Assembly: GCA_017592665.1 (NCBI GenBank)
Contig: JAGFNW010000010.1
Location: 1 to 64,000, forward strand
From: Streptosporangiaceae bacterium NEAU-GS5
Lineage (GTDB): Bacteria > Actinomycetota > Actinomycetes > Streptosporangiales > Streptosporangiaceae
Reading direction: 5' to 3'
DNA length: 64,000 nt
The translations under genes and the position numbers were made by a program. The notes under the pieces are model-generated. The model saw only the letters and a list, made by a program, of their open reading frames with translations. It did not search any database and was not told the origin of the DNA. Every line of letters starts with the position of its first letter. Position 1 is the stretch's first letter. Shown here one piece after another: positions 1 to 64,000 of this stretch.

Positions 1-146
1 GTCTGACCAACCGGCAGATCGGCGAGCGCATGTTCCTGGCCGAGAAGACCGTCAAGAACTACGTGTCCAACCTGCTGGCCAAGCTCAACATGCAGCGCCG
101 CACCCAGGCCGCCGCCCTGGCCGCCCGCCTGAAAGACCAGCACTGA
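1..146 (+). CDS. DevR/NarL-type response regulator, C-terminal end (partial)
   Basis: The window opens inside this gene; reading from base 3 gives 47 residues and a TGA at 144-146. They form a LuxR-type helix-turn-helix: [11 protein letters not shown], then [16 protein letters not shown], then [15 protein letters not shown]. The [10 protein letters not shown] recognition helix closely resembles the DevR (DosR) dormancy regulators of actinobacteria. The receiver domain lies outside the window. The gene converges on a DevS-like kinase that ends 11 bp away, so the two probably form one two-component pair. The family assignment is firm; the DevR identity is inferred from the helix and the neighbour. 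Confidence 0.85.
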
Positions 147-156
147 GGCGGCCGCT

Positions 157-1851
157 TCACCCACCCAGCGGGGCGCTCCAGCTGAGGCGGGTTCCACCCT
201 CGTCAGGAGCGGCCAGCTCGAAAGAGCCGCCCAAGGCCTCGGCCCGCTCCCGCAGATTGCGCAGACCACTGCGGCGCGTCTCAGAGCCGATCCCCACACC
301 GTTGTCCGTCACCGTGAGCGTGATCTGATCACCTGCCACGGCCACCACGACCTCGGCACGCGACGCCTTGGCGTGCCGTACCAGATTGGACAACGCCTCC
401 CGCAGAACGGCCAGCACATGCTCGGCCAACTCCGGCGACACGACACTGTCGAGCCGACCCTCCAACATGAGCGCCGGCTTGAAACCCAAATGCCCGCGCA
501 CCCCCTCCACCAGATCGACGATCTGGGCCCGCAGCCCATGCCCGGCAGGGGCCTGCAACGCGAAGATGGTCGACCGGATCTGCCGGATCGTCGCATCCAA
601 CTCATCGACCGAGCTCTGCAACCGCGACACCGCCTCCGGACGCTCCACCAGACGCACGATGCTCATCAACGACATGGCCACCGCGAACAGCCGCTGGATC
701 ACCACGTCGTGCAAATCCTTGGCGATCCGATCACGATCCTCCAGCAGCCCCAGCCGCTCAGCATCCGCACGGGCCTCAGCCAACTCCAACGCGATCGCCG
801 CCTGCCCCGCGAACGCCTCCACCGCCCGCACCTCGGCCTGACTGAACGGCATCCGGCCCGACCGTTTGATCACCGACAGCGCCCCGCGCACCTTGGGCGC
901 CGCACCCAGCGGCACCACCGCCACCGGCCCCAGCAACAACTCCTCGGCCAGCGCGGCGGGCACGTCGCCGGCCGGGACCTCAGTGAGCACCTGAGACACC
1001 CCCATCGCGAACGCCCGCCCGGCCAGGGAATCGACCGCCGAGACGGTGACCTGCCGAATCCGGTCCGCCGCGATCCCGTCGGCGATCGTCACACGAAACA
1101 CATCCTGTCCAGGCCCCTCAGGAAACAGCACGGTGGCCAGATCGGCGTCGGTCATCTCGCGTGCCCGCCGCGCCATCACGCTCAGCACGTCATTGGTGTC
1201 CGCACCGGACAGCAGGCTGGTGGTGATCTCAGAAGAAGCCGCCAGCCAGGTCTCCCGGCGCCGCGACTCCTCATACAGGCGGGCGTTCTCGATCGCGACA
1301 CCGGCCGCGGTGGCCAAGGCCACCACGATGGCCTCGTCCTCCTCGTCGAACTCGGCCCCGCCCCGCTTCTCCGTCAGATAGAGGTTGCCGAAGATCTCGT
1401 CGCGTACGCGCACGGGAACCCCGAGGAACGAGCCCATCGGCGGGTGGCCGGGCGGGAAGCCGTACGACTCGCGATGGTCAGAGATCCGCGCCAGCCGCAG
1501 CGGCTGCGGCTCCTTGATCAGCAGACCGAGCAGGCCCAGACCATGCGGCCAGTGCTCGATCTTGGCGATCTCGTCCTCGGTCAGCCCGACCGGGATGAAC
1601 TGGACGAGTGTGTGTTCCTCGCCGATCACGCCGAGCGCGCCGTAGCTCGCGTCCACCAGCCGGGTGGCGGTCTCCACGATCCGCCGCAGCACGGTCTCGA
1701 GGTCGAGGTCGCTGCCCACCGACACCACGGCGTCCAGCAGCGCGTGCACCCGGTCTCGGGTCGCCAGCACGGCCTCCAGCCGGACCTGGAGCTCGGCCAG
1801 CAGATCATCCAGCCGCATGTGCGGCATCAACCGGTGCGACGGCTCTGACAC
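157..1851 (-). CDS. DevS/DosT-like two-GAF sensor histidine kinase
   Basis: This 564-residue cytoplasmic kinase has two GAF domains (about 55-195 and 215-360), a HisKA_3 dimerisation helix with phospho-acceptor H381 in KDLHDVVIQRLF, and a C-terminal HATPase_c domain (about 470-564, NGVGIG box). GAF1 contains GFPPGHPPMGSFLGVPVRVR, a close match to the haem GAF of mycobacterial DevS/DosT. H136 sits where I recall the proximal haem ligand lies in that family. The likely role is sensing O2, NO, CO or redox state and phosphorylating the DevR-like regulator at 1-146. I see no membrane segment. The haem is inferred, not shown. Confidence 0.9.
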   Translation of the reverse strand: MSEPSHRLMPHMRLDDLLAELQVRLEAVLATRDRVHALLDAVVSVGSDLDLETVLRRIVETATRLVDASYGALGVIGEEHTLVQFIPVGLTEDEIAKIEHWPHGLGLLGLLIKEPQPLRLARISDHRESYGFPPGHPPMGSFLGVPVRVRDEIFGNLYLTEKRGGAEFDEEDEAIVVALATAAGVAIENARLYEESRRRETWLAASSEITTSLLSGADTNDVLSVMARRAREMTDADLATVLFPEGPGQDVFRVTIADGIAADRIRQVTVSAVDSLAGRAFAMGVSQVLTEVPAGDVPAALAEELLLGPVAVVPLGAAPKVRGALSVIKRSGRMPFSQAEVRAVEAFAGQAAIALELAEARADAERLGLLEDRDRIAKDLHDVVIQRLFAVAMSLMSIVRLVERPEAVSRLQSSVDELDATIRQIRSTIFALQAPAGHGLRAQIVDLVEGVRGHLGFKPALMLEGRLDSVVSPELAEHVLAVLREALSNLVRHAKASRAEVVVAVAGDQITLTVTDNGVGIGSETRRSGLRNLRERAEALGGSFELAAPDEGGTRLSWSAPLGG

Positions 1852-1932
1852 GGTCGAAGTTTCTCACCCGAACGCGTCGAAGCCCACCCGGGGGCGGCAC
1901 GACCCGCCTGGCGCATCGTTCACAATGGACGC

Positions 1933-2313
1933 ATGCCGCGGCGTGACCTGTGCCCCTGTGGCCTGCCGGCCAGCTATGCGGAGTGCTGTGGGCGCCTGCA
2001 TCGGGGAGACGCCGTCGCGCCGACCGCCGAAGCGCTCATGCGCTCGCGGTTCAGCGCCTTCAGCGTCGGCGACGAGGCCTATCTGCTGCGCACCTGGCAT
2101 CCCGACACCCGCCCGCGGCAGGTCACAACCGGCGGGACGACGCGGTGGACGCGCCTGGAGATCCTCGGCAGCACCGCGGGCAGCCCCGTCCACACCCAGG
2201 GGACCGTGCGCTTCCGGGCCCACTACCTCGAGCGGGGCCGGGCCGGGGTGATGGAGGAGAACAGCCGATTCGTCCGGCACCAGGGTGCCTGGGTGTATCT
2301 CGGGCCTCTGTAG
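1933..2313 (+). CDS. YchJ-like SEC-C motif protein (UPF0225)
   Basis: This 126-residue protein opens with the SEC-C zinc-knuckle pattern LCPCGLPASYAECCGRLH, followed by the YchJ core (EALMRSRFSAFSVGDEAYLLRTWHPDTRP) and an NTF2-like beta fold ending in RHQGAWVYLGPL. Length and order match the UPF0225/YchJ family, whose function is unknown; SEC-C motifs bind zinc and often mediate protein contacts. The ATG at 1933 immediately precedes the conserved motif. It is divergent from the kinase and stands alone. Confidence 0.88.
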   Translation: MPRRDLCPCGLPASYAECCGRLHRGDAVAPTAEALMRSRFSAFSVGDEAYLLRTWHPDTRPRQVTTGGTTRWTRLEILGSTAGSPVHTQGTVRFRAHYLERGRAGVMEENSRFVRHQGAWVYLGPL

Positions 2314-2525
2314 CCGCCGAGCGTGAGTAGGGCCGGCGGTTCGACCGTTCGTCGCGACGGACGGGCCGTTCGTCGTCTGCGCGAAGTCGCCCATTGCTCA
2401 TGGGGACGGGCGGAGATATGTTGTGTGCGGCAACTTTTCGAAGCGTGGGTGGGCCGACCCCGCCTGTCCGACCTGGGGCTTTGCCGTCGCGCGAGCTCGC
2501 AGGTTCTCCTGACAGGGGTGACCCG

Positions 2526-2582
2526 ATGAGCAGCATCAAGCCGACAGACCCGCTTCCCGAAACCACACGCGGTCTTCCATAG
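2526..2582 (+). CDS. Possible 18-aa leader peptide ORF
   Basis: ATG to TAG encodes MSSIKPTDPLPETTRGLP. An AGGGGTG sequence ends about 5 nt before the ATG. The stop codon lies in the loop and first arm base of a perfect 9-bp hairpin (2567-2589), an arrangement that could couple translation to RNA folding ahead of the GH43 gene. No family match is recognised and chance is a real possibility. Confidence 0.2.
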   Translation: MSSIKPTDPLPETTRGLP

Positions 2583-2589
2583 ACCGCGT
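2567..2589 (+). repeat. Perfect 9-bp hairpin in the GH43 leader
   Basis: Arms ACGCGGTCT (2567-2575) and AGACCGCGT (2581-2589) flank a TCCAT loop. It overlaps the end of the 18-codon ORF. No T-run follows. Confidence 0.6.
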
Positions 2590-2616
2590 AGCGCCGCCTT
2601 CGGCCTGACGCGATCC

Positions 2617-2640
2617 GGTTGACGTCCCCTGACGTCAACC
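2617..2640. promoter_or_regulatory. Perfect 10-bp inverted repeat, operator- or terminator-like
   Basis: Arms GGTTGACGTC (2617-2626) and GACGTCAACC (2631-2640) flank CCCT. The arms are themselves rich in the TGACGTCA palindrome. It lies 113 bp before the GH43 start. A DNA operator and an RNA hairpin are both possible. Confidence 0.5.
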
Positions 2641-2752
2641 GTCATCCGCCCCTGCCGCCACCACCTTCCGTCTCATGTGTTCTTCGAGGCATGCCCGAAA
2701 ACGGCCTGCCCGGGGGACGCCGGCGGCGGCCCTCCCCAGAAAGGGAACCACC

Positions 2753-4744
2753 ATGAAGTTCAGCGGCACCACCGGACGAGGGGGCGTCTTAGGCCTCGTC
2801 CTCGCCCTGATCGCCGCGATGGGGTGCTTCGTCCTCGCGCCCATCGCGGTCGCACCGGCGCTGGCCGACACGACCGAGCCGAGCCTCATCAAGTACCGCA
2901 ACGCGTCCGATCCCGAGATCGAGACGTGTTCGGACCCGTCGAGCAGCTGGTCCGGGCTGTGCCTGTACACCTCGAACGACCTCGGCTCGCCGGGCCCCTG
3001 GTACTACCCCATGGACAAGACCTACCTGTACACGCTGAACAACGGCGCCGATCCGAGCAACCCGGACAACTGGGTGGACCGCGGCGCGGTGCTCAACGAG
3101 AGCGCGTACTCGTCCTGGGTGCCGAGCGGCGCCAAGCACATGTGGGCGCCGTCCCACGGCCGCTACGGCGGCAAGGACTACCTGTTCGTGCCCGACGTGA
3201 CCGACCCGACCTCGCCCGGCGTGAGCACCACTTCGCGGATCGGCATCTCGAGCGCGGATCACCCGTGGGGTCCGTACACCTACCAGAAGACCTACGCCAT
3301 CGGCACATACGCCAGCGACCCGGACTTCTTCGTCGACCCCGTCAACAACAATCCGTACATGGTGTACGCCAACGGTGACTACGGAAACTGCGGCGGCATC
3401 TCGATCGCCCCGCTGCAGACGGCCGACATCACGCAGCTCGGCACGGGGCCCACAGAGCTCATCATCAACGGCGCCAAGGACTGGTTCGGCGCGGTCGGGA
3501 ACTGCGCCGCCAAGAACCGGCCGTACATCGAGGGCGCGTCGCTGTACAGCTTCGACAACGCGATCACCGGTGCCGGCACTTCGGGACGGAAGTTCTGGCT
3601 GGTGATGGCCGTGAAGCCGGACGGCGGGTTCTACGGCGCGAACAACGAGGTCATCGCGTACGCCACGGCGGACAACATCCTCGGCCCTTACACCTACAAG
3701 GGCATCATCATGGACAGCAGCACCACCGAGTGGACCAACCAGGCGTCGATCGCCAAGTTCGGCGACCACTTCATCCTGGCCTACCACGACGGCACGGCCT
3801 GCGGCGACAGCGACCCGCGTGGCTGCACCAACGGCACGATCAACGGCGGCTTCGTCCGGGCGCCCATGCGCACGGCGCACGCCGCCTGCCTGAACTTCCA
3901 CAACGGCGGGATCCAGAGGATCGCACGGACGTCGAACGGGTTCGCCCGCTGCATCCACACAAAGGGCACGATCGCCCTGCGGTCACGGGGCTCGGGCGCG
4001 GTCGTCAGCGCCGCGAACTACGGGAACAACGATCTGACGGCCAACCGCCAGTGGGTCGGCGGCTGGGAGAAGTTCGAAATGATCCCGCAGCCCAGCGGCA
4101 ACTTCGCGCTGCGCGCGCACGTCAACAGCAAGTTCGTGAGCGAGAACCACGGTCTCGGCCGGCTCCGGGCGGACGCCACCACCATCGGCCCGTTGGAGCA
4201 GTTCAGCTTCGAGTTCAGGGACGACGGAAGCGTCCGGCTGCACGACTTCACCGACAGCCTGATCAAACCCGACCTCGACCAGAACATCCTCGGTAGCTGG
4301 GACCCCAAGACGCCGATCAAGTCACCCGACTTCGACGTCGTCGTGATGGACGGCACCATCGCCCTCCGGGCGCGGATCAACAACTCCATCGTCACGGCCG
4401 AGAGCGGCGGAGCCAGCCCGCTGATCGCCAACCGATCCACCATCGGGGCGTGGGAGAAGTTCGACGTGACCAACATCCCTGACTACACGGCGTTCCGGGC
4501 ACAGATCAACAGCATGTACGTCTGCGCCGACAACTGGGGCAACAACCCGCTGATCGCCAACCGGTCCACCGCGGGCGACTGGGAGTCGTTTCTCCCCTAT
4601 TGGAATGCCGACGGATCGTTCAGCTTCCAAGCCAAGGTCAACAGCATGTACGTCACCGCGGAAAGCGGCGGTGCCGCGTCACTGATCGCCAACCGGACCT
4701 CGATCGGTCCCTGGGAGAAGTTCGACATCATCCAAGTGATCTGA
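2753..4744 (+). CDS. Secreted GH43 arabinan hydrolase with C-terminal fascin-like repeats
   Basis: The ATG at 2753 follows AGAAAGGGA and starts a signal peptide (hydrophobic to about residue 38, ending APALA). An upstream in-frame ATG at 2675 would put 26 residues before the signal and is rejected. The product is 663 aa. The catalytic domain (about 40-400) is a five-bladed GH43-type propeller, with HMWAPSHGRYGGKDYLFV, SDPDFFVDP.NNPYMVYANGDY and the acid-bearing YIEGASLYSF. Residues about 405-663 carry repeated units of the form LRARINNSIVTAESGG..PLIANRSTIG.WEKFD, a fascin/beta-trefoil pattern likely to bind sugar. The probable activity is endo-arabinanase or arabinofuranosidase. It has no CBM2 and no GAAA-S-TTTC operator, unlike the other wall-degrading genes here. 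Confidence 0.85.
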   Translation: MKFSGTTGRGGVLGLVLALIAAMGCFVLAPIAVAPALADTTEPSLIKYRNASDPEIETCSDPSSSWSGLCLYTSNDLGSPGPWYYPMDKTYLYTLNNGADPSNPDNWVDRGAVLNESAYSSWVPSGAKHMWAPSHGRYGGKDYLFVPDVTDPTSPGVSTTSRIGISSADHPWGPYTYQKTYAIGTYASDPDFFVDPVNNNPYMVYANGDYGNCGGISIAPLQTADITQLGTGPTELIINGAKDWFGAVGNCAAKNRPYIEGASLYSFDNAITGAGTSGRKFWLVMAVKPDGGFYGANNEVIAYATADNILGPYTYKGIIMDSSTTEWTNQASIAKFGDHFILAYHDGTACGDSDPRGCTNGTINGGFVRAPMRTAHAACLNFHNGGIQRIARTSNGFARCIHTKGTIALRSRGSGAVVSAANYGNNDLTANRQWVGGWEKFEMIPQPSGNFALRAHVNSKFVSENHGLGRLRADATTIGPLEQFSFEFRDDGSVRLHDFTDSLIKPDLDQNILGSWDPKTPIKSPDFDVVVMDGTIALRARINNSIVTAESGGASPLIANRSTIGAWEKFDVTNIPDYTAFRAQINSMYVCADNWGNNPLIANRSTAGDWESFLPYWNADGSFSFQAKVNSMYVTAESGGAASLIANRTSIGPWEKFDIIQVI

Positions 4745-4752
4745 CGCACGAA

Positions 4753-4785
4753 GGGGCCGCGCGCCGCGAACCGGCGCGCGGCCCC
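4753..4785 (+). terminator. Strong GC hairpin after the GH43 gene
   Basis: A perfect 14-bp stem (4753-4766 with 4772-4785) and 5-nt loop starts 8 bp after the GH43 stop. There is no U-tract, as is common for actinomycete terminators. Confidence 0.75.
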
Positions 4786-4818
4786 CAGAACCCGGGTGGA
4801 CGCGGGCACGGGGATTGG

Positions 4819-4846
4819 TTACGGTCGCAGTGGATGCGCCTAGGGT
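4819..4846 (+). promoter_or_regulatory. Candidate promoter for the EamA transporter
   Basis: TTACGG (4819-4824) and TAGGGT (4841-4846) are spaced 16 bp. This would give a leader of roughly 110 nt before the ATG at 4966. The call rests on pattern only. Confidence 0.3.
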
Positions 4847-4965
4847 TCCGCGCCGGTTCGCCGGTGGCCTGGTCCGAGCGGCGCCGGCACTCCTCAGCCG
4901 GGGGTGTACAGCTCAAGGGAGAAAAACCTGGAGGCTCCTACCGGCCATTCCGTGAGGAGTCCCCC

Positions 4966-5817
4966 ATGAACGCCGCCGCCATCGCACTGGTTCTCGGCGC
5001 GGCCGTCGCGCACGCCGCCTGGAATCTGTTCAGCAAGCAGGCCGCCGACTCCGACAGCGTGGTCTTCCTCTGGCTCGTGGCCCTCTGCGAAGTGGTGATC
5101 TGGTCGGTGCCGGCGATCGTGTCGGCCACGCCGCCCTCACCGATCCAGATCCTCGCCATGTGCGCCAGCGCCCTGCTCCATCTCGGCTACTTCCTCATGC
5201 TCCAGCACGGATACCGGCATGGCGACCTGTCACTGGTGTATCCGCTGGCCAGGGGCACCGGCCCGATGCTGTCGAGCGTCGCGGCCGTCCTCGTGCTGGG
5301 GGAACGGCCCGACCTGGTCGAGGCGGCGGGGATCGGGCTGGTCGGCGTCGGCATCTTCGCGCTCGGCATGCCACGCCGCCGGATGGGGCGGCCCCCGGTG
5401 GCGGCGATCACGTTCGGCCTCGGCACCGGCCTGTTCATCGCCGCATACACGATCCTGGACGCGACCTCGGTGAAGCGCCTGGGGGTCAATCCCCTGCTGA
5501 TGCTGATGGTGGACAGCCTCGGCCAGGTCGTGCTCATGGCGCCCACGGTCGCCGTGCGGCGCGCACTGGCCCGGCCGCTGTGGCGCGAGCACCGCTGGCG
5601 GATCGTCGCCACGGCCGTGCTCAGCCCGCTGTCCTACCTGATGGTGCTGATCGCGCTCCGGATCGCGCCGGTCAGCGCGGTGGCGCCGATGCGCGAGGTG
5701 AGCGTCCTGCTCGGCGTCATCCTCGGCGGCCGGCTGCTCGCCGAAGGCCACCTGAAGCGCCGCCTGCTCGCCGCGGGCATCATCGTCGGCGGCGTCGTCG
5801 CCATCGGCTTCGGCTGA
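4966..5817 (+). CDS. EamA/DMT-family membrane transporter
   Basis: This 283-residue integral membrane protein has about ten hydrophobic segments arranged as two EamA halves. The N-terminal half begins AAIALVLGAAVAHAAWNLFSKQA and the second half carries PVSAVAPMREVSVLLGVILGG. Family members export amino acids, nucleosides or other small metabolites, and the substrate cannot be read from sequence. The ATG at 4966 is preceded by GTGAGGAG at good spacing; the long in-frame extension upstream is not hydrophobic and crosses the GH43 terminator, so it is rejected. It converges on the CE15 gene. Confidence 0.85.
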   Translation: MNAAAIALVLGAAVAHAAWNLFSKQAADSDSVVFLWLVALCEVVIWSVPAIVSATPPSPIQILAMCASALLHLGYFLMLQHGYRHGDLSLVYPLARGTGPMLSSVAAVLVLGERPDLVEAAGIGLVGVGIFALGMPRRRMGRPPVAAITFGLGTGLFIAAYTILDATSVKRLGVNPLLMLMVDSLGQVVLMAPTVAVRRALARPLWREHRWRIVATAVLSPLSYLMVLIALRIAPVSAVAPMREVSVLLGVILGGRLLAEGHLKRRLLAAGIIVGGVVAIGFG

Positions 5818-5838
5818 CCCTCCCCCAAAAAACAATCA

Positions 5839-5868
5839 GCGGGTACGGCTCTCGCGAACCGTACCCGC
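5839..5868. terminator. Convergent terminator, with a T-run on the minus strand
   Basis: GCGGGTACGG (5839-5848) pairs perfectly with CCGTACCCGC (5859-5868) around a 10-nt loop. Read on the minus strand the hairpin is followed by TGATTGTTTTTTGGG, a classical intrinsic terminator for the CE15 transcript. It can also stop the plus-strand EamA transcript. Confidence 0.8.
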
Positions 5869-5892
5869 CGACTGGGCCGGGGGACTAAGGGA

Positions 5893-8070
5893 TCAAGGTG
5901 AGGTGCAGGTGTAGGTGGCCGGCATCTGGGTGTTGCCGCTGGGGCGGTTGACCTGGAAGCCGAAGCTGCCGGTGCTGGCTCCAGGCGCCAGGGTGCCGTT
6001 GAAGCTCACGCTCTTGGCCGTGACGGTCTGGCCGCTGACGGTGACCGTGGCGTTCCACGAGCCGGACAGGGTGTGCCCGGCGGGCAGGGTGAAGGTCACG
6101 GTCCAGCTGGGGATCGTCGCGGTGCTGGTGTTCGTGATCGTCAGCGGGTTGATGACGTAGCCGGTCGCCCATTGGGTCTGGACGGTCGGCGTCGCGGAGC
6201 AGGCGCCGGTCGTGCCGCCGCCCGTCGTCATCGCCGTGACCGTGTTCGACACGGCCGACACGTCACCGGCGGCATTACGCGCCCTGACCTGGTAGCGGAA
6301 GGTGCTGGAGGCGGCCAGCCCGCTGTCGGTGAACGTCGTGCCGGTCGCCGTGCCGACCTGGGTGAAGGTGCCACCGCTAGCGCCCGCCGCGCGCAGCACG
6401 TCGTAGGTGACGCCGGCCGTCGTGGACGCCGTCCACGACAGGCTCGCGGTGGCCGCGGTCGTGCCGGTCACGGTCAGGTTGGACGGCGGCGCCGGAGCCG
6501 TGACGTCGCCGGGAGACGTGGTGATCTGGGCCGTGTTCGACACGGCCGACACGTTGCCGGCCGCGTCACGCGCCCTGACCTGGTAGCGGTACGTCGTGCT
6601 CGGGGTCAGCCCGGTGTCGGTGAAGGACGCCGTGGTCGAGGTGCCGACCTGGGCGAACGTGCCGCCCGTCGCGCCGGTGGCGCGCAGCACGTCATATCCG
6701 GTCACGCCGACGTTGTCGGTCGAGGCCGTCCACGACAGGCTGGTGCTCGACGAGGTGGTCCCCGAGGCGGCCAGGCCGGCCGGAGCGGACGGAGCGGTCG
6801 TGTCGCCACCGCTGTCGGTCAGGGTCGGAGTGGTCCAGTCGCGCCAGTCGGCCAGGTTGCCGGCCGCCCGGGACGAGATCCGCATGGCGCCGGGCGCGTT
6901 GCCCGTCTTCAGCAGGAACTTCTGGATGTTCTGCTGCATCGGGGTACGCCATTCGGGGCGGTTGGCGCAGTGGGTGCCGTCCTGGATGTCGGACCAGTAG
7001 GTGATGTTCTCACCCGCGCCGAGCGCCTTGTAGACCTCGGCGCCGCCCAGGGCCGCCACGCTCGCCGAGCGCGGGCCGAGGTTGGCGATGAACGGGTTGT
7101 CCATGATGAACAGGCCGCGCGGCGCGATCATGGCGACCATCTCGTGGGTGTCCACCGGCAGCCGGTTGGGGTTGCCCGTGAAGCTGGTGAACGCGTCACC
7201 GAACCAGGGCTGCTCGCCGTACGCGCTGCTCAGGCTCTGCGCGCCTTCACCGGGAACGCCGCGGAAGATCGGGACGCCGGCGGTGCCGGACTCGATCGGC
7301 ATGGTCAGCGCGATGCGCTGGTCGAGCACGCCGGCCACGAAGGCGCCCTTGCCGAAGCGCGAGCAGCCGGAGACGCCGACGGCGTCCGCCTTGAGAACGC
7401 TGCCGCCCGACGACTCGATGACGTCGATGATGCGGCTGACACCCCAGCCCCAGGCGGCCAGCAGGCCCGTGGTGCTCGTGTTGCCGTAAATGGTGTAGTA
7501 CGCACCCTGCTTGTTGTTGCGCGGCGTGCCCTCGCGCCCGACCGACATGGGGTCATAGTTGATGACCGCGGCACCGGCCGCCCTGATGGTGGCCGTGTCG
7601 ACGCCGATCCCGCTGTAGACGACGACGGCCGGGAAGGGTGCGGTCGCGCCGTTGGTCGGCAACTGGACGCTCGCGGTGAAGCTGGAGCTTCTGCCGTTCT
7701 GGCTGATGTTCACCGTGATGCTGGAGCTCGAGACGGTGCCGGTGACGCTCGTCGGCTTCGGCTGCTTGTCGCCGTAGACGAAACGCTCGGCCAGCCTCTT
7801 GATCTCCTCACGCCGGCAGCGCCAGTCGGCCTTCGTGGTGATGCGCGTGCCGTTCAGCCGTGTGAAGGGATCGGGAATCCGGGTGTTGGTGGGCAACGAT
7901 CCTTCGCTGGGCAAGGTCACCGGGCAGTCGGCGCCGTCGTCCTCGATTCCAACAGCCGCGGCCGCCTCGGTGAATGCTGTGGTCACCGCTCCAGCGACCG
8001 AGAGTGCCGACGCTACCGCGATCGCGACGACCCTCGAACGGATCCTAGAGCGGCCCGAGCGGATGATCAC
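5893..8070 (-). CDS. Secreted CE15 4-O-methyl-glucuronoyl esterase, FN3-FN3-CBM2
   Basis: The GTG start at 8070 follows AAGGGAGAG. The 725-aa product has a signal peptide (to about residue 39) and a CE15 alpha/beta-hydrolase domain (about 45-410) with GCSRFGKGA nucleophile S237, E260 in PIESGTAG and H367 in DGTHCANR. Two FN3 domains follow (about 430-515 and 525-610), each with the LSWTAST core. A C-terminal CBM2 (about 622-725) carries GYVINPLTITNTS and the SFNGTLAPGAS loop. CE15 enzymes cleave ester bonds between glucuronoxylan and lignin; CBM2 would anchor this one to cellulose or xylan. The upstream region carries two GAAA-type inverted repeats. Confidence 0.9.
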   Translation of the reverse strand: MIIRSGRSRIRSRVVAIAVASALSVAGAVTTAFTEAAAAVGIEDDGADCPVTLPSEGSLPTNTRIPDPFTRLNGTRITTKADWRCRREEIKRLAERFVYGDKQPKPTSVTGTVSSSSITVNISQNGRSSSFTASVQLPTNGATAPFPAVVVYSGIGVDTATIRAAGAAVINYDPMSVGREGTPRNNKQGAYYTIYGNTSTTGLLAAWGWGVSRIIDVIESSGGSVLKADAVGVSGCSRFGKGAFVAGVLDQRIALTMPIESGTAGVPIFRGVPGEGAQSLSSAYGEQPWFGDAFTSFTGNPNRLPVDTHEMVAMIAPRGLFIMDNPFIANLGPRSASVAALGGAEVYKALGAGENITYWSDIQDGTHCANRPEWRTPMQQNIQKFLLKTGNAPGAMRISSRAAGNLADWRDWTTPTLTDSGGDTTAPSAPAGLAASGTTSSSTSLSWTASTDNVGVTGYDVLRATGATGGTFAQVGTSTTASFTDTGLTPSTTYRYQVRARDAAGNVSAVSNTAQITTSPGDVTAPAPPSNLTVTGTTAATASLSWTASTTAGVTYDVLRAAGASGGTFTQVGTATGTTFTDSGLAASSTFRYQVRARNAAGDVSAVSNTVTAMTTGGGTTGACSATPTVQTQWATGYVINPLTITNTSTATIPSWTVTFTLPAGHTLSGSWNATVTVSGQTVTAKSVSFNGTLAPGASTGSFGFQVNRPSGNTQMPATYTCTSP

Positions 8071-8142
8071 TGGGGCTCTCCCTTCCGGGTGGGGTGTTGG
8101 CGATCAGTCTGGGAATCGGCTCGAAACCCGTCAACGCAGGCG

Positions 8143-8156
8143 TTGAAATGTTTCAA
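8143..8156. promoter_or_regulatory. TTGAAA-TG-TTTCAA inverted repeat upstream of the CE15 gene
   Basis: Perfect 6-bp arms with a 2-bp spacer, 73 bp upstream of the GTG start. It is related to the 1-bp-spacer GAAA-S-TTTC box at 8207-8220 and may be a second or weaker site. Confidence 0.5.
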
Positions 8157-8206
8157 TGATCCATCCAAGACCCCCTCGCTGAGCTTGGGAGACCCCCGCG
8201 CCTGTC

Positions 8207-8220
8207 CCGAAAGTTTCGGA
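8207..8220. promoter_or_regulatory. CGAAAGTTTCG operator-like palindrome upstream of the CE15 gene
   Basis: The core CGAAAGTTTCG at 8208-8218 is a perfect inverted repeat around a central base, about 138 bp before the CE15 start. The same GAAA-S-TTTC core occurs before the GH6 (18016-18024) and PL11 (41194-41202) genes. Confidence 0.6.
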
Positions 8221-8253
8221 AACTAAGTGAATTTCAGCGCATCCGCACACCGA

Positions 8254-8946
8254 TCACCGCGCCGGGTCGGATCGGGTGAATTCCACGCAGCCGCCGATCG
8301 CCGCGAGGGCCATGCCCGCGATGACGAGCCAGAAGCCGGCGCCGGCGAACCCGATGACGTTGAGCCCTCGGCCGAGTTCCCCGAGTTCGTTGATGGCCAT
8401 CTGAAGCCGGATCAGCCCGAAAAGGTAGACGCCCACCACCGCGACCGCGAGAACGATGATGGTGACGGATGCCTTGCGGCGCGCCGCCGGCGCCACGCTC
8501 GCGCCCCGCCAGAGCCAGGCGGCCAGGCTTCCCGCGATCACCGATGACAGCGGGATCAGCCAGAGGAGGAGCAGCGCGCCATTGTCCCGCCCGGCCTCCG
8601 ACGCGGCGACCGCACCCGTTATCGAGCCGAGGGCGGGCACGGCCGTCAGCGGAAGCGCGACGAATGCGAGAAGGGCGAGACACGAACCGACGAGAGAAAT
8701 CACGGGCGGCCGGCGATCCTCCTGCCAGGCGCCGGCATGGGCGGGCGAATGGCGATTGGCCCAGGGCGTCCCGATCGGCCATGTCGGACCAGAGGCCGCC
8801 GGCGTGGCGGGCGTTCCAGAGACCGTCGGCCCAGGTCGACCGAGCAGTCGCTCTTTCGCCGAGGCGAACTCCTCATTGGTGATCGAGCCTTCGGTGAGCC
8901 GGCGGGTGAGTTCCCGGAGCTGATTCGGCAGGTCTGTGTCGTCCAT
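8254..8946 (-). CDS. SHOCT-domain membrane protein
   Basis: The 230-aa product starts at an ATG preceded by GGGAG. Residues about 6-36 form a SHOCT motif (LRELTRRLTEGSITNEEFASAKERLL cut in its middle by a short turn). A proline-rich linker of about 40 residues follows, then four hydrophobic segments between about 80 and 225. SHOCT modules occur on many actinobacterial membrane proteins as oligomerisation or binding elements. No specific function is recognised. It is a single gene, divergent from the GNAT region. Confidence 0.75.
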   Translation of the reverse strand: MDDTDLPNQLRELTRRLTEGSITNEEFASAKERLLGRPGPTVSGTPATPAASGPTWPIGTPWANRHSPAHAGAWQEDRRPPVISLVGSCLALLAFVALPLTAVPALGSITGAVAASEAGRDNGALLLLWLIPLSSVIAGSLAAWLWRGASVAPAARRKASVTIIVLAVAVVGVYLFGLIRLQMAINELGELGRGLNVIGFAGAGFWLVIAGMALAAIGGCVEFTRSDPAR

Positions 8947-9043
8947 TGGGGGCTCCCGTGAAAATGGCCGTGTTCCTGCGGTGTGTCTCTTACCGAGTTT
9001 GCCCGTTACCCGTTCTACATTTCATTATCGTGGCCATTTTGAG

Positions 9044-9163
9044 ATGATTTCCAATATACGGCGAGTGGATACGGTATGGCACCTTATGTCGCGTTCACAT
9101 TGGATAAAGGATGGTTACTCACCGAAGGAGCTGGCCGAATACAGCGCCGAATACTACGTTTGA
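9044..9163 (+). CDS. Possible 39-aa small protein ahead of the GNAT gene
   Basis: ATG 9044 to TGA 9163 encodes a hydrophilic peptide ending SHWIKDGYSPKELAEYSAEYYV. It lies in a noticeably AT-richer stretch (about 8985-9160) and stops 3 nt before the GNAT start, so translational coupling is possible. No clear ribosome site precedes the ATG and no family is recognised. Confidence 0.25.
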   Translation: MISNIRRVDTVWHLMSRSHWIKDGYSPKELAEYSAEYYV

Positions 9164-9166
9164 TCT

Positions 9167-9565
9167 GTGGCTGACGTGACGATTCGGCATGGGTCCAAGG
9201 ACGACGTCGACGAGATTCTCGCCTTCTGGCGGCTGGCCGCGGAGGGGACCGACCGGCGCGACTCGCCCGAGGCGTACCTCACTCTGGTCGGGCGCGACCC
9301 GCAGGCCGTCCTGGTGGCGGAGATCGACGGCGCCATGGTCGGGACGCTCCTCGCCGGCTGGGACGGCTGGCGCGCCCATCTCTACCGCCTCGCCGTGCAT
9401 CCCGAGCATCGCCGCCGGGGCATCGCGCGGCGCTTCCAGGCGCTGGGCGCCATGCGGTCCGACGCCATGGTCCTCGACGACAACACATCGGCCCATCCCA
9501 CCTGGGCGGACTCGGGTTACAGCCGCCAGCCCGAGTGCAGCCGATGGGTCAAACTACTGAAATGA
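9167..9565 (+). CDS. GNAT-family N-acetyltransferase
   Basis: The 132-aa product begins at GTG (MADVTIRHGSKDDVDEILAFWRLA) and has the acetyl-CoA-binding motif A signature RLAVHPEHRRRGIARRFQALG at about 70-90. Length and strand order fit a minimal GNAT fold that acetylates a small-molecule or protein amine; the acceptor is unknown. No strong ribosome site is visible before the GTG, which could be explained by coupling to the small ORF ending at 9163. The stop overlaps the SDR start in an ATGA junction. Confidence 0.85.
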   Translation: MADVTIRHGSKDDVDEILAFWRLAAEGTDRRDSPEAYLTLVGRDPQAVLVAEIDGAMVGTLLAGWDGWRAHLYRLAVHPEHRRRGIARRFQALGAMRSDAMVLDDNTSAHPTWADSGYSRQPECSRWVKLLK

Positions 9566-10422
9566 CCATGATGTCCGGCAAGACCTGCCTGGTGACCGGG
9601 GCGACCAGCGGCATCGGCCAGGAGACCGCGGCCCGGCTGGCCGGGCTCGACGCCACCGTGATCGTCGTCGCGCGGAACCAGGCGCGCGGCACGGCCGCGT
9701 GCGAGGAGATCCGCCGCCGCGTGCCGGACGCTCAGGTCGAGGCGCTGACGGCCGACCTGTCCGTCATGGCGCAGGTGCGGCGGCTGGCCGAGGAGGTCCA
9801 GGCGCGCCACGAACGGCTCGACGTCCTGGTCAACAACGCCGGCGTGATCTCCACGCGCCGCCGGACGACCGCCGACGGGTTCGAGACCACCTTCGCGACC
9901 AACCACTTGTCGCCGTTCCTGCTCACCGGCCTGCTGCGCGGGCTGCTGGAGCGCAGCGCGCCCGCGCGCGTCGTGACGGTCTCGTCCGCCGCCCACAAGT
10001 CGGTCCGCGCCATCCCCTGGGACGACCTCCCAACCGGCGCGGGCGCCGCGAGCGGCCAGACCTATCCCCTGTCGAAGCTGCTGAACATACTGTTCACCAC
10101 CGAGCTGGCCAGGCGCCTCGAAGGCGCCGGCGTCACCGCCAACTGCCTGCACCCCGGGTTCATCCGCACGGCGCTCGGCCGTGACGTCACCGGCCTGATG
10201 GGCGCGCTCGTACGGGTCGCGCTGCGCTTCCAGCCCGGGCCGGAAACCGGCGCCGAGACCTCGGTCTACCTGGCGAGTTCGCCGGATGTCGCCGAGGTCA
10301 CCGGCGGCTACTTCGTCAAGTGCCGGCTCACCGAGCCGAGCGCCCTGGCCAGGGACGCCCAGGCCGCCGCCCGGCTGTGGACGCTCAGCCAGGAATGCGC
10401 GGGACTCGCCCCGGCGCCGTGA
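9562..10422 (+). CDS. Short-chain dehydrogenase/reductase (SDR)
   Basis: The 286-aa product starts at 9562 in an ATGA overlap with the GNAT stop; ATGs at 9568 and 9571 are alternatives. It has the Rossmann TGATSGIG motif near the N-terminus, NNAG in LVNNAGVISTRRR, and a YPLSK active site (Tyr and Lys) preceded by a serine-rich VSSAAHKS. The architecture resembles retinol-dehydrogenase/WWOX-like SDRs, which use NADP(H). The substrate is unknown. Its last 38 bp overlap the convergent AAA ATPase gene. Confidence 0.88.
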   Translation: MTMMSGKTCLVTGATSGIGQETAARLAGLDATVIVVARNQARGTAACEEIRRRVPDAQVEALTADLSVMAQVRRLAEEVQARHERLDVLVNNAGVISTRRRTTADGFETTFATNHLSPFLLTGLLRGLLERSAPARVVTVSSAAHKSVRAIPWDDLPTGAGAASGQTYPLSKLLNILFTTELARRLEGAGVTANCLHPGFIRTALGRDVTGLMGALVRVALRFQPGPETGAETSVYLASSPDVAEVTGGYFVKCRLTEPSALARDAQAAARLWTLSQECAGLAPAP

Positions 10423-11836
10423 CGCCGACGGCCGAGCCGAGCAGGCTCCGCGTCAGGGCTTCCCGCTCGCTGGTCATCTCTTCCAGCGCCTCGCTCAGGT
10501 GTGCGGCGGTCAGCGCGGTCACGGTCTCCCGCTCGCGGAGCGCCAGCAGCACGGACCGGCGCAGCAACTCCTTGAAGAAGGACGCCGTCGCGCCCGCCGA
10601 GCGCTCCACCACCTCGCCGAGGTCGCCGTCCAGCCGCAGATCGCCCGCGTACAGGCGGAGCAGCGCGGCCCTACCCGCCGCGTCGGGGCGCGGGATCTCG
10701 ACGGCCAGGTCGACCCGGCCGGGCCGGTCGGCCAGCGCGCGCTCGAGCGCGTCCGCCCGGTTGGTGGTGAGCACGAACGTCACGTCGGCGTCGGCGCCGA
10801 TGCCGTCCATCGCGTCGAGCAGCGTGAACAGCAGCGGACCGCCGCCGTCGGCCGACATCGAGCGATCCATGGCCACCAGGTCGACGTCCTCGACCACCAC
10901 GATGGCCGGCTGCAGCCGCCGCGCCAGCGCCGCCGCCTGCTCCACGAAGCGGAGGGCCGCGCCCGTCATGATGATGACGGTCGACCCTTCGGTCCGGCTC
11001 ATCAGATAGCGGACCGTGTGGGTCTTGCCCGTGCCGGGCGGCCCGTGCAGCAGCAGGCCGCGCTTGAGATGCTGGCCGTGGGCGCGCAGCCGCGAGGCGT
11101 ACGTGCCGACGTCGACGACGTGCCGCTCGATCGTGTCCAGCACGCCGTCGGGCAGCACGACCTGCCCCGACTCCATGCGCGGCCGCGGCAGGAACGACAC
11201 CAGCTGGTTGCCCATGTGCTCGCTCGCGCCGAAGGACAGGATCTGCCCCCGGAGCACGTCGAGCTCGCGCTTGAGCGCGTCGATCTCCGCACGCGCCCGC
11301 GACCCGGCGGCCCGGTCGGCCGCCAGGATGTCGAGCTGCACGTGCTGGCGTCCGAAGCGATCGGCGGGGCCGCGCACGCCGACCAGAATCGGCGCGCCGT
11401 CCGGCGTCCTGGTAAGGATCATCCCGTGCCCGACGACCTCCATGGACGCGTCCGAGCTGATCGCCGCCGTCGTCCAGTCGGCCGCGCCCAGCTCGAAGTC
11501 GCGGTAGGCGCGGTCGGCCATGGCGAGGATGTTGGCGAGTTCCTCGTGCTCGCGCTGGTGCCCTGTGATGCCGAACCACTGCGCGTCCGGAGTGTGCAGG
11601 GCGAGGTAGGCGTCCACGCCGCGCTGCAGGCTGGCCGCGTCCCACGGGGGATAGTTCTCGCTCACGGAGACCAGCTCGCGCGGCGAGCAGCCGACGTGGG
11701 CGGTGATCCGCAGCACCAGCTCCGGCGTCGGCCGCGACGCCTGCAGCTGGACGTGACCCTGCTCCAGGATCTGCGCCAGCGCCCGGGCGAGCGCGGCCGA
11801 GTCGGTCAGTCGGAGGGAATCATCCACGCGCCCCAC
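10385..11836 (-). CDS. AAA-family ATPase
   Basis: The 483-aa protein has an N-terminal unclassified region (1-200), a short coiled segment (about 180-205), and one AAA+ module with Walker A GPPGTGKT (265-272), Walker B AIVVVEDVD (about 305-313), a sensor-1 TNRAD and the arginine-finger-like DRPGRVD. A small helical lid follows. This is the layout of CDC48/FtsH-like single-ring ATPases found in actinomycetes, usually annotated only as ATP-binding proteins. No protease motif is present. It is a single gene whose 3' end overlaps the SDR gene. Confidence 0.85.
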   Translation of the reverse strand: MGRVDDSLRLTDSAALARALAQILEQGHVQLQASRPTPELVLRITAHVGCSPRELVSVSENYPPWDAASLQRGVDAYLALHTPDAQWFGITGHQREHEELANILAMADRAYRDFELGAADWTTAAISSDASMEVVGHGMILTRTPDGAPILVGVRGPADRFGRQHVQLDILAADRAAGSRARAEIDALKRELDVLRGQILSFGASEHMGNQLVSFLPRPRMESGQVVLPDGVLDTIERHVVDVGTYASRLRAHGQHLKRGLLLHGPPGTGKTHTVRYLMSRTEGSTVIIMTGAALRFVEQAAALARRLQPAIVVVEDVDLVAMDRSMSADGGGPLLFTLLDAMDGIGADADVTFVLTTNRADALERALADRPGRVDLAVEIPRPDAAGRAALLRLYAGDLRLDGDLGEVVERSAGATASFFKELLRRSVLLALRERETVTALTAAHLSEALEEMTSEREALTRSLLGSAVGVTAPGRVPRIPG

Positions 11837-12029
11837 ACTGGCAGACCCGCACGCGCAACGCGCACGCGAAGATCATGGAACAGGGTGGAACGCCCACTAA
11901 TTGAGTGACACGGAACAGTGACACGGGACCTCTGACGGGATCGCGGTCCGGCTGTACGCGGAACCAGCCGGGCCGGGGGTCGTCCGAGGGTTCGGCGGCC
12001 GGTCATGGTCGCGGTCATAGAGTGACGGA

Positions 12030-12773
12030 ATGCGGATCTCCGTCCTCGGCGGCTGCGGCGCGTGGCCGGCCGCCGGGCAAGCCTGCAGCGGCTATCTCGT
12101 CGAGCATGAGGGCTTCCGCCTGCTGATGGATCCGGGATACGCCACGCTCCCCCGGCTGCTTGAGCACATCGACGCGCCCGAGGTCGACGCGGTGCTGGTC
12201 AGTCACGGCCACGCTGATCACTGCGCCGACCTGCATCCTCTCCTGCGTGCCCGGGTGCTCCGCGACGACCCGGCGGCCGTGCTCCCCGCGTACGCGCCGG
12301 ACGGCGCGCTCGGCAAGGTCCTCGCGCTCGACCGGCCCGAGATGCTCCAGGGCGCCTGCGACGTGCGGACCATCACGGAGGGCCGGCGGTTCGAGGTCGG
12401 GCCGTTCCAGGTCGACACGTGGCTGCTCCCCCACTCGCTGCCCAACCTCGGCCTGCGCCTGACGGCCGGCGGACGCGTCCTGTCCTACACGGGCGACACC
12501 GGGCCGAGCCCCCACCTGCTCGACCTGGCCCGCGACGCCGACGTCTTCCTGGCCGAGGCCACGTTCGCCGAACGCGTGCCGGACGACTCGGCCCGCACCC
12601 TGTCCAGCGCCGCGCAGGCCGGCCGGAACGCGGCCGAGGCCGGCGCCGGCCGCCTCGTGCTCACCCACCTGCAGCCGGGCACCGATCCCGGCGAGTGCCG
12701 CGCGGCGGCCGGGCGCTCCTACACGGGCCCGATCGAGGTGGCCCGCGGCGGGCTCCGCATCGACGTGGACTGA
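12030..12773 (+). CDS. MBL-fold metallo-hydrolase (RNase Z/ElaC-like fold)
   Basis: The 247-aa protein opens with MRISVLGGCGAWP and carries the metal-binding motif H59-G-H61-A-D63-H64. Further ligands are likely in LLPHSLPNLG (His), YTGDTGPS (Asp) and LVLTHLQPG (His). It matches the actinobacterial metallo-beta-lactamase family related to RNase Z and phosphodiesterases (Rv1339-like). A cyclic-nucleotide or phosphodiester substrate is plausible but unproven. The ATG sits directly before the first beta strand. Confidence 0.85.
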   Translation: MRISVLGGCGAWPAAGQACSGYLVEHEGFRLLMDPGYATLPRLLEHIDAPEVDAVLVSHGHADHCADLHPLLRARVLRDDPAAVLPAYAPDGALGKVLALDRPEMLQGACDVRTITEGRRFEVGPFQVDTWLLPHSLPNLGLRLTAGGRVLSYTGDTGPSPHLLDLARDADVFLAEATFAERVPDDSARTLSSAAQAGRNAAEAGAGRLVLTHLQPGTDPGECRAAAGRSYTGPIEVARGGLRIDVD

Positions 12774-12822
12774 TCTTCTTGGACTGATCTTCTTCGACTG
12801 ATCCTCTTGAGCTGATCCTCGA
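12767..12822 (+). repeat. Four tandem 14-bp units after the metallo-hydrolase gene
   Basis: Units GGACTGATCTTCTT (12767-12780 and 12781-12794), CGACTGATCCTCTT (12795-12808) and GAGCTGATCCTCGA (12809-12822). The first unit overlaps the stop codon. The copies decay in one direction. Confidence 0.8.
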
Positions 12823-12867
12823 ACGACGGCCGCGACCGCGGCGTATCTCCTTCGAGAGGAGAGCGCC

Positions 12868-13920
12868 ATGGCCCTACGCGATATCCCCGCTTCGCCGCGC
12901 AGATGGGCGGTGGGGGTGCTGCTGGCCGGGCTGATCGCGCTGCTGGCCGCCTATTGGATGGGCGGCGACCGCGGCGTCGCGCAGGCCATGGGCCTGCCGT
13001 CGCCGGGGCTGGTGACGACGTGGGGGCTGCCGGTCGTACGGCTGCTGCACGACATGTGCGCCATCGGCACCACCGGGACCTTGCTGGCCGGGCTGCTGCT
13101 GGATCGGCCCGTCGGACGCGCCGCGCAGCGGTGGGCGCTGGGATGGGCCGCCACCGCCGCGGTCACCGTCCTGCTCACGCTCTCCGACTTCCTCGGCGAG
13201 CCGGTGCCGGACGCGCTGCGCTCGGGGGCGCTGCCCACGTTCCTGCTGCACATCCCGCAGGGGCAGGCCTTCCTCGCCGTCTACGGCCTGGCCCTCGCCA
13301 TCGTCCTCGGCACGTTCATCCCGGCCGTGGCCGTACGGCAGGGCCTGCTGCTGGCCCTCGCCATCGCGGCGACGCTGCCGCCCGCCTACGCCGGGCACTC
13401 GGCCTCGGCCGCCGACCACCAGCTGGCGATCGCCAGCCTCATGGTCCACGTCGCCGGGGTGACACTGTGGGTCGGCGGCGTCTTCGGGCTGCTCGTGTTC
13501 GTCCGCGCGGCCGGCGAGCCGGAGCGGGCCGTGCGGCGGTTCAGCACGCTGGCGCTGTGCTGCTACGCCGCCGTCGGCCTGTCGGGGGCCCTCAACGCGT
13601 GGATCCGGCTCGGCGCGCCCGACCAGCTGTGGCGCTCGACCTACGGCCTGCTGGTGCTGGCCAAGGTGGCCGCCCTCGTGGCGCTGGCGTGGTTCGGCAA
13701 CAGGCACCGCCGGTCGACGATCGCCGCGCTCGGGCGCACGCGCGCCCCGTTCCTCCGGCTGGCGGCCGCGGAGCTCGCGGTGATGGCGGCGGCGCTCGGC
13801 CTCGCGGTGGCGCTGTCGCGCACGCCTCCGCCGTCAGGCGCGCATGCCGCGGGTCAGGTGTGCGCCCCTGTCTTTTCATGCACGAAGTGGCGTGCGGAGC
13901 CGGCCGCGGAGACGATCTGA
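12868..13920 (+). CDS. CopD-like multi-pass membrane protein
   Basis: The 350-aa protein starts at an ATG after CGAGAGGAGAG. It has about eight or nine hydrophobic helices, and the second half (about 170-310) matches the CopD domain with HSASAADHQLAIASLMVHV and conserved histidines suited to copper binding. Actinobacterial CopD proteins take part in copper transfer across the membrane, often with CopC or CtaG modules; neither is adjacent here. The last 22 residues (after LSRTPPPSG) are polar and Cys-containing and lie antisense to a small ORF. Confidence 0.82.
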   Translation: MALRDIPASPRRWAVGVLLAGLIALLAAYWMGGDRGVAQAMGLPSPGLVTTWGLPVVRLLHDMCAIGTTGTLLAGLLLDRPVGRAAQRWALGWAATAAVTVLLTLSDFLGEPVPDALRSGALPTFLLHIPQGQAFLAVYGLALAIVLGTFIPAVAVRQGLLLALAIAATLPPAYAGHSASAADHQLAIASLMVHVAGVTLWVGGVFGLLVFVRAAGEPERAVRRFSTLALCCYAAVGLSGALNAWIRLGAPDQLWRSTYGLLVLAKVAALVALAWFGNRHRRSTIAALGRTRAPFLRLAAAELAVMAAALGLAVALSRTPPPSGAHAAGQVCAPVFSCTKWRAEPAAETI

Positions 13921-14066
13921 CCGAGCAGGGCGTCGAGGGCCGCGTGATCCATCCAGTCGCGTTCGGCGATCACCGCGGCCTGGTCGTTCAGCTGCGCGGT
14001 GACCGAGGTGATGTCGGTTAGGGCGCCGAGGATCGCCGCCTTCTCGTCGGCTGTGAGATCGCACAT
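13854..14066 (-). CDS. Small hypothetical protein, 70 aa
   Basis: The ATG at 14066 opens a predicted all-helical protein beginning MCDLTADEKAAILGALTDI and ending HFVHEKTGAHT. Its composition (Asp/Glu-rich, Ala/Leu heptads) looks coding. The longer reading to 14294 would cross the glyA promoter and riboswitch on the other strand and is rejected. A GGAG lies about 15 nt upstream, rather far. No family is recognised. Its 3' end overlaps CopD by 67 bp. Confidence 0.5.
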   Translation of the reverse strand: MCDLTADEKAAILGALTDITSVTAQLNDQAAVIAERDWMDHAALDALLGQIVSAAGSARHFVHEKTGAHT

Positions 14067-14079
14067 GTACGGACCGTAC
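14067..14079. promoter_or_regulatory. GTACGG-A-CCGTAC palindrome
   Basis: Perfect 6-bp arms around one base, abutting the start codon of the 70-aa minus-strand ORF. It is a possible operator for that ORF or for the divergent glyA promoter. Confidence 0.35.
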
Positions 14080-14097
14080 GTCTCCAACGCCGATCCG

Positions 14098-14137
14098 TAA
14101 ACATCCGCGAACTTCAGCGAACTTCCGTGAACATCGC
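14098..14137 (+). repeat. Four head-to-tail 10-bp repeats upstream of the glyA promoter
   Basis: Consecutive units TAAACATCCG, CGAACTTCAG, CGAACTTCCG and TGAACATCGC (consensus YGAACWTCCG). They run from 14098 to 14137 and end 8 bp before the putative -35. A 10-bp period puts each unit on the same DNA face, as expected for cooperative regulator binding. Confidence 0.6.
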
Positions 14138-14145
14138 CATGTGCG

Positions 14146-14174
14146 TTGCGGAGCGCGACGGCCGCCCGTAGGCT
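14146..14174 (+). promoter_or_regulatory. glyA promoter
   Basis: TTGCGG (14146-14151) and TAGGCT (14169-14174) are separated by 17 bp. The predicted start near 14181 coincides with the 5' edge of the ZTP riboswitch fold, which supports the call. Confidence 0.6.
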
Positions 14175-14177
14175 CCG

Positions 14178-14270
14178 TCGCGGGTCGTGACTGGCGCGAA
14201 CGTAAGGTGGGATGACCACCGGGGAGCGGCCCCGGCGTGATCGCCGCACACCGCCGCGCGCCTGGGCGCC
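14178..14270 (+). ncRNA. ZTP riboswitch (pfl motif) upstream of glyA
   Basis: The sequence shows the two conserved blocks of the pfl/ZTP aptamer. The first runs from GGGTCGTGACTGGCG through GGTGGGATGACCACC to GGGGAGCG, and the second is CCGCCGCGCGCCTGGGC. They are joined by a variable linker. ZTP riboswitches sense the purine intermediate AICAR-triphosphate, which accumulates when 10-formyl-THF is short, and they often control glyA. A GGCGCCTCC stretch (about 14265-14273) can pair, with one mismatch, with GGAGACGCC covering the glyA ribosome site, so translational control is plausible. Confidence 0.85.
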
Positions 14271-14314
14271 TCCCGCTTCACCGGAACGATTCACCGGAAT
14301 CGAAGGAGACGCCT

Positions 14315-15751
14315 GTGACCGACGACTCTGTGACCGCGAACGCCGCCTCTGCCGCCTATCGCAACGCCCTCGAGATCATCTCCGGGGTCGAGCCCGGCGT
14401 GGCCACCGCGATCCGCGCCGAGCTGGCCGACCAGCGCGCCTCGCTGAAGCTGATCGCCAGCGAGAACTACGCCTCCCTCGCCGTGCTGCTGACCATGGGC
14501 ACCTGGCTCTCGGACAAGTACGCCGAAGGCACCATCGGCCACCGCTTCTACGCCGGTTGCCGCAACGTCGACACGGTCGAGCAGCTGGCCGCCGACCACG
14601 CCAAGGCCCTGTTCGAGGCCCCGCACGCGTACGTGCAGCCGCACTCCGGGATCGACGCCAACCTCGTCGCCTTCTGGGCGATCCTGGCCCAGCGCATCGA
14701 GGCGCCCGCGCTGGCCGAGGCCGGCGTGCGGCACGTCAACGACCTGGCCGAGGACGACTGGGAGCAGCTGCGCCGCGCGCTCGGCGACCAGCGCGCGCTC
14801 GGCATGTCCCTCGACGCGGGCGGCCACCTGACGCACGGCTTCCGGCCCAACATCTCCGGCAAAATGTTCCACCAGCGGTCGTACGGCACCGACCCCGAGA
14901 CCGAGCTGCTCGACTACGACGCCGTCCGCGCGACGGCGCGCGAGTTCCGGCCGCTCGTGCTGATCGCCGGCTACTCCGCATACCCCCGCAAGATCAACTA
15001 CGCGAAGATGCGGGAGATCGCCGACGAGGTCGGCGCCACGCTCATGGTCGACATGGCGCACTTCGCCGGGCTCGTCGCTGGCAAGGTCTTCACCGGCGAC
15101 TTCGACCCGGTCCCCCACGCCCACGTCACCACCACGACCACGCACAAGTCGCTGCGCGGCCCGCGCGGTGGCATGGTGCTGTGCCAGCCCGAATTCGCCG
15201 ACGCGGTCGACCGCGGCTGCCCCATGGTGCTCGGCGGCCCGCTCGGCCACATCATCGCGGCCAAGGCGGTCGCGCTCGCCGAGGCCCGCCAGCCCGCCTT
15301 CCAGACGTACGCCAAGCGGGTCGCCGCCAACGCGCTGGCGTTCGCCGAGGGCCTGCAGCGCCGCGGCGTCCGCCTGGTCACCGGCGGCACCGACAACCAC
15401 CTGCTTCTGATCGACGTGTCCACCTACGGCCTGACCGGCCGCCAGGCCGAGTCGGCGCTGCTGGACGCGGGCATCGTCACCAACCGCAACTCGATCCCGC
15501 GCGACCCCAACGGCGCCTGGTACACCTCAGGCATCCGCATCGGCACCCCCGCCCTCACCTCACGCGGGTTCGGGCTGGACGAGTTCGACCAGGTCGCCGA
15601 TCTGATCGTGGGCGTGCTGTCCGCGACGACCCCGGACGGGACGTCCAAGGCCAAGTACTCCCTGCCGGAGGGCGTGGCCACCAAGACCCGCGCCGTCTCG
15701 GCCGAACTCCTGGCCGCCCACCCCCTCTATCCCGCCCTCGACCTCGGCTGA
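14315..15751 (+). CDS. glyA: Serine hydroxymethyltransferase
   Basis: This PLP enzyme interconverts serine plus THF with glycine plus 5,10-methylene-THF. The GTG at 14315 follows CGAAGGAG and gives 478 aa; the in-frame upstream ATG at 14237 lies inside the riboswitch and is rejected. Landmarks are [20 protein letters not shown], the PLP lysine K278 in [11 protein letters not shown], and [12 protein letters not shown]. It belongs to the longer SHMT type, with an insert around [22 protein letters not shown], not the 415-430-aa enterobacterial type. Control by a ZTP riboswitch and phased repeats ties it to one-carbon and purine status. Confidence 0.95.
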
Positions 15752-15905
15752 GCCCCCGGCGCCCACCCACAACTGAACGCCTGCCGACAGCGGACGGGAC
15801 CGGGAGGTGGGGGGTGACACGCACATCATGGGTTTGCGGTGCGTTCGCAGCGCAGCGTGACAGGACCAAGGCGGTGATCGACAGCAGCCGGACCCACACG
15901 CAACC

Positions 15906-16652
15906 TCACAGCCGAGATCTCAGCACGTCGACCTCACAGCCCGGCGTGAGCGGGTCGAAGCCGTGCTCGGCCAGCCAGCGAACCGCCAGCAGGCTTCGCA
16001 GCGACCACCACGCGCGGATCACGTCGAGGTCCACGTCGGTGCCGTAACCGGCGACGACGTCGCCGAGGTGCTCCTCGTGTCCGAGCGTCAAGATGGCGAG
16101 GTCGAACAGGGCATCACCTTGGCCCGCCTCGGACCAGTCGATGATGCCCGTGATCTCATCGCCGTCGACGAACACGTGGGTGATCTGCAGGTCGCCGTGC
16201 GTGAACACCGGAGTCCACGGCCGGAGCGCGGCCTCTGCGACCTGGCGGTTGCGGGTGACCAGGTCGGCGGGCAGGAAGCCGCTCGTCACGAGCCACTCGC
16301 ACTCGCCGTCGAGATCCGCCGCCAGCTCCTCGCGTCCCCTCCCGGCCCGGCCGCGCCGGGCCGGCAACGGCGCGTCGTGCAACCTCCGGATGGCGGCGCC
16401 TGCCGCGGCCCACGCCCCCGGGGACGCGGTCGACGGCTCGCCGAGGCGGCCGAGCGCCATCCCCGGAACCGCGGCGATCGCGAGCACGGGTGGCTTGTGC
16501 CACAGGATCCGCGGAGTCGGGACTGGAACCAGGGCCATCGCCTCGACCTCGACCTCGAGGCGCGCCTGATCGGAGTCCACCTTCAGGAACACATCGCCGA
16601 CGCGCAGGGTCGCACGCTCGGAATGGGCGACGACGATTTCGACCTCATCCAC
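15906..16652 (-). CDS. Aminoglycoside phosphotransferase-family kinase
   Basis: The 248-aa protein has an APH fold with the catalytic loop FTHGDLQITHVFVDGD and metal-binding DWSEAGQGDALFDLA. The N-lobe is short (LRVGDVFLKVDSDQ). The start is GTG. APH-family proteins phosphorylate aminoglycosides, choline, homoserine or other metabolites, and nothing here fixes the substrate; a resistance role is only one option. It is a single gene with no visible partner. Confidence 0.85.
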   Translation of the reverse strand: MDEVEIVVAHSERATLRVGDVFLKVDSDQARLEVEVEAMALVPVPTPRILWHKPPVLAIAAVPGMALGRLGEPSTASPGAWAAAGAAIRRLHDAPLPARRGRAGRGREELAADLDGECEWLVTSGFLPADLVTRNRQVAEAALRPWTPVFTHGDLQITHVFVDGDEITGIIDWSEAGQGDALFDLAILTLGHEEHLGDVVAGYGTDVDLDVIRAWWSLRSLLAVRWLAEHGFDPLTPGCEVDVLRSRL

Positions 16653-16774
16653 GGGCCACCAGTATCCCCAGGGTGATCGTCGACGTCGCCAGGTTTTATC
16701 GCGTGCGACTACGCGGCCGGCCGGCTGACGACGTGGCTGGGCGGGCGTGGAAAGGGCAGATGTCGGAGTGGGGA

Positions 16775-17974
16775 TCAGTCGTCGATGGCCTGGTAGACGG
16801 AGGTCCAGAAGTCGCGGAAGACGGCGGGCTGGGCGGGGGAGGTCATTTGGCGCTGGGTGAGCAGGATGCCGATCAGTTCCTCGGCCGGGTCGATGTAGAC
16901 GCAGACGCCCGAGCCGCCGGACCAGCCGAAGCGGCCGGGGGTCGAGTCGAGGCCGGTGCGGCGCGTGATGACCTGGACGCCGAAGCCCCAGCCGCTGTTG
17001 CCGTCGAAGAACACCTCATTTCCGGCCTTCTGCCGCTCGGTGAGCTGATCGGTGGTCATGGCCTCGACCGAGGGGCGCGACAGGACGCGGGCGCCGATGT
17101 GGCGGCCCTTGCCGAGCAGCATGGCGCAGAAGGCCAGCAGGTCGTCGGCGGTGGACACGAGGCCGCCGCCGATGGAGGGGAAGACGGGCGGATGGTCCCA
17201 CCGGCTCCGGCTCGGGTGGTCGTCGAGGACGAGGCCGGCCTCAGGATCAGGCCGGTAGACGGCGGGGAGGCGGCCGATCTTGCCGGGAGGCACGTGGAAG
17301 TCCGTGTCGGCCATGCCGAGCGGCTCGAACAGCCGCTCCCGCAGCAGGTCGCCGAGGGGTCGCCCGGTGGCGCGCGACAGCAGCACGCCGAGGACCTGGG
17401 AGCCGGTGTGATACATCCACCGCTCGCCCGGCTGATAAGCCAGGGGCAGATCGCCGAGGCGCTTCATCCACTCCTCGGGCGTGATCGGGATCTCGTGCGG
17501 CCCGGGCGACAGCCCAGCCTCGTCCATGGCCCGCTGGATGGGACAGGCACCCGGCTCGGCCACCACGACGCCGAGACCCATCCGGAACGTCAGCAGGTCG
17601 CGCATGGTGATGGACCGGACGGCTGGGACCGTGTCGCCGAGCGGCGCGTCGACGCGGGTCAGCACACGCCGGTCGGCCAACTCGGGCAGCAGGTCGTCGA
17701 CCGGGTCGTCGAGCCGCAGCCGGCACTCCTCGATGAGGGTCATCGCGGCGGCGGCACCGATCATCTTGCTCACCGAGGCGATCCGGAAGATGGTGTCGCG
17801 CCGCATGGGCACGCCGCCGCCGTCCGCCTCGGTGGTGCCGAGCACCTCGACGTGGACCTCGCCGCGCCGCGCCACGAGCGCCACCAATCCCGGCACCTCA
17901 CCACGCTCCACGTGCCCGCCGAGGACCGTGCGCAGCCGGCCGAGCCGTACGGCCGAGAAACCCGAGACTCGCAT
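16775..17974 (-). CDS. Serine beta-lactamase-like hydrolase (class C / esterase type)
   Basis: The 399-aa protein starts at ATG 17974 (MRVSGFSAVRLGRL); longer in-frame readings run into the GH6 promoter region. Catalytic S67-V-S-K70 lies in IASVSKMIGA, with WMYHTGSQVLG near 180 in the Tyr-motif position and WSGGSGVCVYIDP as the C-terminal box. There is no signal peptide, so it is probably a cytoplasmic EstB-like esterase or D-aminopeptidase-type enzyme and not a secreted beta-lactamase. It is divergent from the GH6 gene. Confidence 0.85.
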   Translation of the reverse strand: MRVSGFSAVRLGRLRTVLGGHVERGEVPGLVALVARRGEVHVEVLGTTEADGGGVPMRRDTIFRIASVSKMIGAAAAMTLIEECRLRLDDPVDDLLPELADRRVLTRVDAPLGDTVPAVRSITMRDLLTFRMGLGVVVAEPGACPIQRAMDEAGLSPGPHEIPITPEEWMKRLGDLPLAYQPGERWMYHTGSQVLGVLLSRATGRPLGDLLRERLFEPLGMADTDFHVPPGKIGRLPAVYRPDPEAGLVLDDHPSRSRWDHPPVFPSIGGGLVSTADDLLAFCAMLLGKGRHIGARVLSRPSVEAMTTDQLTERQKAGNEVFFDGNSGWGFGVQVITRRTGLDSTPGRFGWSGGSGVCVYIDPAEELIGILLTQRQMTSPAQPAVFRDFWTSVYQAIDD

Positions 17975-18014
17975 GCGCCCATTCAACCAGGGCGGCGACC
18001 ACGGCCGGGCGCGC

Positions 18015-18026
18015 TGAAACTTTCGA
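18015..18026. promoter_or_regulatory. GAAACTTTC operator-like repeat upstream of the GH6 gene
   Basis: TGAAACTTTCGA carries the GAAA-C-TTTC inverted core (18016-18024), about 140 bp before the GH6 start and about 40 bp from the divergent beta-lactamase-like gene. It matches the boxes before the CE15 and PL11 genes. Confidence 0.6.
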
Positions 18027-18162
18027 AGGACCGGCCATGGGCTCCCTGGTCGGCGCGCCGCCAAGGGTCGGCGGCTTGTCCGGGCACGCCCCCGGACAAA
18101 CGCTGAGGGCGCTCCCCTTCTGGGCCGCAGGGGATCCGTGTCCGTCATCACAGGAGATGATC

Positions 18163-19956
18163 ATGGAGCTCTGGGGTCGAAGAACCCTCGCCGGGATCGC
18201 GGGCACCGCGCTCGCGGCGGCCGCGCTGGTGACCGCGCACACAGGAGCGGCGCAGGCGGCGATCGCCTGCGACGTGACCTACACGGCCAACACCTGGACC
18301 GAGAGCCCCGGCCGCGGCGGGTTCGGGGCGAACATCACCATCAAGAACCTGGGCAGCCCACTCACCGGGTGGACGCTGCGCTTCTCGTTCACCGCCGGCC
18401 AGACCTTGTCCAACGGGTGGCAGGCCGTGTGGAGCCAGTCGGGCGCCCAGGTGACTGCTGTGAACGAGTCCTACAACGGCAACGTGGCCACCGGCGGGAC
18501 GGTCGGCATCGGCTTCAACGGGCGGTGGACGGGCGGCAATCCCAACCCCGCGTCCTTCAGCGTCAACGGCGTGACCTGCGTGGGAGCCTCCCCATCGCCT
18601 TCCCCCAGCCCCTCGCCCTCTCCAAGCCCGTCTCCAAGCCCCTCCCCCTCCCCCAGCGGGTCGACCGACCTCCATGTCGCCAACCCCTTCGTCGGAGCGC
18701 GGGGCTACATCAACCGCGACTGGGCCGACAAGGTCTCGGCCGCCGGCACGGCGCAGGGCGGCGACCTCGGCGAGCAGATGAGGCGCGCGGCGTCCTTCCC
18801 GACCGCGGTGTGGCTGGACAGCCTCGCCTCGATCGCGAGCGTGCGCGGCGGCAAGAGCCTGCGCCAGCACATGGACGCGGCGCTGGTCCAGTCGCTGTCG
18901 CAGAACAACATGGACCCCGTCGTGGTCACCGTCGTGCTCAGCGACCTGCCGGACAAGGACTGCGCCGGCGACGTCTACCAGGGCGACCTCTTCGTCACCA
19001 GCGGCGGCCTCAACGCGTACAGGACGCAGTTCGTCGATCCGATCGCGGCCATCTTGGGCGACCCCAAGTACGCCAGTCTGCGGATCGTGACGGTCGTCGA
19101 GCCCAACACCCTCATGGAGCTGGTCTTCGGCGGCTCGAACCCGCGCTGCGTCGAGGCGAACCAGAGCGGCGTCTACGTCCAGGGCATCCAATACGCGCTG
19201 AACAAGCTGCACGCCATCCCCAACGTCTACCCCTACCTCGACATCGCCCGCTCGATCAGCGGCGGCTACGACACGAACGCCGTGCCGTTCGTGACCCTGG
19301 TCGGCAATGTGGTCGGCGGCACGGCCGCCGGGAAGAACAGCGTGGACGGATTCGTCTCCAACGTGTCCGAATACGTGCCGGTCGAGGAGATCTTCCTGCC
19401 CAACCCCAACCTGCTCGTTGGGGGGACGCCGCTGTGGCAGTCGCGGTTCTTCGACTTCAACAAGACCTTCGACGAGCTCGACTACGTGACGAACATGCGC
19501 GCCGCCCTCATCGCGAACGGCTTCCCGTCGTCGGTCGGCATGCTGATCGACACGTCGCGGAACGGCTGGGGCGGCCCATCGCGGCCGATCATCGTGAGCT
19601 CGTCCAACGACCTCAACACGTACGTCGACCAGTCGCGGCTGGACAAGCGGCTGAACCGCGGCAACTGGTGCAACCAGGAGAACGCGGGCATCGGGGCCCG
19701 GCCGCAGGCGGCGCCCTCGCCGGGCATCGACGCGTACGCGTGGGTGAAGCCGCCGGGCGAGTCCGACGGCGTCAGCAATGCGGCCGGTGACAGGGACGAC
19801 CCGAACATGCACTTCAACCATTGGTGCGACCCTGACTTCACTCCGGCCACCGGCGCCCTGCGGCACACGGGCGCCGCCGCGGGCGCGCCGCCGTACGGGC
19901 AGTTCTTCACGACCTACTTCCGAACGCTCGTTCAGAACGCGTCTCCGGCCCTGTGA
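18163..19956 (+). CDS. Secreted CBM2-GH6 cellulase (exo-beta-1,4-glucanase type)
   Basis: The ATG at 18163 follows CAGGAG at 6-nt spacing; the product is 597 aa. The signal peptide ends near QAA33. CBM2 spans about 35-136 with its terminal cysteines (C36 and the one in GVTCVG). A pure Ser-Pro linker follows, then GH6 (about 168-597). The general acid is probably D266 in LPDKDC. Also present are IDTSRNGWGG, RGNWCNQENAGIG and WVKPPGESDG. The usual V-E-P-D motif reads VVEPN here (N315). The exo-type loops suggest a cellobiohydrolase releasing cellobiose. It has an upstream GAAA-C-TTTC box. Confidence 0.92.
   Translation: MELWGRRTLAGIAGTALAAAALVTAHTGAAQAAIACDVTYTANTWTESPGRGGFGANITIKNLGSPLTGWTLRFSFTAGQTLSNGWQAVWSQSGAQVTAVNESYNGNVATGGTVGIGFNGRWTGGNPNPASFSVNGVTCVGASPSPSPSPSPSPSPSPSPSPSPSGSTDLHVANPFVGARGYINRDWADKVSAAGTAQGGDLGEQMRRAASFPTAVWLDSLASIASVRGGKSLRQHMDAALVQSLSQNNMDPVVVTVVLSDLPDKDCAGDVYQGDLFVTSGGLNAYRTQFVDPIAAILGDPKYASLRIVTVVEPNTLMELVFGGSNPRCVEANQSGVYVQGIQYALNKLHAIPNVYPYLDIARSISGGYDTNAVPFVTLVGNVVGGTAAGKNSVDGFVSNVSEYVPVEEIFLPNPNLLVGGTPLWQSRFFDFNKTFDELDYVTNMRAALIANGFPSSVGMLIDTSRNGWGGPSRPIIVSSSNDLNTYVDQSRLDKRLNRGNWCNQENAGIGARPQAAPSPGIDAYAWVKPPGESDGVSNAAGDRDDPNMHFNHWCDPDFTPATGALRHTGAAAGAPPYGQFFTTYFRTLVQNASPAL
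18588..18660 (+). repeat. Ser-Pro codon repeat encoding the CBM2-GH6 linker
   Basis: About 24 codons alternate TCx/AGC with CCx, encoding an uninterrupted Pro-Ser linker. It is low-complexity DNA with little synonymous uniformity, typical of actinomycete cellulases. Confidence 0.85.
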
Positions 19957-19974
19957 ATTCTCGGTGACGCTGAA

Positions 19975-20002
19975 CCCGGGACACGCGGAGGACGTGTCCG
20001 GG
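19975..20002 (+). terminator. Hairpin after the GH6 gene
   Basis: GGACACG pairs with CGTGTCC, extended by CCC/GGG across a one-base bulge, 19 bp after the GH6 stop. It is GC-rich with no T-run. Confidence 0.55.
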
Positions 20003-20068
20003 ATGTAGGGGCACGGGCGGGTGCTCGAAGCGACTATCGCGGGACCCGCCCGCTGAAGGAATGCATCC

Positions 20069-21250
20069 ATGCGACGAAGCATGTTGCTCACTCTTGGCAC
20101 CGCCGGCGCCCTGCTGGTCGGCGCGCCGGCATTGGCGTCTTTGACCTGGACGGCCGTTCCGGCCCCCAATCCGTCGGCCGCGCACGACCAGTTCGCGGCG
20201 GTGTCGGCGCGCACGACCGCCGACGCCTGGGCGGTCGGCGACTTCCTCGGCGCGGACGCCGACGACGACGGCCTGCAGATGCTCGCCGCCCGCTGGGACG
20301 GCGCGCGGTGGCAGCAGGTGCGCACCCCGGCCGTGCTCCACCAGGACGAGTCGCTGCTGGCGGTTTCGGCCAGTTCGGCGACCGAAGCGTGGGCCGTCGG
20401 CTTCACCAAGGGGGTGGGCGCGGCCGGGCGCAACACGCTGGCCGTCCGCTGGAACGGCACGGCCTGGTCGATCGTGCCCACCCCGGCGACCAGCGGCGGT
20501 TCCAAGGCGCAGCTCAACGCAGTGGTCTCGCTCGGCCCGGCCGACGCCTGGGCCGTGGGGCGCAGTCGCGCAGGGCGGGCGCTCGCAGAACACTGGGACG
20601 GCGCGGCCTGGTCGATCGTCCAGCTGCCGGCGCCGGTCATCCCCGCCGGTACGACGCTCCAGAGCAGCACCCTGACCGGCATCTCCGCGGCGTCGCCGAC
20701 CGACATCTGGGCGGTCGGGAACATCTCCGTCCTGTCCGGGACCACGGCGCGCGGGCGCACGCTGGCCATGCATTACGACGGCCGCACCTGGCGGGTCACC
20801 CCGACCCGCGACGCCACCGTGCCCGACACGCTGAACGCCGTGACGGCGGTCGCGTCCAACGACGTGTGGGCGGTCGGCAACACCTTCAAGACCGACGGCA
20901 CGAACTTCCCCGACCGGCCGCTCATCGAGCACTGGGACGGCGCCGTCTGGTCGATCGTGGCCTCCCCGGCCGTACCTGTCGAGAACACCCTGAGCGGTGT
21001 CGCCGCCAGGTCCGGGACCGACGTGTGGGCGGTCGGCAACTTCGTCGACCGCGGCCGGACCGTGCCGGTGGCGCGGACCCTGGCCCTGCACTGGGACGGC
21101 GTGACCTGGTCGCCGGTCGGCACCGTCAACGGGGCGTCCGGTGACACGGCGCTGAAGGGGGTCGCGGCCACGCCGGGCGGCGGCGACATGTGGGCCGTGG
21201 GCTTCAGCCTGACGGCCACGTCGACGTTCGTTCTCCGCAACACCCCCTGA
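20069..21250 (+). CDS. Secreted WAVG-repeat beta-propeller protein
   Basis: The 393-aa protein starts at an ATG after CTGAAGGA and has a signal peptide (to about residue 25). Seven copies of a (D/E)xWAVG motif, spaced about 45-60 residues, each pair with a (L/E)HWDG..WS.V..P strand. The pattern fits a seven-bladed propeller. There is no catalytic motif. Related repeat proteins are common in Streptomyces and Nonomuraea with no known function; extracellular binding is likely. It follows the GH6 gene but is separated by a hairpin. Confidence 0.7.
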   Translation: MRRSMLLTLGTAGALLVGAPALASLTWTAVPAPNPSAAHDQFAAVSARTTADAWAVGDFLGADADDDGLQMLAARWDGARWQQVRTPAVLHQDESLLAVSASSATEAWAVGFTKGVGAAGRNTLAVRWNGTAWSIVPTPATSGGSKAQLNAVVSLGPADAWAVGRSRAGRALAEHWDGAAWSIVQLPAPVIPAGTTLQSSTLTGISAASPTDIWAVGNISVLSGTTARGRTLAMHYDGRTWRVTPTRDATVPDTLNAVTAVASNDVWAVGNTFKTDGTNFPDRPLIEHWDGAVWSIVASPAVPVENTLSGVAARSGTDVWAVGNFVDRGRTVPVARTLALHWDGVTWSPVGTVNGASGDTALKGVAATPGGGDMWAVGFSLTATSTFVLRNTP

Positions 21251-21277
21251 CTTACATCAAGGGACTTGCAGCAGATT

Positions 21278-21355
21278 GCGGCGTTCGGGCGAATGGTGAC
21301 TCCAAAAAGTGAATCACGGATAAACCTTCCATGAATTGTTCGACCCGAACGCCGC
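21278..21355. repeat. 12-bp inverted repeat with 54-bp AT-richer spacer upstream of the TelA cassette
   Basis: GCGGCGTTCGGG (21278-21289) is matched perfectly by CCCGAACGCCGC (21344-21355). The spacer contains CCAAAAAGTGAATCACGGATAA and is far richer in A/T than its surroundings. It lies just upstream of the four-gene cassette. Confidence 0.6.
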
Positions 21356-21386
21356 TCAGATGCGCACATAACACAGAATTCGGGGC

Positions 21387-22487
21387 GTGAAGAGATGGAT
21401 CGGCGTCGGACTGGCGCTGCTCCTCGGGGGAGCCGTCGCGGCGGCGATCGTCCTCGGCAACCGGGGGGCAAAGTCCGGTTCGGGCGCGCAGACAACGCTG
21501 ACGACATTGCATGGTGTGATCGGGTCGGAGAAGCTGCCCTTATTCAAGGACCCCACGGTCGCGAAACTGTTCGCTCAGCATGGGCTCAAGGTCGAGGTGG
21601 ACACGGCCGGCTCGCGCCAGATCGCGACCACAGTGAATCTCAAGGACTACGACTTCGCGTTCCCGTCCAGCACGCCGGCCGCCCAAAAGATCAAGGGGGC
21701 GCGGCCGGGCACCGTCTACTCGCCGTTCTACTCGCCCATGGCGGTGGCCACGTTCCAGCCGATCGTCGAACTGCTGGCCAAGGCCGGGCTCGTCGCCGAT
21801 TCCGGCCAGGGCTACCAGGTCCTCGATATGCGGAAATATCTGGACCTGGTGGCGAAGGGGACGCGCTGGGACGCATTACCGGGTAACACGACTTATCCGG
21901 CGCGCAAGCGGATCCTGCTGACCACGACCGACATCCGCACGTCCAACTCGGCCGCCATGTATCTGGCCATGACCAGCTACGTGGCCAACGGCGACGACGT
22001 GGTGACGTCGAAGGACCAGGCGTCCAAGGTGGCCGACGCGCTCGCGCCGCTCTTCCTCGACCAGGGCTACTCGGAGTCGTCCTCCGAAGGCCCCTTCGAG
22101 GACTACCTGGCGCTCGGCATGGGCAAGTCGCCGATGATCGTCGCGTACGAGGCGCAGTACGTCTCGCACCTGATCGCCCAGGACGGGGCCATCCGCCCGG
22201 ACATGCGGCTCATCTACCCCCAGCCGACCGTGCTCAGCAAGCACACGCTCATCGCGTTCACGCCCAAGGCCAACGACGTCGGCCGGTTGCTCACCAGCGA
22301 CCCGGAACTCGTCAAGCTGGAGGCCCGTTACGGGTTCAGGACGGCCGATCCCAAGGCGTTCGCCGCGGCCGCCGGGAAGAACGCGCCGGCCGCCGTCATC
22401 GACGTCGTCGAGCCGCCCGCGTACGACCATCTGGAAACCCTGATCGACCTGGTCCAGCGCCGCTATCTGTCGGCGCCCCGCTCCTGA
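21387..22487 (+). CDS. Membrane-anchored substrate-binding-like protein (TelA cassette gene 1)
   Basis: GTG start; 366 aa. One N-terminal hydrophobic segment (about 4-25) acts as an uncleaved anchor or signal peptide, with no lipobox Cys. The remainder is extracytoplasmic and resembles a type II periplasmic-binding fold: LTTLHGVIGSEKLPLF, DYDFAFPSSTPAAQKIK, MIVAYEAQYVSHLIAQDG and IYPQPTVLSKHTLIAFTP. The next lipoprotein in the operon has a comparable binding domain. No transporter permease is encoded nearby, so a sensory or scaffold role is more likely than uptake. It starts the operon 21387-25852. Confidence 0.65.
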   Translation: MKRWIGVGLALLLGGAVAAAIVLGNRGAKSGSGAQTTLTTLHGVIGSEKLPLFKDPTVAKLFAQHGLKVEVDTAGSRQIATTVNLKDYDFAFPSSTPAAQKIKGARPGTVYSPFYSPMAVATFQPIVELLAKAGLVADSGQGYQVLDMRKYLDLVAKGTRWDALPGNTTYPARKRILLTTTDIRTSNSAAMYLAMTSYVANGDDVVTSKDQASKVADALAPLFLDQGYSESSSEGPFEDYLALGMGKSPMIVAYEAQYVSHLIAQDGAIRPDMRLIYPQPTVLSKHTLIAFTPKANDVGRLLTSDPELVKLEARYGFRTADPKAFAAAAGKNAPAAVIDVVEPPAYDHLETLIDLVQRRYLSAPRS

Positions 22488-22498
22488 AAGGACCGTTG

Positions 22499-23647
22499 TT
22501 GTCCGACCTCGTCCTCACTCCGCCCGCGCCGGTCGCCGCGGTGCCGGCCGAAAAGGCCGCCACCATGCTGCCGCTGGCCGACGACCGGGCAAGCGAACTC
22601 GCCACCCGCGCGGACTCCTTCGCCACCGAGCTCACCACGCTCGACCCGCACTCGCCCGAGTTCACCCGCAAGGTGCACGACATCACCTCGATGGGCGACA
22701 GCGAGATCCGCGCGTCATCCAACGTCGCCAACCGCATGCTCAAGCGCCCGGTCGCCGCGCTCGCCGGGGCACGCGGCGAGGGCGCCGACGCCCAGGCCAA
22801 GGTCGCGGGGGACCTGGTCGCGCTGCGCCGTACCATCGTCGACCTCGACCCCAAGCAGGCGACCACGGCCCGCCGGCTGCTCGGCATGATCCCGTTCGGC
22901 GACGCGCTCCGCGACTACTTCGCCAAGTATCGAAGCGCGCAGAAGCACCTCGACGACATCATCCGGGCGCTGCGCTCGGGCCAGGACGAGCTGCTGAAGG
23001 ACAACGCCGCGATCGAGGGCGAGAAGGTCCAGCTCTGGGAGACCATGACCAAGCTCCAGGAGTACGCGGTGCTGGCCAGGGAGCTCGACGCGAACCTCGA
23101 GCGCCGGATCAACGAGATCGAGTACACCGACGCCGAGAAGGCGACCGCGCTCAAATCGGACGCGCTGTTCGGCGTGCGGCAGAAGCTCCAGGACATCCTG
23201 ACCCAGCTCGCCGTCAGCGCCCAGGGCTACCTCGCCCTCGATCTCGTACGGAAGAACAACCTGGAGCTCATCAAGGGCGTCGACCGGGCCACCACGACGA
23301 CGGTCGCGGCGCTGCGCACGGCCGTGACGGTGGCCCAGGCGCTGGCCAACCAGAAGCTGGTGCTGGAGCAGATCACCGCGCTCAACACGACCACGTCCGA
23401 ACTGATCGTCGCCACGAGCGAGATGCTGAAGACGCAGGCCGGAGAGATCGCCACCCAGTCGGCGTCGACCACGGTCAGCATGGACGCGCTCCGCAAGGCC
23501 TTCGACAACATCTACTCGACCATGGACATGATCGACACGTTCAAGGCCAAGGCGGTCGAGAACATGGCGCAGACCGTGGACAGCCTCACCCTTGAGCTCA
23601 ACAACGCCACGGCCTACCTCGAACGCGCCCACGGGAACGCCGAATGA
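22499..23647 (+). CDS. TelA/KlaA-family toxic-anion-resistance protein (TelA cassette gene 2)
   Basis: TTG at 22499 follows GAAAGGA at 6 nt (a TTG 3 nt upstream is an alternative); 382 aa. It is almost entirely helical and carries TelA signatures: IPFGDALRDYFAKYRSAQKHLDDII, LWETMTKLQEYAVLARELD, an all-alpha core to residue 300, and TALNTTTSELI-like heptads near the end. TelA proteins are cytoplasmic and linked to tellurite, nisin and envelope-stress resistance; their mechanism is unclear. The gene abuts gene 1 by 11 bp and overlaps gene 3 as ATGA. Confidence 0.88.
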   Translation: MSDLVLTPPAPVAAVPAEKAATMLPLADDRASELATRADSFATELTTLDPHSPEFTRKVHDITSMGDSEIRASSNVANRMLKRPVAALAGARGEGADAQAKVAGDLVALRRTIVDLDPKQATTARRLLGMIPFGDALRDYFAKYRSAQKHLDDIIRALRSGQDELLKDNAAIEGEKVQLWETMTKLQEYAVLARELDANLERRINEIEYTDAEKATALKSDALFGVRQKLQDILTQLAVSAQGYLALDLVRKNNLELIKGVDRATTTTVAALRTAVTVAQALANQKLVLEQITALNTTTSELIVATSEMLKTQAGEIATQSASTTVSMDALRKAFDNIYSTMDMIDTFKAKAVENMAQTVDSLTLELNNATAYLERAHGNAE

Positions 23648-25245
23648 GGCTCCGCGGAGCCGGGGCGGCCAGACGGGCCGGCCTGGCTGGACTGGCTGGA
23701 CTGCTGCTGCTGAGCTCGCTCGTGGCCTGTTCGTCCTCGGGCGGTTCCGGCGATGACGAGCCCGACAGCCCCGACACGCTGCGCGTCCTGGCCGGCAGCG
23801 AGGTCAAGGACCTGGTGCCGTTACTGGAGGAGTCCGGGGTCAAGGTCAAGCTGTCGTACACCGGCACGCTCGACGGCGCCGAGCAGGTCGCCGGCGGCGC
23901 GGTGAAGGGCAAATACGACGCGATCTGGTTCTCCTCCAACCGCTACCTGTCGCTGATCGACGGAGCATCGGCGCAGCTGTCCACCCAGACGAAGATCATG
24001 GCCTCGCCCGTGGTGCTGGGCCTGCGCGCGTCCAAAGCCAGCGAGCTCGGCTGGAACACCAAGCAGGTGACCTGGGCCGACATCACGGCCGCCGCGGCGG
24101 CCAAGAAGTTCACCTTCGGTATGACCAATCCGGCCTCGTCGAACTCGGGCTTCTCGGCCCTGGTCGGGGTGGCCGCGGCGCTGTCCAACACCGGCGACGC
24201 GCTCGACCGGCAGCAGATCGCGGCGGTCGAGCCGAAGCTGAAGGAGTTCTTCTCGGCGCAGACGCTCACCGCCGGGTCGTCCGGCTGGCTCGCCGACGCC
24301 TATCCGACCGCGAACGGCGTCGACGGACTGATCAACTACGAGTCGGTGCTGCTCGCGATGAACGCGTCGGGCAAGCTCAAGGAGCCGCTGACGATCATCT
24401 ACCCCTCCGACGGCGTGGTCACCGCCGACTACCCGCTCACCCTGCTGTCCTCGGCGGCCACCCCCAAGCGCGCCCTGTACGCCAAGCTCGCCGCCTGGCT
24501 GCGCACGCCCGCCACCCAGCAGAAGATCATGACGACCACCAACCGGCGGCCCATCATCCCCGACGTCCGCCCCGACCAGCGGTTCGGCACGCGCACGCTG
24601 CTGGAGCTGCCCTTCCCCAACCGGCGAAGCGCCGCGGACGAGCTGATCAGCGCCTATCTGAACGAGGTGCGCCGCCCGTCGCGCACCGTGTTCGTGCTGG
24701 ACACCTCGGGGTCGATGGAAGGCGAGCGGCTGGACGGCCTCAAGCGCGCGCTCACCGCGCTGACCGGCGGGGACACCTCCGCCTCCGGCACGTTCGCGCG
24801 TTTTCGCAACCGGGAGACGGTGACCCTGCTGCCGTTCAACAACGCGCCGCAGCAGTCGCAGACGTTCACGCTGCCCGAGGGCGACTCCAGCCCGGTCCTC
24901 ACCCAGATCCGCCAGTACAGCGACCGTCTGTTCGCCTCCGGCGGGACCGCGATCTTCGACAGCCTCCGGGCCGCGTACGAGCAGACCGAGCGGACGCTGA
25001 AGCCGGACGAGTTCACCTCGATCGTGCTGATGTCGGACGGGGAGAACACCGACGGCTCCTCCTACGACGACTTCGCGTCCTACTACCAGACCACCCCGCG
25101 CAACATCAGGACCTTCGTGGTCCTGTTCGGTGACAGCAACAGCGAGGAGATGAGCAAGGTCGCGACCCTGACCGGTGGCGCCGCCTTCGACGCCAGGTCG
25201 GGATCGCTGGCGTCGGCGTTCAAGGAGATCCGTGGCTATCAGTGA
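23644..25245 (+). CDS. SBP-VWA fusion lipoprotein (TelA cassette gene 3)
   Basis: The ATG overlaps the TelA stop. The 533-aa product has a lipobox ending LVAC29, a substrate-binding-like domain (about 40-320: DTLRVLAGSEVKDLVPLLEESG, YDAIWFSSNRYLSLI, SSNSGFSALVGVAAAL), and a VWA domain (about 345-533) with an intact MIDAS, D353-T-S-G-S, plus GGTAIFD and VLMSDGENTDG. The VWA domain should coordinate Mg2+ and bind a protein ligand outside the membrane. The pairing of a solute-binding domain with VWA in one lipoprotein suggests a ligand-sensing adhesion or assembly factor. Confidence 0.85.
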   Translation: MRLRGAGAARRAGLAGLAGLLLLSSLVACSSSGGSGDDEPDSPDTLRVLAGSEVKDLVPLLEESGVKVKLSYTGTLDGAEQVAGGAVKGKYDAIWFSSNRYLSLIDGASAQLSTQTKIMASPVVLGLRASKASELGWNTKQVTWADITAAAAAKKFTFGMTNPASSNSGFSALVGVAAALSNTGDALDRQQIAAVEPKLKEFFSAQTLTAGSSGWLADAYPTANGVDGLINYESVLLAMNASGKLKEPLTIIYPSDGVVTADYPLTLLSSAATPKRALYAKLAAWLRTPATQQKIMTTTNRRPIIPDVRPDQRFGTRTLLELPFPNRRSAADELISAYLNEVRRPSRTVFVLDTSGSMEGERLDGLKRALTALTGGDTSASGTFARFRNRETVTLLPFNNAPQQSQTFTLPEGDSSPVLTQIRQYSDRLFASGGTAIFDSLRAAYEQTERTLKPDEFTSIVLMSDGENTDGSSYDDFASYYQTTPRNIRTFVVLFGDSNSEEMSKVATLTGGAAFDARSGSLASAFKEIRGYQ

Positions 25246-25852
25246 TCGGGTCGCGGGGTATTTCGGCTCGACGAAGAACATCGTCGGCTGCGTCCTCGCC
25301 CTGGTCGGGGTGGTGCTGACGTTCCTCGGCGTGGCCGGGCCCTATTGGCCGGTCGTGGTGGCCGGCCTGTACGGCGTGGGCGCGCTGCTGGCCCCGCCCG
25401 ACCGCGTCCGCCTGGTCGTCTCGCACGCCGAGGTGGAGACCCGGCAGCTGCGCGCCGACCTCGACGCCCTGGTGGCGAAGGTCACAGAGCCGCGGTTTCC
25501 GGCCGACGTGGTGACCAAGGTGAGCGGCCTCGCCGGCGTGCTGCGCGACATCCTCGCGCGCGCCGAGGCGCTCACCGCCTCGCCCGATCAGCTGCACGTG
25601 GTCTCCCAGGCCATCCGCGACTACCTGCCGACCAGCCTGGAGGCGTACGCCAACCTGCCGCGCGCCTACGCGCTGACCCGGCGCGGCGAGCGGGAGCGCA
25701 GCGCGCACGACGAGCTCATCTCCCAGCTCGACCTGCTGGACACCGGGCTCGGGAAGATCGCCGACGCCGTCTACCGCGGCGACGAGCAGGCCCTGGCCGA
25801 CCAGGGCCGCTTTCTCCGCGACCGCTTCGGCGGCTCCGCCCTCGATCTTTGA
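25232..25852 (+). CDS. XpaC-like two-TM helical protein (TelA cassette gene 4)
   Basis: GTG at 25232 follows AAGGAG and overlaps the VWA stop by 14 bp; 206 aa. Two hydrophobic helices (about 12-50) precede a charged helical region containing ADVVTKVSGLAGVLRDI and AIRDYLPTSLEAYANLPRAY. This layout, especially the Y-L-P-T-S-L element, recalls XpaC (Halogen_Hydrol family), which is coupled to TelA in Firmicutes operons. Homology to XpaC is my inference from layout and motif, not a search result. The protein ends FGGSALDL. Confidence 0.6.
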   Translation: MAISDRVAGYFGSTKNIVGCVLALVGVVLTFLGVAGPYWPVVVAGLYGVGALLAPPDRVRLVVSHAEVETRQLRADLDALVAKVTEPRFPADVVTKVSGLAGVLRDILARAEALTASPDQLHVVSQAIRDYLPTSLEAYANLPRAYALTRRGERERSAHDELISQLDLLDTGLGKIADAVYRGDEQALADQGRFLRDRFGGSALDL

Positions 25853-26011
25853 CGTCGCGACGGCGGAACCGGGTCTGTGATGAGACGGGCGGGCCGTGTA
25901 AAGTCCGACCACCGGGAAAACGAGAAGGTTTCCGCTGTGGATGGGAAACAGGCGCCCGATCTCCCGAGTTGGTTGATACTGACAGCCTAGAGGCACGCCG
26001 AAGGAGAGACA

Positions 26012-26221
26012 TTGAAGGACAACCTCGACCTCGCCACGAGCGCGCGCGAACTGGCCGACAGCGAGCAGCCAGGCACTCTCAACCATGCGGCGGCCACCTC
26101 CGTCGCGATCACCTGCGCCACCACGCGCAATCTCCAGCACGCCAGGCAGACGCTGGGCGGGGTGTCCCCGGCCTCTGTGCGTGACGCGGCGATCAACCTG
26201 CTGGATCGTCTCGCCGGTTGA
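26012..26221 (+). CDS. Small hypothetical protein, 69 aa
   Basis: TTG start with AAGGAGA at ideal spacing (26001-26007). The peptide is helical and hydrophilic (LDLATSARELADSEQPG ... LQHARQTLGG). No family is recognised. The good ribosome site and isolation between two transcription units support it being real; its function is unknown. Confidence 0.55.
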   Translation: MKDNLDLATSARELADSEQPGTLNHAAATSVAITCATTRNLQHARQTLGGVSPASVRDAAINLLDRLAG

Positions 26222-26343
26222 TTCCCGGCGGTCCGCCGGACGGGTTTCCCATGTGATCGGGCGGGCGGGGCAATCCGGCGTGCGCCGGGCGACGAACCAC
26301 GAGTGACCGTTCGTCATCTCGGGGCATCCTTTGGGAGATCGCC

Positions 26344-26751
26344 ATGGCCCGCACACGCGCCACGTCCGGCACCGCACTCACCAGCTCGCTCAACACTCTG
26401 CTCGGCTACGGCTTCGGCGCCGTCTACCTTCTCGTCGGCCTGGTCGGCTTCGCCGTGACCAGCGGCGTCGGGTTCGCCGCGCACGAGGGGCACGACTTCC
26501 TGTTCTTCGAGCTCAACCCGCTGCACAACATCATCCACATCGCCATCGGCGTGCTGCTGGCGGGCGCCGCCTACATCGGCCGCGCCTCGGCGGCGAACAC
26601 ACTGGTCGGCGCCGTCTACGCGGCCGTCGGCGTGGTCGGCCTGTTCCTGACCTCGAGCGACCTGAACATCCTCGCGCTCAACCACCCCGACAACTTCCTG
26701 CACCTCGCGACCGCCACGGTCCTGCTCGGCGTCGGACTGAGCCGCAAGTAA
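26344..26751 (+). CDS. DUF4383-type four-helix membrane protein
   Basis: ATG after TTGGGAG; 135 aa with four hydrophobic segments. It has the family pattern FFELNPLHNIIHIAIGVLLAG near 55-75 and LNHPDNFLHLATATVLLGVGL at the end. DUF4383 proteins are widespread in actinobacteria and their role is unknown. The gene converges on the PP2C gene. Confidence 0.88.
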   Translation: MARTRATSGTALTSSLNTLLGYGFGAVYLLVGLVGFAVTSGVGFAAHEGHDFLFFELNPLHNIIHIAIGVLLAGAAYIGRASAANTLVGAVYAAVGVVGLFLTSSDLNILALNHPDNFLHLATATVLLGVGLSRK

Positions 26752-26765
26752 CCGCGCTGCACGAC

Positions 26766-28763
26766 CTACCCCAGGGGAAGCTCGCACCAGACGGACTTGC
26801 CGGTCTCGGTGCGGCGCGAACCCCAGCGCTGGGAGAGGCGACGGACGATCTGCAGTCCCCGGCCGTGTTCGTCGTCCTCTCCCGCGTTCCTCGGCACCGG
26901 CAGCTCGCCCGAGGAGTCGAAGACCTCGCAGACGAGGACGCTGCCACGCAACAGGCGGAGCGTGATGGGCCCGGAGCCGTAGCGGATGGCGTTGGTGACC
27001 AGCTCGGAGACGATGAGCTGGACGAGAGGGGCGAGCGCGCCGAGGCCCCAGGCCTCGAGGGTCGCGCCGGCCTGGTCGCGGCCCCGCCGCACCGAGGCGG
27101 CCTCGGGCGACAGCTCCAGCGTCATCTTCTGGTCTTCCGCCAGCCGGCCGAGCCGCGCGATCAGCAGCGCGATGTCGTCGCGGTGCTGCTCGGTGTAGAC
27201 GCCCGACAGGGCGTTCTTGCACAGCTCTTCCAGGGTCAGGCTCTGGGCGTCGGCGCCGAACACCTCCGACAGGCGGCGCATGCCGTCGTCGATGTCCTGG
27301 CTGCGGTTCTCGACCAGGCCGTCGGTGTAAAGGACGAGCAGGCTGCCGTCCTCGATGGAGAAGGACCGGCTCTCGATGGGGCCGCCGCCGATGCCGAGCG
27401 GGGGCGCGGCCGGCACGTCGAGCACTTCGGCCGGGTGTCCGGGGCGGGCCAGCAGCGGCGGCAGATGGCCGGCCGAGGCGATCTCGCAGAGCCCCGTGAC
27501 GGTGTCGTAGACGGCGTAGGCGCAGGTGGCGAAGTGCGGCTCGCGTTCGCCGAGCGTGCGCATGAGCACGTCGAGCTGGTGCAGCGTCTCGCCCGGCGAC
27601 AGCTCCAGGTTGGCGAGGGTGTGCACGGCCGTGCGCAGACGGCCCATGGTGACCGCGGCGCGTACGCCGTGACCGGCCACGTCGCCGACGACCATGGCGA
27701 GCCGCCCGCCGGACAGCACGATCGTGTCGTACCAGTCGCCGCCGACCTCGACCAGGCGGCTCGCGGGCAGGTAGCGGTGCCGCACGTCGACGGTGGCGAG
27801 GGTCGGCAGACCGGTCGGCAGCAGGCTGCGCTGCAGCGCGAGGCCGGTGGCGCGTTCCCGGTTGTAGAGACGCGCGTTGTCGATGAAGATGGCGGCCCGG
27901 TTGGCGAACTCCATCCCGATCTCGACGTCGTACGCGTCGAACCTGCGCGCCCCCGGGAAGCGCACGCCGACGACGAAGCCCAGCGTGATGCCGGAGGTGA
28001 CGAGCGGGAGCAGGGTCATCGACGTGCCGCCGAGCAGGGCGGCGACGGGCCGCCGCCGCCACGCCTTGGCCAGCGCGTCGGCGCCGGCCGGCGACATGTA
28101 TTCGAGGACCGGCTGGCCGGTCGCCATGACCCGGGTGTACGGAGTGTCGGGCGGATAGACCAGGACCTCCCCCGTCGGGAAGGTGGAGAAGAAGGCCTCT
28201 TCGTTCTCGGTGGAGGCGACGGCCAGGCGGCGCAGCACGGACGCTCCGTCGGGGCGCCCGCCGGTCTCGTCGGCGGCGACCAGGCTCTCCAGGAGCAGCA
28301 GACCGGCGGCGCTGCAGTAGTGCGGGACGATCACGTCGACCAGTTCGTGGGCCAGCTGGTCGAGGTCGAGCAGGGCGCCGATCCTGGCGAGGCCCTCGTC
28401 GAACATCATCCGGCGCATGTGCCGCGGGTCGAGGAACCGCGCGCCGGGCGACAGCGCCACCCGGATGAGCACGAGCGCGGCCAGCTGGTCGCCGGCGGAG
28501 GAGACGGGCTGGACCGAGACCACGGCCTCGCCGCCGTTTTTCACCGTGAGCATGGCCGTCCGCTCCACTCCCGTGCGCACGGCGTCCACCAGGCCGGACA
28601 GGGACTCTCCCGCAACGACGTCGGTCAGCGACACGCCGAGCAGTTCCTCACCGGGACGGCCCAGCACTGCCGGGCCTCCCGGACCACAGTGGACCACGGT
28701 CAGGTCGCGATCGATGCCGAGGATGAGGGTGGTCCCCGATTCTTCGGTCATACGAGAAATCAT
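26766..28763 (-). CDS. PAS-GAF-PP2C phosphatase with C-terminal RsbW-like ATPase
   Basis: The 665-aa cytoplasmic regulator (start 28763, or MTEE at 28751) carries PAS (about 10-110), GAF (about 130-330, FANRAAIFIDNARLY at its exit helix) and SpoIIE-type PP2C (about 345-530). PP2C motifs are GGDWYD, VVGDVAGHG, YTDGLVENR and RDDIALL. A HATPase_c/RsbW domain follows (about 550-665: VSELVTNAIRYGSGP, GRGLQIVRRLS). Such proteins dephosphorylate anti-sigma-factor antagonists and may also phosphorylate them, controlling stress sigma factors. No anti-sigma antagonist is encoded next to it. Confidence 0.92.
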   Translation of the reverse strand: MISRMTEESGTTLILGIDRDLTVVHCGPGGPAVLGRPGEELLGVSLTDVVAGESLSGLVDAVRTGVERTAMLTVKNGGEAVVSVQPVSSAGDQLAALVLIRVALSPGARFLDPRHMRRMMFDEGLARIGALLDLDQLAHELVDVIVPHYCSAAGLLLLESLVAADETGGRPDGASVLRRLAVASTENEEAFFSTFPTGEVLVYPPDTPYTRVMATGQPVLEYMSPAGADALAKAWRRRPVAALLGGTSMTLLPLVTSGITLGFVVGVRFPGARRFDAYDVEIGMEFANRAAIFIDNARLYNRERATGLALQRSLLPTGLPTLATVDVRHRYLPASRLVEVGGDWYDTIVLSGGRLAMVVGDVAGHGVRAAVTMGRLRTAVHTLANLELSPGETLHQLDVLMRTLGEREPHFATCAYAVYDTVTGLCEIASAGHLPPLLARPGHPAEVLDVPAAPPLGIGGGPIESRSFSIEDGSLLVLYTDGLVENRSQDIDDGMRRLSEVFGADAQSLTLEELCKNALSGVYTEQHRDDIALLIARLGRLAEDQKMTLELSPEAASVRRGRDQAGATLEAWGLGALAPLVQLIVSELVTNAIRYGSGPITLRLLRGSVLVCEVFDSSGELPVPRNAGEDDEHGRGLQIVRRLSQRWGSRRTETGKSVWCELPLG

Positions 28764-28919
28764 GGAGCAATTGCCAGGACCATCGGGTGGAATTCTGCTA
28801 TCAGTCTTGACTCGGCCGTGGACCTAGAGGGTCATTACGATCGTTGCCGGTCTTGTGTCCCCCCGGACGGCCCGGAATTCTGTACAGTGCTAGTCGAAAA
28901 ACCGGGCTTTGATCACTAA

Positions 28920-31730
28920 ATGCCACCTGGGAGTGCCGGAGTGGACGATCTTACAAGCCCCCTGGTCGGCAGAGGCGCCGTTGTGGCCGCTTTCGACCGC
29001 GCGCTGGAATCGGCGCGCGGCGGCACGTTCCAGTCGATCGCCGTGTCCGGCGACCCAGGGGTTGGCAAGACCCGGCTGCTTGCCGAGCTGAGCGCGCGGG
29101 CCAAGCGGCTCGGCTTCGTCACGCTCTGGGGGCGTGCGGCGGAGCTGGAGATGGTGCTGCCCTTCGACGCGTTCATCGACGCGCTCGACGACCATCTCGA
29201 CTCGCGCGACGACCTGGCGGGCAAGCTCACCGAGGCGCAGGCGCGGCTGCTCGCCGGGGTGTTCCCCGCGCTCGGCGACCTGTCGCGGGAGCCGGCCGCC
29301 GAGGATCCGGCCGAGGGCTTCGAGGACATCAGCGGCCTGGCCCGCTACCGGCTGCACCGCGCGGTCCGCGCCCTGCTCCGGGTCCTGGCCGAGCCGCACG
29401 CCGGGCTGCTGCTGATCCTCGACGACGCGCACTGGGCCGACGACGCCACCGTCGACCTCATCGACCACCTGTGGCGGCACCACCCGGACGGGGCCGTGCT
29501 GGTGGCGCTCGCCTACCGCTCGGCCCAGGTGCCGGCGCGCCTTGCCGCTGTGGTGGCCGGCGACGAGATCCCGATCCGGCCCCTTTCCAAGGAGGAGTCG
29601 GACGCCTTCCTCGGAGATCGGGTGCAGAGCCAATCCAGGCGCGCCGAGCTTTATGACAAGAGCGGGGGCAACCCGTTCTATCTCGACGCGCTGGCCCGCA
29701 TGGGCGAGAACGCCGAGCTGCCGCTCACCGTCCGGGCCGCGCTCAAGGTGGAGCTCGGCAGCCTGTCGCCCGAGGCGCTGCTGGTCGCCCAGGCCGCCGC
29801 GACCACCGCCATCGACTTCGATCCGGCGCTTGTGGCCGTGGCCGGTCAGGTGGAGGAGGCCGAGGTGATCAAGGCCCTCGACGAGCTGACGGCGCGCGAC
29901 ATCGTGCGCAAGGCCGGGCCCCGCTTCAACTTCCGCCATCCCCTCGTACGGCAGGCGGCCTACGAGTCGGCGGCCGCCGGCTGGCTGCACGCGGCGCACG
30001 CCCGCATCGCGGCCAAACTGGCCGAGATGAAGGCGCCCGCCACCACCCAGGCCCACCACGTCGAGCGCTCGGCGGCCTTCGGCGACCGCGCCGCCATCGG
30101 CGTGCTGGTCGAGGCCGCGAAGGCCGTGGGCACCAACGCGCCCACCACCTCCGCGCACTGGCTCAAGGCGGCCCTGGATCTGCTGCCCGAGGAGCCGGAC
30201 GTGTCCACGCGGACCGGTCTGCTGCTCGACCTGGCCCGCCACCAGACGCTCGGCGGGCAGTTGGAAGAGGGCCGCGACACCGCCTACGAGCTGCTCGAGC
30301 TGCTCCCCCACGACGACCACGGCAGCCGGGCGCTCGCGGCCCGGTTCTGCGCGCTCATCGAGCGGCTGCTCGACCGGCCCGGCCAGGGCCGCAACGTGCT
30401 GCTGGCCGAGCTCCGCCAGCTGCCCGACCCGGTGCTGCCGGTGGCGCTGCCGCTCCGGCTGCGGCTGGTCGCCGAGAGCCTCATGCGCGGCGACCCGCGC
30501 GCCGCCCAGGCCGTGCTCGACTTCATGCCGGAGACCGACGACGTCGGCCTCGGCGCCGCGATCGCGGCGCTGCGGCCCATGGCCGCGTACGCGCTCTACA
30601 ACGTGGCCGACGCGCGCGACCACCTGGTCGAGGCCCGCCGCATGGTCGAAGGCGCCACCGACCTCGAGATGCTGGCCTGGATGGACACGATCGCCTGGCT
30701 GTGCTGGGCCGAGATGTGGCTGGGCGAGCACTCGAGCGCGCTGCACCGCTTCGAGTGGGCGGTCGCCCGGACCCGGGCCACGGGGCAGACGTTCATCGTC
30801 ACCACCCTGCTGGCCGGGCTGGCCCGGGCCTACCGGGAGGTGGGACGGCTGGCCGAGGCCGAGGTCGCGGCCGAGGAGTCGGCCGAGGTGGCCCGGCTGC
30901 TCAAATCCGGCTACGCGCGGGTCATCTCCTCCTCCCAGCAGAGCCTGGTGGCGACGGCGACCGGCGACCTCGACACCGCCGTCAGGCTTGCCGGCAAGGC
31001 CGTCAACTCGGGCGCGTCCAGCACCGAGTGGCCGGGCGCGCAGGCCCGTTTCGCGTACGCCACGGCGCTGGCGGCCGCGGGGCGGCAGGCGGAGCTGGCC
31101 CAGGTGCTCACCCTCGTCGAGGACGACATCGCGACGTGGCGGCTGGATCAGTTCAGCTACCTGTCGTTATGCGTGACCATGGCGATCGCCGAGGGCACCC
31201 GGCACTGGGCCGACCGGGCCGATGAGATGGTCCACCCCGAGGTGCCCTTCAACGCCGGCCTGGCCCGGCTGGCCCGCGCCCACGTGGTGGAGGGCCCCGC
31301 GGCGGCCGAGGCGGCCCTGGAAGCGTACGAGATCCTGGCCGCGGCCGGGCTGCGGCTGGACGCCGGGCGTGCCATGCTGCGGGCCGCGATGTGCGGCGAC
31401 AGGAGCGAGGCGCTGGCCCGGCTGCAGGCCGCCCACACGATCTTCGAGGAGTGCGGCGCGCACGGCCTGCTCGAGCTGACGATCCAGCAGGAGCGCCGGC
31501 ACGGCAGCAGGGTCACCACGGCGGCACGCGGGCGGGGGTTGCACGGCCTGACGGCGCGCGAGCTGGAGATCGCCCGGCTGGTCGCCACGGGCCTGACCAA
31601 TCAGAAGATCGCCGACCGGCTGCACGTGAGCGTCCGGACGATCGAGACCCATCTGTCACGCGCGTTCGAGAAACTCGGGGTGAACACCCGCACCGGATTG
31701 GTGAACGCGCTGAACCAATTGGGAATGTAA
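28920..31730 (+). CDS. Large ATP-binding LuxR regulator (LAL family)
   Basis: 936 aa. Walker A GDPGVGKT spans 44-51 and Walker B is LLLILDDAHWADD near 165. A long TPR-like helical region follows (about 350-850) and a C-terminal LuxR HTH (about 870-936) with LTARELEIARLVATGLTN and VSVRTIETHLSRAFEKLG. LAL proteins are ligand- and ATP-responsive activators often controlling secondary metabolism or sugar use. The ATG at 28920 has no clear ribosome site; GTG at 28941 has GGGAG 8 nt upstream and may be the true start. It is divergent from the PP2C gene and upstream of a hydrolase-GMC pair it may control. Confidence 0.92.
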   Translation: MPPGSAGVDDLTSPLVGRGAVVAAFDRALESARGGTFQSIAVSGDPGVGKTRLLAELSARAKRLGFVTLWGRAAELEMVLPFDAFIDALDDHLDSRDDLAGKLTEAQARLLAGVFPALGDLSREPAAEDPAEGFEDISGLARYRLHRAVRALLRVLAEPHAGLLLILDDAHWADDATVDLIDHLWRHHPDGAVLVALAYRSAQVPARLAAVVAGDEIPIRPLSKEESDAFLGDRVQSQSRRAELYDKSGGNPFYLDALARMGENAELPLTVRAALKVELGSLSPEALLVAQAAATTAIDFDPALVAVAGQVEEAEVIKALDELTARDIVRKAGPRFNFRHPLVRQAAYESAAAGWLHAAHARIAAKLAEMKAPATTQAHHVERSAAFGDRAAIGVLVEAAKAVGTNAPTTSAHWLKAALDLLPEEPDVSTRTGLLLDLARHQTLGGQLEEGRDTAYELLELLPHDDHGSRALAARFCALIERLLDRPGQGRNVLLAELRQLPDPVLPVALPLRLRLVAESLMRGDPRAAQAVLDFMPETDDVGLGAAIAALRPMAAYALYNVADARDHLVEARRMVEGATDLEMLAWMDTIAWLCWAEMWLGEHSSALHRFEWAVARTRATGQTFIVTTLLAGLARAYREVGRLAEAEVAAEESAEVARLLKSGYARVISSSQQSLVATATGDLDTAVRLAGKAVNSGASSTEWPGAQARFAYATALAAAGRQAELAQVLTLVEDDIATWRLDQFSYLSLCVTMAIAEGTRHWADRADEMVHPEVPFNAGLARLARAHVVEGPAAAEAALEAYEILAAAGLRLDAGRAMLRAAMCGDRSEALARLQAAHTIFEECGAHGLLELTIQQERRHGSRVTTAARGRGLHGLTARELEIARLVATGLTNQKIADRLHVSVRTIETHLSRAFEKLGVNTRTGLVNALNQLGM

Positions 31731-31751
31731 GGGTTTTCCACGATACCGACG

Positions 31752-32882
31752 TTGCGCCTGGTCCGGGATCGTATTCGTGTGGGAATCGCACGATTCACGT
31801 ATGACGGCGTCAGCGACGCCGCGATCACGCAGCATCCGTTCCCCTCGGGGGATGGGCTCGGCCTGGCGCTTACCCGTTTCCACCGGGCCGACTGCGACGA
31901 TGTGGTGCTCTTGTTGCACGGTCTGCCCGCCTCGACAGACATGTTCATCATGCCCGAGCACCGCAATCTGGTGAGCGTGCTGCTCGACGAGGGGTTCACC
32001 GACGTCTGGTCGCTGGACTTCCGGATGAGCAACCGATTCCCATACGACACCGAGACCCACAGGTACACGCTCGACGACATCGCGGTCCATGACCATCCGG
32101 CAGCGCTGCGCGAGCTCCGACGCCACATCGGGGGTAGGCGGCGGATCCACGTCGTCGCGCAGTGCCTGGGCTCGGTGTCGTTCATGATGAGCCTGGCCGC
32201 CGGGCTCTCGGCCGACGTGGCCAGCGTGACGTCCAACAGCGTCGCGCTCGTCACCCGGGTGCCCGAGTGGTCGAAATGGAAGCTCGCACTGGGGCCGAAC
32301 TTCTTCGACTACGTCGTGGGAGTGTCGTTCCTCGACTCGCGGTTCGGGGACGCGCCCATCGGGACCCGCGGCTGGCTCATCTCCCGCGCCGTGTCGCTGT
32401 TCCATCCCGAGTGCGACGACCACGCCTGCCACATGATCAGCTTCATGTGGGGGGCCGGCCGTCCGGGCCTCTGGTCGCACCAGAACCTCGCGCCGGAGAC
32501 CCACGCTCGGGTGGCCGACCTGTTCGGCGCCAACGGCCTGCACTACTACCGGCACATGCGGCGGATGGTCGGTGCGGGCCACGCCGTGCCGTACGACCGG
32601 AAGTATCCGCAGCTGCCGCGCGACTACCTGGCGGAGGCCGGAAAGATCACCACACCGGTGCTGTTCCTCACGGGCGACCGCAACCACGTGTTCACCGACT
32701 CCAACATCGTCTGCCACGACGTCATGTCGGAGGCCCAGCCGGGCCTTCACGAGCTGGCCGTCCTGCCCGGCTACGGGCACGTCGATCCGATCATCGGTAA
32801 GAACGCGCACCGCGACGTGTTCCCCCGGATCGTCGACTTCCTACGAAGGCACTCAGATGGAAGCGCAGATGGAGCACGTTGA
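31752..32882 (+). CDS. Alpha/beta hydrolase with a Cys nucleophile elbow
   Basis: 376 aa from TTG 31752; GTG at 31779 is an alternative start, and neither has a good ribosome site. The oxyanion region is LLHGLPAS (about 55-61). The nucleophile elbow reads VVAQCLGS with C138 in place of Ser. A probable acid is in LTGDRNHVF and the His in PGYGHVDP. The Cys-Asp-His arrangement resembles PHA synthases and dienelactone hydrolases rather than Ser lipases. The gene overlaps the next GMC gene by 26 bp; in some bacteria similar modules are fused to cholesterol-oxidase-like proteins, so a joint lipid substrate is plausible. Confidence 0.8.
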   Translation: MRLVRDRIRVGIARFTYDGVSDAAITQHPFPSGDGLGLALTRFHRADCDDVVLLLHGLPASTDMFIMPEHRNLVSVLLDEGFTDVWSLDFRMSNRFPYDTETHRYTLDDIAVHDHPAALRELRRHIGGRRRIHVVAQCLGSVSFMMSLAAGLSADVASVTSNSVALVTRVPEWSKWKLALGPNFFDYVVGVSFLDSRFGDAPIGTRGWLISRAVSLFHPECDDHACHMISFMWGAGRPGLWSHQNLAPETHARVADLFGANGLHYYRHMRRMVGAGHAVPYDRKYPQLPRDYLAEAGKITTPVLFLTGDRNHVFTDSNIVCHDVMSEAQPGLHELAVLPGYGHVDPIIGKNAHRDVFPRIVDFLRRHSDGSADGAR

Positions 32883-35052
32883 CGCCGTAGTCGTCGGATC
32901 AGGGTTCGGCGGCGCCGTCTCGGCCTACCGGCTGGCCCAGGCGGGGCTTCGGGTCGTCGTCATGGAACGCGGCCGCCCCTATCCTCCGAAGTCGTTCCCG
33001 CGCAGCCCGGCCCAGGTCGGGAAGGCGTTCTGGGATCCGGAGCAGAGCCTGTTCGGCATGTTCGACGTGTGGAGCTTCACCGGGGTGGACGCCGTCGTGT
33101 CCAGCGGCCTCGGCGGCGGCTCGCTGATCTACGCCAACGTGCTGCTGCGCAAGGACGAGCACTGGTTCGTCCGTGAGGATCCGCTGCCCGGCGGCGGCTA
33201 CGAGCACTGGCCGGTCACACGGTCCGACCTCGACCCGCACTACGACGAGGTCGAGCGGATGATCGGCGTCTCGGCGTATCCGCTCGAGCATCCCGACTAC
33301 TCCGGCGCCGCCAAGGCGCGCGCCCTGCAGGACGCGGCGGCCGAGCTCGGCCTTGACTTCCACCTGCCGCCACTGGCGGTCAGCTTCGCGCCCTCCCCCG
33401 GCGCCGAGCCCGGTCTCGGGCTGCCGATCGTCGACCGGCCGTACGGAAACATCCACGGCGTGCCGCGGCAGACCTGCCGGCTGTGCGGCGAGTGCGACAT
33501 GGGGTGCAACGACGGCGCCAAGAACACCCTCGACCACACCTACCTGTCGGCGGCCAAGCACCACGGCGCCGACATCCGCACGCTGCACGAGGTGACGGCG
33601 ATCAAGCCGCGCCAGGGCGGCGGCTACGACGTGCTCTACAAGCAGCACCGCCCCGCCACCGGGCCGCACACCATCAGCTGCGACCGGCTGATCCTCGCGG
33701 CCGGCACGTTCGGCACGGCCAAGCTGCTCATGCAGAACCGCAAGCGCTTCCCCGGCATCAGCCGCGCGCTCGGCACCCGGTTCTCCGGAAACGGCGACCT
33801 GATGTCGTTCCTGCTGCGCGCCCGCGACCGCGACCTCGAGGCCAGCGTGGGGCCGGTCATCACGACCGCCATCCGGCTGCCCGACGGCGCGGGCGGGCGG
33901 GGGGCCTACATCGAGGACGGCGGCTTCCCGTCATTCGTGGCCTGGCTTGCCGAAGGCGTCGACGTGCGCAGCGAGCTCGTGCGCGCGGCGCGGTTCATGG
34001 TCGACCGGCTGCGCGGCCGGATGAGCCACGACCACAATCTTTCGGCCGAGCTGGCCGCCCTGGTCGGCGACGGGCGGCTGTCGGCCGGGTCGCTGCCGCT
34101 GCTCGGCATGGGCCGCGACATTCCCGACGGCCGGATGACGATGAAGGCCGGCAAGCTCGACATCGAATGGGATGTCGACACCAGCGCCGACTACCTGGAG
34201 CGTGTGCGCGGCACCATGCGGCGGATCGGCGACGTCCTCGGCGCCGAATACACCGACGGCCCGCTGCGCCACCGGATGCTGACCGTGCACCCGCTCGGCG
34301 GCGTCCCCATGGGCCGCCACCCTGGGGAGGGCGTCTGCGACGCCTATGGGGAGGTCTTCGGCTTCCCCGGGCTCTACATCGCGGACGGGGCGGCGGTTCC
34401 CGGGCCGGTCGGGCCCAACCCGTCGCTGACCATCGCGGCGCTCGCCGACCGCATGTGCACGCGGCTGATCGACGGGCTGGCCAACCGGCCCGCGGCCGCG
34501 CCCACCTACGACGGCGGCACGACGCTGTCGTTCACCGAGGAGATGCGCGGCGGCGGCGTCTCCTTCCACGTCACGATCACCACCGACGACGTCGACCGCT
34601 TCCTCACCGATCCCGGGCACGTGGCCCGGGCCGAGGGCTGGATCGCCGACCGCGGGGGCCGGCGACCCATTGAGCGGGGCTGGTTCAACCTGTTCGTCCC
34701 GGGCGATGAGCCCGGGCGCAAGGAGATGCGCTACCGGTTCGAATACACCGACAGCGCGAACCAGCCCCGTGTCCTCGTCGGCGTGAAGACCGTCGCGCAC
34801 GGCTCCCCCGCGCGGCTGTGGATGGACACCTCGACCCTCCACACCCGGATCCTCGACGCCTCGGGCAAGGAGCTGTGGAAGGGCACGCTCCGCATCACCC
34901 CGGGCGACCTGATCAGGATGATCGGCACCTTCGAGACCATGGGCCCCGAGGGCACGTCGGCCATCGTCCGGTTCGGCCGGTTCTTCCTCGGCGAGCTCTG
35001 GGATATCTACGGGCTGGTCGGCCACGGCCCGCCGGCGGGCCAGGGGTTGTAG
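32857..35052 (+). CDS. Cholesterol-oxidase-like GMC flavoprotein
   Basis: ATG at 32857 after GAAGG; 731 aa. FAD motif VVVGSGFGGA starts near residue 11. GLGGGSLIYANV, a cysteine-rich CRLCGECDMGCNDGAKNTLD, HPLGGVPMGRHP and the C-terminal GPNPSLTIAALADR box match GMC cholesterol-oxidase-like enzymes, with catalytic His and Asn in the last two. About 160 extra residues (570-731) form a distinct beta-rich domain. There is no Tat or Sec signal, so the protein is likely cytoplasmic or membrane-associated. The substrate may be a sterol, hopanoid or other lipid alcohol. Its 3' end overlaps the LigD gene by 46 bp. Confidence 0.85.
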   Translation: MEAQMEHVDAVVVGSGFGGAVSAYRLAQAGLRVVVMERGRPYPPKSFPRSPAQVGKAFWDPEQSLFGMFDVWSFTGVDAVVSSGLGGGSLIYANVLLRKDEHWFVREDPLPGGGYEHWPVTRSDLDPHYDEVERMIGVSAYPLEHPDYSGAAKARALQDAAAELGLDFHLPPLAVSFAPSPGAEPGLGLPIVDRPYGNIHGVPRQTCRLCGECDMGCNDGAKNTLDHTYLSAAKHHGADIRTLHEVTAIKPRQGGGYDVLYKQHRPATGPHTISCDRLILAAGTFGTAKLLMQNRKRFPGISRALGTRFSGNGDLMSFLLRARDRDLEASVGPVITTAIRLPDGAGGRGAYIEDGGFPSFVAWLAEGVDVRSELVRAARFMVDRLRGRMSHDHNLSAELAALVGDGRLSAGSLPLLGMGRDIPDGRMTMKAGKLDIEWDVDTSADYLERVRGTMRRIGDVLGAEYTDGPLRHRMLTVHPLGGVPMGRHPGEGVCDAYGEVFGFPGLYIADGAAVPGPVGPNPSLTIAALADRMCTRLIDGLANRPAAAPTYDGGTTLSFTEEMRGGGVSFHVTITTDDVDRFLTDPGHVARAEGWIADRGGRRPIERGWFNLFVPGDEPGRKEMRYRFEYTDSANQPRVLVGVKTVAHGSPARLWMDTSTLHTRILDASGKELWKGTLRITPGDLIRMIGTFETMGPEGTSAIVRFGRFFLGELWDIYGLVGHGPPAGQGL

Positions 35053-36194
35053 TCCACTTCCAGGGGGCCCTGCTCGGGCCGCTCGGCCTCGGGCACGTGC
35101 CGCAGGTTGACCCGGATGCGATACCAGGCGGAGCTCCGCCCCCGCATGGCGTCCACCAGGATGTCGGCGGGCTCCAGACGACGGGCCACCTCGGGGTGGC
35201 GCGACTTCCAGCGCTCCAAAGCCTCGAGCGCCTCGGGCTTGTGCTCCGTGCGGGCGATCTCGATGAGCGGGAACACCTGGCGCGCGGCCTTGGCGCCCTG
35301 CGAGTCGGCCAGGTCGAGCAGCGCGTCGAGGGAGCCCTCGGTGAGATCCATGTCCTCCCAGGGGTCGCCGCCGTCCAGGAAACGGGCCGGCACCGTGTCG
35401 ATGGTGAACTGCGACGGATCGCAGCCGGGCACCTCATCCCAGCGCAGCGGCGTGGACACCATGCCCGTGGGCCGGACCGAGTAGGCGGAGGCGACCGTGC
35501 GGTCGCGGGCGTTCTGGTTGAAGTCGAGGAACACGCCCTGCCGCTCCTCCTTCCACCAGCGGCTCGTGGCCACGCCGGGCGCCCGCCGCTCGGCCTCCCT
35601 GGCCACCGCCTCGGCCGCGCGGCGCACGTCGGCGAACTTCCACCGGGGCGCGATCCGCGCGTAGATGTGGAAGCCACGCGAGCCGGACGTCTTGGGCCAC
35701 GACAGCAGCCCCACGTCGGCGAGGACGTCGCGGGCCAGCAGCGCCACGTCGACGATCTGCTCCCACGGCACCCCCGGCACCGGGTCGAGATCGATCCGCA
35801 GCTCGTCGGGATGGTCGAGGTCGCCGGCGCGTACGGGATGGGGGTTGAGATCCACGCAGCCGAGGTTGACCGACCACAGGACCGCGGCCAGGTCGCGGGG
35901 GACCACCTCCTCGGCGGACCGCCCGGACGGGTAGCGGAGCTCGGCCACCTCGATCCAGCCGGGCCGCTTGGAAGGGGCGCGCTTCTGGAAGAACGGCTCG
36001 CCGTCCACCCCGTGCACGTAGCGCTTGAGCACCGTCGGACGGCCGTAGACGCCACGCAGCGCGCCGTCGCCGACGGCCTCGTAGAAGCGGATCAGGTCGA
36101 GCTTGGTGTGCCCGGTGCGCGGGAAGACGACCCGGTCAGGGCTGGTGACCCGCACCTCACGCCCACCCACCGTCACGATCTGCGCGTCCGGCAT
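35007..36194 (-). CDS. LigD-type polymerase/primase domain protein
   Basis: 395 aa. The fold is that of the NHEJ polymerase domain: RVVFPRTGHTKLDLIRFYE, QKRAPSKRPGW, metal-binding DxD in RIDLDPVPG, TSGSRGFHIY and DFNQNARDRTVASAYSVRP. In Mycobacterium LigD this domain adds nucleotides at double-strand breaks; here it is free of ligase and nuclease domains, an arrangement common in actinomycetes that split LigD. Residues beyond about 300 form an unassigned tail. No ku gene is in the window. Confidence 0.9.
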   Translation of the reverse strand: MPDAQIVTVGGREVRVTSPDRVVFPRTGHTKLDLIRFYEAVGDGALRGVYGRPTVLKRYVHGVDGEPFFQKRAPSKRPGWIEVAELRYPSGRSAEEVVPRDLAAVLWSVNLGCVDLNPHPVRAGDLDHPDELRIDLDPVPGVPWEQIVDVALLARDVLADVGLLSWPKTSGSRGFHIYARIAPRWKFADVRRAAEAVAREAERRAPGVATSRWWKEERQGVFLDFNQNARDRTVASAYSVRPTGMVSTPLRWDEVPGCDPSQFTIDTVPARFLDGGDPWEDMDLTEGSLDALLDLADSQGAKAARQVFPLIEIARTEHKPEALEALERWKSRHPEVARRLEPADILVDAMRGRSSAWYRIRVNLRHVPEAERPEQGPLEVDYNPWPAGGPWPTSP

Positions 36195-36216
36195 GATCCC
36201 ACGATACCCACCCGTG

Positions 36217-36897
36217 TCACCCGGAACCTGGGCGGATGAGCCCGGTCTCGTACGCGATGACGACCAGTTGCGCCCGGTCGTGCGCGCCGAGCTTGGTCAT
36301 CGCCCGGTTGATGTGGGTCTTGACGGTGGCCGGGCTGACGACGAGGCGGGCGGCCATCTCGTCGTTGGACAGGCCGCTCCCTACGAGGGCGAGGATCTCC
36401 CGCTCGCGGTCGGTCAGCGCCGCGAGGCGTGCCGGGCTCGGCGTGGCTGCACGCACCGGGTCGGCCAGAAAGCGCGCGATCAGCCCGCGGGTGGCGGCGG
36501 GCGACAGCAGCGCCTCTCCGGCGGCCACGGTCCGTATGGCGCGCAGCAGGTCGGGCGTGTCGGCGTTCTTGCCGATGAAGCCGCTGGCCCCGGCGCGCAG
36601 CGCGGCGAAGACGTACTCGTCGATCTCGAACGTCGTCAAGATGAGCACGCGCACCCCGGCGAGGTCGTCGTCGGCCGTGATGAGCCGGGTGGCGGCCAGG
36701 CCGTCGAGATCGGGCATCCGGATGTCCATCAGCACGACATCGGCGCGGACCTCCCGGGCCAGCCGCACGGCGTCGCGGCCGGTGGCGGCCTCGCCGACCA
36801 CCTCCAGGTCGGGCTCGTCCTCGACGAACACCCGGAACCCGGCGCGCACCAGCGCCTGATCGTCGGCCAGGAGGATGCGGATCACAGAGGCAGCCAT
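36217..36897 (-). CDS. NarL/FixJ response regulator
   Basis: 226 aa with a receiver domain (DDQALVRAGF acidic pocket, phospho-Asp in VVLMDIRMPDLDG, Lys in GFIGKNADT) and a LuxR HTH (LTDREREILALVGSGLSN, VSPATVKTHINRAMTKLG). It overlaps the kinase upstream by 16 bp, so the two are co-translated. It probably controls the divergent ABC exporter. Confidence 0.92.
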   Translation of the reverse strand: MAASVIRILLADDQALVRAGFRVFVEDEPDLEVVGEAATGRDAVRLAREVRADVVLMDIRMPDLDGLAATRLITADDDLAGVRVLILTTFEIDEYVFAALRAGASGFIGKNADTPDLLRAIRTVAAGEALLSPAATRGLIARFLADPVRAATPSPARLAALTDREREILALVGSGLSNDEMAARLVVSPATVKTHINRAMTKLGAHDRAQLVVIAYETGLIRPGSG

Positions 36898-38069
36898 GCG
36901 CTGACCCGGTAGCCGCCGCCCTCGCGGGGTCCCGCCTTCATCTGGCCACCGGCGGCCGCGACCCGTTCGCGCATGCCGGCCAGGCCGTGTCCACGGCCGT
37001 GTCCGCGGTCGTGTCCGCGGTCGTGTCCGCGGTCGTGTCCGCGGCCTGCCGGGATCGGCGCCGCGCCGCCGTCGTCCTCGACGAGGATCCGCAGCCGGGC
37101 GGGCTCGTAGGTGAGCCGCACCGTGGCGCGGGCGGCCGCCGCGTGTTTGCCGACGTTGGTGAGCGACTCCTGGATCACCCGATAGGTGGCGAGGTCCGTC
37201 GCGGGCGGGACGGGGCGCGGCTCGCCCTCGATCTCGTGAACTATCCGCAGGCCCGACCCGCTGAAGGACGAGATCAGGCGGTCGAGCGCGGACAGACCTG
37301 GCCCGGGAGCGGTCGGGGCGTCCCCCTCGCGCAACACGCCGACGGTCGACTTCAGCTCGGACAGGGCCGCCTGGCTGGCCTGCCGTACGTATCCGAGCGA
37401 CACGCGCGCTTCGTCGAGACGGTCCGTCAGCCGCCGCTCGGCCACCCGCACCTGAATATTGATCATCGCGAGCTGGTGGCCGAGCACGTCGTGCAGCTCA
37501 CGGGCTATCCGCAGGCGGTCCTCGGACACCCGGCGGGCGGTCTCCAGCTCGCGGTCCCGCTCGGCGCGCCGGGCCCGCTCCTCCACGGCCGCCACATAGT
37601 CGCGGCGGTTGCGGGACGCGGTGCCGGCGGCGATGGCCAGCGCGCCGAAGGCCGCCAGGGTGAGCGCTCCCCCGGCAAGCGGGCTCGCCGGGCGGGCCGC
37701 CAGGTGGAAGCCGGTCACCAGGACCACCGTGAGCATGCCGAACGCCATCGATCGGCGCCAGCCGCCCAGATCGGCGACGGTGTAAAGGGCGATCAGCGGG
37801 GCGATCAGCACCACCTCGGGCGTCCCCGGCCGGGCCAGCGCCGCCTCAGCAGCCGCCACGCCGACCACCAGCACGGCCAGCGGGTGACGGCGGCGAGCGG
37901 CCAGCGCCCCGCTCGCGACGCCCACAGCGGGGAGAACGGCCGGGGGCGCGCCGGACGTGTGGAGGACCGCGAACGCGCTCACGGCGAACGCGGCCAGCGC
38001 GAGCGCGAGGTCGACGTGCACCGGGTGACCGGCCGCCGCCTCGGCCCACGCGCGCATCCGGCTCCGCAT
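36882..38069 (-). CDS. NarX/DesK-like sensor histidine kinase with a GHDR repeat in its ATP lid
   Basis: 395 aa from ATG 38069; upstream alternatives exist near 38105 and none has a good ribosome site. Four to five membrane helices (about 20-160) precede a HisKA_3 helix (RIARELHDVLGHQLAMINIQ) and HATPase_c. Between the G1 box (EDDGG) and G2 box (GLAGMRERV), the ATP lid is expanded by repeated R-G-H-D units encoded by five 12-bp repeats. The kinase pairs with the overlapping NarL regulator, and the pair faces a LolD/FtsX ABC transporter, a layout typical of antibiotic or envelope-stress detoxification modules. Confidence 0.9.
   Translation of the reverse strand: MRSRMRAWAEAAAGHPVHVDLALALAAFAVSAFAVLHTSGAPPAVLPAVGVASGALAARRRHPLAVLVVGVAAAEAALARPGTPEVVLIAPLIALYTVADLGGWRRSMAFGMLTVVLVTGFHLAARPASPLAGGALTLAAFGALAIAAGTASRNRRDYVAAVEERARRAERDRELETARRVSEDRLRIARELHDVLGHQLAMINIQVRVAERRLTDRLDEARVSLGYVRQASQAALSELKSTVGVLREGDAPTAPGPGLSALDRLISSFSGSGLRIVHEIEGEPRPVPPATDLATYRVIQESLTNVGKHAAAARATVRLTYEPARLRILVEDDGGAAPIPAGRGHDRGHDRGHDRGHGRGHGLAGMRERVAAAGGQMKAGPREGGGYRVSAWLPL
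36986..37045 (+). repeat. Five 12-bp tandem repeats within the kinase gene
   Basis: Units CGTGTCCACGGC, three identical CGTGTCCGCGGT and CGTGTCCGCGGC. On the coding (minus) strand they encode GHGR/GHDR units. Three identical copies suggest recent expansion and possible length variation. Confidence 0.9.
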
Positions 38070-38193
38070 GGCCCAAGCGTAGGCATGTGCCGAGGCGAAG
38101 GGCATCCACCCGGCGCGGTACCGCGGACGCGGTACACGAAGCCCGCTCTGGGCTGACGACCAGATGCTCCGGAGTGCGTGACCGTGTGACGTC

Positions 38194-38853
38194 ATGACAG
38201 CCATTCATGTGGACCAGGTGTCCAAAATGTACGGACGGTTCACCGCCCTCGACGGGGTGAGCCTGAAAATCGCGGAGGGCGAGTTCGCCGCGGTCGTCGG
38301 CAAGTCGGGCAGCGGCAAGACCACCCTGCTCAACCTGCTGGCCGGCATCGACCGGCCGACCGGCGGCCGGGTCGAGGTCGCGGGGACGGACCTCGGCGCG
38401 CTTGCCGAATCCGAGCTGGCCCGCTGGCGCGGCCGTACCGTGGGGCTGGTCTTCCAGTTCTTCCAGCTGCTGCCCACGCTCACGGTCGCCGAGAACGTGG
38501 CGCTGCCGATGGAGTTCGCCGGGCGGATTCCGGCACGCGAGCGCCGCTCACGCGCGATCGAACTGCTGGCCAAAGTCGGCATCGAGGACCAGGCGGGCAA
38601 GCTGCCCGGCACCCTTTCCGGCGGCCAGCAGCAGCGCGCCGCTGTCGCGCGGGCGCTGGCCAACGACCCTCCTGTGCTGCTGGCCGACGAACCCACGGGC
38701 AATCTCGACTCGGTCTCCGGCCGGGCAGTGCTGGATCTGTTCACCCGGCTCAACGGCGAGGGCCGGACCATCGTCATCGTCACGCACGAGCGCGAGGTCC
38801 GCGACGTCGCCACCCGCCGGATCGAGATGGCCGACGGGCAGGTGCGCGGATGA
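38194..38853 (+). CDS. LolD/MacB-type ABC transporter ATPase
   Basis: 219 aa with Walker A GKSGSGKT (about 37-44), Q-loop QFFQLLPTLTV, signature LSGGQQQRAAVARAL, Walker B VLLADEPTGNLD and switch His in VTHEREV. The length and the FQFFQ element match MacB/LolD-type ATPases that power mechanotransmission transporters. It overlaps the FtsX-like permease as ATGA and is divergent from the two-component system. Confidence 0.93.
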   Translation: MTAIHVDQVSKMYGRFTALDGVSLKIAEGEFAAVVGKSGSGKTTLLNLLAGIDRPTGGRVEVAGTDLGALAESELARWRGRTVGLVFQFFQLLPTLTVAENVALPMEFAGRIPARERRSRAIELLAKVGIEDQAGKLPGTLSGGQQQRAAVARALANDPPVLLADEPTGNLDSVSGRAVLDLFTRLNGEGRTIVIVTHEREVRDVATRRIEMADGQVRG

Positions 38854-41195
38854 CCCGGCTGCTGCTGGTCAAGCTGGCGCGGGACGTCTCGGCCGCGAAG
38901 GGCCGGATCGCGCTCATGGTGATCGTGATCGGGGTCGGCCTGGTCGCGTTCAGCACGATCCTTTACACGCGGACCATCGTCGACCGGGAGATCGGCCGCA
39001 GCTACCGTGCCACGGAACCGGCGTCCGCGACGCTGCTGCTGCGGGACCCTGTCGATCAGGCTGTCCTGAACGGCGTGCGAGCCCTGCCCGGAGTCCGCGA
39101 CACCGCGCTCCGCGCCCAGTTCGACGCCCGATGGCGCGGCGCGGACGGGCGCTGGTCGGCCGATCCGCTGCAGACGTTCGTCTACGCTCCCGGCGACCCG
39201 CTCCGCGTGGCGCGCTTCCGGGTGGAACAGGGGACATGGCCGCCGCCTCCCGGCGGGATCCTCATCGAACGCGTGGCGATGCGGGTGATGGGCGTGCACG
39301 TGGGCGACCCGCTCACGATCCGGGAGCCCGGCGGTGCGCCGCGCACGCTGCGGATCACCGGCGTCGTCCACGACCCGAGCCTGGCCCCGGCCGACAACGA
39401 GGCGAAAGGCTACGGCTACGTGACGGGCCAGGCGTTCGATCAGGTGAAGCTCCTCGTGGACGGCGAGGACCCCGCGATGATCACGCGGGTGGCCCGTGAC
39501 GTCGGCGCGTGGCTGCGCGCGAGGGGTCTGACGGTGGAGGAGATCCAGGTGCCGCCGCCGTTCCAGCATCCGCATCAGGGGCAGATGAACGCCATCACGG
39601 CCGTTGTGCTGGTCTTCGCCGCCCTGGCGTTCGTGCTCAGCTCGTTTCTGGTGGCCACCCTGCTGGGCGGGCTGCTGACCCGGCACATCCCGCACATCGG
39701 CATGCTGAAGGCCGTGGGGGCGAGCTCCCGCCGGCTGTTCCAGCCCTACCTGCTGATGATCTTCCTGATCGGGGCCGTCGCGACGCTCCTGGCGTTCGCG
39801 CCTGGTGTGGTGGCCGCGCGCCTGTTCTCGGGGCGGATCCTCGATCGCATGCTCAACATGGACCTCACCGACGTGTCGGTGCCCGCCTGGGAGAATGTGG
39901 CGGTGGTGGCCGCCGGGGTGGCGATACCTGTCCTGCTGGCGCTGGCGCCCATCACCCGTGCGGCAAGGACGACCGTGCGACAGGCACTCGACCATCACGG
40001 CGGGGCCGACCGGGCGACCGCGTTCGGAAAGGGACGGGGCGGGATCGTCCTGATGGCGCTGCGGAACCTCACGCGGCGCCGCACCCGGCTGGCCCTGTCG
40101 GCCGGGCTGCTCGCGGTCTCCGGGACGCTCTTCGTGGCCGCCATGAACGTCTACGCATCCTTCCAAGGCGCGATCGCCGACGCGGGCGACCAGCACTCGG
40201 TCGATGTGGAGGTGCGCACGGCCGGCCCGGTGACCGCGGCTGCCGTACGTGGCGTGCCCGGGGTCGCGGGCGTCGAGGCGTGGCGTGCGGAGTCGGCCGC
40301 TCCCGCCGAACCCGGCCAGATCAGCGTCACGGCCACCTATCCCGATCAAGGGCACGGCGGCTTCCGGCTGGTCGCGGTGCCGCCGGACACCGCCATGCTG
40401 CGAGTGCCGCTCACACAGGGGCGCTGGCTGCGGCCGGGCGACGTGGACGCGGCGGTCGTGAACCAGAGCCGGCAGATCGGGGGGCGCCCGGTGCGCGTCG
40501 GCGACACGCTGGCCCTGTCGATCGGGGGACGGCTGACGTCCTGGCACGTGATCGGCGTCGAACAGGAGGTGTTCCCGCAGGGTTCGGCCTACGTGACCCC
40601 CGAAGGACTGGCCAGGGCCACCGGACGGCCGTACGAGAGCGACCTGCTCATGGTCACGACGGTCCGGCACGATCCGGGCGCGCGAGCGGCCGCGGCCGAC
40701 GCCGTGGAGACGGCGCTCTCCCAGGCCGGCGTCCAGGTCACGTCGTCCACCCCGCGCACGCGCTACGACCAGGCGGTCGACGGCCACATGTACGCCATGC
40801 TGGCGGTGCTGCTGGCGATCGCCGGCGCGCTCGGGCTGGTCGGCGTGATCGGCCTGGCCGGCGCCATGAGCTCCGCCGTGATCGAGCGGACCAGGGAGTT
40901 CGGGATACTGCACGCGATCGGAGCCCCGGCCGGCGCGGTACGCCGCCTGGTGGTCGCCGAGGGAGTCTTCACCGCGCTGCTGGGCTGCCTGCTCGCCGTC
41001 GTCCCGGCCCTGGCCCTCACGGCCGCGCTGCGCTCGGGCCTGAGCCGGATGTTCGTCCCGCTGCCGTTCCGGATGTCGGTCGCGGCCATGGTGACCTGGT
41101 TCGCGGTCGTCGTGGTGGGAGCGGCTTTGGCCGTGCTGGGCCCGGCCGTACGGGCCTCGCGGCTCACCGTCAGGGACGCTCTGGCGCGGGATTGA
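38850..41195 (+). CDS. FtsX/MacB-like ABC permease
   Basis: 781 aa, with two copies of the FtsX/MacB_PCD unit. The first has an N-terminal helix (AALMVIVIGVGLVAF), a large extracytoplasmic domain and three helices (ITAVVLVFAALAFVL, MLKAVGASSRRLFQPY coupling loop). The second repeats this, with FGILHAIGAPAGAVRRLVV as the coupling loop. It probably extracts a lipophilic substrate or antibiotic from the membrane. The stop codon lies inside the GAAA-G-TTTC box of the PL11 gene. Confidence 0.9.
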   Translation: MTRLLLVKLARDVSAAKGRIALMVIVIGVGLVAFSTILYTRTIVDREIGRSYRATEPASATLLLRDPVDQAVLNGVRALPGVRDTALRAQFDARWRGADGRWSADPLQTFVYAPGDPLRVARFRVEQGTWPPPPGGILIERVAMRVMGVHVGDPLTIREPGGAPRTLRITGVVHDPSLAPADNEAKGYGYVTGQAFDQVKLLVDGEDPAMITRVARDVGAWLRARGLTVEEIQVPPPFQHPHQGQMNAITAVVLVFAALAFVLSSFLVATLLGGLLTRHIPHIGMLKAVGASSRRLFQPYLLMIFLIGAVATLLAFAPGVVAARLFSGRILDRMLNMDLTDVSVPAWENVAVVAAGVAIPVLLALAPITRAARTTVRQALDHHGGADRATAFGKGRGGIVLMALRNLTRRRTRLALSAGLLAVSGTLFVAAMNVYASFQGAIADAGDQHSVDVEVRTAGPVTAAAVRGVPGVAGVEAWRAESAAPAEPGQISVTATYPDQGHGGFRLVAVPPDTAMLRVPLTQGRWLRPGDVDAAVVNQSRQIGGRPVRVGDTLALSIGGRLTSWHVIGVEQEVFPQGSAYVTPEGLARATGRPYESDLLMVTTVRHDPGARAAAADAVETALSQAGVQVTSSTPRTRYDQAVDGHMYAMLAVLLAIAGALGLVGVIGLAGAMSSAVIERTREFGILHAIGAPAGAVRRLVVAEGVFTALLGCLLAVVPALALTAALRSGLSRMFVPLPFRMSVAAMVTWFAVVVVGAALAVLGPAVRASRLTVRDALARD

Positions 41196-41204
41196 AAGTT
41201 TCGG
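41192..41204. promoter_or_regulatory. GAAAGTTTC operator-like repeat upstream of the PL11 gene
   Basis: The core GAAAGTTTC (41194-41202) overlaps the stop codon of the ABC permease and lies 78 bp before the PL11 start. It is the third instance of the box shared by the CBM2 enzymes. Confidence 0.6.
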
Positions 41205-41279
41205 TGACGACCTGGGGTGGGCGGGGGGACGATCGGGTGTTCGTTGACAGTCCCAACTAAGTGCTCCTAGCTGGGGGGC

Positions 41280-43499
41280 ATGCGCAGACGTTTCACGCTC
41301 CTTGCCGCCGTCGTGGTAGCGCTCACCGGATCAGCCGGTCTGGTCACGTACGCCCAGGCCGCCGCGGCATGCCGCGTCGACTATCAGGTGGACTCCCAGT
41401 GGGGTGGCGGATTCACCGCCAACGTGGTGATCGACAACCTGGGCGACCCGGTCAACGGATGGCGGCTCGTGTGGTCGTTCACGGCGGGCCAGACCGTGAC
41501 CTCGCCGTGGAACGCCACCACGACGCAGAGCGGCGCGCAGGTGACCGCCACGGATGCTGGATTCAACGGGCCGATCCCGACCGGCGGCACGGCCTCCTTC
41601 GGCTTCCAGGGAACGTGGAACAACACGAGCAACCCCGTGCCGCCGAGCTTCGCGCTCAACGGCACGGCCTGCACCGGGGCGGTCGTGACGACCTCCCCCT
41701 CGCCCACCGCTTCACCCTCCCCGTCTCCCACGCCGACCCAGACGGCGGCGGCCGGGGCCAGGCAGATGGAGAACATCAACCGCGGCCTGATCAGCGTCCA
41801 CTCCGGCAGCGGGAACCTCGTGTCGTGGCGGCTGCTCGGGACCGAGGCGCTGGGCACCGGCTTCAACGTCTACCGCGGCTCCACCAAGCTGAACGCGACG
41901 CCGATCACCAACGCGACCGACTACATGGACGCGGGCGCGGCGGCCAACAGCGCGTACACCGTGCGGGCCGTGGTGGGCGGGGTCGAGCAGGCGGCGTCGG
42001 CCGCGGCGCTGCAGTTCGCCGGCGGCTTCCTCGACGTGCCGATTCAGCCGCCGGCGGGCGGCACCACGCCGGACGGGGTGGCCTACACCTACAGCGCCAA
42101 CGACGCGAGCGTGGGCGACCTCGACGGCGACGGCGTGTATGAGTTCGTGCTCAAGTGGGACCCGTCGAACTCCAAGGACAACTCGCAGTCCGGTTACACC
42201 GGTGACGTGTTCGTCGACGCGTACAGGCTGAACGGGACCCGGATGTGGCGGATCGACCTCGGCCGCAACATCCGCGCCGGCGCGCACTACACCCAGTTCC
42301 AGGTGTACGACTACGACGGCGACGGCAGGGCCGAGGTCGCCATGAAGACGGCCGACGGCACGGTCTCCGGCACCGGACAGGTGATCGGCTCGGCGTCCGC
42401 CGACTTCCGCAACTCCTCCGGCTACATCCTGTCCGGGCCCGAGTTCCTGACCATGTTCAACGGGCAGACGGGCGCGATCCTGTCGACCGTCAACTACGAC
42501 CCGCCGCGCGGCACGGTCTCCTCGTGGGGCGACTCGTACGGCAACCGCGTCGACCGCTTCCTGGCCGGCACGGCCTATCTGGACGGCGTCCGGCCTTCGC
42601 TGATCATGGCCCGCGGCTACTACACCCGCACCGTGATCGCCGCCTGGGACTTCCGAAACGGGTCCCTGGTCGAACGGTGGAAGTTCGACTCGAACGTGTC
42701 CGGCTCGGCGTACCAGGGTCAGGGCAACCACCAGCTGTCGGTCGCCGACCTGGACCAGGACGGCAAGGACGAGATCGTGTACGGCTCCGAGGCCGTCAAC
42801 GACAACGGCGCCCCCATGTGGAACACCACGCTCGGCCACGGCGACGCGCTGCACGTGGTCGCCGACCCGAGCCGCTCGGGCTACCAGGTGTTCAAGCCGC
42901 ACGAGAACACCAGCAGCCCCGCCACCTCGCTGATCGACGGCCGGACCGGCGCGCAGATCTGGACGCAGCCGTCCTGCGGCTGCGACAACGGCCGCGGCGT
43001 CGCCGACGACGTCTACGCCGGCAACGCGGGCGTGGAATTCTGGTCGTCGGCCGTCACGGGCCTCTGGAGCATCCGCAACACCAACGTCGGCCGCAAGCCC
43101 GGCTCCGCCAACTTCCTCGCCTGGTGGGACGCCGACCCCGTGCGGGAGCTGCTGGACGGCACGCACGTCGACAAGTACGGCACGAGCTCCGACGCCCGGC
43201 TGCTGACCGGCGCCGACGTGCACTCCAACAACGGCACCAAGTCGACGCCGGCCCTGTCGGGCGACCTGTTCGGCGACTGGCGTGAGGAGGTCGTCTGGCC
43301 GACCACCTCCAACACGGCGCTCCGGATCTACAGCACGCCGATCGCCACCACCCAGCGCCTCTGGACCCTCATGCACGACCCCATGTATCGCGTGGCGATC
43401 GCCTGGCAGAACACGGCCTACAACCAGCCCCCGCACCCCGGCTTCTTCCTCGGCAACGCGATGGCAACCCCGCCCCAGCCCAACATCTACCTCCGCTGA
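41280..43499 (+). CDS. Secreted CBM2-PL11 rhamnogalacturonan lyase
   Basis: 739 aa with a signal peptide (to about residue 29), CBM2 (about 32-132, WNNTSNPVPPSFALNGTAC), a Ser/Thr/Pro linker (about 136-158) and PL11 (about 160-739). PL11 landmarks include MENINRGLISVHSGSGNLVSWRLLG, calcium-site-like DLDGDGVYEFVLKWDPSNS and DYDGDGRAEVAMKTADGT, and the C-terminal MHDPMYRVAIAWQNTAYNQPPHPGF, split here for length. PL11 enzymes cleave rhamnogalacturonan I by beta-elimination; CBM2 would hold this one on cellulose. Start ATG 41280. It is followed by a 6-bp hairpin. Confidence 0.92.
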   Translation: MRRRFTLLAAVVVALTGSAGLVTYAQAAAACRVDYQVDSQWGGGFTANVVIDNLGDPVNGWRLVWSFTAGQTVTSPWNATTTQSGAQVTATDAGFNGPIPTGGTASFGFQGTWNNTSNPVPPSFALNGTACTGAVVTTSPSPTASPSPSPTPTQTAAAGARQMENINRGLISVHSGSGNLVSWRLLGTEALGTGFNVYRGSTKLNATPITNATDYMDAGAAANSAYTVRAVVGGVEQAASAAALQFAGGFLDVPIQPPAGGTTPDGVAYTYSANDASVGDLDGDGVYEFVLKWDPSNSKDNSQSGYTGDVFVDAYRLNGTRMWRIDLGRNIRAGAHYTQFQVYDYDGDGRAEVAMKTADGTVSGTGQVIGSASADFRNSSGYILSGPEFLTMFNGQTGAILSTVNYDPPRGTVSSWGDSYGNRVDRFLAGTAYLDGVRPSLIMARGYYTRTVIAAWDFRNGSLVERWKFDSNVSGSAYQGQGNHQLSVADLDQDGKDEIVYGSEAVNDNGAPMWNTTLGHGDALHVVADPSRSGYQVFKPHENTSSPATSLIDGRTGAQIWTQPSCGCDNGRGVADDVYAGNAGVEFWSSAVTGLWSIRNTNVGRKPGSANFLAWWDADPVRELLDGTHVDKYGTSSDARLLTGADVHSNNGTKSTPALSGDLFGDWREEVVWPTTSNTALRIYSTPIATTQRLWTLMHDPMYRVAIAWQNTAYNQPPHPGFFLGNAMATPPQPNIYLR

Positions 43500-43502
43500 G
43501 CA

Positions 43503-43518
43503 TCGCCGGCCGCGGCGA
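43503..43518. terminator. Short hairpin between convergent genes
   Basis: TCGCCG and CGGCGA flank GCCG, 3 bp after the PL11 stop. It lies between PL11 and the convergent 267-aa membrane-protein gene and could serve both. Confidence 0.45.
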
Positions 43519-43537
43519 ACCGAGGAGAAGAAGACGC

Positions 43538-44341
43538 CTATTCGCGTTCTTCGGCCTTCGCGCGCGGTTGGATATGGAAGCGGCTCCGCAGGGCTTTCGC
43601 CACCAGTTCGAGCCCTCCGGCTCCGGTGATCACGAGGAGTATCGCCGCGCCTATCCCGGTGTCGGAGACCGTCTCCATGCCGGCCCACAGCAGGAGCCCA
43701 CCGATCAGTGTCCGTGTGCGAGCGTGCGAGCGGAGGACCCAGCACATGCCGCTGATCCCAGGCCTGGCTGTGACACGCGTCATCCATGTGGCGCGGGAGT
43801 GCAGGCCCGCGTAGAGGACGCCCACCGCGAACAGGACCACTTCTTTTCGCGTGCCGGTCGCGGCGATCTCGCTGAGCGCCGCCCGCCATTCCTCATCACG
43901 CTCAGGTTCAACGGCCGCCCGCGCGGCCCAGGAAGAAAGCCGTCGAACTGTATTTCCCAATTCGGCATGGATTTGCGACAGTAATTCTTCCCGACGCCGT
44001 ATCTCTTCATCGCATGCGGCGAGCGAGGGAACAGGCTCCAGCCGCTCGACGAACAACCGGCGTGCGTCGGCATCATGCGGGATCTCCGGATCCTTACTCA
44101 GCGCATATTGCGCCTCGAAAGGGAGAAGGTAGGCAAGGGCTTCGCCATGCTCCTTGATCACCAGCACCGCACCCACGTGGACCCAGGCATCCGTCGTGCC
44201 CTTGAGGGCGTTGATCAGCTGGTCCGCGGCTCGCGCTTCTCCGGCGAGGGCATGGAAATGATTCAGAGTCGGATCTCCGAGCTTGAGCTTTGCCAGGCCG
44301 GACCGTCGCCTCCGATAACGTCGCGCCATGATCCGAATCAT
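43538..44341 (-). CDS. Hypothetical helical membrane protein co-transcribed with PadR
   Basis: 267 aa, starting at ATG 44341 in an ATGA overlap with the PadR stop. The N-terminal two thirds are charged and helical (CDEEIRRREELLSQIHAELGN). Near residues 175-255 are two or three hydrophobic segments (EVVLFAVGVLYAGL, TLIGGLLLWAGM, IGAAILLVITGAGGLELVA). No family is recognised. The operon with PadR suggests it is the regulator's main target, perhaps a stress or export factor. Confidence 0.65.
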   Translation of the reverse strand: MIRIMARRYRRRRSGLAKLKLGDPTLNHFHALAGEARAADQLINALKGTTDAWVHVGAVLVIKEHGEALAYLLPFEAQYALSKDPEIPHDADARRLFVERLEPVPSLAACDEEIRRREELLSQIHAELGNTVRRLSSWAARAAVEPERDEEWRAALSEIAATGTRKEVVLFAVGVLYAGLHSRATWMTRVTARPGISGMCWVLRSHARTRTLIGGLLLWAGMETVSDTGIGAAILLVITGAGGLELVAKALRSRFHIQPRAKAEERE

Positions 44342-44670
44342 TGTTGCCACCCGAGTCTCAGGCCTCGGTTGGGGCGCTCGAGATGAGCGGCCTGCGCGCG
44401 TCCTTCGCCCGTGAGTTCGTACATGCGGCGTCGAGGCCCGCGACTGTCGTCGCCGGCTTCCTCCCAGTAAGCGCGGACCCACCCCACACGTTCGAGCCGG
44501 GTCAAGATCGGATACACCGTTCCCGAGCCCAACCCCGTAATTTTGCAGATCTCCAGGCCATACACCGGTACCTCTTCGCGGGCGGCTTGTCGCAACACAC
44601 TCAGTACGTCGCGTGTCGTGCTGGTCAGACGGATCGGCGCCGTCATCGCCCCCACCCCTTGCCCATTCAT
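44338..44670 (-). CDS. PadR-family transcriptional regulator
   Basis: 110 aa after GAGGA. It shows the PadR winged helix (STTRDVLSVLRQAAREEVPVYGLEICK, LGSGTVYPILTRLERVGWV) and wing (RRRMYELTGEGRAQAAHL). It lacks the long C-terminal dimerisation domain (class II, short PadR), so it dimerises through the terminal helix. It probably autoregulates this operon. Confidence 0.9.
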   Translation of the reverse strand: MNGQGVGAMTAPIRLTSTTRDVLSVLRQAAREEVPVYGLEICKITGLGSGTVYPILTRLERVGWVRAYWEEAGDDSRGPRRRMYELTGEGRAQAAHLERPNRGLRLGWQQ

Positions 44671-44905
44671 TGTCGTCCTCGACCTATGTCGACTTTAAGT
44701 CCGTGCGCGACGCTCCGCACCTGTCCGCCGTCGATACAGTTGCGGCCCCCGCCGCTCGGACCGTGGTCCAGCGCCGGGGGCCCTCGAGGTGACGGCCCGG
44801 CTCGAGGTCCGGGGCCCCGGCGACGGGGGCCCCGCGAAATTGGGATGAGAAATGCCGGGGTCCGCCGGTAGGCTCAAATCTGTTGTCAGCTACGAAAGCT
44901 GATGC

Positions 44906-44978
44906 GCCGCTGTAGCCCAATGGCAGAGGCACCTGTCTTAGGAACAGGTCAGTCGGGGTTCAAGTCCTCGCAGCGGTA
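44906..44978 (+). tRNA. Atypical tRNA, anticodon UAG (Leu codon CUA) with a short variable loop
   Basis: 73 nt fold as a cloverleaf. The acceptor GCCGCTG/CAGCGGT has a G1-U72 pair and A73. The anticodon stem CCTGT/ACAGG encloses loop CTTAGGA, giving UAG with U33 and G37. The T arm is CGGGG-TTCAAGT-CCTCG. Canonical tRNA-Leu needs a long variable arm; here it is 5 nt (TCAGT). The G1-U72/A73 end recalls actinobacterial tRNA-Glu. No CCA is encoded. The amino acid charged is uncertain. Confidence 0.75.
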
Positions 44979-44990
44979 CGCGGGTGTAAA

Positions 44991-45063
44991 TGGCTGTTAG
45001 CTCAGTCGGCAGAGCAGCGCACTGTTAATGCGCCGGTCCCCAGTTCGAGTCTGGGACAGCCAG
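44991..45063 (+). tRNA. tRNA-Asn (GUU)
   Basis: 73 nt, with acceptor TGGCTGT/ACAGCCA, D arm GCTC-AGTCGGCA-GAGC, anticodon loop CTGTTAA in stem GCGCA/TGCGC, T arm with TTCGAGT, and G73 as in other tRNA-Asn. The structure is canonical. CCA is not encoded. It lies 12 nt after the first tRNA and 6 nt before the third. Confidence 0.92.
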
Positions 45064-45069
45064 CTTTTT

Positions 45070-45143
45070 GCCGCCGTAGACGAATGGGAAAGTCGCCACT
45101 CCTTCAAAGTGGACATGTGCGGGTTCGAGTCCCGTCGGCGGTA
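45070..45143 (+). tRNA. Atypical Glu-like tRNA, anticodon UUC with C33
   Basis: 74 nt. The acceptor GCCGCCG/CGGCGGT has G1-U72 and A73, the actinobacterial tRNA-Glu signature as I recall it. The anticodon stem CCACT/AGTGG holds loop CCTTCAA, giving UUC (Glu) but with C33 where U33 is nearly universal. The T arm is GCGGG-TTCGAGT-CCCGT. The D stem is 3 bp. The U33C change would weaken the U-turn, so decoding efficiency is doubtful. Confidence 0.75.
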
Positions 45144-45156
45144 CGCGAGCCCCCGT

Positions 45157-45174
45157 GCCTCGCCCGGGCGAGGC
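45157..45174 (+). terminator. Perfect hairpin after the tRNA cluster
   Basis: GCCTCGCCCGGGCGAGGC is a perfect 18-bp palindrome (stem 7, loop 4 as RNA), 14 nt after the last tRNA and 11 nt before the convergent secreted-protein stop. It probably ends both transcripts. Confidence 0.65.
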
Positions 45175-45184
45175 CGTGGAGCGG

Positions 45185-45637
45185 TCAGATGCCGAACTGG
45201 CCGTACCAGCCGACCACCTTGTTGGTCTTGATCCGGAGGTCGCCGCCGGTCGGGCGTTTGAAGTTCACGATCGCGTAGATCTCGTCCTCGTCCGCGAGGT
45301 CCTCGTCCAGGTAATTCTCGTGGACGATGAACGTCTCGTGCAGGAACTTGTCGTTCTGGTGGTGAGGCGGGCGGTCCGTCCACAGGCGGTCGTCCTCCCA
45401 CTTGTCCGACCCCCACAGGGTGATCGAATCGCGGACGTCGGTCGGCGCGGCCAGCGCGCAGTCGACGACCACCTCGTAGAAGATCTGGCTCGGTCCGGCG
45501 TACTCCGGCGGCTTCTTGTTCAGGAACAGGTCGCAGGTTCCCTTCACACCCGGCGTGGCGCCGGCGGGCTGGGCGGACAGCGCGGCCAGGCCGACGATGG
45601 ATGCCATGGTCATCCCGATAAGGGCTCTTTTACTCAT
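45185..45637 (-). CDS. Small secreted protein of unknown function
   Basis: 150 aa with a signal peptide (SKRALIGMTMASIVGLAAL, cleavage near GATPG). The mature part is acidic with two Cys (TCDLF, VDCAL) that may form a disulfide. It includes YEVVVDCALAAPTDVRDSI and ends VVGWYGQFGI. No family is recognised. It converges on the tRNA cluster. Confidence 0.7.
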   Translation of the reverse strand: MSKRALIGMTMASIVGLAALSAQPAGATPGVKGTCDLFLNKKPPEYAGPSQIFYEVVVDCALAAPTDVRDSITLWGSDKWEDDRLWTDRPPHHQNDKFLHETFIVHENYLDEDLADEDEIYAIVNFKRPTGGDLRIKTNKVVGWYGQFGI

Positions 45638-45700
45638 GGCGCAATGGAAGCCGGGCCCTGTTGCCGATGTGTTGTCGCGACAGGGCCCGGATACCGCGGG

Positions 45701-48349
45701 TCAGAACTCGATGTAGTCGACGTTGGGGCCGCCGTTGGCGGTGGTCCCGGTGAGGCGGATCGTGTTGCTGCCGGCGTTCAGGTTGACGGTCAACGTGTCG
45801 GTCGCCCAGGTGTCCCAGTTGGCCGTCGCGTTGTAGTCACGGGTGGCCACGGTCGCGCCGTTGACCGCGATGGCCATCGGGCGGTTCGTGGTGGTCCCGT
45901 TGGCGTACCGCAGCTTGAGCGTGGCCGGTCCGGCCGTGTCGGCGTTCACCGTGAACTCCACGTACGACCCGGCGACGTTGTCGGCGTTGACATATCCGGT
46001 GCCGCTGAAGCCGGTGTGGGTGTTCTCGAAGATCCCCTGGGAGATCGTCGCGTTCTCGGCCTCATAGCGGACGCCGGCGGGCGGCGGGTCGTTCGGCGGG
46101 GTGAACGACGCGTCGGTGGTCGCGAGGATCCGGTCGAGCTTCGCACCGTCCTCGCGATAGGCCACGGTCATCGTGTGGGCTCCGGCCGCCAGGGACGCGG
46201 TGATGGGCGCGTCGGAGGCCGAGTCGTTGGTCACCGGCGCCCAGTGCCAGGCGGCGCCGGCCGTGATGTCGTTCCAGTTGACGTAGCCGCCGTTGTCGAT
46301 CTTGACCCAGAAGGAGTCGTCGGTGTCGGCGGGGGCCATGACGCGTCCCCAGAAGCGGTACGTTCCGGCCGTCGGCACGCTGAACGGGATGGTGGCGAGG
46401 CCGGACGACGGAGCGGATCCGGTGCTGTTGTTGCCCGCGGCGACCGTGACGAACTGCCCGCCCCAGGCGTTGGCGTCGGACTGGATCTGCATCGGCGCGG
46501 TGACCGTGCCGCTCTCCGCCTCGGCGTACACGTTGGAGGACGTCGGCGTGCCCACGGTGAGGCCGGTCGAGGCGGTTCTCGTCCCGGCGGTGCCGGTGCC
46601 GGTCACCGTGATCGTGGACGTGCCGTCGGGGGTGGCGCCCGTGGTGGTGACCGTCATGGTCGAGCTCGACCCGGCCGCGACGGGGTTGGGGCTGAACGAC
46701 GCGCTCGCCCCGGGCGGCAGCCCGGTCGCGCCGAGCGTGATGTTTCCCGGCGCGCCGGACACGACGGACGTGTTCACCGTGTACGTCGCCGTCCCGCCGC
46801 CGCTCGGCACGGTCCTGGAGGAGGGGGTCACGGCCAGCGAGTAGTCGTCGGCCGTCGTGCAGCTCTGCGTGGAGCCGGTGGCGTTGGTCCGCAGCGCCCC
46901 GCCGGTGGTGTTCTGGCTGTTGGCCGATACGCAGTAGCCGGTGACCGTCTGGAAGCCCATGTCGTACGCGCTGCCGGATCCGCGCTCGGCGGTGAAGCGG
47001 TCGAAGGTGACCGAGCTTCCGGTGTTGGCGATCACGGCGGGGCGGTTGTCGTTGCTGACGAACTGGACCCCGCTGTTGATGAAGTGGATGTCGTGCGCGT
47101 TGTGGATGTACCACCCGTACGCGGGCCGGGTGCCGATGCTGTTGGGGTTGTAGTCGGTCGCGTTGTTCGACGGCACGCCGGTGGAGATCGCGCCGCTGCC
47201 GCCCGGCACCGACACGTTCACGTTGTTGAACGTGACGTTGCGGATGCGGTTGCTGGTGCCCGCCTCGCCCCACAGAGTGGCGGAGAAGTTCGAGCTGCTC
47301 TGCCCGGTCGAGGTGACGTTGTCGTAGGTGATGTTCTCGATGTGGCCGACGCCTGGGCTGTTGCCGCACCGTCGTCGTGTGCCGATCTTCTGCATGATCG
47401 CCGACCGGACGTTGCTCATGGTGATGTCGCGGTAGTGCACGTCGGTGATGACGGCGCCGTCCATGGACACCATGCCGAGACCCGACTTGTTGGCGCCGGT
47501 GATGGTGATCCGCTGGAAGTTGTAGTCGGTGAAGTCGCCGCAGGTCTCCGAGCCGAACATGAGCGCGTTGCAGCACCCGGCCGACAGGTGGGAGTCGGTG
47601 ACGGTCACGTGGCCGTTGGGCAGCTTCGCGCCGAGGGCGTAGTCGCTCTTGAACACCAGGGCGTCGTCGTTGGCCGCGATGTCGGCGTTGGTGACCGTGA
47701 CGTTGGACGCGCTGATCACGTTCCAGCCGTCGCGGTCGCTCGCCGTGTCGATCCTCAGATGGTCCGAGGTGATGTTGTTGCAGTTGTTGGTGAGGATCGC
47801 GAAGTGGCCGCCGCGCCGGAACCGGACGCCGTTGAGGGTCAGCCCGTCGCAGCGGGTCAGCGAGAGGATCTTGTCGGCCTGGCCCGAATCGGGGTTGCCG
47901 GTGATCAGGTTGCCGCCGCCGTCGATGGTGCCCGTGCCCACGAACCCGATGCCGGTGAGGCGGTCGCCGTAGAACATCGCGTTGTGGAAGTGGCTGTGCC
48001 CGTAGTCCTGGAAGTCGTCGTTCGGGTTGGACTCGGGCGCGTCATAGGTGTCCGAACTGGATCCCATGATGGTCGCACCACTGTCGACCTGGATGAGAAC
48101 GTTGCTCCTCAGGTGAATGGTGTTGCTCACCTTGTACGTGCCCGAGGGGAACTGAACGGTTCCACCGCCGGCGTTGAACGCGGCGGTGATGGCACTGTTG
48201 ATCGCGGATGAGTCGTTGCTCGACCCGTTGCCCGTGGCTCCGTAGTCGCGCACGTTGAACGTCGCCGCATGCGCGGGAGCCGCGAGGGCCACGGCGGGCG
48301 CGATGACGACGAACGCCGCGAGCACTGTTTTCAGCACGCGCTCTAACAC
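45701..48349 (-). CDS. Secreted GH28-like beta-helix protein with two C-terminal carbohydrate-binding-like domains
   Basis: GTG at 48349 follows CAGGAGA; the longer ORF to 48409 adds 20 residues before the signal peptide and is rejected. 882 aa. The signal peptide ends near PAHA28. A right-handed beta-helix follows (about 30-500: TFNVRDYGATGNGSSNDSSA, then NADIAANDDALVFKSD with a DD pair). An Ig-like domain lies at about 510-605. Two CBM35/CBM6-like domains follow (about 610-740, YAEAESG; and 752-882, RYEAENATI). The GH28 G-H-G and R-I-K elements are not evident (GCCNALMFGSE and GLGMVSMDG stand there), so the activity is probably pectin-directed but uncertain. Confidence 0.8.
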   Translation of the reverse strand: MLERVLKTVLAAFVVIAPAVALAAPAHAATFNVRDYGATGNGSSNDSSAINSAITAAFNAGGGTVQFPSGTYKVSNTIHLRSNVLIQVDSGATIMGSSSDTYDAPESNPNDDFQDYGHSHFHNAMFYGDRLTGIGFVGTGTIDGGGNLITGNPDSGQADKILSLTRCDGLTLNGVRFRRGGHFAILTNNCNNITSDHLRIDTASDRDGWNVISASNVTVTNADIAANDDALVFKSDYALGAKLPNGHVTVTDSHLSAGCCNALMFGSETCGDFTDYNFQRITITGANKSGLGMVSMDGAVITDVHYRDITMSNVRSAIMQKIGTRRRCGNSPGVGHIENITYDNVTSTGQSSSNFSATLWGEAGTSNRIRNVTFNNVNVSVPGGSGAISTGVPSNNATDYNPNSIGTRPAYGWYIHNAHDIHFINSGVQFVSNDNRPAVIANTGSSVTFDRFTAERGSGSAYDMGFQTVTGYCVSANSQNTTGGALRTNATGSTQSCTTADDYSLAVTPSSRTVPSGGGTATYTVNTSVVSGAPGNITLGATGLPPGASASFSPNPVAAGSSSTMTVTTTGATPDGTSTITVTGTGTAGTRTASTGLTVGTPTSSNVYAEAESGTVTAPMQIQSDANAWGGQFVTVAAGNNSTGSAPSSGLATIPFSVPTAGTYRFWGRVMAPADTDDSFWVKIDNGGYVNWNDITAGAAWHWAPVTNDSASDAPITASLAAGAHTMTVAYREDGAKLDRILATTDASFTPPNDPPPAGVRYEAENATISQGIFENTHTGFSGTGYVNADNVAGSYVEFTVNADTAGPATLKLRYANGTTTNRPMAIAVNGATVATRDYNATANWDTWATDTLTVNLNAGSNTIRLTGTTANGGPNVDYIEF

Positions 48350-48437
48350 AAGGATGTCTCCTGTCGGGGCGCCGGCTTCGCCATGACCGGGCTCTTCTGG
48401 GACTGCCATGCGTCCACGCGCAGCACGCTCACGTTAG

Positions 48438-48449
48438 GCCCGATAGATC
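48438..48449. promoter_or_regulatory. CCGAT-AG-ATCGG inverted repeat upstream of the GH28-like gene
   Basis: 5-bp arms, 2-bp spacer, about 90 bp upstream of the GTG start. It differs from the GAAA-S-TTTC boxes. Possible operator, weak evidence. Confidence 0.3.
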
Positions 48450-48551
48450 GGATGAGTCAAGCCATTTGCTCCACATCCGGGAGAACCGAGCGCCAGTGTG
48501 GGGATACACGTCCGATGAATCGAGTGGGTTTAATGAAGATACCCTGGAGGT

Positions 48552-49079
48552 ATGCGACGCACGAGCTTCGCCGACTACCGCTGCTCGCTGTCCCGCAGCC
48601 TCGAGCTGATGGGCGACTGGTGGACCATGCTGATCCTGCGCGACCTCTACCTCGGCATCAATCGCTTCGACGACCTGGTCGAGGACATCGGCATCTCGCG
48701 CAATCTGCTCACCACCCGGCTGGGCGACCTGGTCGCGCACGGCCTCGCCGAGCGCCGCGCCTACCAGGAGCACCCGCCGCGCTTCGAGTACGTGCTGACC
48801 GAGCCGGGGGCCGAGCTGGTGCCCATCGTGCTGGCGCTGACGGCCTGGGGCGACAAGTGGGCGCCGCCGCCGGAGGGGCAGCCGCTGGTCTTCCGGCACG
48901 ACCGCTGCGGCCAGATCTTCACGCCGCGCGTTTCCTGCGACGCCTGCGGCGAGCCGATCGTGGCGGACGAGGTCACGACCCTGCCCGGCCCGGGCGGCGG
49001 CCCGGGCCCCGGCGCGTACGTCCTGGCCCGCCGCCTGGCCGAGAAGGTGGCCTCCGGAGAGCTCAGCCGGCCCGGGTGA
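48552..49079 (+). CDS. HxlR-family regulator with C-terminal zinc-finger-like tail
   Basis: 175 aa after GGAGG. HxlR winged helix: CSLSRSLELMGDWWTMLIL, INRFDDLVEDIGISRNLL, TTRLGDLVAHGLAERR. The tail C-x13-CDAC (RCGQIFTPRVSCDACGEPI) may bind zinc or sense redox state. Family members regulate detoxification or one-carbon pathways. It is divergent from the GH28-like gene. Confidence 0.88.
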   Translation: MRRTSFADYRCSLSRSLELMGDWWTMLILRDLYLGINRFDDLVEDIGISRNLLTTRLGDLVAHGLAERRAYQEHPPRFEYVLTEPGAELVPIVLALTAWGDKWAPPPEGQPLVFRHDRCGQIFTPRVSCDACGEPIVADEVTTLPGPGGGPGPGAYVLARRLAEKVASGELSRPG

Positions 49080-49097
49080 GGCGCGGACCGGCAGGTC

Positions 49098-49979
49098 TCA
49101 CAGCAAGGCGTCGATCTCGGCGCGGGCCGGCATCGAGGTGCTGGCACCCTCCCGCTGCACCGACAGGGCGGCCGCGGCCGTGGCGAACCGCAGCGCCTCC
49201 TGCGGGCCGCGGCCCTCGGCCCGGGCGACCGCGAGCGCTCCCGCGAAGGTGTCCCCCGCGGCCGTGGTGTCGACGGCCCTCACCTGCGGGGCGGGCACGT
49301 GCAGGCGCAGGCCGCCGCGAGAGCCGTAAAGGACGCCCTGCGAGCCGAGGGTGACACAGACCTCGGGCACGCGCGTGAGAAGGGCGTCGACGGCCTCGTG
49401 GGGGCCGGCCCCGCCCGTCAAAGCCGCGGCCTCGTGCTCGTTGGGGATGATGAGGTCGACGGCGGCCAGCAGCGCGTCCGGCAGTGGCACAGCGGGAGCC
49501 GGAGTGAGGACGACCGGCACTCCCCCCGCCCGCCCGCCCTGAGCGGCGGCAACGACAGCGCCCATGGGGAGCTCCAGCTGCAGCAGCAGGGCGTCCGAGC
49601 GGGCGATCACCTCGGCGTCGCCCGGCTCCAGCCCGGTCACCGCGCCGTTGGCGCCGGGAACCACGACGATCGTGTTCGATCCGGAGTCTTCGACCACGAT
49701 GTGCGCGATCCCGGACGGCCCGGGCGAGACGCGGAGCAGGTCGGTCGCGACGCCCGCCTCGCGGAGCGCGGCGCGCAGCCCCGGGCCGAAGGCGTCGTCG
49801 CCGACCGCCCCGACGAAGGCCACCTCGGCGCCGGCGCGCGCCGCAGCGATCGCTTGGTTGGCTCCCTTGCCCCCGGGGATGGCGCGGAATGCCCGGCCTG
49901 TGACTGTCTCTCCCGGTTTGGGGGCTTTCGGGACGTACGCCACGAGGTCCATGTTGGCGCTGCCGAAGACCGTGATCAT
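49098..49979 (-). CDS. rbsK: Ribokinase (PfkB family)
   Basis: 293 aa from ATG 49979, after GGGAGAA. PfkB signatures are IPGGKGANQAIAAARAG (about 34-50) and DTTAAGDTFAGAL with catalytic D243. The N-terminal ITVFGSANMDLVAYV and the sugar site fit ribokinase, which makes ribose 5-phosphate; a related sugar or nucleoside kinase is possible. No rbs transporter lies beside it. Confidence 0.85.
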   Translation of the reverse strand: MITVFGSANMDLVAYVPKAPKPGETVTGRAFRAIPGGKGANQAIAAARAGAEVAFVGAVGDDAFGPGLRAALREAGVATDLLRVSPGPSGIAHIVVEDSGSNTIVVVPGANGAVTGLEPGDAEVIARSDALLLQLELPMGAVVAAAQGGRAGGVPVVLTPAPAVPLPDALLAAVDLIIPNEHEAAALTGGAGPHEAVDALLTRVPEVCVTLGSQGVLYGSRGGLRLHVPAPQVRAVDTTAAGDTFAGALAVARAEGRGPQEALRFATAAAALSVQREGASTSMPARAEIDALL

Positions 49980-50140
49980 AGTTCTCCCAGATCGAGGCAC
50001 AGTCCGGACACGATTACGCATCCACCCACAGGGCGGCGTTTTCGCAGGTCGTGGCGTCAAGTCACGATCGCGTAACCTGCGGTCGGAAAACCGGTGCCAT
50101 TGAGCAACGTGTTAGTTCTGCTATTCGCCCTTGTTCGCCC

Positions 50141-50154
50141 TAGAATCCGCCGAT
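50141..50154 (+). promoter_or_regulatory. -10 element giving a probable leaderless transcript
   Basis: TAGAAT (50141-50146) lies 8 bp before the GTG at 50155, so transcription would start at or next to the start codon. There is no ribosome site, consistent with a leaderless mRNA, which is common in actinobacteria. Confidence 0.45.
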
Positions 50155-51006
50155 GTGAACGAAGGTCACGAGACGCCGCCGAAACTCCCCACGAGGGAGC
50201 GTTCGTCGCGGCCCGGGGGCAGCGGCAGACACCGCCGACCGCTCCCAGTCTCCCTGCCGCCTGACGCGCCCGCGCTGGTATTGGCCGTGCCCGGGGCGAT
50301 CGGCGACGTCGCGAGCGAGGTCGCGACCGTGATCAGGGTGGACAATCCGATGCTCGACCTTCGGCTCGTCTCTCTCGGAGACGGCGGCGGCGATCTCACC
50401 AAGGAGTTTTCCGGGCTGTCGGCCGAGCGCCCCCCGAACGCCGTCTGCGCCATCGTAGTGCCGCTGATCACCGGCCCGCACCCGCGCGTGATGCGCACGA
50501 TCAAGGACGCGGTCACCCAGAGCGAGACCAACGTCATGATCACCGATCCGCTCGGGCCGCACCCGCTGCTGGCCGAGGCGCTCCACATCCGCCTGTCCGA
50601 GATGGGCCTGGCCAGGGCCGACCGGGTCAGGCTTTTCAACGTCACCTCGCCGGTGGACGGGATCATCGTGGTGACCGCCGGAGGCGACGGCGCGGCGCGC
50701 GCCGCCGAGGCCACGGGCATCCTGCTGGCCGCCCGCCTCACCCTGCCCGTCGTGCCGGCCGCCATCGACGGCGTGCCCAGCGTGAACGACGCCGCGGAGC
50801 GGCTGCGCAAGATCGGCGCCTCGCGGCTGGCGGTCGTCCCGTACGTGATCGGCCCCGAGGCCGACCACGAGCGCATCAGGGTGGCGGCCGACACCATCGG
50901 CGCCGGGTGCGCCTCTCCCCTCGGCGCGCACGAGGCCGTGTCCCGCCTCGTCTCCTTCCGCTACGGCTCCGCGCTCGCCGGAACCCACGACGACGAGGGC
51001 TACTGA
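50155..51006 (+). CDS. CbiX-like sirohydrochlorin ferrochelatase/cobaltochelatase family protein
   Basis: 283 aa from GTG 50155 (a TTG at 50131 would place the start before the -10). It has two CbiX-like halves: LVLAVPGAIGDVASEVATVI and AICAIVVPLITGPHPRVMRTI-like, then RLAVVPYVIGPEADHERI and CASPLGAHEAV. The family inserts Co or Fe into sirohydrochlorin. The typical H-G-S first motif is replaced by VPGAIGD, so the metal ligand of half one seems lost. The N-terminal 40 residues are basic and disordered. No B12 or siroheme genes are adjacent, so a diverged role is possible. Confidence 0.72.
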   Translation: MNEGHETPPKLPTRERSSRPGGSGRHRRPLPVSLPPDAPALVLAVPGAIGDVASEVATVIRVDNPMLDLRLVSLGDGGGDLTKEFSGLSAERPPNAVCAIVVPLITGPHPRVMRTIKDAVTQSETNVMITDPLGPHPLLAEALHIRLSEMGLARADRVRLFNVTSPVDGIIVVTAGGDGAARAAEATGILLAARLTLPVVPAAIDGVPSVNDAAERLRKIGASRLAVVPYVIGPEADHERIRVAADTIGAGCASPLGAHEAVSRLVSFRYGSALAGTHDDEGY

Positions 51007-51124
51007 CCCTCCCCGTCCCGCCCCGGCTCGGTGCTCCTGAAGCGCCTGAGCGGCGCCAGATCGCCGGAGGGGCAATCATCCTGGGATGAAGCCGATCGCC
51101 CGCTGACGGCGATTCTGGCCGCCC

Positions 51125-51604
51125 CTAGCGGCTTCGCCGGCCGCGGAGGCGGTCAAGGAGGGTGCGCTTGGCGGGGGCGGGTGGCGGGACGGGAGCGGGT
51201 TCGGCCGTGCGGCGCCCGCGCCAGTCGTCCAGAATCTCCTCGACGTCGTACGGCATCAGGTTGAGCGGCGGGCCCGACATGGCCTTCCGCGTCCCGTCGA
51301 GGATCTTCTCGTTGATGGCCGCCACGATCTCGCGCACCTGGGCCTCGCTCCGGGCCGCGGCGGCGGCCTCCAGGGCGTCTTCGGCCTCCTTGCGGAGCTG
51401 GAGAGTGGCGGGCAGCGGGAACGACAGGTTCTCCGCGGCCAGCTTCTGCTTGACCCACCACATCTCGTCGGAGGCCTCGCCGCGATCGGGCAGCGGCTTG
51501 CCGGCGCCCGGCAGATCGTCGAACTCGCCACGCTCGGCGGCCTCACGGATCTGCCGGTCGATCCACGTCTCGAAATTCGTCCCGATCGGCTTGCGCTCGG
51601 TCAT
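51125..51604 (-). CDS. DUF1992 (DNAJC28-like) protein
   Basis: 159 aa from ATG 51604 (MTERKPIGTNFETWIDRQIREA cut at its middle). It shows the DUF1992 core: EFDDLPGAGKPLPD, WWVKQKLAAENLSFPLPATLQLRKE, and INEKI. The tail is Pro/Arg-rich (LLDRLRGRRSR). Function unknown; homologues are often called DnaJ-like. It is the last gene of the minus-strand run from 58449. Confidence 0.85.
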   Translation of the reverse strand: MTERKPIGTNFETWIDRQIREAAERGEFDDLPGAGKPLPDRGEASDEMWWVKQKLAAENLSFPLPATLQLRKEAEDALEAAAAARSEAQVREIVAAINEKILDGTRKAMSGPPLNLMPYDVEEILDDWRGRRTAEPAPVPPPAPAKRTLLDRLRGRRSR

Positions 51605-51633
51605 GTTACGAGCGTGCCACACGGGGTCGGGGG

Positions 51634-51999
51634 TCAGTTCGGAAGGGGGCGGCGGGCGGGGAAGCCGAGCTCGCTGCGGTGATACCAGGCGAGGTCGGAC
51701 TCGCCCTCGATCCAGCAGAGCCGGACCGAGACACCGTCGAGGACGGCCGGGAAGTCGACGAGGACGGGGGCGACGCCCTTGACCTCGATGCCCTGGCCGC
51801 CGAACCAGCTGAGGATGTCGTCCATCCGCGCCTCGATGCCCTTGGCCTCGGGCAGGCCGCCGAGGCCGGAATGGCCGGTCTGGCGGAGGTCGTAGGTGAG
51901 CTCGGCCAGGTCGGCGCGGAGCGTGACCAGCTCGGCGACCTTGCCCATCACCTCCGGCATGAGAGACCGGGCGTCTTCGACATTGAAGATCTTGCTCAC
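51634..51999 (-). CDS. DUF2203-family protein
   Basis: 121 aa from GTG with GAGGGG just upstream. The DUF2203 pattern is IFNVEDARSLMPEV ... DILSWFGGQGIEVKG ... VLVDFPAVLDG ... VRLCWIEGESDLAWYHR. A small helical-plus-beta protein of unknown role. It is 9 bp from the ADH stop, so it is probably co-transcribed. Confidence 0.85.
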   Translation of the reverse strand: MSKIFNVEDARSLMPEVMGKVAELVTLRADLAELTYDLRQTGHSGLGGLPEAKGIEARMDDILSWFGGQGIEVKGVAPVLVDFPAVLDGVSVRLCWIEGESDLAWYHRSELGFPARRPLPN

Positions 52000-52008
52000 C
52001 CCTCAACC

Positions 52009-53007
52009 TTAGGGAACGAGCACCGCCCGGCCCAAGACCCGGCCGGCGGCCACCTCGGCGAGCGCGTGCGCCACGTCGTCGAGGGGGAAGCGGCGGGTCT
52101 CGAGCCGGATCCGGCCCTGGTCGGCGAGGGTCATGAGCTCGGCCAGCTCGGAATGGGTCCCGATCTGGTTGCCGAGCACGGTCAGCTCGCGGTTGATCAT
52201 GTCGAGCAGCTCCAGCCGCAGGTCTCCCCCGTAACCGACCACGGCGTACACGCCGCCCTTGCGCAGCGCCGCGAACGCCTCCTGCGGCACGCCGTGCTCG
52301 CCCACCAGGTCGAGGACGGCGTCCACGGGCGGCAGCCCGGCGACGTCTTCGGCCACCCCGTCCGGCGCGTACGCCTCGGCCCACTTCAGCCGCTCCGGGC
52401 TCGCGTCGACGACCACGACCCTCGCGGTCGTGTAGATCCGCAGCAGCTGGACGGCCAGATGCCCGAGCCCGCCGAAGCCGATCAGCGCCACCGTGCTCCG
52501 CGGGCCCAAGAACGGGGCGAGCCGCTTTATCGCGTGGATGGCGGTGAGGCCGGCGTCGGCGTGCGGCGCGACGTCGGCGGGATCGGTGCGCGGCCCGAGC
52601 TTCACCAGGGATCGCGCGCTGGTCAGCATGTAGTCGGCGTAGCCGCCGCCCCAGCCGTCGACACCGGGGAAACGCCACGTCGGGCAGTGCATGGTGGCCC
52701 CCGAACGGCAGGCCGCGCACCACCCGCACGTGACGGCCGGATGCACGATGACCGGGTCGCCGACGGCGAGGCCGTCGACCGCGTCCCCCACCGCCGTGAC
52801 GTAGCCGGCGTTCTCGTGCCCCAGTGTGTACGGCAGGGCCGGGTGGAACGCCGCGTCCAGCTCCCCCTCCAGGATGTGCAGATCCGTCCGGCAGATCCCG
52901 GCGCCCGCGATCCGCACGACCGCGTCGAGCGGGTGCGTGACGACCGGATCGGGCACGTCGGCGAACTCCACCGGCCGGTGATACCCGACCACCTGGACCG
53001 CCCTCAC
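52009..53007 (-). CDS. Zinc-dependent medium-chain alcohol dehydrogenase
   Basis: 332 aa. The catalytic zinc site is in GICRTDLH and GHENAGYV. The structural zinc cysteines are CGWCAACRSGATMHC. The NAD fold is VALIGFGGLGHLAVQLL followed by VVVDASPERL, an acidic end favouring NAD+. It overlaps the ALDH stop by 4 bp, so alcohol-to-aldehyde and aldehyde-to-acid steps are encoded in tandem. Substrate unknown. Confidence 0.92.
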   Translation of the reverse strand: MRAVQVVGYHRPVEFADVPDPVVTHPLDAVVRIAGAGICRTDLHILEGELDAAFHPALPYTLGHENAGYVTAVGDAVDGLAVGDPVIVHPAVTCGWCAACRSGATMHCPTWRFPGVDGWGGGYADYMLTSARSLVKLGPRTDPADVAPHADAGLTAIHAIKRLAPFLGPRSTVALIGFGGLGHLAVQLLRIYTTARVVVVDASPERLKWAEAYAPDGVAEDVAGLPPVDAVLDLVGEHGVPQEAFAALRKGGVYAVVGYGGDLRLELLDMINRELTVLGNQIGTHSELAELMTLADQGRIRLETRRFPLDDVAHALAEVAAGRVLGRAVLVP

Positions 53008-54392
53008 CGCGAGATCTCCCAGGTCAGCGGCTCGCGCTGCAGGCCGATCCAGCGCCGCCTGGTGAACTCGTCGATGTCCTCCTCGCCGGTCGGGCGGCCC
53101 ATGGCGTCGTTGACGTGCACCATGCCCGAGGTGATCCGCTCGGCGAGCGCGAGCCCGCGCATGAGGTCGCCCGTGTAGATCGAGTTGACCAGCGCGGGGA
53201 AGGCGTTGACCAGCGAGACGGCCTCGTCCTCGCTGGAGACGGCCGTGATGGGCACCACCGGGCCGAAGGTCTCCTCGGTGAACAGCGGCATGTCCGGCGT
53301 GACCCCGGTGACCACGGTCGGCCGGTAGAACAGGCCTTCGTGCGTGCCGCCCTCGACGATCCGGGCGCCCATCTTCACCGACCGCGACACGAGGTCGTCA
53401 ACCCGCCGCAGCTGGGTCTCGCTGATGATCGGGCCGAGGCTCACCCCGTCGTCGAACGGGTCGCCCACCTTCAGCGCCCGCGCCCGATCCACCATGAGGG
53501 CCGTGTAGTCGTCGGCCACCGACTCCATGACCAGGTGCCGGCCGGCGGTGATGCAGGTCTGCCCCTGGAACTCGTAGGCGGCCCAGGCGCCACACGCGGC
53601 CGCCTCCTCGAGCGAAGCGTCGTCGAGGATCAGGAACGCGTTGTCCCCGCCGAGCTCCAGCGCCGTCCGCCGGAAGTCGCGGGCCGCGATCTGGGCCATC
53701 AGCCGTCCGATCTCGGTCGACCCGGTGAAGTGGATCATGGCGACGTCGGGGTGCGCGGCCAGCGGCTCGCCCGCGTCCGGCCCCTCGCCGGTCACCACGT
53801 TGAAGACCCCGGGCGGAGCGCCGGCCTCCTCCAGCACCTCGGCCAGCATCTGCCCGCCCGCGATCGGGGTCAGCTCGGCCGGTTTGAGCACGAGCGTGTT
53901 CCCCAGCGCCAGCGCGGGCCCGATGGGCCGAAGGGCCAGCACGATCGGGAAGTTCCACGGGATGATGGCGGCCACGACGCCGAGCGGGATCCGCTGATTG
54001 AGGATCAGCTTTCCCGGCTTGAAGGCCGGCAGCAGGTCGCCGCCGGCCCGCCGGGCGAGCGCCGCGGAGTCGTCGAACTTCCCGACGGCCGCGGCCACCT
54101 CGCCGCGCGCCTTCCCGCGCACCCCGCCGGTCTCGCGCATCAGCGTCTCGACGAACTCGCCGGCCCGGCGTTCCATGATCCGCGCGGCTCGTGACAGCAC
54201 GGCCGCGCGCTCGGCGCCGAGCAGGGCCGCCCATTCCGGCTGGGCCCGCTTGGCCGCCGCCACGGCCTTGTCCACGTCGGCCGCCGTGCCCAGGGCGTAC
54301 GTGCCGATCTCGGCGCCGGTCGCCTTCTCGAGGACCTGCGCGACGGCCGAGCCGGGCACCCAGGCGCCGTCGATGTAGTGCATCCCGTTCAT
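53004..54392 (-). CDS. NAD(P)-dependent aldehyde dehydrogenase
   Basis: 462 aa from ATG 54392 with GGAGG upstream and an ATGA overlap with the permease. Oxyanion Asn is in PWNFP (N147), NAD loop FTGSTEIG, general base E246 in LELGGD and nucleophile C280 in QGQTCITAG. Its close kin are benzaldehyde/vanillin-type ALDHs, so an aromatic or sugar aldehyde is possible. It produces the acid that the downstream CoA genes could activate. Confidence 0.92.
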   Translation of the reverse strand: MNGMHYIDGAWVPGSAVAQVLEKATGAEIGTYALGTAADVDKAVAAAKRAQPEWAALLGAERAAVLSRAARIMERRAGEFVETLMRETGGVRGKARGEVAAAVGKFDDSAALARRAGGDLLPAFKPGKLILNQRIPLGVVAAIIPWNFPIVLALRPIGPALALGNTLVLKPAELTPIAGGQMLAEVLEEAGAPPGVFNVVTGEGPDAGEPLAAHPDVAMIHFTGSTEIGRLMAQIAARDFRRTALELGGDNAFLILDDASLEEAAACGAWAAYEFQGQTCITAGRHLVMESVADDYTALMVDRARALKVGDPFDDGVSLGPIISETQLRRVDDLVSRSVKMGARIVEGGTHEGLFYRPTVVTGVTPDMPLFTEETFGPVVPITAVSSEDEAVSLVNAFPALVNSIYTGDLMRGLALAERITSGMVHVNDAMGRPTGEEDIDEFTRRRWIGLQREPLTWEISR

Positions 54393-55213
54393 TTCAGACC
54401 TCCAGCGGCGACCCCGGCGACCACCAGCCGCTGGGACCACAGGAACACGAGCAGTGGGGGCAGCATGGCCAGCGTGGAGAACGCCATGGCGCCGCCCCAG
54501 TCGCTGGTGTTGGCACCGAAGAAGCCCCAAAGGCCCGTGGTGACCGGGCGCATGCGGTCCTCGGTGGCGAGGGTCAGGGCGAACACCAGGTCGCCCCAGC
54601 CCCACAGGAAGCTCAGCACGCCGACCGTGGCGAGCCCCGGGCGCGCGATCGGCAGGACCACCCGCCAGAACGCGCCGAACACGCCCGCGCCGTCGATCTG
54701 CGCCGCCTCCGCGAAGTCGGCCGGGATCCGCGCGAACGTCGGCCGCAGCAGCACGATGGCGTACGGCAGGGCGAGCGAGGTGTCGGCCAGGATGAGCCCG
54801 AGATAGGAGTCGGTCAGCCCGAGCCGGTTGAAGATCACGAACAGCGGCGTGGCCAGCATGATCGCGGGGAACATGAGGCTGGCCAGGCTGAGGATCATGA
54901 GCAGCGACTTGCCCTTCAGCCGCAGCCGCGCCAGCGCGTACGCCGCCGGAGTGGCCAGCGCGAGGGTGAGCACCATGGTCCCGGTGGCCACGATGAAGCT
55001 GTTCATGATGTAGCGCATGACACGCGGATCGCCGAAGATCCGGTCGGTCCACGACGACAGGTCCCACGACAGCGGCACGATCTGCGGCGGGACGGCGCGG
55101 ATGGCCTCCTGCGTCTTCACCGTCGCGGTGATCATCCAGTAGATCGGGAACAGGTAGACGACCACCAGCCCGATGCCGGCGACCTTCCTGAAGAAATACG
55201 GCCTAGTCCTCAC
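54389..55213 (-). CDS. Carbohydrate ABC transporter permease (MalG type)
   Basis: 274 aa from GTG 55213 (VRTRPYFFRKV). Six membrane helices; EAA motif EAAQIDGAGVFGAFWRVVLPIARPG split at the loop. It overlaps the upstream permease by 11 bp and the ALDH gene by 4 bp. The ATPase is not encoded here, so a shared MsiK-type ATPase probably powers it, as in other actinomycetes. Confidence 0.92.
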   Translation of the reverse strand: MRTRPYFFRKVAGIGLVVVYLFPIYWMITATVKTQEAIRAVPPQIVPLSWDLSSWTDRIFGDPRVMRYIMNSFIVATGTMVLTLALATPAAYALARLRLKGKSLLMILSLASLMFPAIMLATPLFVIFNRLGLTDSYLGLILADTSLALPYAIVLLRPTFARIPADFAEAAQIDGAGVFGAFWRVVLPIARPGLATVGVLSFLWGWGDLVFALTLATEDRMRPVTTGLWGFFGANTSDWGGAMAFSTLAMLPPLLVFLWSQRLVVAGVAAGGLK

Positions 55214-56108
55214 GGCGCACCTGCCGCACATAAACAAGGGACAGTAAGAACAGCACGACGAAGATGACGTTGAGCACGGCCGCGCCCTTGCCGAACAGGA
55301 ACTGCAGGAAGACCAGCTTGTAGCCGAGCGTGGGCAGGACCTCCGAGGCGTTGGCCGGGCCGCCCTGCGTGGCGATCCAGATCAGGTCGAAGTTCTTGAA
55401 CGTGAAGATCAGGCTGAGGATCCCGGCGGCCAGGATCGTCGGCCGCAGCAGTGGCAGCGTGACGTAGCGGAACCGCGCCCCGCTTCCGGCTCCGTCGATG
55501 GCCGACGCCTCGAACAGCTCACGGGGGATGGCCGTCAGCCCGGCCAGCAGCGTCACCATGGCGAACGGCACGCCGAGCCACACCTGCACGCCGATCATCG
55601 CGGGCAGCGCGAGGTGCCGGTCGGCCAGCCAGTAGACGTCGTGCAACCCGAACAGCCAGTTCACGAAGCCGGTCTTGCCGTCCAGGAGCCAGCGGAAGAC
55701 CTCGGCCGTCACCACGATCGGGATCGCGTACCCGATCAGGTAGAGGGCGCTCAGCCCGCGCGCCAGCGGGAGGTAGAGCAGCGCGAGGGCCATGCCGACC
55801 ACCAGCTGGATGGCCACCGAGCCGAGCGAGTAGAGAACCGAGTGCACCGTGGCGTCCACGAACTGGCTGTCGGAGAACGCCTGCCGGTAGTTCGACCACC
55901 CCACCCAGTCGGCGTCCCCGCTGAGCAGGTTCATCGCCGTCACGTCGCGGAAGGACGTGACCACGTTGAGGACCATCGGATAGGCCAGCAGCCCGATCAG
56001 GTAGATCAGCGCGGGCAGCGCGAACAGGTAGGGGGTCAGCGTGCGCCGGGCGCCCGCCGGGAGCCGGAGGGCTCCCGGCCGGGCCCGGGTCGTGAGGTCA
56101 GAGGTCAT
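55203..56108 (-). CDS. Carbohydrate ABC transporter permease (MalF type)
   Basis: 301 aa from ATG 56108 (MTSDLTTRARPG), ATGA overlap with the binding-protein stop. About six helices; EAA loop ELFEASAIDGAGSGARFRY and LPLLRPTI. It forms the heterodimeric channel with the MalG-type partner. Confidence 0.92.
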   Translation of the reverse strand: MTSDLTTRARPGALRLPAGARRTLTPYLFALPALIYLIGLLAYPMVLNVVTSFRDVTAMNLLSGDADWVGWSNYRQAFSDSQFVDATVHSVLYSLGSVAIQLVVGMALALLYLPLARGLSALYLIGYAIPIVVTAEVFRWLLDGKTGFVNWLFGLHDVYWLADRHLALPAMIGVQVWLGVPFAMVTLLAGLTAIPRELFEASAIDGAGSGARFRYVTLPLLRPTILAAGILSLIFTFKNFDLIWIATQGGPANASEVLPTLGYKLVFLQFLFGKGAAVLNVIFVVLFLLSLVYVRQVRRED

Positions 56109-57379
56109 GAAGTTCCAAGTAGCGGCTGGATCTTGGCCTTGGCGTCGTCGGCCGCCGTCTGCGGGTCCTTGGCGCCGGACAGGACCTCCTGCTCCATCGT
56201 CCAGACGGCCTCGGAGATCTGGGCGTACTTCGGTCCGTAGACGCCGCGCGGGTGCGCCGACGGCATCTGCTGGGCGAACGCCTTCACCATCGGGTGCCAC
56301 ACCCACGCCGGGTCGTCCAGCGTGTCCTTGCGGTTGGGGATGCTGCTCAGGCCCTCGGAGATCTCGGTGCGGCTGTTGGCCGGGTCGGCCAGCCAGTCGG
56401 CCAGCTGCCAGACGGCGTCGACGTTGGCGTTCTTGCCGACGGCCCAGGCCTCGCCGCCGAGCGGGGAGGCGGTGCCGGCGTCACCGGCCGGCCACGGCGC
56501 GACGTCCCACGCGAACTTGCCCTTCTCGACCGAGCCGAGCACCCAGGGGCCGTTGACCATCATGGCGCAAAGGCCCGAGCCGAACTGGTCGCCCACGTCG
56601 GACTGACCCCACTGCAGCACCGACTTCGGCGCGCTCTTGTCGACGTTGACCAGGTCGTTGACGAACTGCAGGGCCTTGACGCTGGCCCCGTCGCCGATGG
56701 TCGGCACGTCGCCGCCGGCCTGCCAGATCATCGGCAGGAACGTGAACGTGCCCTCCTCGGTGGGGGCGGCCGCGAAGCAGAAGCCGGACTGCTTGCCGCT
56801 GGTCAGAGCCTTGGCGTCGGTGCGCAGATCCTGCCAGGTCTGCGGCGGGCCGGCGATGCCGGCCTTCTTGAACAGGTCCTTGTTGTACCAGAGGGCCGTC
56901 GTGTTGCTGCGGAACGGCACCCCGTAGAACTTCTTGTCGTACTGCACGCTCTGGACCACGAAGTCGAGGTAGTCGTCCTTGCGCGGCCACGCCGACATCT
57001 TCGAGGTGAGGTCGGCGAGCGCGCCCTGCGACGCGAAGACGGGGATGTCGCTGTTGTCGACCGCGGCGATGTCGGGGAACTTCCCGGTCGCGGCGGCCTG
57101 CAGCAGCTTTGTGCGGAAATCGGCGAAACCGATGGCCGTGCGCTGGATGTCCACGTTGGGGTGGCTCTGCTCGTACTTCTGGATGAGGGAGTTCACCGCC
57201 TGGTCCGACTGGGGCGAATATCCGAAGTAGTCCCACCAGGTGATGGTCACCTTGTCGCCGGCGGCGCCCGAGGGCGCCGACGAGGAGGACGTCGTGCCTC
57301 CCGAGGATCCGCATGCCGTGGCGAGGATGGCAAGGGATAAAGCGGCGCCGAGAAGCGCCGGGCGGTGAGTCGCGCTCAT
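56105..57379 (-). CDS. Carbohydrate ABC transporter substrate-binding lipoprotein
   Basis: 424 aa after GGGAGAA. Lipobox LATAC23, Ser/Thr-rich spacer, then an extracellular SBP family 1 fold: VTITWWDYFGYSPQSDQAV, VDIQRTAIGFADFR, NTTALWYNKDLFKKAGI and NGPWVLGSVEKGKFAWDVAPWP cut in the middle. MalE-like proteins bind mono- or oligosaccharides. Overlaps its neighbours as ATGA on both sides. Confidence 0.93.
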   Translation of the reverse strand: MSATHRPALLGAALSLAILATACGSSGGTTSSSSAPSGAAGDKVTITWWDYFGYSPQSDQAVNSLIQKYEQSHPNVDIQRTAIGFADFRTKLLQAAATGKFPDIAAVDNSDIPVFASQGALADLTSKMSAWPRKDDYLDFVVQSVQYDKKFYGVPFRSNTTALWYNKDLFKKAGIAGPPQTWQDLRTDAKALTSGKQSGFCFAAAPTEEGTFTFLPMIWQAGGDVPTIGDGASVKALQFVNDLVNVDKSAPKSVLQWGQSDVGDQFGSGLCAMMVNGPWVLGSVEKGKFAWDVAPWPAGDAGTASPLGGEAWAVGKNANVDAVWQLADWLADPANSRTEISEGLSSIPNRKDTLDDPAWVWHPMVKAFAQQMPSAHPRGVYGPKYAQISEAVWTMEQEVLSGAKDPQTAADDAKAKIQPLLGTS

Positions 57380-58449
57380 CTAGAGTTCTCCCTTTCATGG
57401 GTTTCCAAGAATCGGCGATAGGCCTCCCGGTCCACCGGGAGGCGCACGTCGCCGTGTGCATGGGCGGAAAGCTGAATGGCGTTGGCCAGTTCGACCGGCG
57501 CGACGGCGCTGTCGCCGGGCGCCAGCGGAGGCCGGTCTTCACCCAGCGCGCGGTCGAGGTCGCGATAGATGTCGACGTGCGTGCCGCGGCCGCCGTCGAA
57601 GGGCGCGAGAAGGTCCTCCTCCGGCGGCGCGTACGGATCTCCGCCGGAGACGGCGTAGTCGCGGAAGTCCGCGGCGCTCCGCCAGAGATCGAGCCGGCCC
57701 GGGGTCAGCCGCAGCCGGCCGGCCGTACCGGTGATCTCGATCCGCTGGACGAGGTCGGCCGCGGCCGTGGTGACGTGCAGGGAACCGAGCGCGCCGTTCG
57801 GCCATTCGAGCAGCGCGGCGGCGGTGTCCTGGGTTTGCAGTGGGTGCTGTACGACGCGGGTGCGCGCGGTGACCACGGCCGGCCGCCCGGCCAGCAGGCA
57901 GAGCAGGTCGAGGTCGTGCTGGCCCTGGTTGACCAGGACGCCGCCGCCCTCGCCGCGCCAGGTGCCGCGCCACGGCGCGGTCGCGAAGTAGGCCGAGCGG
58001 CGCGGCCAGGACGCCACAAGCTCGGCCCGGCGTAGCTCGCCGAGGGTGGGCAGGACCTCCAGCGCGCGGCGGACCTCGGGCCTTGCCCGCTGCTGCAGGG
58101 CGACGGCCAGCACGCGGCCGGCCTTGGCGGCCTCCGCGCACATCTGCTCGGCCTCCTCGCCGGTCACCGCGAGCGGCTTTTCGACCAGCACGTGGAAGCC
58201 GGCCCGCAGGCAGCGGGCGACGAGGCCGGGATGGTGGCGGTGCGGCGCGAGCACGACCGCGACGTCGGCCGGGTAGGCGAGCAGCTCGTCGAGGTCGCCC
58301 GTGGCCGGGCAGCCGAGAGCGGCGCCGGCCCGGCGCGCCTTCTCCGCGTCGACGTCGTGGACGGCCACAACACGGGCGTCCACGGCCGCGACGCCGGGAA
58401 GGTGCATGTGCCAGACGTTGGCGCCCACACCGACGACGACCAGTCGCAT
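57376..58449 (-). CDS. Gfo/Idh/MocA oxidoreductase, first gene of the minus operon
   Basis: 357 aa from ATG 58449, preceded by GAGGAG at about 10 nt (a TTG at 58458 is too close). NAD motif VVVGVGANVWHMHLPG, the EKP element in VLVEKPLAV with the catalytic Lys, and GGVLVNQGQHDLDLL with the conserved His. Such enzymes oxidise or epimerise sugars, inositols or sugar acids. It is the first gene of a six- to eight-gene run (oxidoreductase, importer, ALDH, ADH, DUF2203, DUF1992). Confidence 0.92.
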   Translation of the reverse strand: MRLVVVGVGANVWHMHLPGVAAVDARVVAVHDVDAEKARRAGAALGCPATGDLDELLAYPADVAVVLAPHRHHPGLVARCLRAGFHVLVEKPLAVTGEEAEQMCAEAAKAGRVLAVALQQRARPEVRRALEVLPTLGELRRAELVASWPRRSAYFATAPWRGTWRGEGGGVLVNQGQHDLDLLCLLAGRPAVVTARTRVVQHPLQTQDTAAALLEWPNGALGSLHVTTAAADLVQRIEITGTAGRLRLTPGRLDLWRSAADFRDYAVSGGDPYAPPEEDLLAPFDGGRGTHVDIYRDLDRALGEDRPPLAPGDSAVAPVELANAIQLSAHAHGDVRLPVDREAYRRFLETHERENSR

Positions 58450-58490
58450 TGTCGACAAGCTCCTCGTGTCTCACGCTGATGGGGAGGGCG

Positions 58491-58522
58491 GAAAGCGCGA
58501 TACCGCGAGAAAGCGGTTACAA
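58491..58522. promoter_or_regulatory. LacI-type half-palindromes before the minus-strand operon
   Basis: GAAAGCGCGATACC (58491-58504) and GAGAAAGCGGTTAC (58507-58520) resemble the palindrome at 58599-58610. They lie 40-75 bp upstream of the Gfo/Idh start. Confidence 0.45.
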
Positions 58523-58591
58523 GCGACGCGGTACGTGGTTTGTACTCCCACGGAGATCCGCTGTCAAGAAAAGCCGTGGCAGGGGACGGTC

Positions 58592-58620
58592 TTGACAAGT
58601 AACCGGTTACAGAGCACTCT
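58592..58620 (+). promoter_or_regulatory. lacI promoter with operator in its spacer
   Basis: TTGACA (58592-58597), 17-bp spacer and CACTCT (58615-58620). The perfect palindrome GTAACCGGTTAC (58599-58610) fills the spacer, so bound repressor would block polymerase directly. Confidence 0.5.
58599..58610. promoter_or_regulatory. LacI operator GTAACCGGTTAC
   Basis: A perfect 12-bp palindrome with the central CG typical of LacI-family sites, in the divergent promoter region 119 bp upstream of the LacI gene. Confidence 0.7.
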
Positions 58621-58630
58621 TCCCCTGGGT

Positions 58631-58644
58631 GGAAAGCGCTTACC
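58631..58644. promoter_or_regulatory. GGAAAGCGCTTACC operator-like site
   Basis: A near-palindrome (GAAAGCGCTTAC) with LacI-family spacing and central CG, 21 bp after the perfect operator and on roughly the same face. It may be a second site for the same repressor. Confidence 0.5.
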
Positions 58645-58728
58645 GAGGAGATCGCTCGCCTCGTGGTTGCCGCGACGGGTCCGGCTACCCCCAGAATTGG
58701 GGCGGAAAGGTAAGACGAAAGGATCGCC

Positions 58729-59727
58729 TTGACAGCCGAGCGGACCGAGCGGGTCACCATCAGGCACGTGGCGCACAACGCGGGAGTGTCGGTCGCGACG
58801 GTGTCCCGCGTGTTCGCCGGATCCAACTCGGTGTCGGAGGAGCTGACCTCCCGGGTCCTCGACGCCGCCCGCGACCTCGGCTACACCCCGCACGCCGTCG
58901 CGCAGAGCCTGGCCAGCGGCCGCACCCGGGTGGTCGGCGTGCTGGTCCCCAACCTGGCCAACCCCTACTTCTACGCCCTGATCAAGCACATGCTGCACGA
59001 GGCCGACCGCGACGGCTACCGGCTGATCGTGGCCGACTCCGACGAGAGCCTGGCCGCCGAGCCGGCGCTCGGCATGAGCCTGCTCGGCCGGTCGGACGGG
59101 CTGGTGCTGCTGTCGCCGCGCTGCAACGCCGAGGTGCTGACCGAGCTGTCCCGGCAGGGCAAGCCGATCACCGTGGTCAACCGGCAGATCGACGAGCTCG
59201 GGCTGTCGAGCGTGCTGGTCGACAACTTCACCGCCATGCGGAAGCTCGCCCAGCACACCATCGACCTCGGCCATCGCCGGCTCGTCTACCTGCAAGGCCC
59301 GGCCAGGTCCTGGCAGGAAAGGGAGCGCTGGCGCGCCATGCGCACGATCCGTGCCCCGGGCGTGAGCGTCACGCCGGTCCGCGCCGGCGGCACCATGGAG
59401 GACGGGCACGCCGCCGTGCCGCGCATCCTCGCCGCCGACTGCACGGCGGTGCTCGCGCACAACGACCTCACCGCGATCGGGGTCATCGCCGGGCTCCAGG
59501 AGCGCGGCCTTTCCGTGCCGCAGGACATGTCGGTGACCGGGTTCGACGACATCCCGTTCGCCCGGTTCACCAATCCGGCGCTGACCACCGTCCACTCACC
59601 GCAGGAGGAGATCGGGCGGGCCGCCTGGCGGATCACCGCCGGGATGCTGCACGGCGACCGGCCGGGCGCGCGCACCTTGCTCACGACCGAGCCGGTGATC
59701 CGCGCCTCGACCGCCCCGCTCATGTAG
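58729..59727 (+). CDS. LacI-family transcriptional regulator
   Basis: 332 aa from TTG 58729 with GACGAAAGGA upstream. HTH VTIRHVAHNAGVSVATVSRVFAG, hinge VAQSLASGRTRVVGVLVPN, then a periplasmic-binding effector domain with TVVNRQIDELG and TGFDDIPFARFTNPALTTVH split at the loop. It sits between the divergent import/oxidation operon and the CoA operon, next to several GTAACCGGTTAC-type boxes, so it is the likely local repressor. The ligand is unknown. Confidence 0.93.
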   Translation: MTAERTERVTIRHVAHNAGVSVATVSRVFAGSNSVSEELTSRVLDAARDLGYTPHAVAQSLASGRTRVVGVLVPNLANPYFYALIKHMLHEADRDGYRLIVADSDESLAAEPALGMSLLGRSDGLVLLSPRCNAEVLTELSRQGKPITVVNRQIDELGLSSVLVDNFTAMRKLAQHTIDLGHRRLVYLQGPARSWQERERWRAMRTIRAPGVSVTPVRAGGTMEDGHAAVPRILAADCTAVLAHNDLTAIGVIAGLQERGLSVPQDMSVTGFDDIPFARFTNPALTTVHSPQEEIGRAAWRITAGMLHGDRPGARTLLTTEPVIRASTAPLM

Positions 59728-59768
59728 CCCACACCGACGACCTGAATGTCCTACGCGCAACCTGAGGA

Positions 59769-59780
59769 GTAACCGGTTTC
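59769..59780. promoter_or_regulatory. GTAACCGGTTTC site overlapping the CoA-transferase ribosome site
   Basis: It matches the perfect operator at 10 of 12 positions, abuts the ATG at 59781 and overlaps GAGGAGT. Binding here would block transcription of the CoA operon, giving the repressor a second point of control. Confidence 0.55.
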
Positions 59781-61205
59781 ATGCACGTGATGAGCGCCGA
59801 CGAGGCGGTCGCCTGGATCCCCGAGGGCGCGACGATCGCGATCACCGGGTCGGGCGGCGGCGTCCTCGAGCCGCATGCCCTGCTGGCGGCGCTCGAACGC
59901 CGCTTCGTGGCCACCGCCCGCCCGCGCCGGCTGACGCTGGTGCACGCCTTCGGCATCGGCGACCGCGGCAGGCGCGGGCTCAACGCGCTGGCGCGCGAAG
60001 GCCTCGTCAGCACGGTCATCGGCGGCCACTGGACGTGGGCCCCCAAGCTCGGCGAGTTGGCCGCCTCGGGCGCCGTCCAGGCCCACTCGTGGCCGGCCGG
60101 GACCATCAGCCTGCTGCTCCGCGAGATCGGCGCCCGCCGCCCCGGGCTGATCACCCGGACAGGTCTGCACACCTACGCCGATCCGCGGATCACCCCCGAC
60201 GACCTGGTCTCGGTGATCGAGATCGACGGCGAGGAGTATCTGCGCTACCGGCCCTTTCCCGTGCACGTGGCGCTGGTCCGGGGCAGCGAGGCGGACTCGC
60301 GCGGCAACATCGGCTGCTCCGCGGAGGCGGCCGTGCTCGACGCGCTGTCGGCCGCGCAGGCCGCCAAGGCGAGCGGCGGCATCGTCATCGCCCAGGTCAA
60401 GCACTTGCGCGCGGAGCCGGTCGACCCGCGCGACGTGGTCATTCCCGGCGCGCTGGTGGACGCCGTCGTCGTCGTGCCCGACCAGTGGCAGACGTACGCG
60501 GCCGAATACGACCCGGGGCTGTGCGGCCCGTCCGACGAGACCTTCACACCTTTGGAGACCGACCCGATCCGCGCGGCCGTCGCCAGGCGCGCCGCGCTCG
60601 AAGTGCCCAACGGGGCCGTGCTCAACGTCGGCTTCGGCATGTCCGCCCAGGTGGTCGACGTACTGGCGGAGCAGGGGCGGTTGTCCGACGTGGTGCTCGC
60701 GATCGAGCAGGGCCTGTTCGACGGGGTGCCGGAGTCCGGCGACCTGTTCGGCGTCTCGCACGGGCCGTCCGCCCGGGTGTCGTCGACCACCCAGTTCGAC
60801 CTGTTCGCCGGTGGCATGCTGGACGTCTGCTGCCTCGGCATGGCGCAGGTCGACGAGACCGGCTCGGTCAACGTGAGCCGGTTCGGATCGCAGCTGATCG
60901 GCCCCGGCGGCTTCGTCGACATCTCGCAGAACGCCCGCAAGGCCGTGTTCTGCGGCACGTTCACCGCGCGTGGCGGCTCGGTGCGCAAGCTCGTCGAACG
61001 GGTCGACGAGATCACCTTCTCCGGGCCGTTCGCGCTCGCCGAAGGCCGCGAGGCGGTCTACGTGACCGAACGCGCGGTCTTCCGGCTCTGCAAGGAAGGC
61101 GTCGAGCTGGTCGAGGTCGCCGACGGCGTCTCGATCGAGGACGACCTGTTACCGCACATGGGCTTCCGCCCGATCATCCGTGACGTCCGACCGATGAGGA
61201 TGTGA
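59781..61205 (+). CDS. Acyl-CoA:carboxylate CoA-transferase (YdiF/propionate CoA-transferase-like)
   Basis: 474 aa after GAGGAG. Glycine-rich ITGSGGG near the N-terminus and E309 as catalytic Glu in LAIEQGLFDGVP. It contains both class I CoA-transferase halves in one chain. A fused alpha-beta layout of 470-530 aa is usual for YdiF-type enzymes. The reaction moves CoA from an acyl-CoA donor to a free acid, forming a glutamyl-CoA intermediate. It probably activates the acid made by the ALDH, or a transport product. Confidence 0.85.
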   Translation: MHVMSADEAVAWIPEGATIAITGSGGGVLEPHALLAALERRFVATARPRRLTLVHAFGIGDRGRRGLNALAREGLVSTVIGGHWTWAPKLGELAASGAVQAHSWPAGTISLLLREIGARRPGLITRTGLHTYADPRITPDDLVSVIEIDGEEYLRYRPFPVHVALVRGSEADSRGNIGCSAEAAVLDALSAAQAAKASGGIVIAQVKHLRAEPVDPRDVVIPGALVDAVVVVPDQWQTYAAEYDPGLCGPSDETFTPLETDPIRAAVARRAALEVPNGAVLNVGFGMSAQVVDVLAEQGRLSDVVLAIEQGLFDGVPESGDLFGVSHGPSARVSSTTQFDLFAGGMLDVCCLGMAQVDETGSVNVSRFGSQLIGPGGFVDISQNARKAVFCGTFTARGGSVRKLVERVDEITFSGPFALAEGREAVYVTERAVFRLCKEGVELVEVADGVSIEDDLLPHMGFRPIIRDVRPMRM

Positions 61206-61212
61206 ATAGGCG

Positions 61213-62373
61213 ATGCCGTTTCCCGCCGGGCTCGAGTTCTCCGCCGCCGGCGACGACAGCCGGCCGGTCCGCGACCTGGTCCGCGACTTCACCGCGAAGC
61301 ACGTCATCCCGGCCGCGGGCGCGATCGACGAGTCGCCGCGCTTCCCCGCCGAGATCTACCGCGAGATGGCCGCGGCCGGGCTGTTCGGGATCACCGTGCC
61401 CGCGGAGCTGGGCGGCGCCGGCGCACGCGCGCTCGACTACCTGCACGTCATGGAGGGGCTGAGCTTCGGATACGCGTCGATCGCCGACCAGTGCGGGCTG
61501 GTCGAGCTGGTCGGCACGCTGCTGGCCGAGCACGGCACGCCCGCGCAGCGCGAGCGCTATCTCCGGCCGCTGCTGGCCGCCGAGATCTTCTGCGCGTACG
61601 CCCTGACGGAGGCCGGCGCCGGCTCCGACCTGCGCGGGATCACCACGCGCGCGAAGGCCGCGCCGGACGGCTGGATCCTCGACGGCGAGAAGATCTTCAT
61701 CCACAACGCCCCGGTGGCCGACTTCGCCACGGTCCTCGCGCGCACCGACGACGGCCTGTCGGTCTTCCTGGTCGACCTCGACCGGTGCGGGGTCAGCCGC
61801 ACGTACCGCGAGCACAAGATGGGGCAGCGCGGCAGCCAGGTGGGCGGCCTGGCCTTCGACTCGGTGCGGCTGCCGCCGGAGGCCCTGCTCGGCGAGGAGG
61901 GCGACGGCTTCGCGCTGATGACCTCGGTGCTCGCGCGTGGCCGGCTGGGCGTCGCCGGGCTGTCGCTGGGGCTCAGCCGGGCCGCCATCACGGCCGCGGC
62001 CGAGCAGGCCGAGTCGCGCTCGGCCTTCGGCCGGCCGATCGGGGCCAACCAGGCCGTGGCGTTTCCGGTGGCCGACGCGGTGACCGAATATCGCGCCGGA
62101 TTCCTGCTCGCCGAGGACGCGGCGCGGAGGCTCGACCAGGGCCGTGACGACGCGCCGACGGCGTGCTCGATGGCCAAGCTCTACGCTTCCGAGGCCTGCG
62201 TTCGGCATGCGAACATGGCCGTCCAGGTTTTCGGCGGCGCCGGCTACATCCAGGGATACGTGCCCGAGCGGATCTACCGGGACGCCCGTATCACCACCAT
62301 CTATGAGGGAACGAGCGAGATTCAGCGCCTGATCATCAGCCGCTGGCTCATCGACACACGAGGTGCTCATTGA
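61213..62373 (+). CDS. Acyl-CoA dehydrogenase
   Basis: 386 aa. FAD motifs YALTEAGAGSDLRGI and EKIFIHNA, then the C-terminal helices with QVFGGAGYIQGYVPERIYRD and catalytic base E365 in YEGTSEIQR. It introduces a C2-C3 double bond into an acyl-CoA. The gene is 7 bp after the CoA-transferase, so the two act in sequence. No hydratase or thiolase follows in the window. Confidence 0.92.
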   Translation: MPFPAGLEFSAAGDDSRPVRDLVRDFTAKHVIPAAGAIDESPRFPAEIYREMAAAGLFGITVPAELGGAGARALDYLHVMEGLSFGYASIADQCGLVELVGTLLAEHGTPAQRERYLRPLLAAEIFCAYALTEAGAGSDLRGITTRAKAAPDGWILDGEKIFIHNAPVADFATVLARTDDGLSVFLVDLDRCGVSRTYREHKMGQRGSQVGGLAFDSVRLPPEALLGEEGDGFALMTSVLARGRLGVAGLSLGLSRAAITAAAEQAESRSAFGRPIGANQAVAFPVADAVTEYRAGFLLAEDAARRLDQGRDDAPTACSMAKLYASEACVRHANMAVQVFGGAGYIQGYVPERIYRDARITTIYEGTSEIQRLIISRWLIDTRGAH

Positions 62374-63368
62374 GAGTCGCGATGATCGGCGCCGGGTTCG
62401 CCTCCCGGCCGCACTTGCTCGCCCTGCACGACCTCGGCCACGAGGTCGTGTCCGTGGTGACCCGCCGCGAGGAGCGGGCGCGCAACGTCCAGGCGCTGTT
62501 CCCCCGGGCCAAGCAGTGCTGGCCGGCCGCGCCGGCGCTCGACGAGGGCGTCGACTTCGCCATCGTGGCCTCTCCCACCAACACCCATCTCGAGGTCGTC
62601 ACCGAGGCCGCGGCCCGGGGCGTCGACCTGATCTGCGAGAAACCTTTAGGCGCCAGCCTCGACCAGGCGGAGGCCCTGGTACGCATCGCCCGCGAAGCGG
62701 GGATCGGGCTCGCCGTGTGCTTCCAGCACCGCGCCAAGCCGGGGGGCCGCGCCCTCTACCGGCTGGTGCGCGCCGGGCAGCTCGGCGAGATCACCGGCGG
62801 CATGATCCACGTCCCGTGGTGGCGCGAGCAGTCGTATTACGACGACCCGGGCCGCGGCACGTTCGAGCGTGACGGCGGCGGCGCCCTCATCACCCAGGGC
62901 GTCCACGCGGTCGACCTGGTCGTGTGGGTGCTCGGCCCGCCCCGGCGCGTGGTCGCCTGCGCCCGGCAGTCGCCCGTGCACAAGATGGAGGCCGAAGACG
63001 TGTTCGGCGGCCTCATGGACTACGGCGGCTTCGTGATCACGGTGCAGGCCTCGACCGCCGCCTATCCGGGCCGCGAGGAAGAGGTCTGGCTGACCGGGAC
63101 GAAGGGCACGGCCGTGCAGCACGGCGCCGCCCTCGACCTCTACCAGGACATCAGCATGGAGGTCGTGGCGTCCGGCACGAACGCGACCACGGCCACCGAC
63201 CCGACCGGGATGCCGGTCGAATGGCACCGCTCGCTCATCAAGGACGCGCTGGACTGCTTCGCGGCCGGGCGCGAGCCGCTGTCCGGCGGCGCGGCCGCGC
63301 TGCTCACCCAGCGGGTGGCCGCCGCCTTCTATCGCTCGGCCAGGAGCGACCGATGGGAGACGATCTGA
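62370..63368 (+). CDS. Gfo/Idh/MocA oxidoreductase, second copy
   Basis: 332 aa from TTG 62370, overlapping the ACAD stop by 4 bp. NAD motif AMIGAGFASRPHLLAL, EKP element LICEKPLGA, and the conserved region GGGALITQGVHAVDLVVW. It has little overall resemblance to the minus-strand copy beyond family motifs, so the pair probably catalyse different steps. It is the last gene of the LacI/CoA operon. Confidence 0.92.
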   Translation: MRVAMIGAGFASRPHLLALHDLGHEVVSVVTRREERARNVQALFPRAKQCWPAAPALDEGVDFAIVASPTNTHLEVVTEAAARGVDLICEKPLGASLDQAEALVRIAREAGIGLAVCFQHRAKPGGRALYRLVRAGQLGEITGGMIHVPWWREQSYYDDPGRGTFERDGGGALITQGVHAVDLVVWVLGPPRRVVACARQSPVHKMEAEDVFGGLMDYGGFVITVQASTAAYPGREEEVWLTGTKGTAVQHGAALDLYQDISMEVVASGTNATTATDPTGMPVEWHRSLIKDALDCFAAGREPLSGGAAALLTQRVAAAFYRSARSDRWETI

Positions 63369-63450
63369 ATATCGCCGATCCGGGTGTGGTGAACCCGGCG
63401 GAGGCTTGATCCGTGTCAAGTACGTAAGCGCACCCTCACCTCATGAGGAG

Positions 63451-63468
63451 GCCTGATGAGGATCAGGC
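63451..63468 (+). promoter_or_regulatory. Hairpin covering the start codon of the TIGR03118-type gene
   Basis: GCCTGAT (63451-63457) pairs perfectly with ATCAGGC (63462-63468) around GAGG. The ATG (63456-63458) lies in the stem. Next to it, CCTCATGAGG (63439-63448) overlaps the ribosome site. RNA folding could limit initiation. Confidence 0.4.
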
Positions 63469-64000
63469 GATTAGTGCTGTGCGCCGCGGCTCTTGCCACC
63501 GGCATCATCGGTGCAGTCCCCGCGCAAGCCACCATCGCATCCGCCACATCCGCAGCATCGGCCAAGAACCCCGCGTTCGAGGAGGTGGACCTGGTCTCCG
63601 ACCTCGACGGCCGAGCGGAGATCAAGGACGCCCATCTCATCAACCCCTGGGGCATGTCCATGGGCCCACGCCTGTGGGTGTCCGCCGCCGACGCGGACCT
63701 GTCCACCATCTACGGAGGCGGCGGAACCGCCGGCCCCGTCACCAAGCAGCCGCTCGAGGTCGTCGTCAAGGGCGGCCCCACCGGCCAGGTGTTCAACTCG
63801 ACGAAGAACTTCTCCCTCGGCAAGTCCGGACCGGCGCTGTTCATCTTCGCCACCGAGTCCGGCACCATCCAGGCCTGGAACGGCAAGAGCGGGACGCACG
63901 CCGTCGTCAAGGCGCGCGTGAGAGGCGCCCACTTCACGGGCCTCACCCTGCTGGGCGGCAGGTTCCTGCTCGCCGCCGACTTCGCCAGGGGCCGGATCGT
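63456..64000 (+). CDS. Secreted TIGR03118-type protein, N-terminal part (truncated by the window)
   Basis: ATG 63456 after TGAGGAGG; 181 codons are visible. Signal peptide to about PAQA. The mature start FEEVDLVSDLDGRAEIKDAH, then LINPWGMSMGP and LWVSAADADLSTIYGG, is the pattern of TIGR03118 proteins (predicted extracellular beta-propellers of unknown function). The C-terminal part, which usually holds the remaining blades, lies beyond 64000. Confidence 0.8.
   Translation, partial: MRIRRLVLCAAALATGIIGAVPAQATIASATSAASAKNPAFEEVDLVSDLDGRAEIKDAHLINPWGMSMGPRLWVSAADADLSTIYGGGGTAGPVTKQPLEVVVKGGPTGQVFNSTKNFSLGKSGPALFIFATESGTIQAWNGKSGTHAVVKARVRGAHFTGLTLLGGRFLLAADFARGRI

Follow-up and report, generated by a model that had tools for sequence, protein, structure and literature searches.

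The window, that is, the whole 64,000-nucleotide stretch of DNA analysed, contains exactly three copies of the palindrome GAAASTTTC (8209-8217, 18016-18024 and 41194-41202), which lie 5' of a CE15 glucuronoyl esterase gene, a GH6 cellulase gene and a PL11 rhamnogalacturonan lyase gene (Table 1). All three genes encode a CBM2 domain, and no CBM2 domain was found elsewhere in the window (E 0.001). Because the genes were called with our own script, start positions are approximate. The centre of the first box is 227 bp from the called CE15 start and ~143 bp from the alternative GTG. The second box is 143 bp from the GH6 start; its distance to the called start of the divergent beta-lactamase-family gene, whose membership of a common regulon is doubtful, is 136 bp. 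These two boxes are intergenic; the third shares bases with the stop codon of an upstream ABC permease gene (38850-41195).

Table 1. Boxes and genes of the window, and the candidate regulator gene
Feature	Position	Strand	Basis and remarks
CE15 glucuronoyl esterase-fn3-CBM2	5893-7986	-	Pfam GCE_fung (E 2e-74), fn3, CBM_2; start may be 8070
TTGAAATGTTTCAA, box with 2-base centre	8143-8156		sequence; between operator and CE15 gene
Operator CGAAAGTTTCG	8208-8218		exact match; 5' of CE15-CBM2 gene
Beta-lactamase-family (serine hydrolase) gene	16775-17884	-	Pfam PF00144; divergent from GH6
Operator TGAAACTTTCG	18015-18025		exact match; between divergent GH6 and beta-lactamase-family genes
CBM2-GH6 cellulase	18163-19956	+	Pfam CBM_2, Glyco_hydro_6
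Operator TGAAAGTTTCG	41193-41203		exact match; 82 bp 5' of PL11
CBM2-PL11 rhamnogalacturonan lyase	41280-43499	+	Pfam CBM_2, RGI_lyase, RGL11_C (E 8e-236)
GH28-like gene	45701-48349	-	pectate-lyase-like + CBM35/6
LacI protein, 331 aa	G000:C12:65054-66049 (L049:17055-18050)	-	Pfam LacI, Peripla_BP_3

Shuffling of the window gave a mean of 0.07 GAAASTTTC copies, and three or more were reached in 0/100 shuffles, bearing out the original prediction of a box before these three genes. The prediction had further stated that the box is missing at a GH43 and a GH28-like gene. Indeed, the GH28-like gene has no GAAASTTTC box, but no GH43 gene was found among the 14 window genes scanned with Pfam, the sole Pfam match of the GH43 candidate at 2753-4744 being DUF7910. 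Allowing one mismatch while requiring Y..R flanks added no box anywhere in the window; when the flank rule was dropped, one extra one-mismatch core, GAAGGTTTC at 25924, appeared. The CelR operator TGGGAGCGCTCCCA was absent from the window at up to two mismatches, and control of the window sites by CelR was therefore rejected.

In the genome, the GAAASTTTC core occurs 67 times against 5 copies of the reversed pattern, and the flanked form YGAAASTTTCR occurs at 34 sites against 1 for its reversed control. According to a tally made by eye, which counts an aldose epimerase, 25 of the 34 flanked sites are at wall-enzyme, sugar-uptake, aldose-epimerase or LacI genes; the other nine have no clear wall-related target, and at least two of these are intragenic. 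The Pfam scan covered 60 of the 85 site-flanking genes. Overall, the targets comprise GH10, GH11, GH30, GH62, CE15, LPMO and PL11 lyase genes and uptake operons. Among the nine GH10 genes, four have an exact core, one is inside a LacI-linked ABC operon, one has a one-mismatch box and three have neither; two GH11 genes (those found at sites) and one GH30 gene also carry the core, in agreement with the predicted link of the box to actinomycete xylanase genes.

The box is also kept at orthologous promoters. In the CE15 comparison (29 loci, from among the 44 other genomes that gave a match), GAAANTTTC was found at 19/29 promoters and YGAAASTTTCR at 13/29, the reversed control being found at 0/29. 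At PL11-type CBM2 loci of related genomes, the exact box was present at 3/12 and a box with at most one mismatch at 10/12, although the PL11 labels were assigned from match coverage and open-frame length, and 4 of the 12 are uncertain. At the 19 CBM2 loci of relatives compared, with one locus (L254) left out as cut by a contig end, each of three permuted palindromes scored 0/19. Membership of the rhamnogalacturonan lyase in the regulon, as originally proposed, is supported because 10 of the 12 PL11-type loci carry the box when up to one mismatch is allowed.

A LacI-type regulator had been anticipated, and a candidate was found in the 331-aa LacI protein. Its gene is arranged head to head with an operon encoding a solute-binding protein (SBP), two permeases (the second identified by eye), GH5, GH10 and GH43, the last a beta-xylosidase, and the promoter common to both contains two boxes. 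YGAAASTTTCR was found within 500 bp upstream at 71 of 80 orthologue loci (reversed control, 0/80), at a density of 2.36/kb upstream of the LacI orthologues versus 0.037/kb elsewhere in the same loci; seven of the nine loci without the flanked box have GAAANTTTC. All 80 orthologues share the recognition-helix motif xPTVSK. Three of the 80 loci are Streptomyces records, two with the flanked box. Among 36 same-family genomes, 3-34 sites were counted in each of the 12 that have a LacI orthologue of at least 75% identity; the other 24 have 0-2 sites, save two with 6 and 23 (p 2e-6). The genome with 23 sites (G013) has a best LacI orthologue of at most 59% identity; conversely, one genome (G034) with an 85% orthologue has only 3 sites, against 4 for its reversed control. 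Both the 80 loci and the 36 genomes are mutually related, so these counts overstate independence.

Within the genome, where 36 of 77 LacI-like candidates were scored, 5 of the 8 members found of this LacI subfamily adjoin a site, including all four xPTVSK members; for one of the five (C12:145383), the site is 3' of its end, before a CE1-CBM2 gene and outside its own promoter. G057, a distant genome from the same class, has five sites, four of which are at a GH30 xylanase gene (above the NCBIfam cut-off), a xylanase-like gene behind a LacI gene (below that cut-off), an SBP-permease operon that ends next to a LacI gene, and an ABC permease-permease-SBP operon, the transport genes of both operons being identified by eye. 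Sequence comparison shows the box to be enriched, conserved, placed before a defined set of targets and associated with the LacI subfamily, and the 331-aa protein is the likeliest master regulator of the box-bearing genes.

The core operator is already known in outline from Catenulispora and from Streptomyces BxlR. The available portion of PMC3377646 gives a predicted cellulase site SRWGRAASTTTCR in Catenulispora acidiphila and TGAAANTTTCA in Actinospica robiniae, reports the C. acidiphila-type site 5' of cellulases, xylanases and arabinofuranosidases as distinct from CelR, and names no regulator for it. These sites have the same core GAAA(G/C)TTTC as the window boxes: the GRAASTTTC core of SRWGRAASTTTCR is present at all three window sites, while its SRW flank is missing at all three (both strands, by eye). 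The extended site has 22 copies in C. acidiphila, compared with the 67 core copies here. In Streptomyces SirexAA-E, the excerpted text of PMC12772271 places the BxlR motif CGAANNTTTCG before two xylanase genes and bxlR, describes a BxlR homologue pulled down on the xylanase and bxlR promoters, and cites the BxlR of S. thermoviolaceus. In the window, CGAANNTTTCG fits exactly only at 8208 (1/3), the sites at 18015 and 41193 having T for the first C. As in the BxlR system, the candidate is a LacI-family protein (HTH and sugar-binding domain) encoded beside a xylobiose-type ABC operon, with two sites in its own promoter, a boxed ABC oligosaccharide uptake operon with a beta-xylosidase, and xylanases as targets. 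The set here is wider, with GH6, CE15, LPMO, PL11 and GH62. CelR/CebR is of the same protein family and general logic, but its operator differs from the box. Among the literature matches listed for motif and regulator, only PMC3377646 and PMC12772271, and PMC3048496 for the ROK operator, are directly relevant; for this operator question the accessible part of PMC4898821 concerns CebR only, and PMC10766802 makes no mention of BxlR, GAAA, Catenulispora or Thermobifida. The listed matches to bare 9-mers are mostly primers.

The original prediction that the operator marks exactly the CBM2 genes and follows the binding module, as an attachment regulon with any catalytic domain, stands within the window (3/3) but fails in the genome. 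The exact box is at 10 of 40 CBM2 genes (0.13 expected), a strong statistical association, and 26/40 promoters carry it if one mismatch is allowed. This relaxation is post hoc, prompted by near-matches, and was checked against three permuted palindromes, which scored 0/40 each in flanked form. The 30 genes without an exact box have a one-mismatch flanked box at 16/30, versus 9/479 background promoters; six of these nine are in an intergenic region that also borders a CBM2 gene. Dropping the flank rule reduces the contrast but does not abolish it (18/30 versus 25/479; permuted 0, 1 and 1 of 30). However, 14/40 CBM2 genes have no flanked box even at one mismatch, 24 of the 34 YGAAASTTTCR sites do not directly precede a CBM2 gene, and the core occurs before non-CBM2 genes, including three GH10, two GH11, GH30, GH62, GH9-CBM3 and LacI genes and ABC operons. 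Because many wall and xylan genes without CBM2 carry the core, the idea that the operator tracks the binding module and not the substrate is not supported; CBM2 is a module that is simply common on plant-wall enzymes in this genome. A CBM2-exclusive operator was rejected, as most boxes are away from CBM2 genes and most CBM2 genes lack an exact box, and a CBM2 rule in general, already largely refuted, is very unlikely. Another module, CBM13, gave 50 domain matches in the comparison, and some box-bearing non-CBM2 genes carry it. That the boxes are chance occurrences, or promoter sequence without a dedicated regulator, has a negligible probability: by eye the half-site TTGAAA is similar to a -35 hexamer, but the shuffles, the lack of enrichment of reversed or flanked permuted palindromes and the conservation at orthologous promoters refute it.

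Two other readings concern the protein that binds. A CsnR-type ROK repressor could bind every GAAASTTTC site, since the csnN106 promoter oligonucleotide in the available text of PMC3048496 contains GTTAGGAAACTTTCCTAAC, which holds the same 9-base core; the site next to a ROK gene at C41:87147 has exactly this sequence. Unlike the window boxes, that operator has TTAG arms, and armed sites of this genome are mainly found at chitin and GlcNAc-type genes. Only 10 of the 67 core sites have five or more of the eight TTAG-arm bases, seven of the ten being at chitin-type, solute-binding or ROK genes, whereas the window sites have 3, 1 and 0; no ROK gene was found among the scanned neighbours of wall-enzyme sites. 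ROK/CsnR control of the window sites was rejected for their missing arms, and binding of all sites by such a repressor is highly improbable. Alternatively, the sites could be shared or divided among several LacI paralogues, for instance with the xPTVSK type on S-centred boxes and the MATVSK type on TGAAYGTTTCA at cellulase promoters with a CelR box. A CelR-like box (up to two mismatches) is present at 8 of the 40 CBM2 genes, exact at six, and in all eight a plant-wall box, in many cases of the variant form TGAAYGTTTCA, is located 81-134 bp farther out than the gene-proximal CelR box. By counts read by hand from listings, exact or near boxes are weakly tied to the CelR box (8/8 versus 18/32, p 0.02), and TGAAYGTTTCA is at 6/8 of these promoters versus 1/32 others; the MATVSK gene at C54:55778 has CGAAACTTTCG and TGAATGTTTCA upstream. 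Against such a split, no box accompanies the second MATVSK gene (C42), and relatives have TGAAYGTTTCA at PL11-type loci as well, at which a CelR box was looked for and not found; across the 19 CBM2 loci of relatives a CelR-like box was seen at one only. A division among paralogues is possible but rather unlikely.

We therefore favour, with a probability of about 0.8, the reading that the boxes are operators, with the consensus YGAAA-S-TTTCR, of a plant-wall, mainly xylan, regulon under a BxlR-type LacI repressor, consistent with the shared operator first proposed. Without substrate, a repressor dimer on the box would block or dampen transcription, repression being presumed rather than activation. 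Xylo-oligosaccharides imported via the ABC transporter would probably be the signal, binding the sugar-binding domain and releasing the repressor, so that the secreted wall enzymes would be made together with the uptake system and some LacI relatives. Whether this genome combines two flank-separated regulons on one core with two-input core cellulase promoters is an even bet. In such an arrangement, YGAAASTTTCR would serve plant-wall genes and LacI, and TTAGGAAASTTTCCTAA chitin/GlcNAc genes and ROK, in the same cell and on the same 9-base core, with only the flanking bases separating them; the GH48, GH6, GH5, GH9 and GH12 promoters would take both cellobiose and xylan signals.

Beyond the known core, the analysis adds a candidate regulator assignment, a putative second role of the core, marked by its flanks, at chitin/ROK genes, and the distal boxes at the CelR-box CBM2 promoters. 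It provides a strong candidate regulator for a cellulase/hemicellulase operator for which the available portion of PMC3377646 (2012) names none, and extends the regulon to include glucuronoyl esterase, LPMO and rhamnogalacturonan lyase. The system would allow the LacI and ROK reading of one core without cross-talk to be tested, as well as how cellulose and xylan signals combine at cellulase promoters. Most likely, one sugar-sensing repressor family switches on xylan and wall breakdown together.

In the window, the core GAAASTTTC occurs three times against 0.07 expected (at least three in 0 of 100 shuffles), at the coordinates originally predicted. The sites, at 8209-8217, 18016-18024 and 41194-41202, precede CE15-fn3-CBM2, CBM2-GH6 and CBM2-PL11 genes, respectively, and these three genes carry the only CBM2 domains detected in the window. 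A GH28-like gene and a GH43 gene had been named as lacking the box; the former indeed has none, and a scan of 14 window genes turned up no GH43 gene. Between the CE15 gene and its operator lies a further box, TTGAAATGTTTCAA (8143-8156), whose centre has two bases. The boxless GH28-like gene, which also carries CBM35 (45701-48349), is divergent from an HxlR-type regulator gene (48552-49079), which may be its regulator.

Across the 9.96-Mb assembly (127 contigs), we counted 67 copies of the core versus 5 of the reversed pattern, and 34 of the flanked box YGAAASTTTCR versus 1. The surroundings of all 67 core sites and of all 40 CBM2 matches were examined and genes then called; a Pfam scan covered 60 of the 85 genes flanking core sites. 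By our own tally, 25 of the 34 flanked boxes lie at plant-wall enzyme, sugar-uptake, aldose epimerase or LacI genes, including ten sites before nine CBM2 genes, and nine have no clear target. Core targets without CBM2 include three GH10 genes (two with ricin-B/CBM13) and two GH11 genes, each group including one site with a single Y/R flank, together with GH30, GH62-CBM13 and GH9-CBM3 genes, CE1-like esterases and a BNR-repeat protein that we read as GH74-like. Two ABC operons are also marked, SBP-permease-permease-GH5-GH10-GH43 and permease-permease-SBP-GH39-x-GH42.

The original prediction took the operator to follow the binding module. In the interval from -400 to +90 relative to the called start, the exact core is present at 10 of the 40 CBM2 genes (0.13 expected). 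Of the remaining 30, 16 carry a Y..R-flanked box with one mismatch, versus 9 of 479 background promoters, six of these nine lying in an intergenic region shared with a CBM2 gene. Three permuted palindromes each matched 0 of 40 CBM2 promoters (4, 5 and 3 of 479 in the background), and the CBM2 enrichment is therefore real. The rule itself does not hold, as 14 of the 40 CBM2 genes, including GH5, GH9 and CE1-type enzymes and an animal-type haem peroxidase (L096:10987-13191), have neither form of the box; some may lie in operons downstream of a box-marked gene. The operator tracks substrate, not the CBM2 module. A glucose/sorbosone dehydrogenase-fn3-CBM2 protein, a possible electron donor for LPMO, is encoded (L054:8598-10580) beside GH10-CBM2 with a one-mismatch box.

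A candidate regulator is encoded by a LacI-family gene (L049:17055-18050, minus strand) head to head with the xylan uptake operon (SBP-permease-permease-GH5-GH10-GH43); two boxes occupy the interval that separates gene and operon. Among the best 80 of 218 orthologue loci, taken from named records and including many Streptosporangiaceae such as Nonomuraea and Sphaerisporangium, 71 have the flanked box within 500 bp upstream (reversed control, 0 of 80), at a density of 2.36 per kb upstream versus 0.037 per kb elsewhere in these loci; seven of the other nine have GAAANTTTC, and all 80 proteins share the recognition helix xPTVSK. Of 36 same-family genomes, 12 encode an orthologue at 75% identity or more, and these each have 3-34 sites; of the 24 that do not, 22 have 0-2 sites and two have 6 and 23. 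In this genome the box adjoins five of the eight LacI-subfamily members found, including all four with xPTVSK, and at one of the five it lies downstream of the gene. By analogy with BxlR, the Streptomyces xylan regulator, the protein would bind the box and respond to xylo-oligosaccharides; the same analogy suggests a repressor, a role that site-to-start-codon distances alone cannot separate from that of an activator. A further LacI regulator, this one in the window (at 58729), has the helix VATVSR rather than xPTVSK; close to it are a gene for a solute-binding protein (56105) and, as judged by eye, likely permease genes, and no GAAASTTTC box occurs in this region (54389-59727).

The site is conserved at orthologous genes. 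Among 29 CE15 orthologue loci examined, out of 44 other genomes with a match, 13 have YGAAASTTTCR, 19 have GAAANTTTC and none has the control; GAAANTTTC is present at all ten loci with the fullest-length alignment (L206-L215). At 12 PL11 loci of relatives, the box is exact in three, present with any centre in four and within one mismatch in ten. In G057, the genome of a distant member of the class, four of five sites lie at xylan-type genes, with transport genes identified by eye, and the fifth lies inside an unrelated gene.

Two further patterns emerged post hoc. All eight CBM2 genes with a box like that of CelR, the LacI-family cellulase regulator, also carry the plant-wall box, one of them as an exact copy and seven with a single mismatch; counting the nearest such box, it lies 81-134 bp farther from the gene. 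TGAAYGTTTCA occurs at six of these eight versus 1 of 32 other CBM2 genes. In addition, five or more of the eight TTAG-arm bases flank the core at 10 of its 67 sites. Seven adjoin three GH18, a GH20, a GH3, a solute-binding protein and a ROK regulator gene; the others lie at an MFS gene, at a gene for a small protein that matches no Pfam family, and within a gene. One armed site is identical to CsnR-type operator DNA printed in PMC3048496. These seven armed sites likely represent a chitin/GlcNAc regulon with CsnR-type operators, and thus one core appears to serve two regulons, set apart by flanks.

Two-box promoters and TTAG-armed sites (L, DNA loci cut from genomes; G000, this genome; C, its contigs)
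Feature	Coordinates	Remark
GH48	L095:14209	CelR-like box proximal, plant-wall box distal
GH6	L053:9734-12025	CelR-like box proximal, plant-wall box distal
GH5	L106:7255	CelR-like box proximal, plant-wall box distal
GH5	L114:124-2142	CelR-like box proximal, plant-wall box distal
GH9	L112:5780	CelR-like box proximal, plant-wall box distal
GH12	L098:6063-7748	CelR-like box proximal, plant-wall box distal
CBM2 gene without assigned catalytic domain	L108:7701-9575	CelR-like box proximal, plant-wall box distal
GH6	L079:8274	CelR-like box proximal, plant-wall box distal
TTAG-armed core (TTAGGAAASTTTCCTAA) at GH18/GH20/GH3/solute-binding/ROK genes	G000:C41:87147, C73:244847, C55:2822, C1:232757, C12:56399, C23:86173, C73:143015	loci L060, L084, L074, L046, L049, L051, L083

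The operator is of a known kind, because GAAA(G/C)TTTC and TGAAANTTTCA have already been predicted as cellulase sites in C. acidiphila and A. robiniae, respectively (PMC3377646), and CGAANNTTTCG is reported to precede Streptomyces xylanases and the BxlR homologue (PMC12772271); PMC3377646 also mentions xylanases and arabinofuranosidases. What the present analysis adds, with no earlier report found in the open-licence literature searched for motif and regulator, is the regulator assignment in this family, a wider target set that includes PL11, the apparent flank-separated double use of one core and the two-box cellulase promoters.
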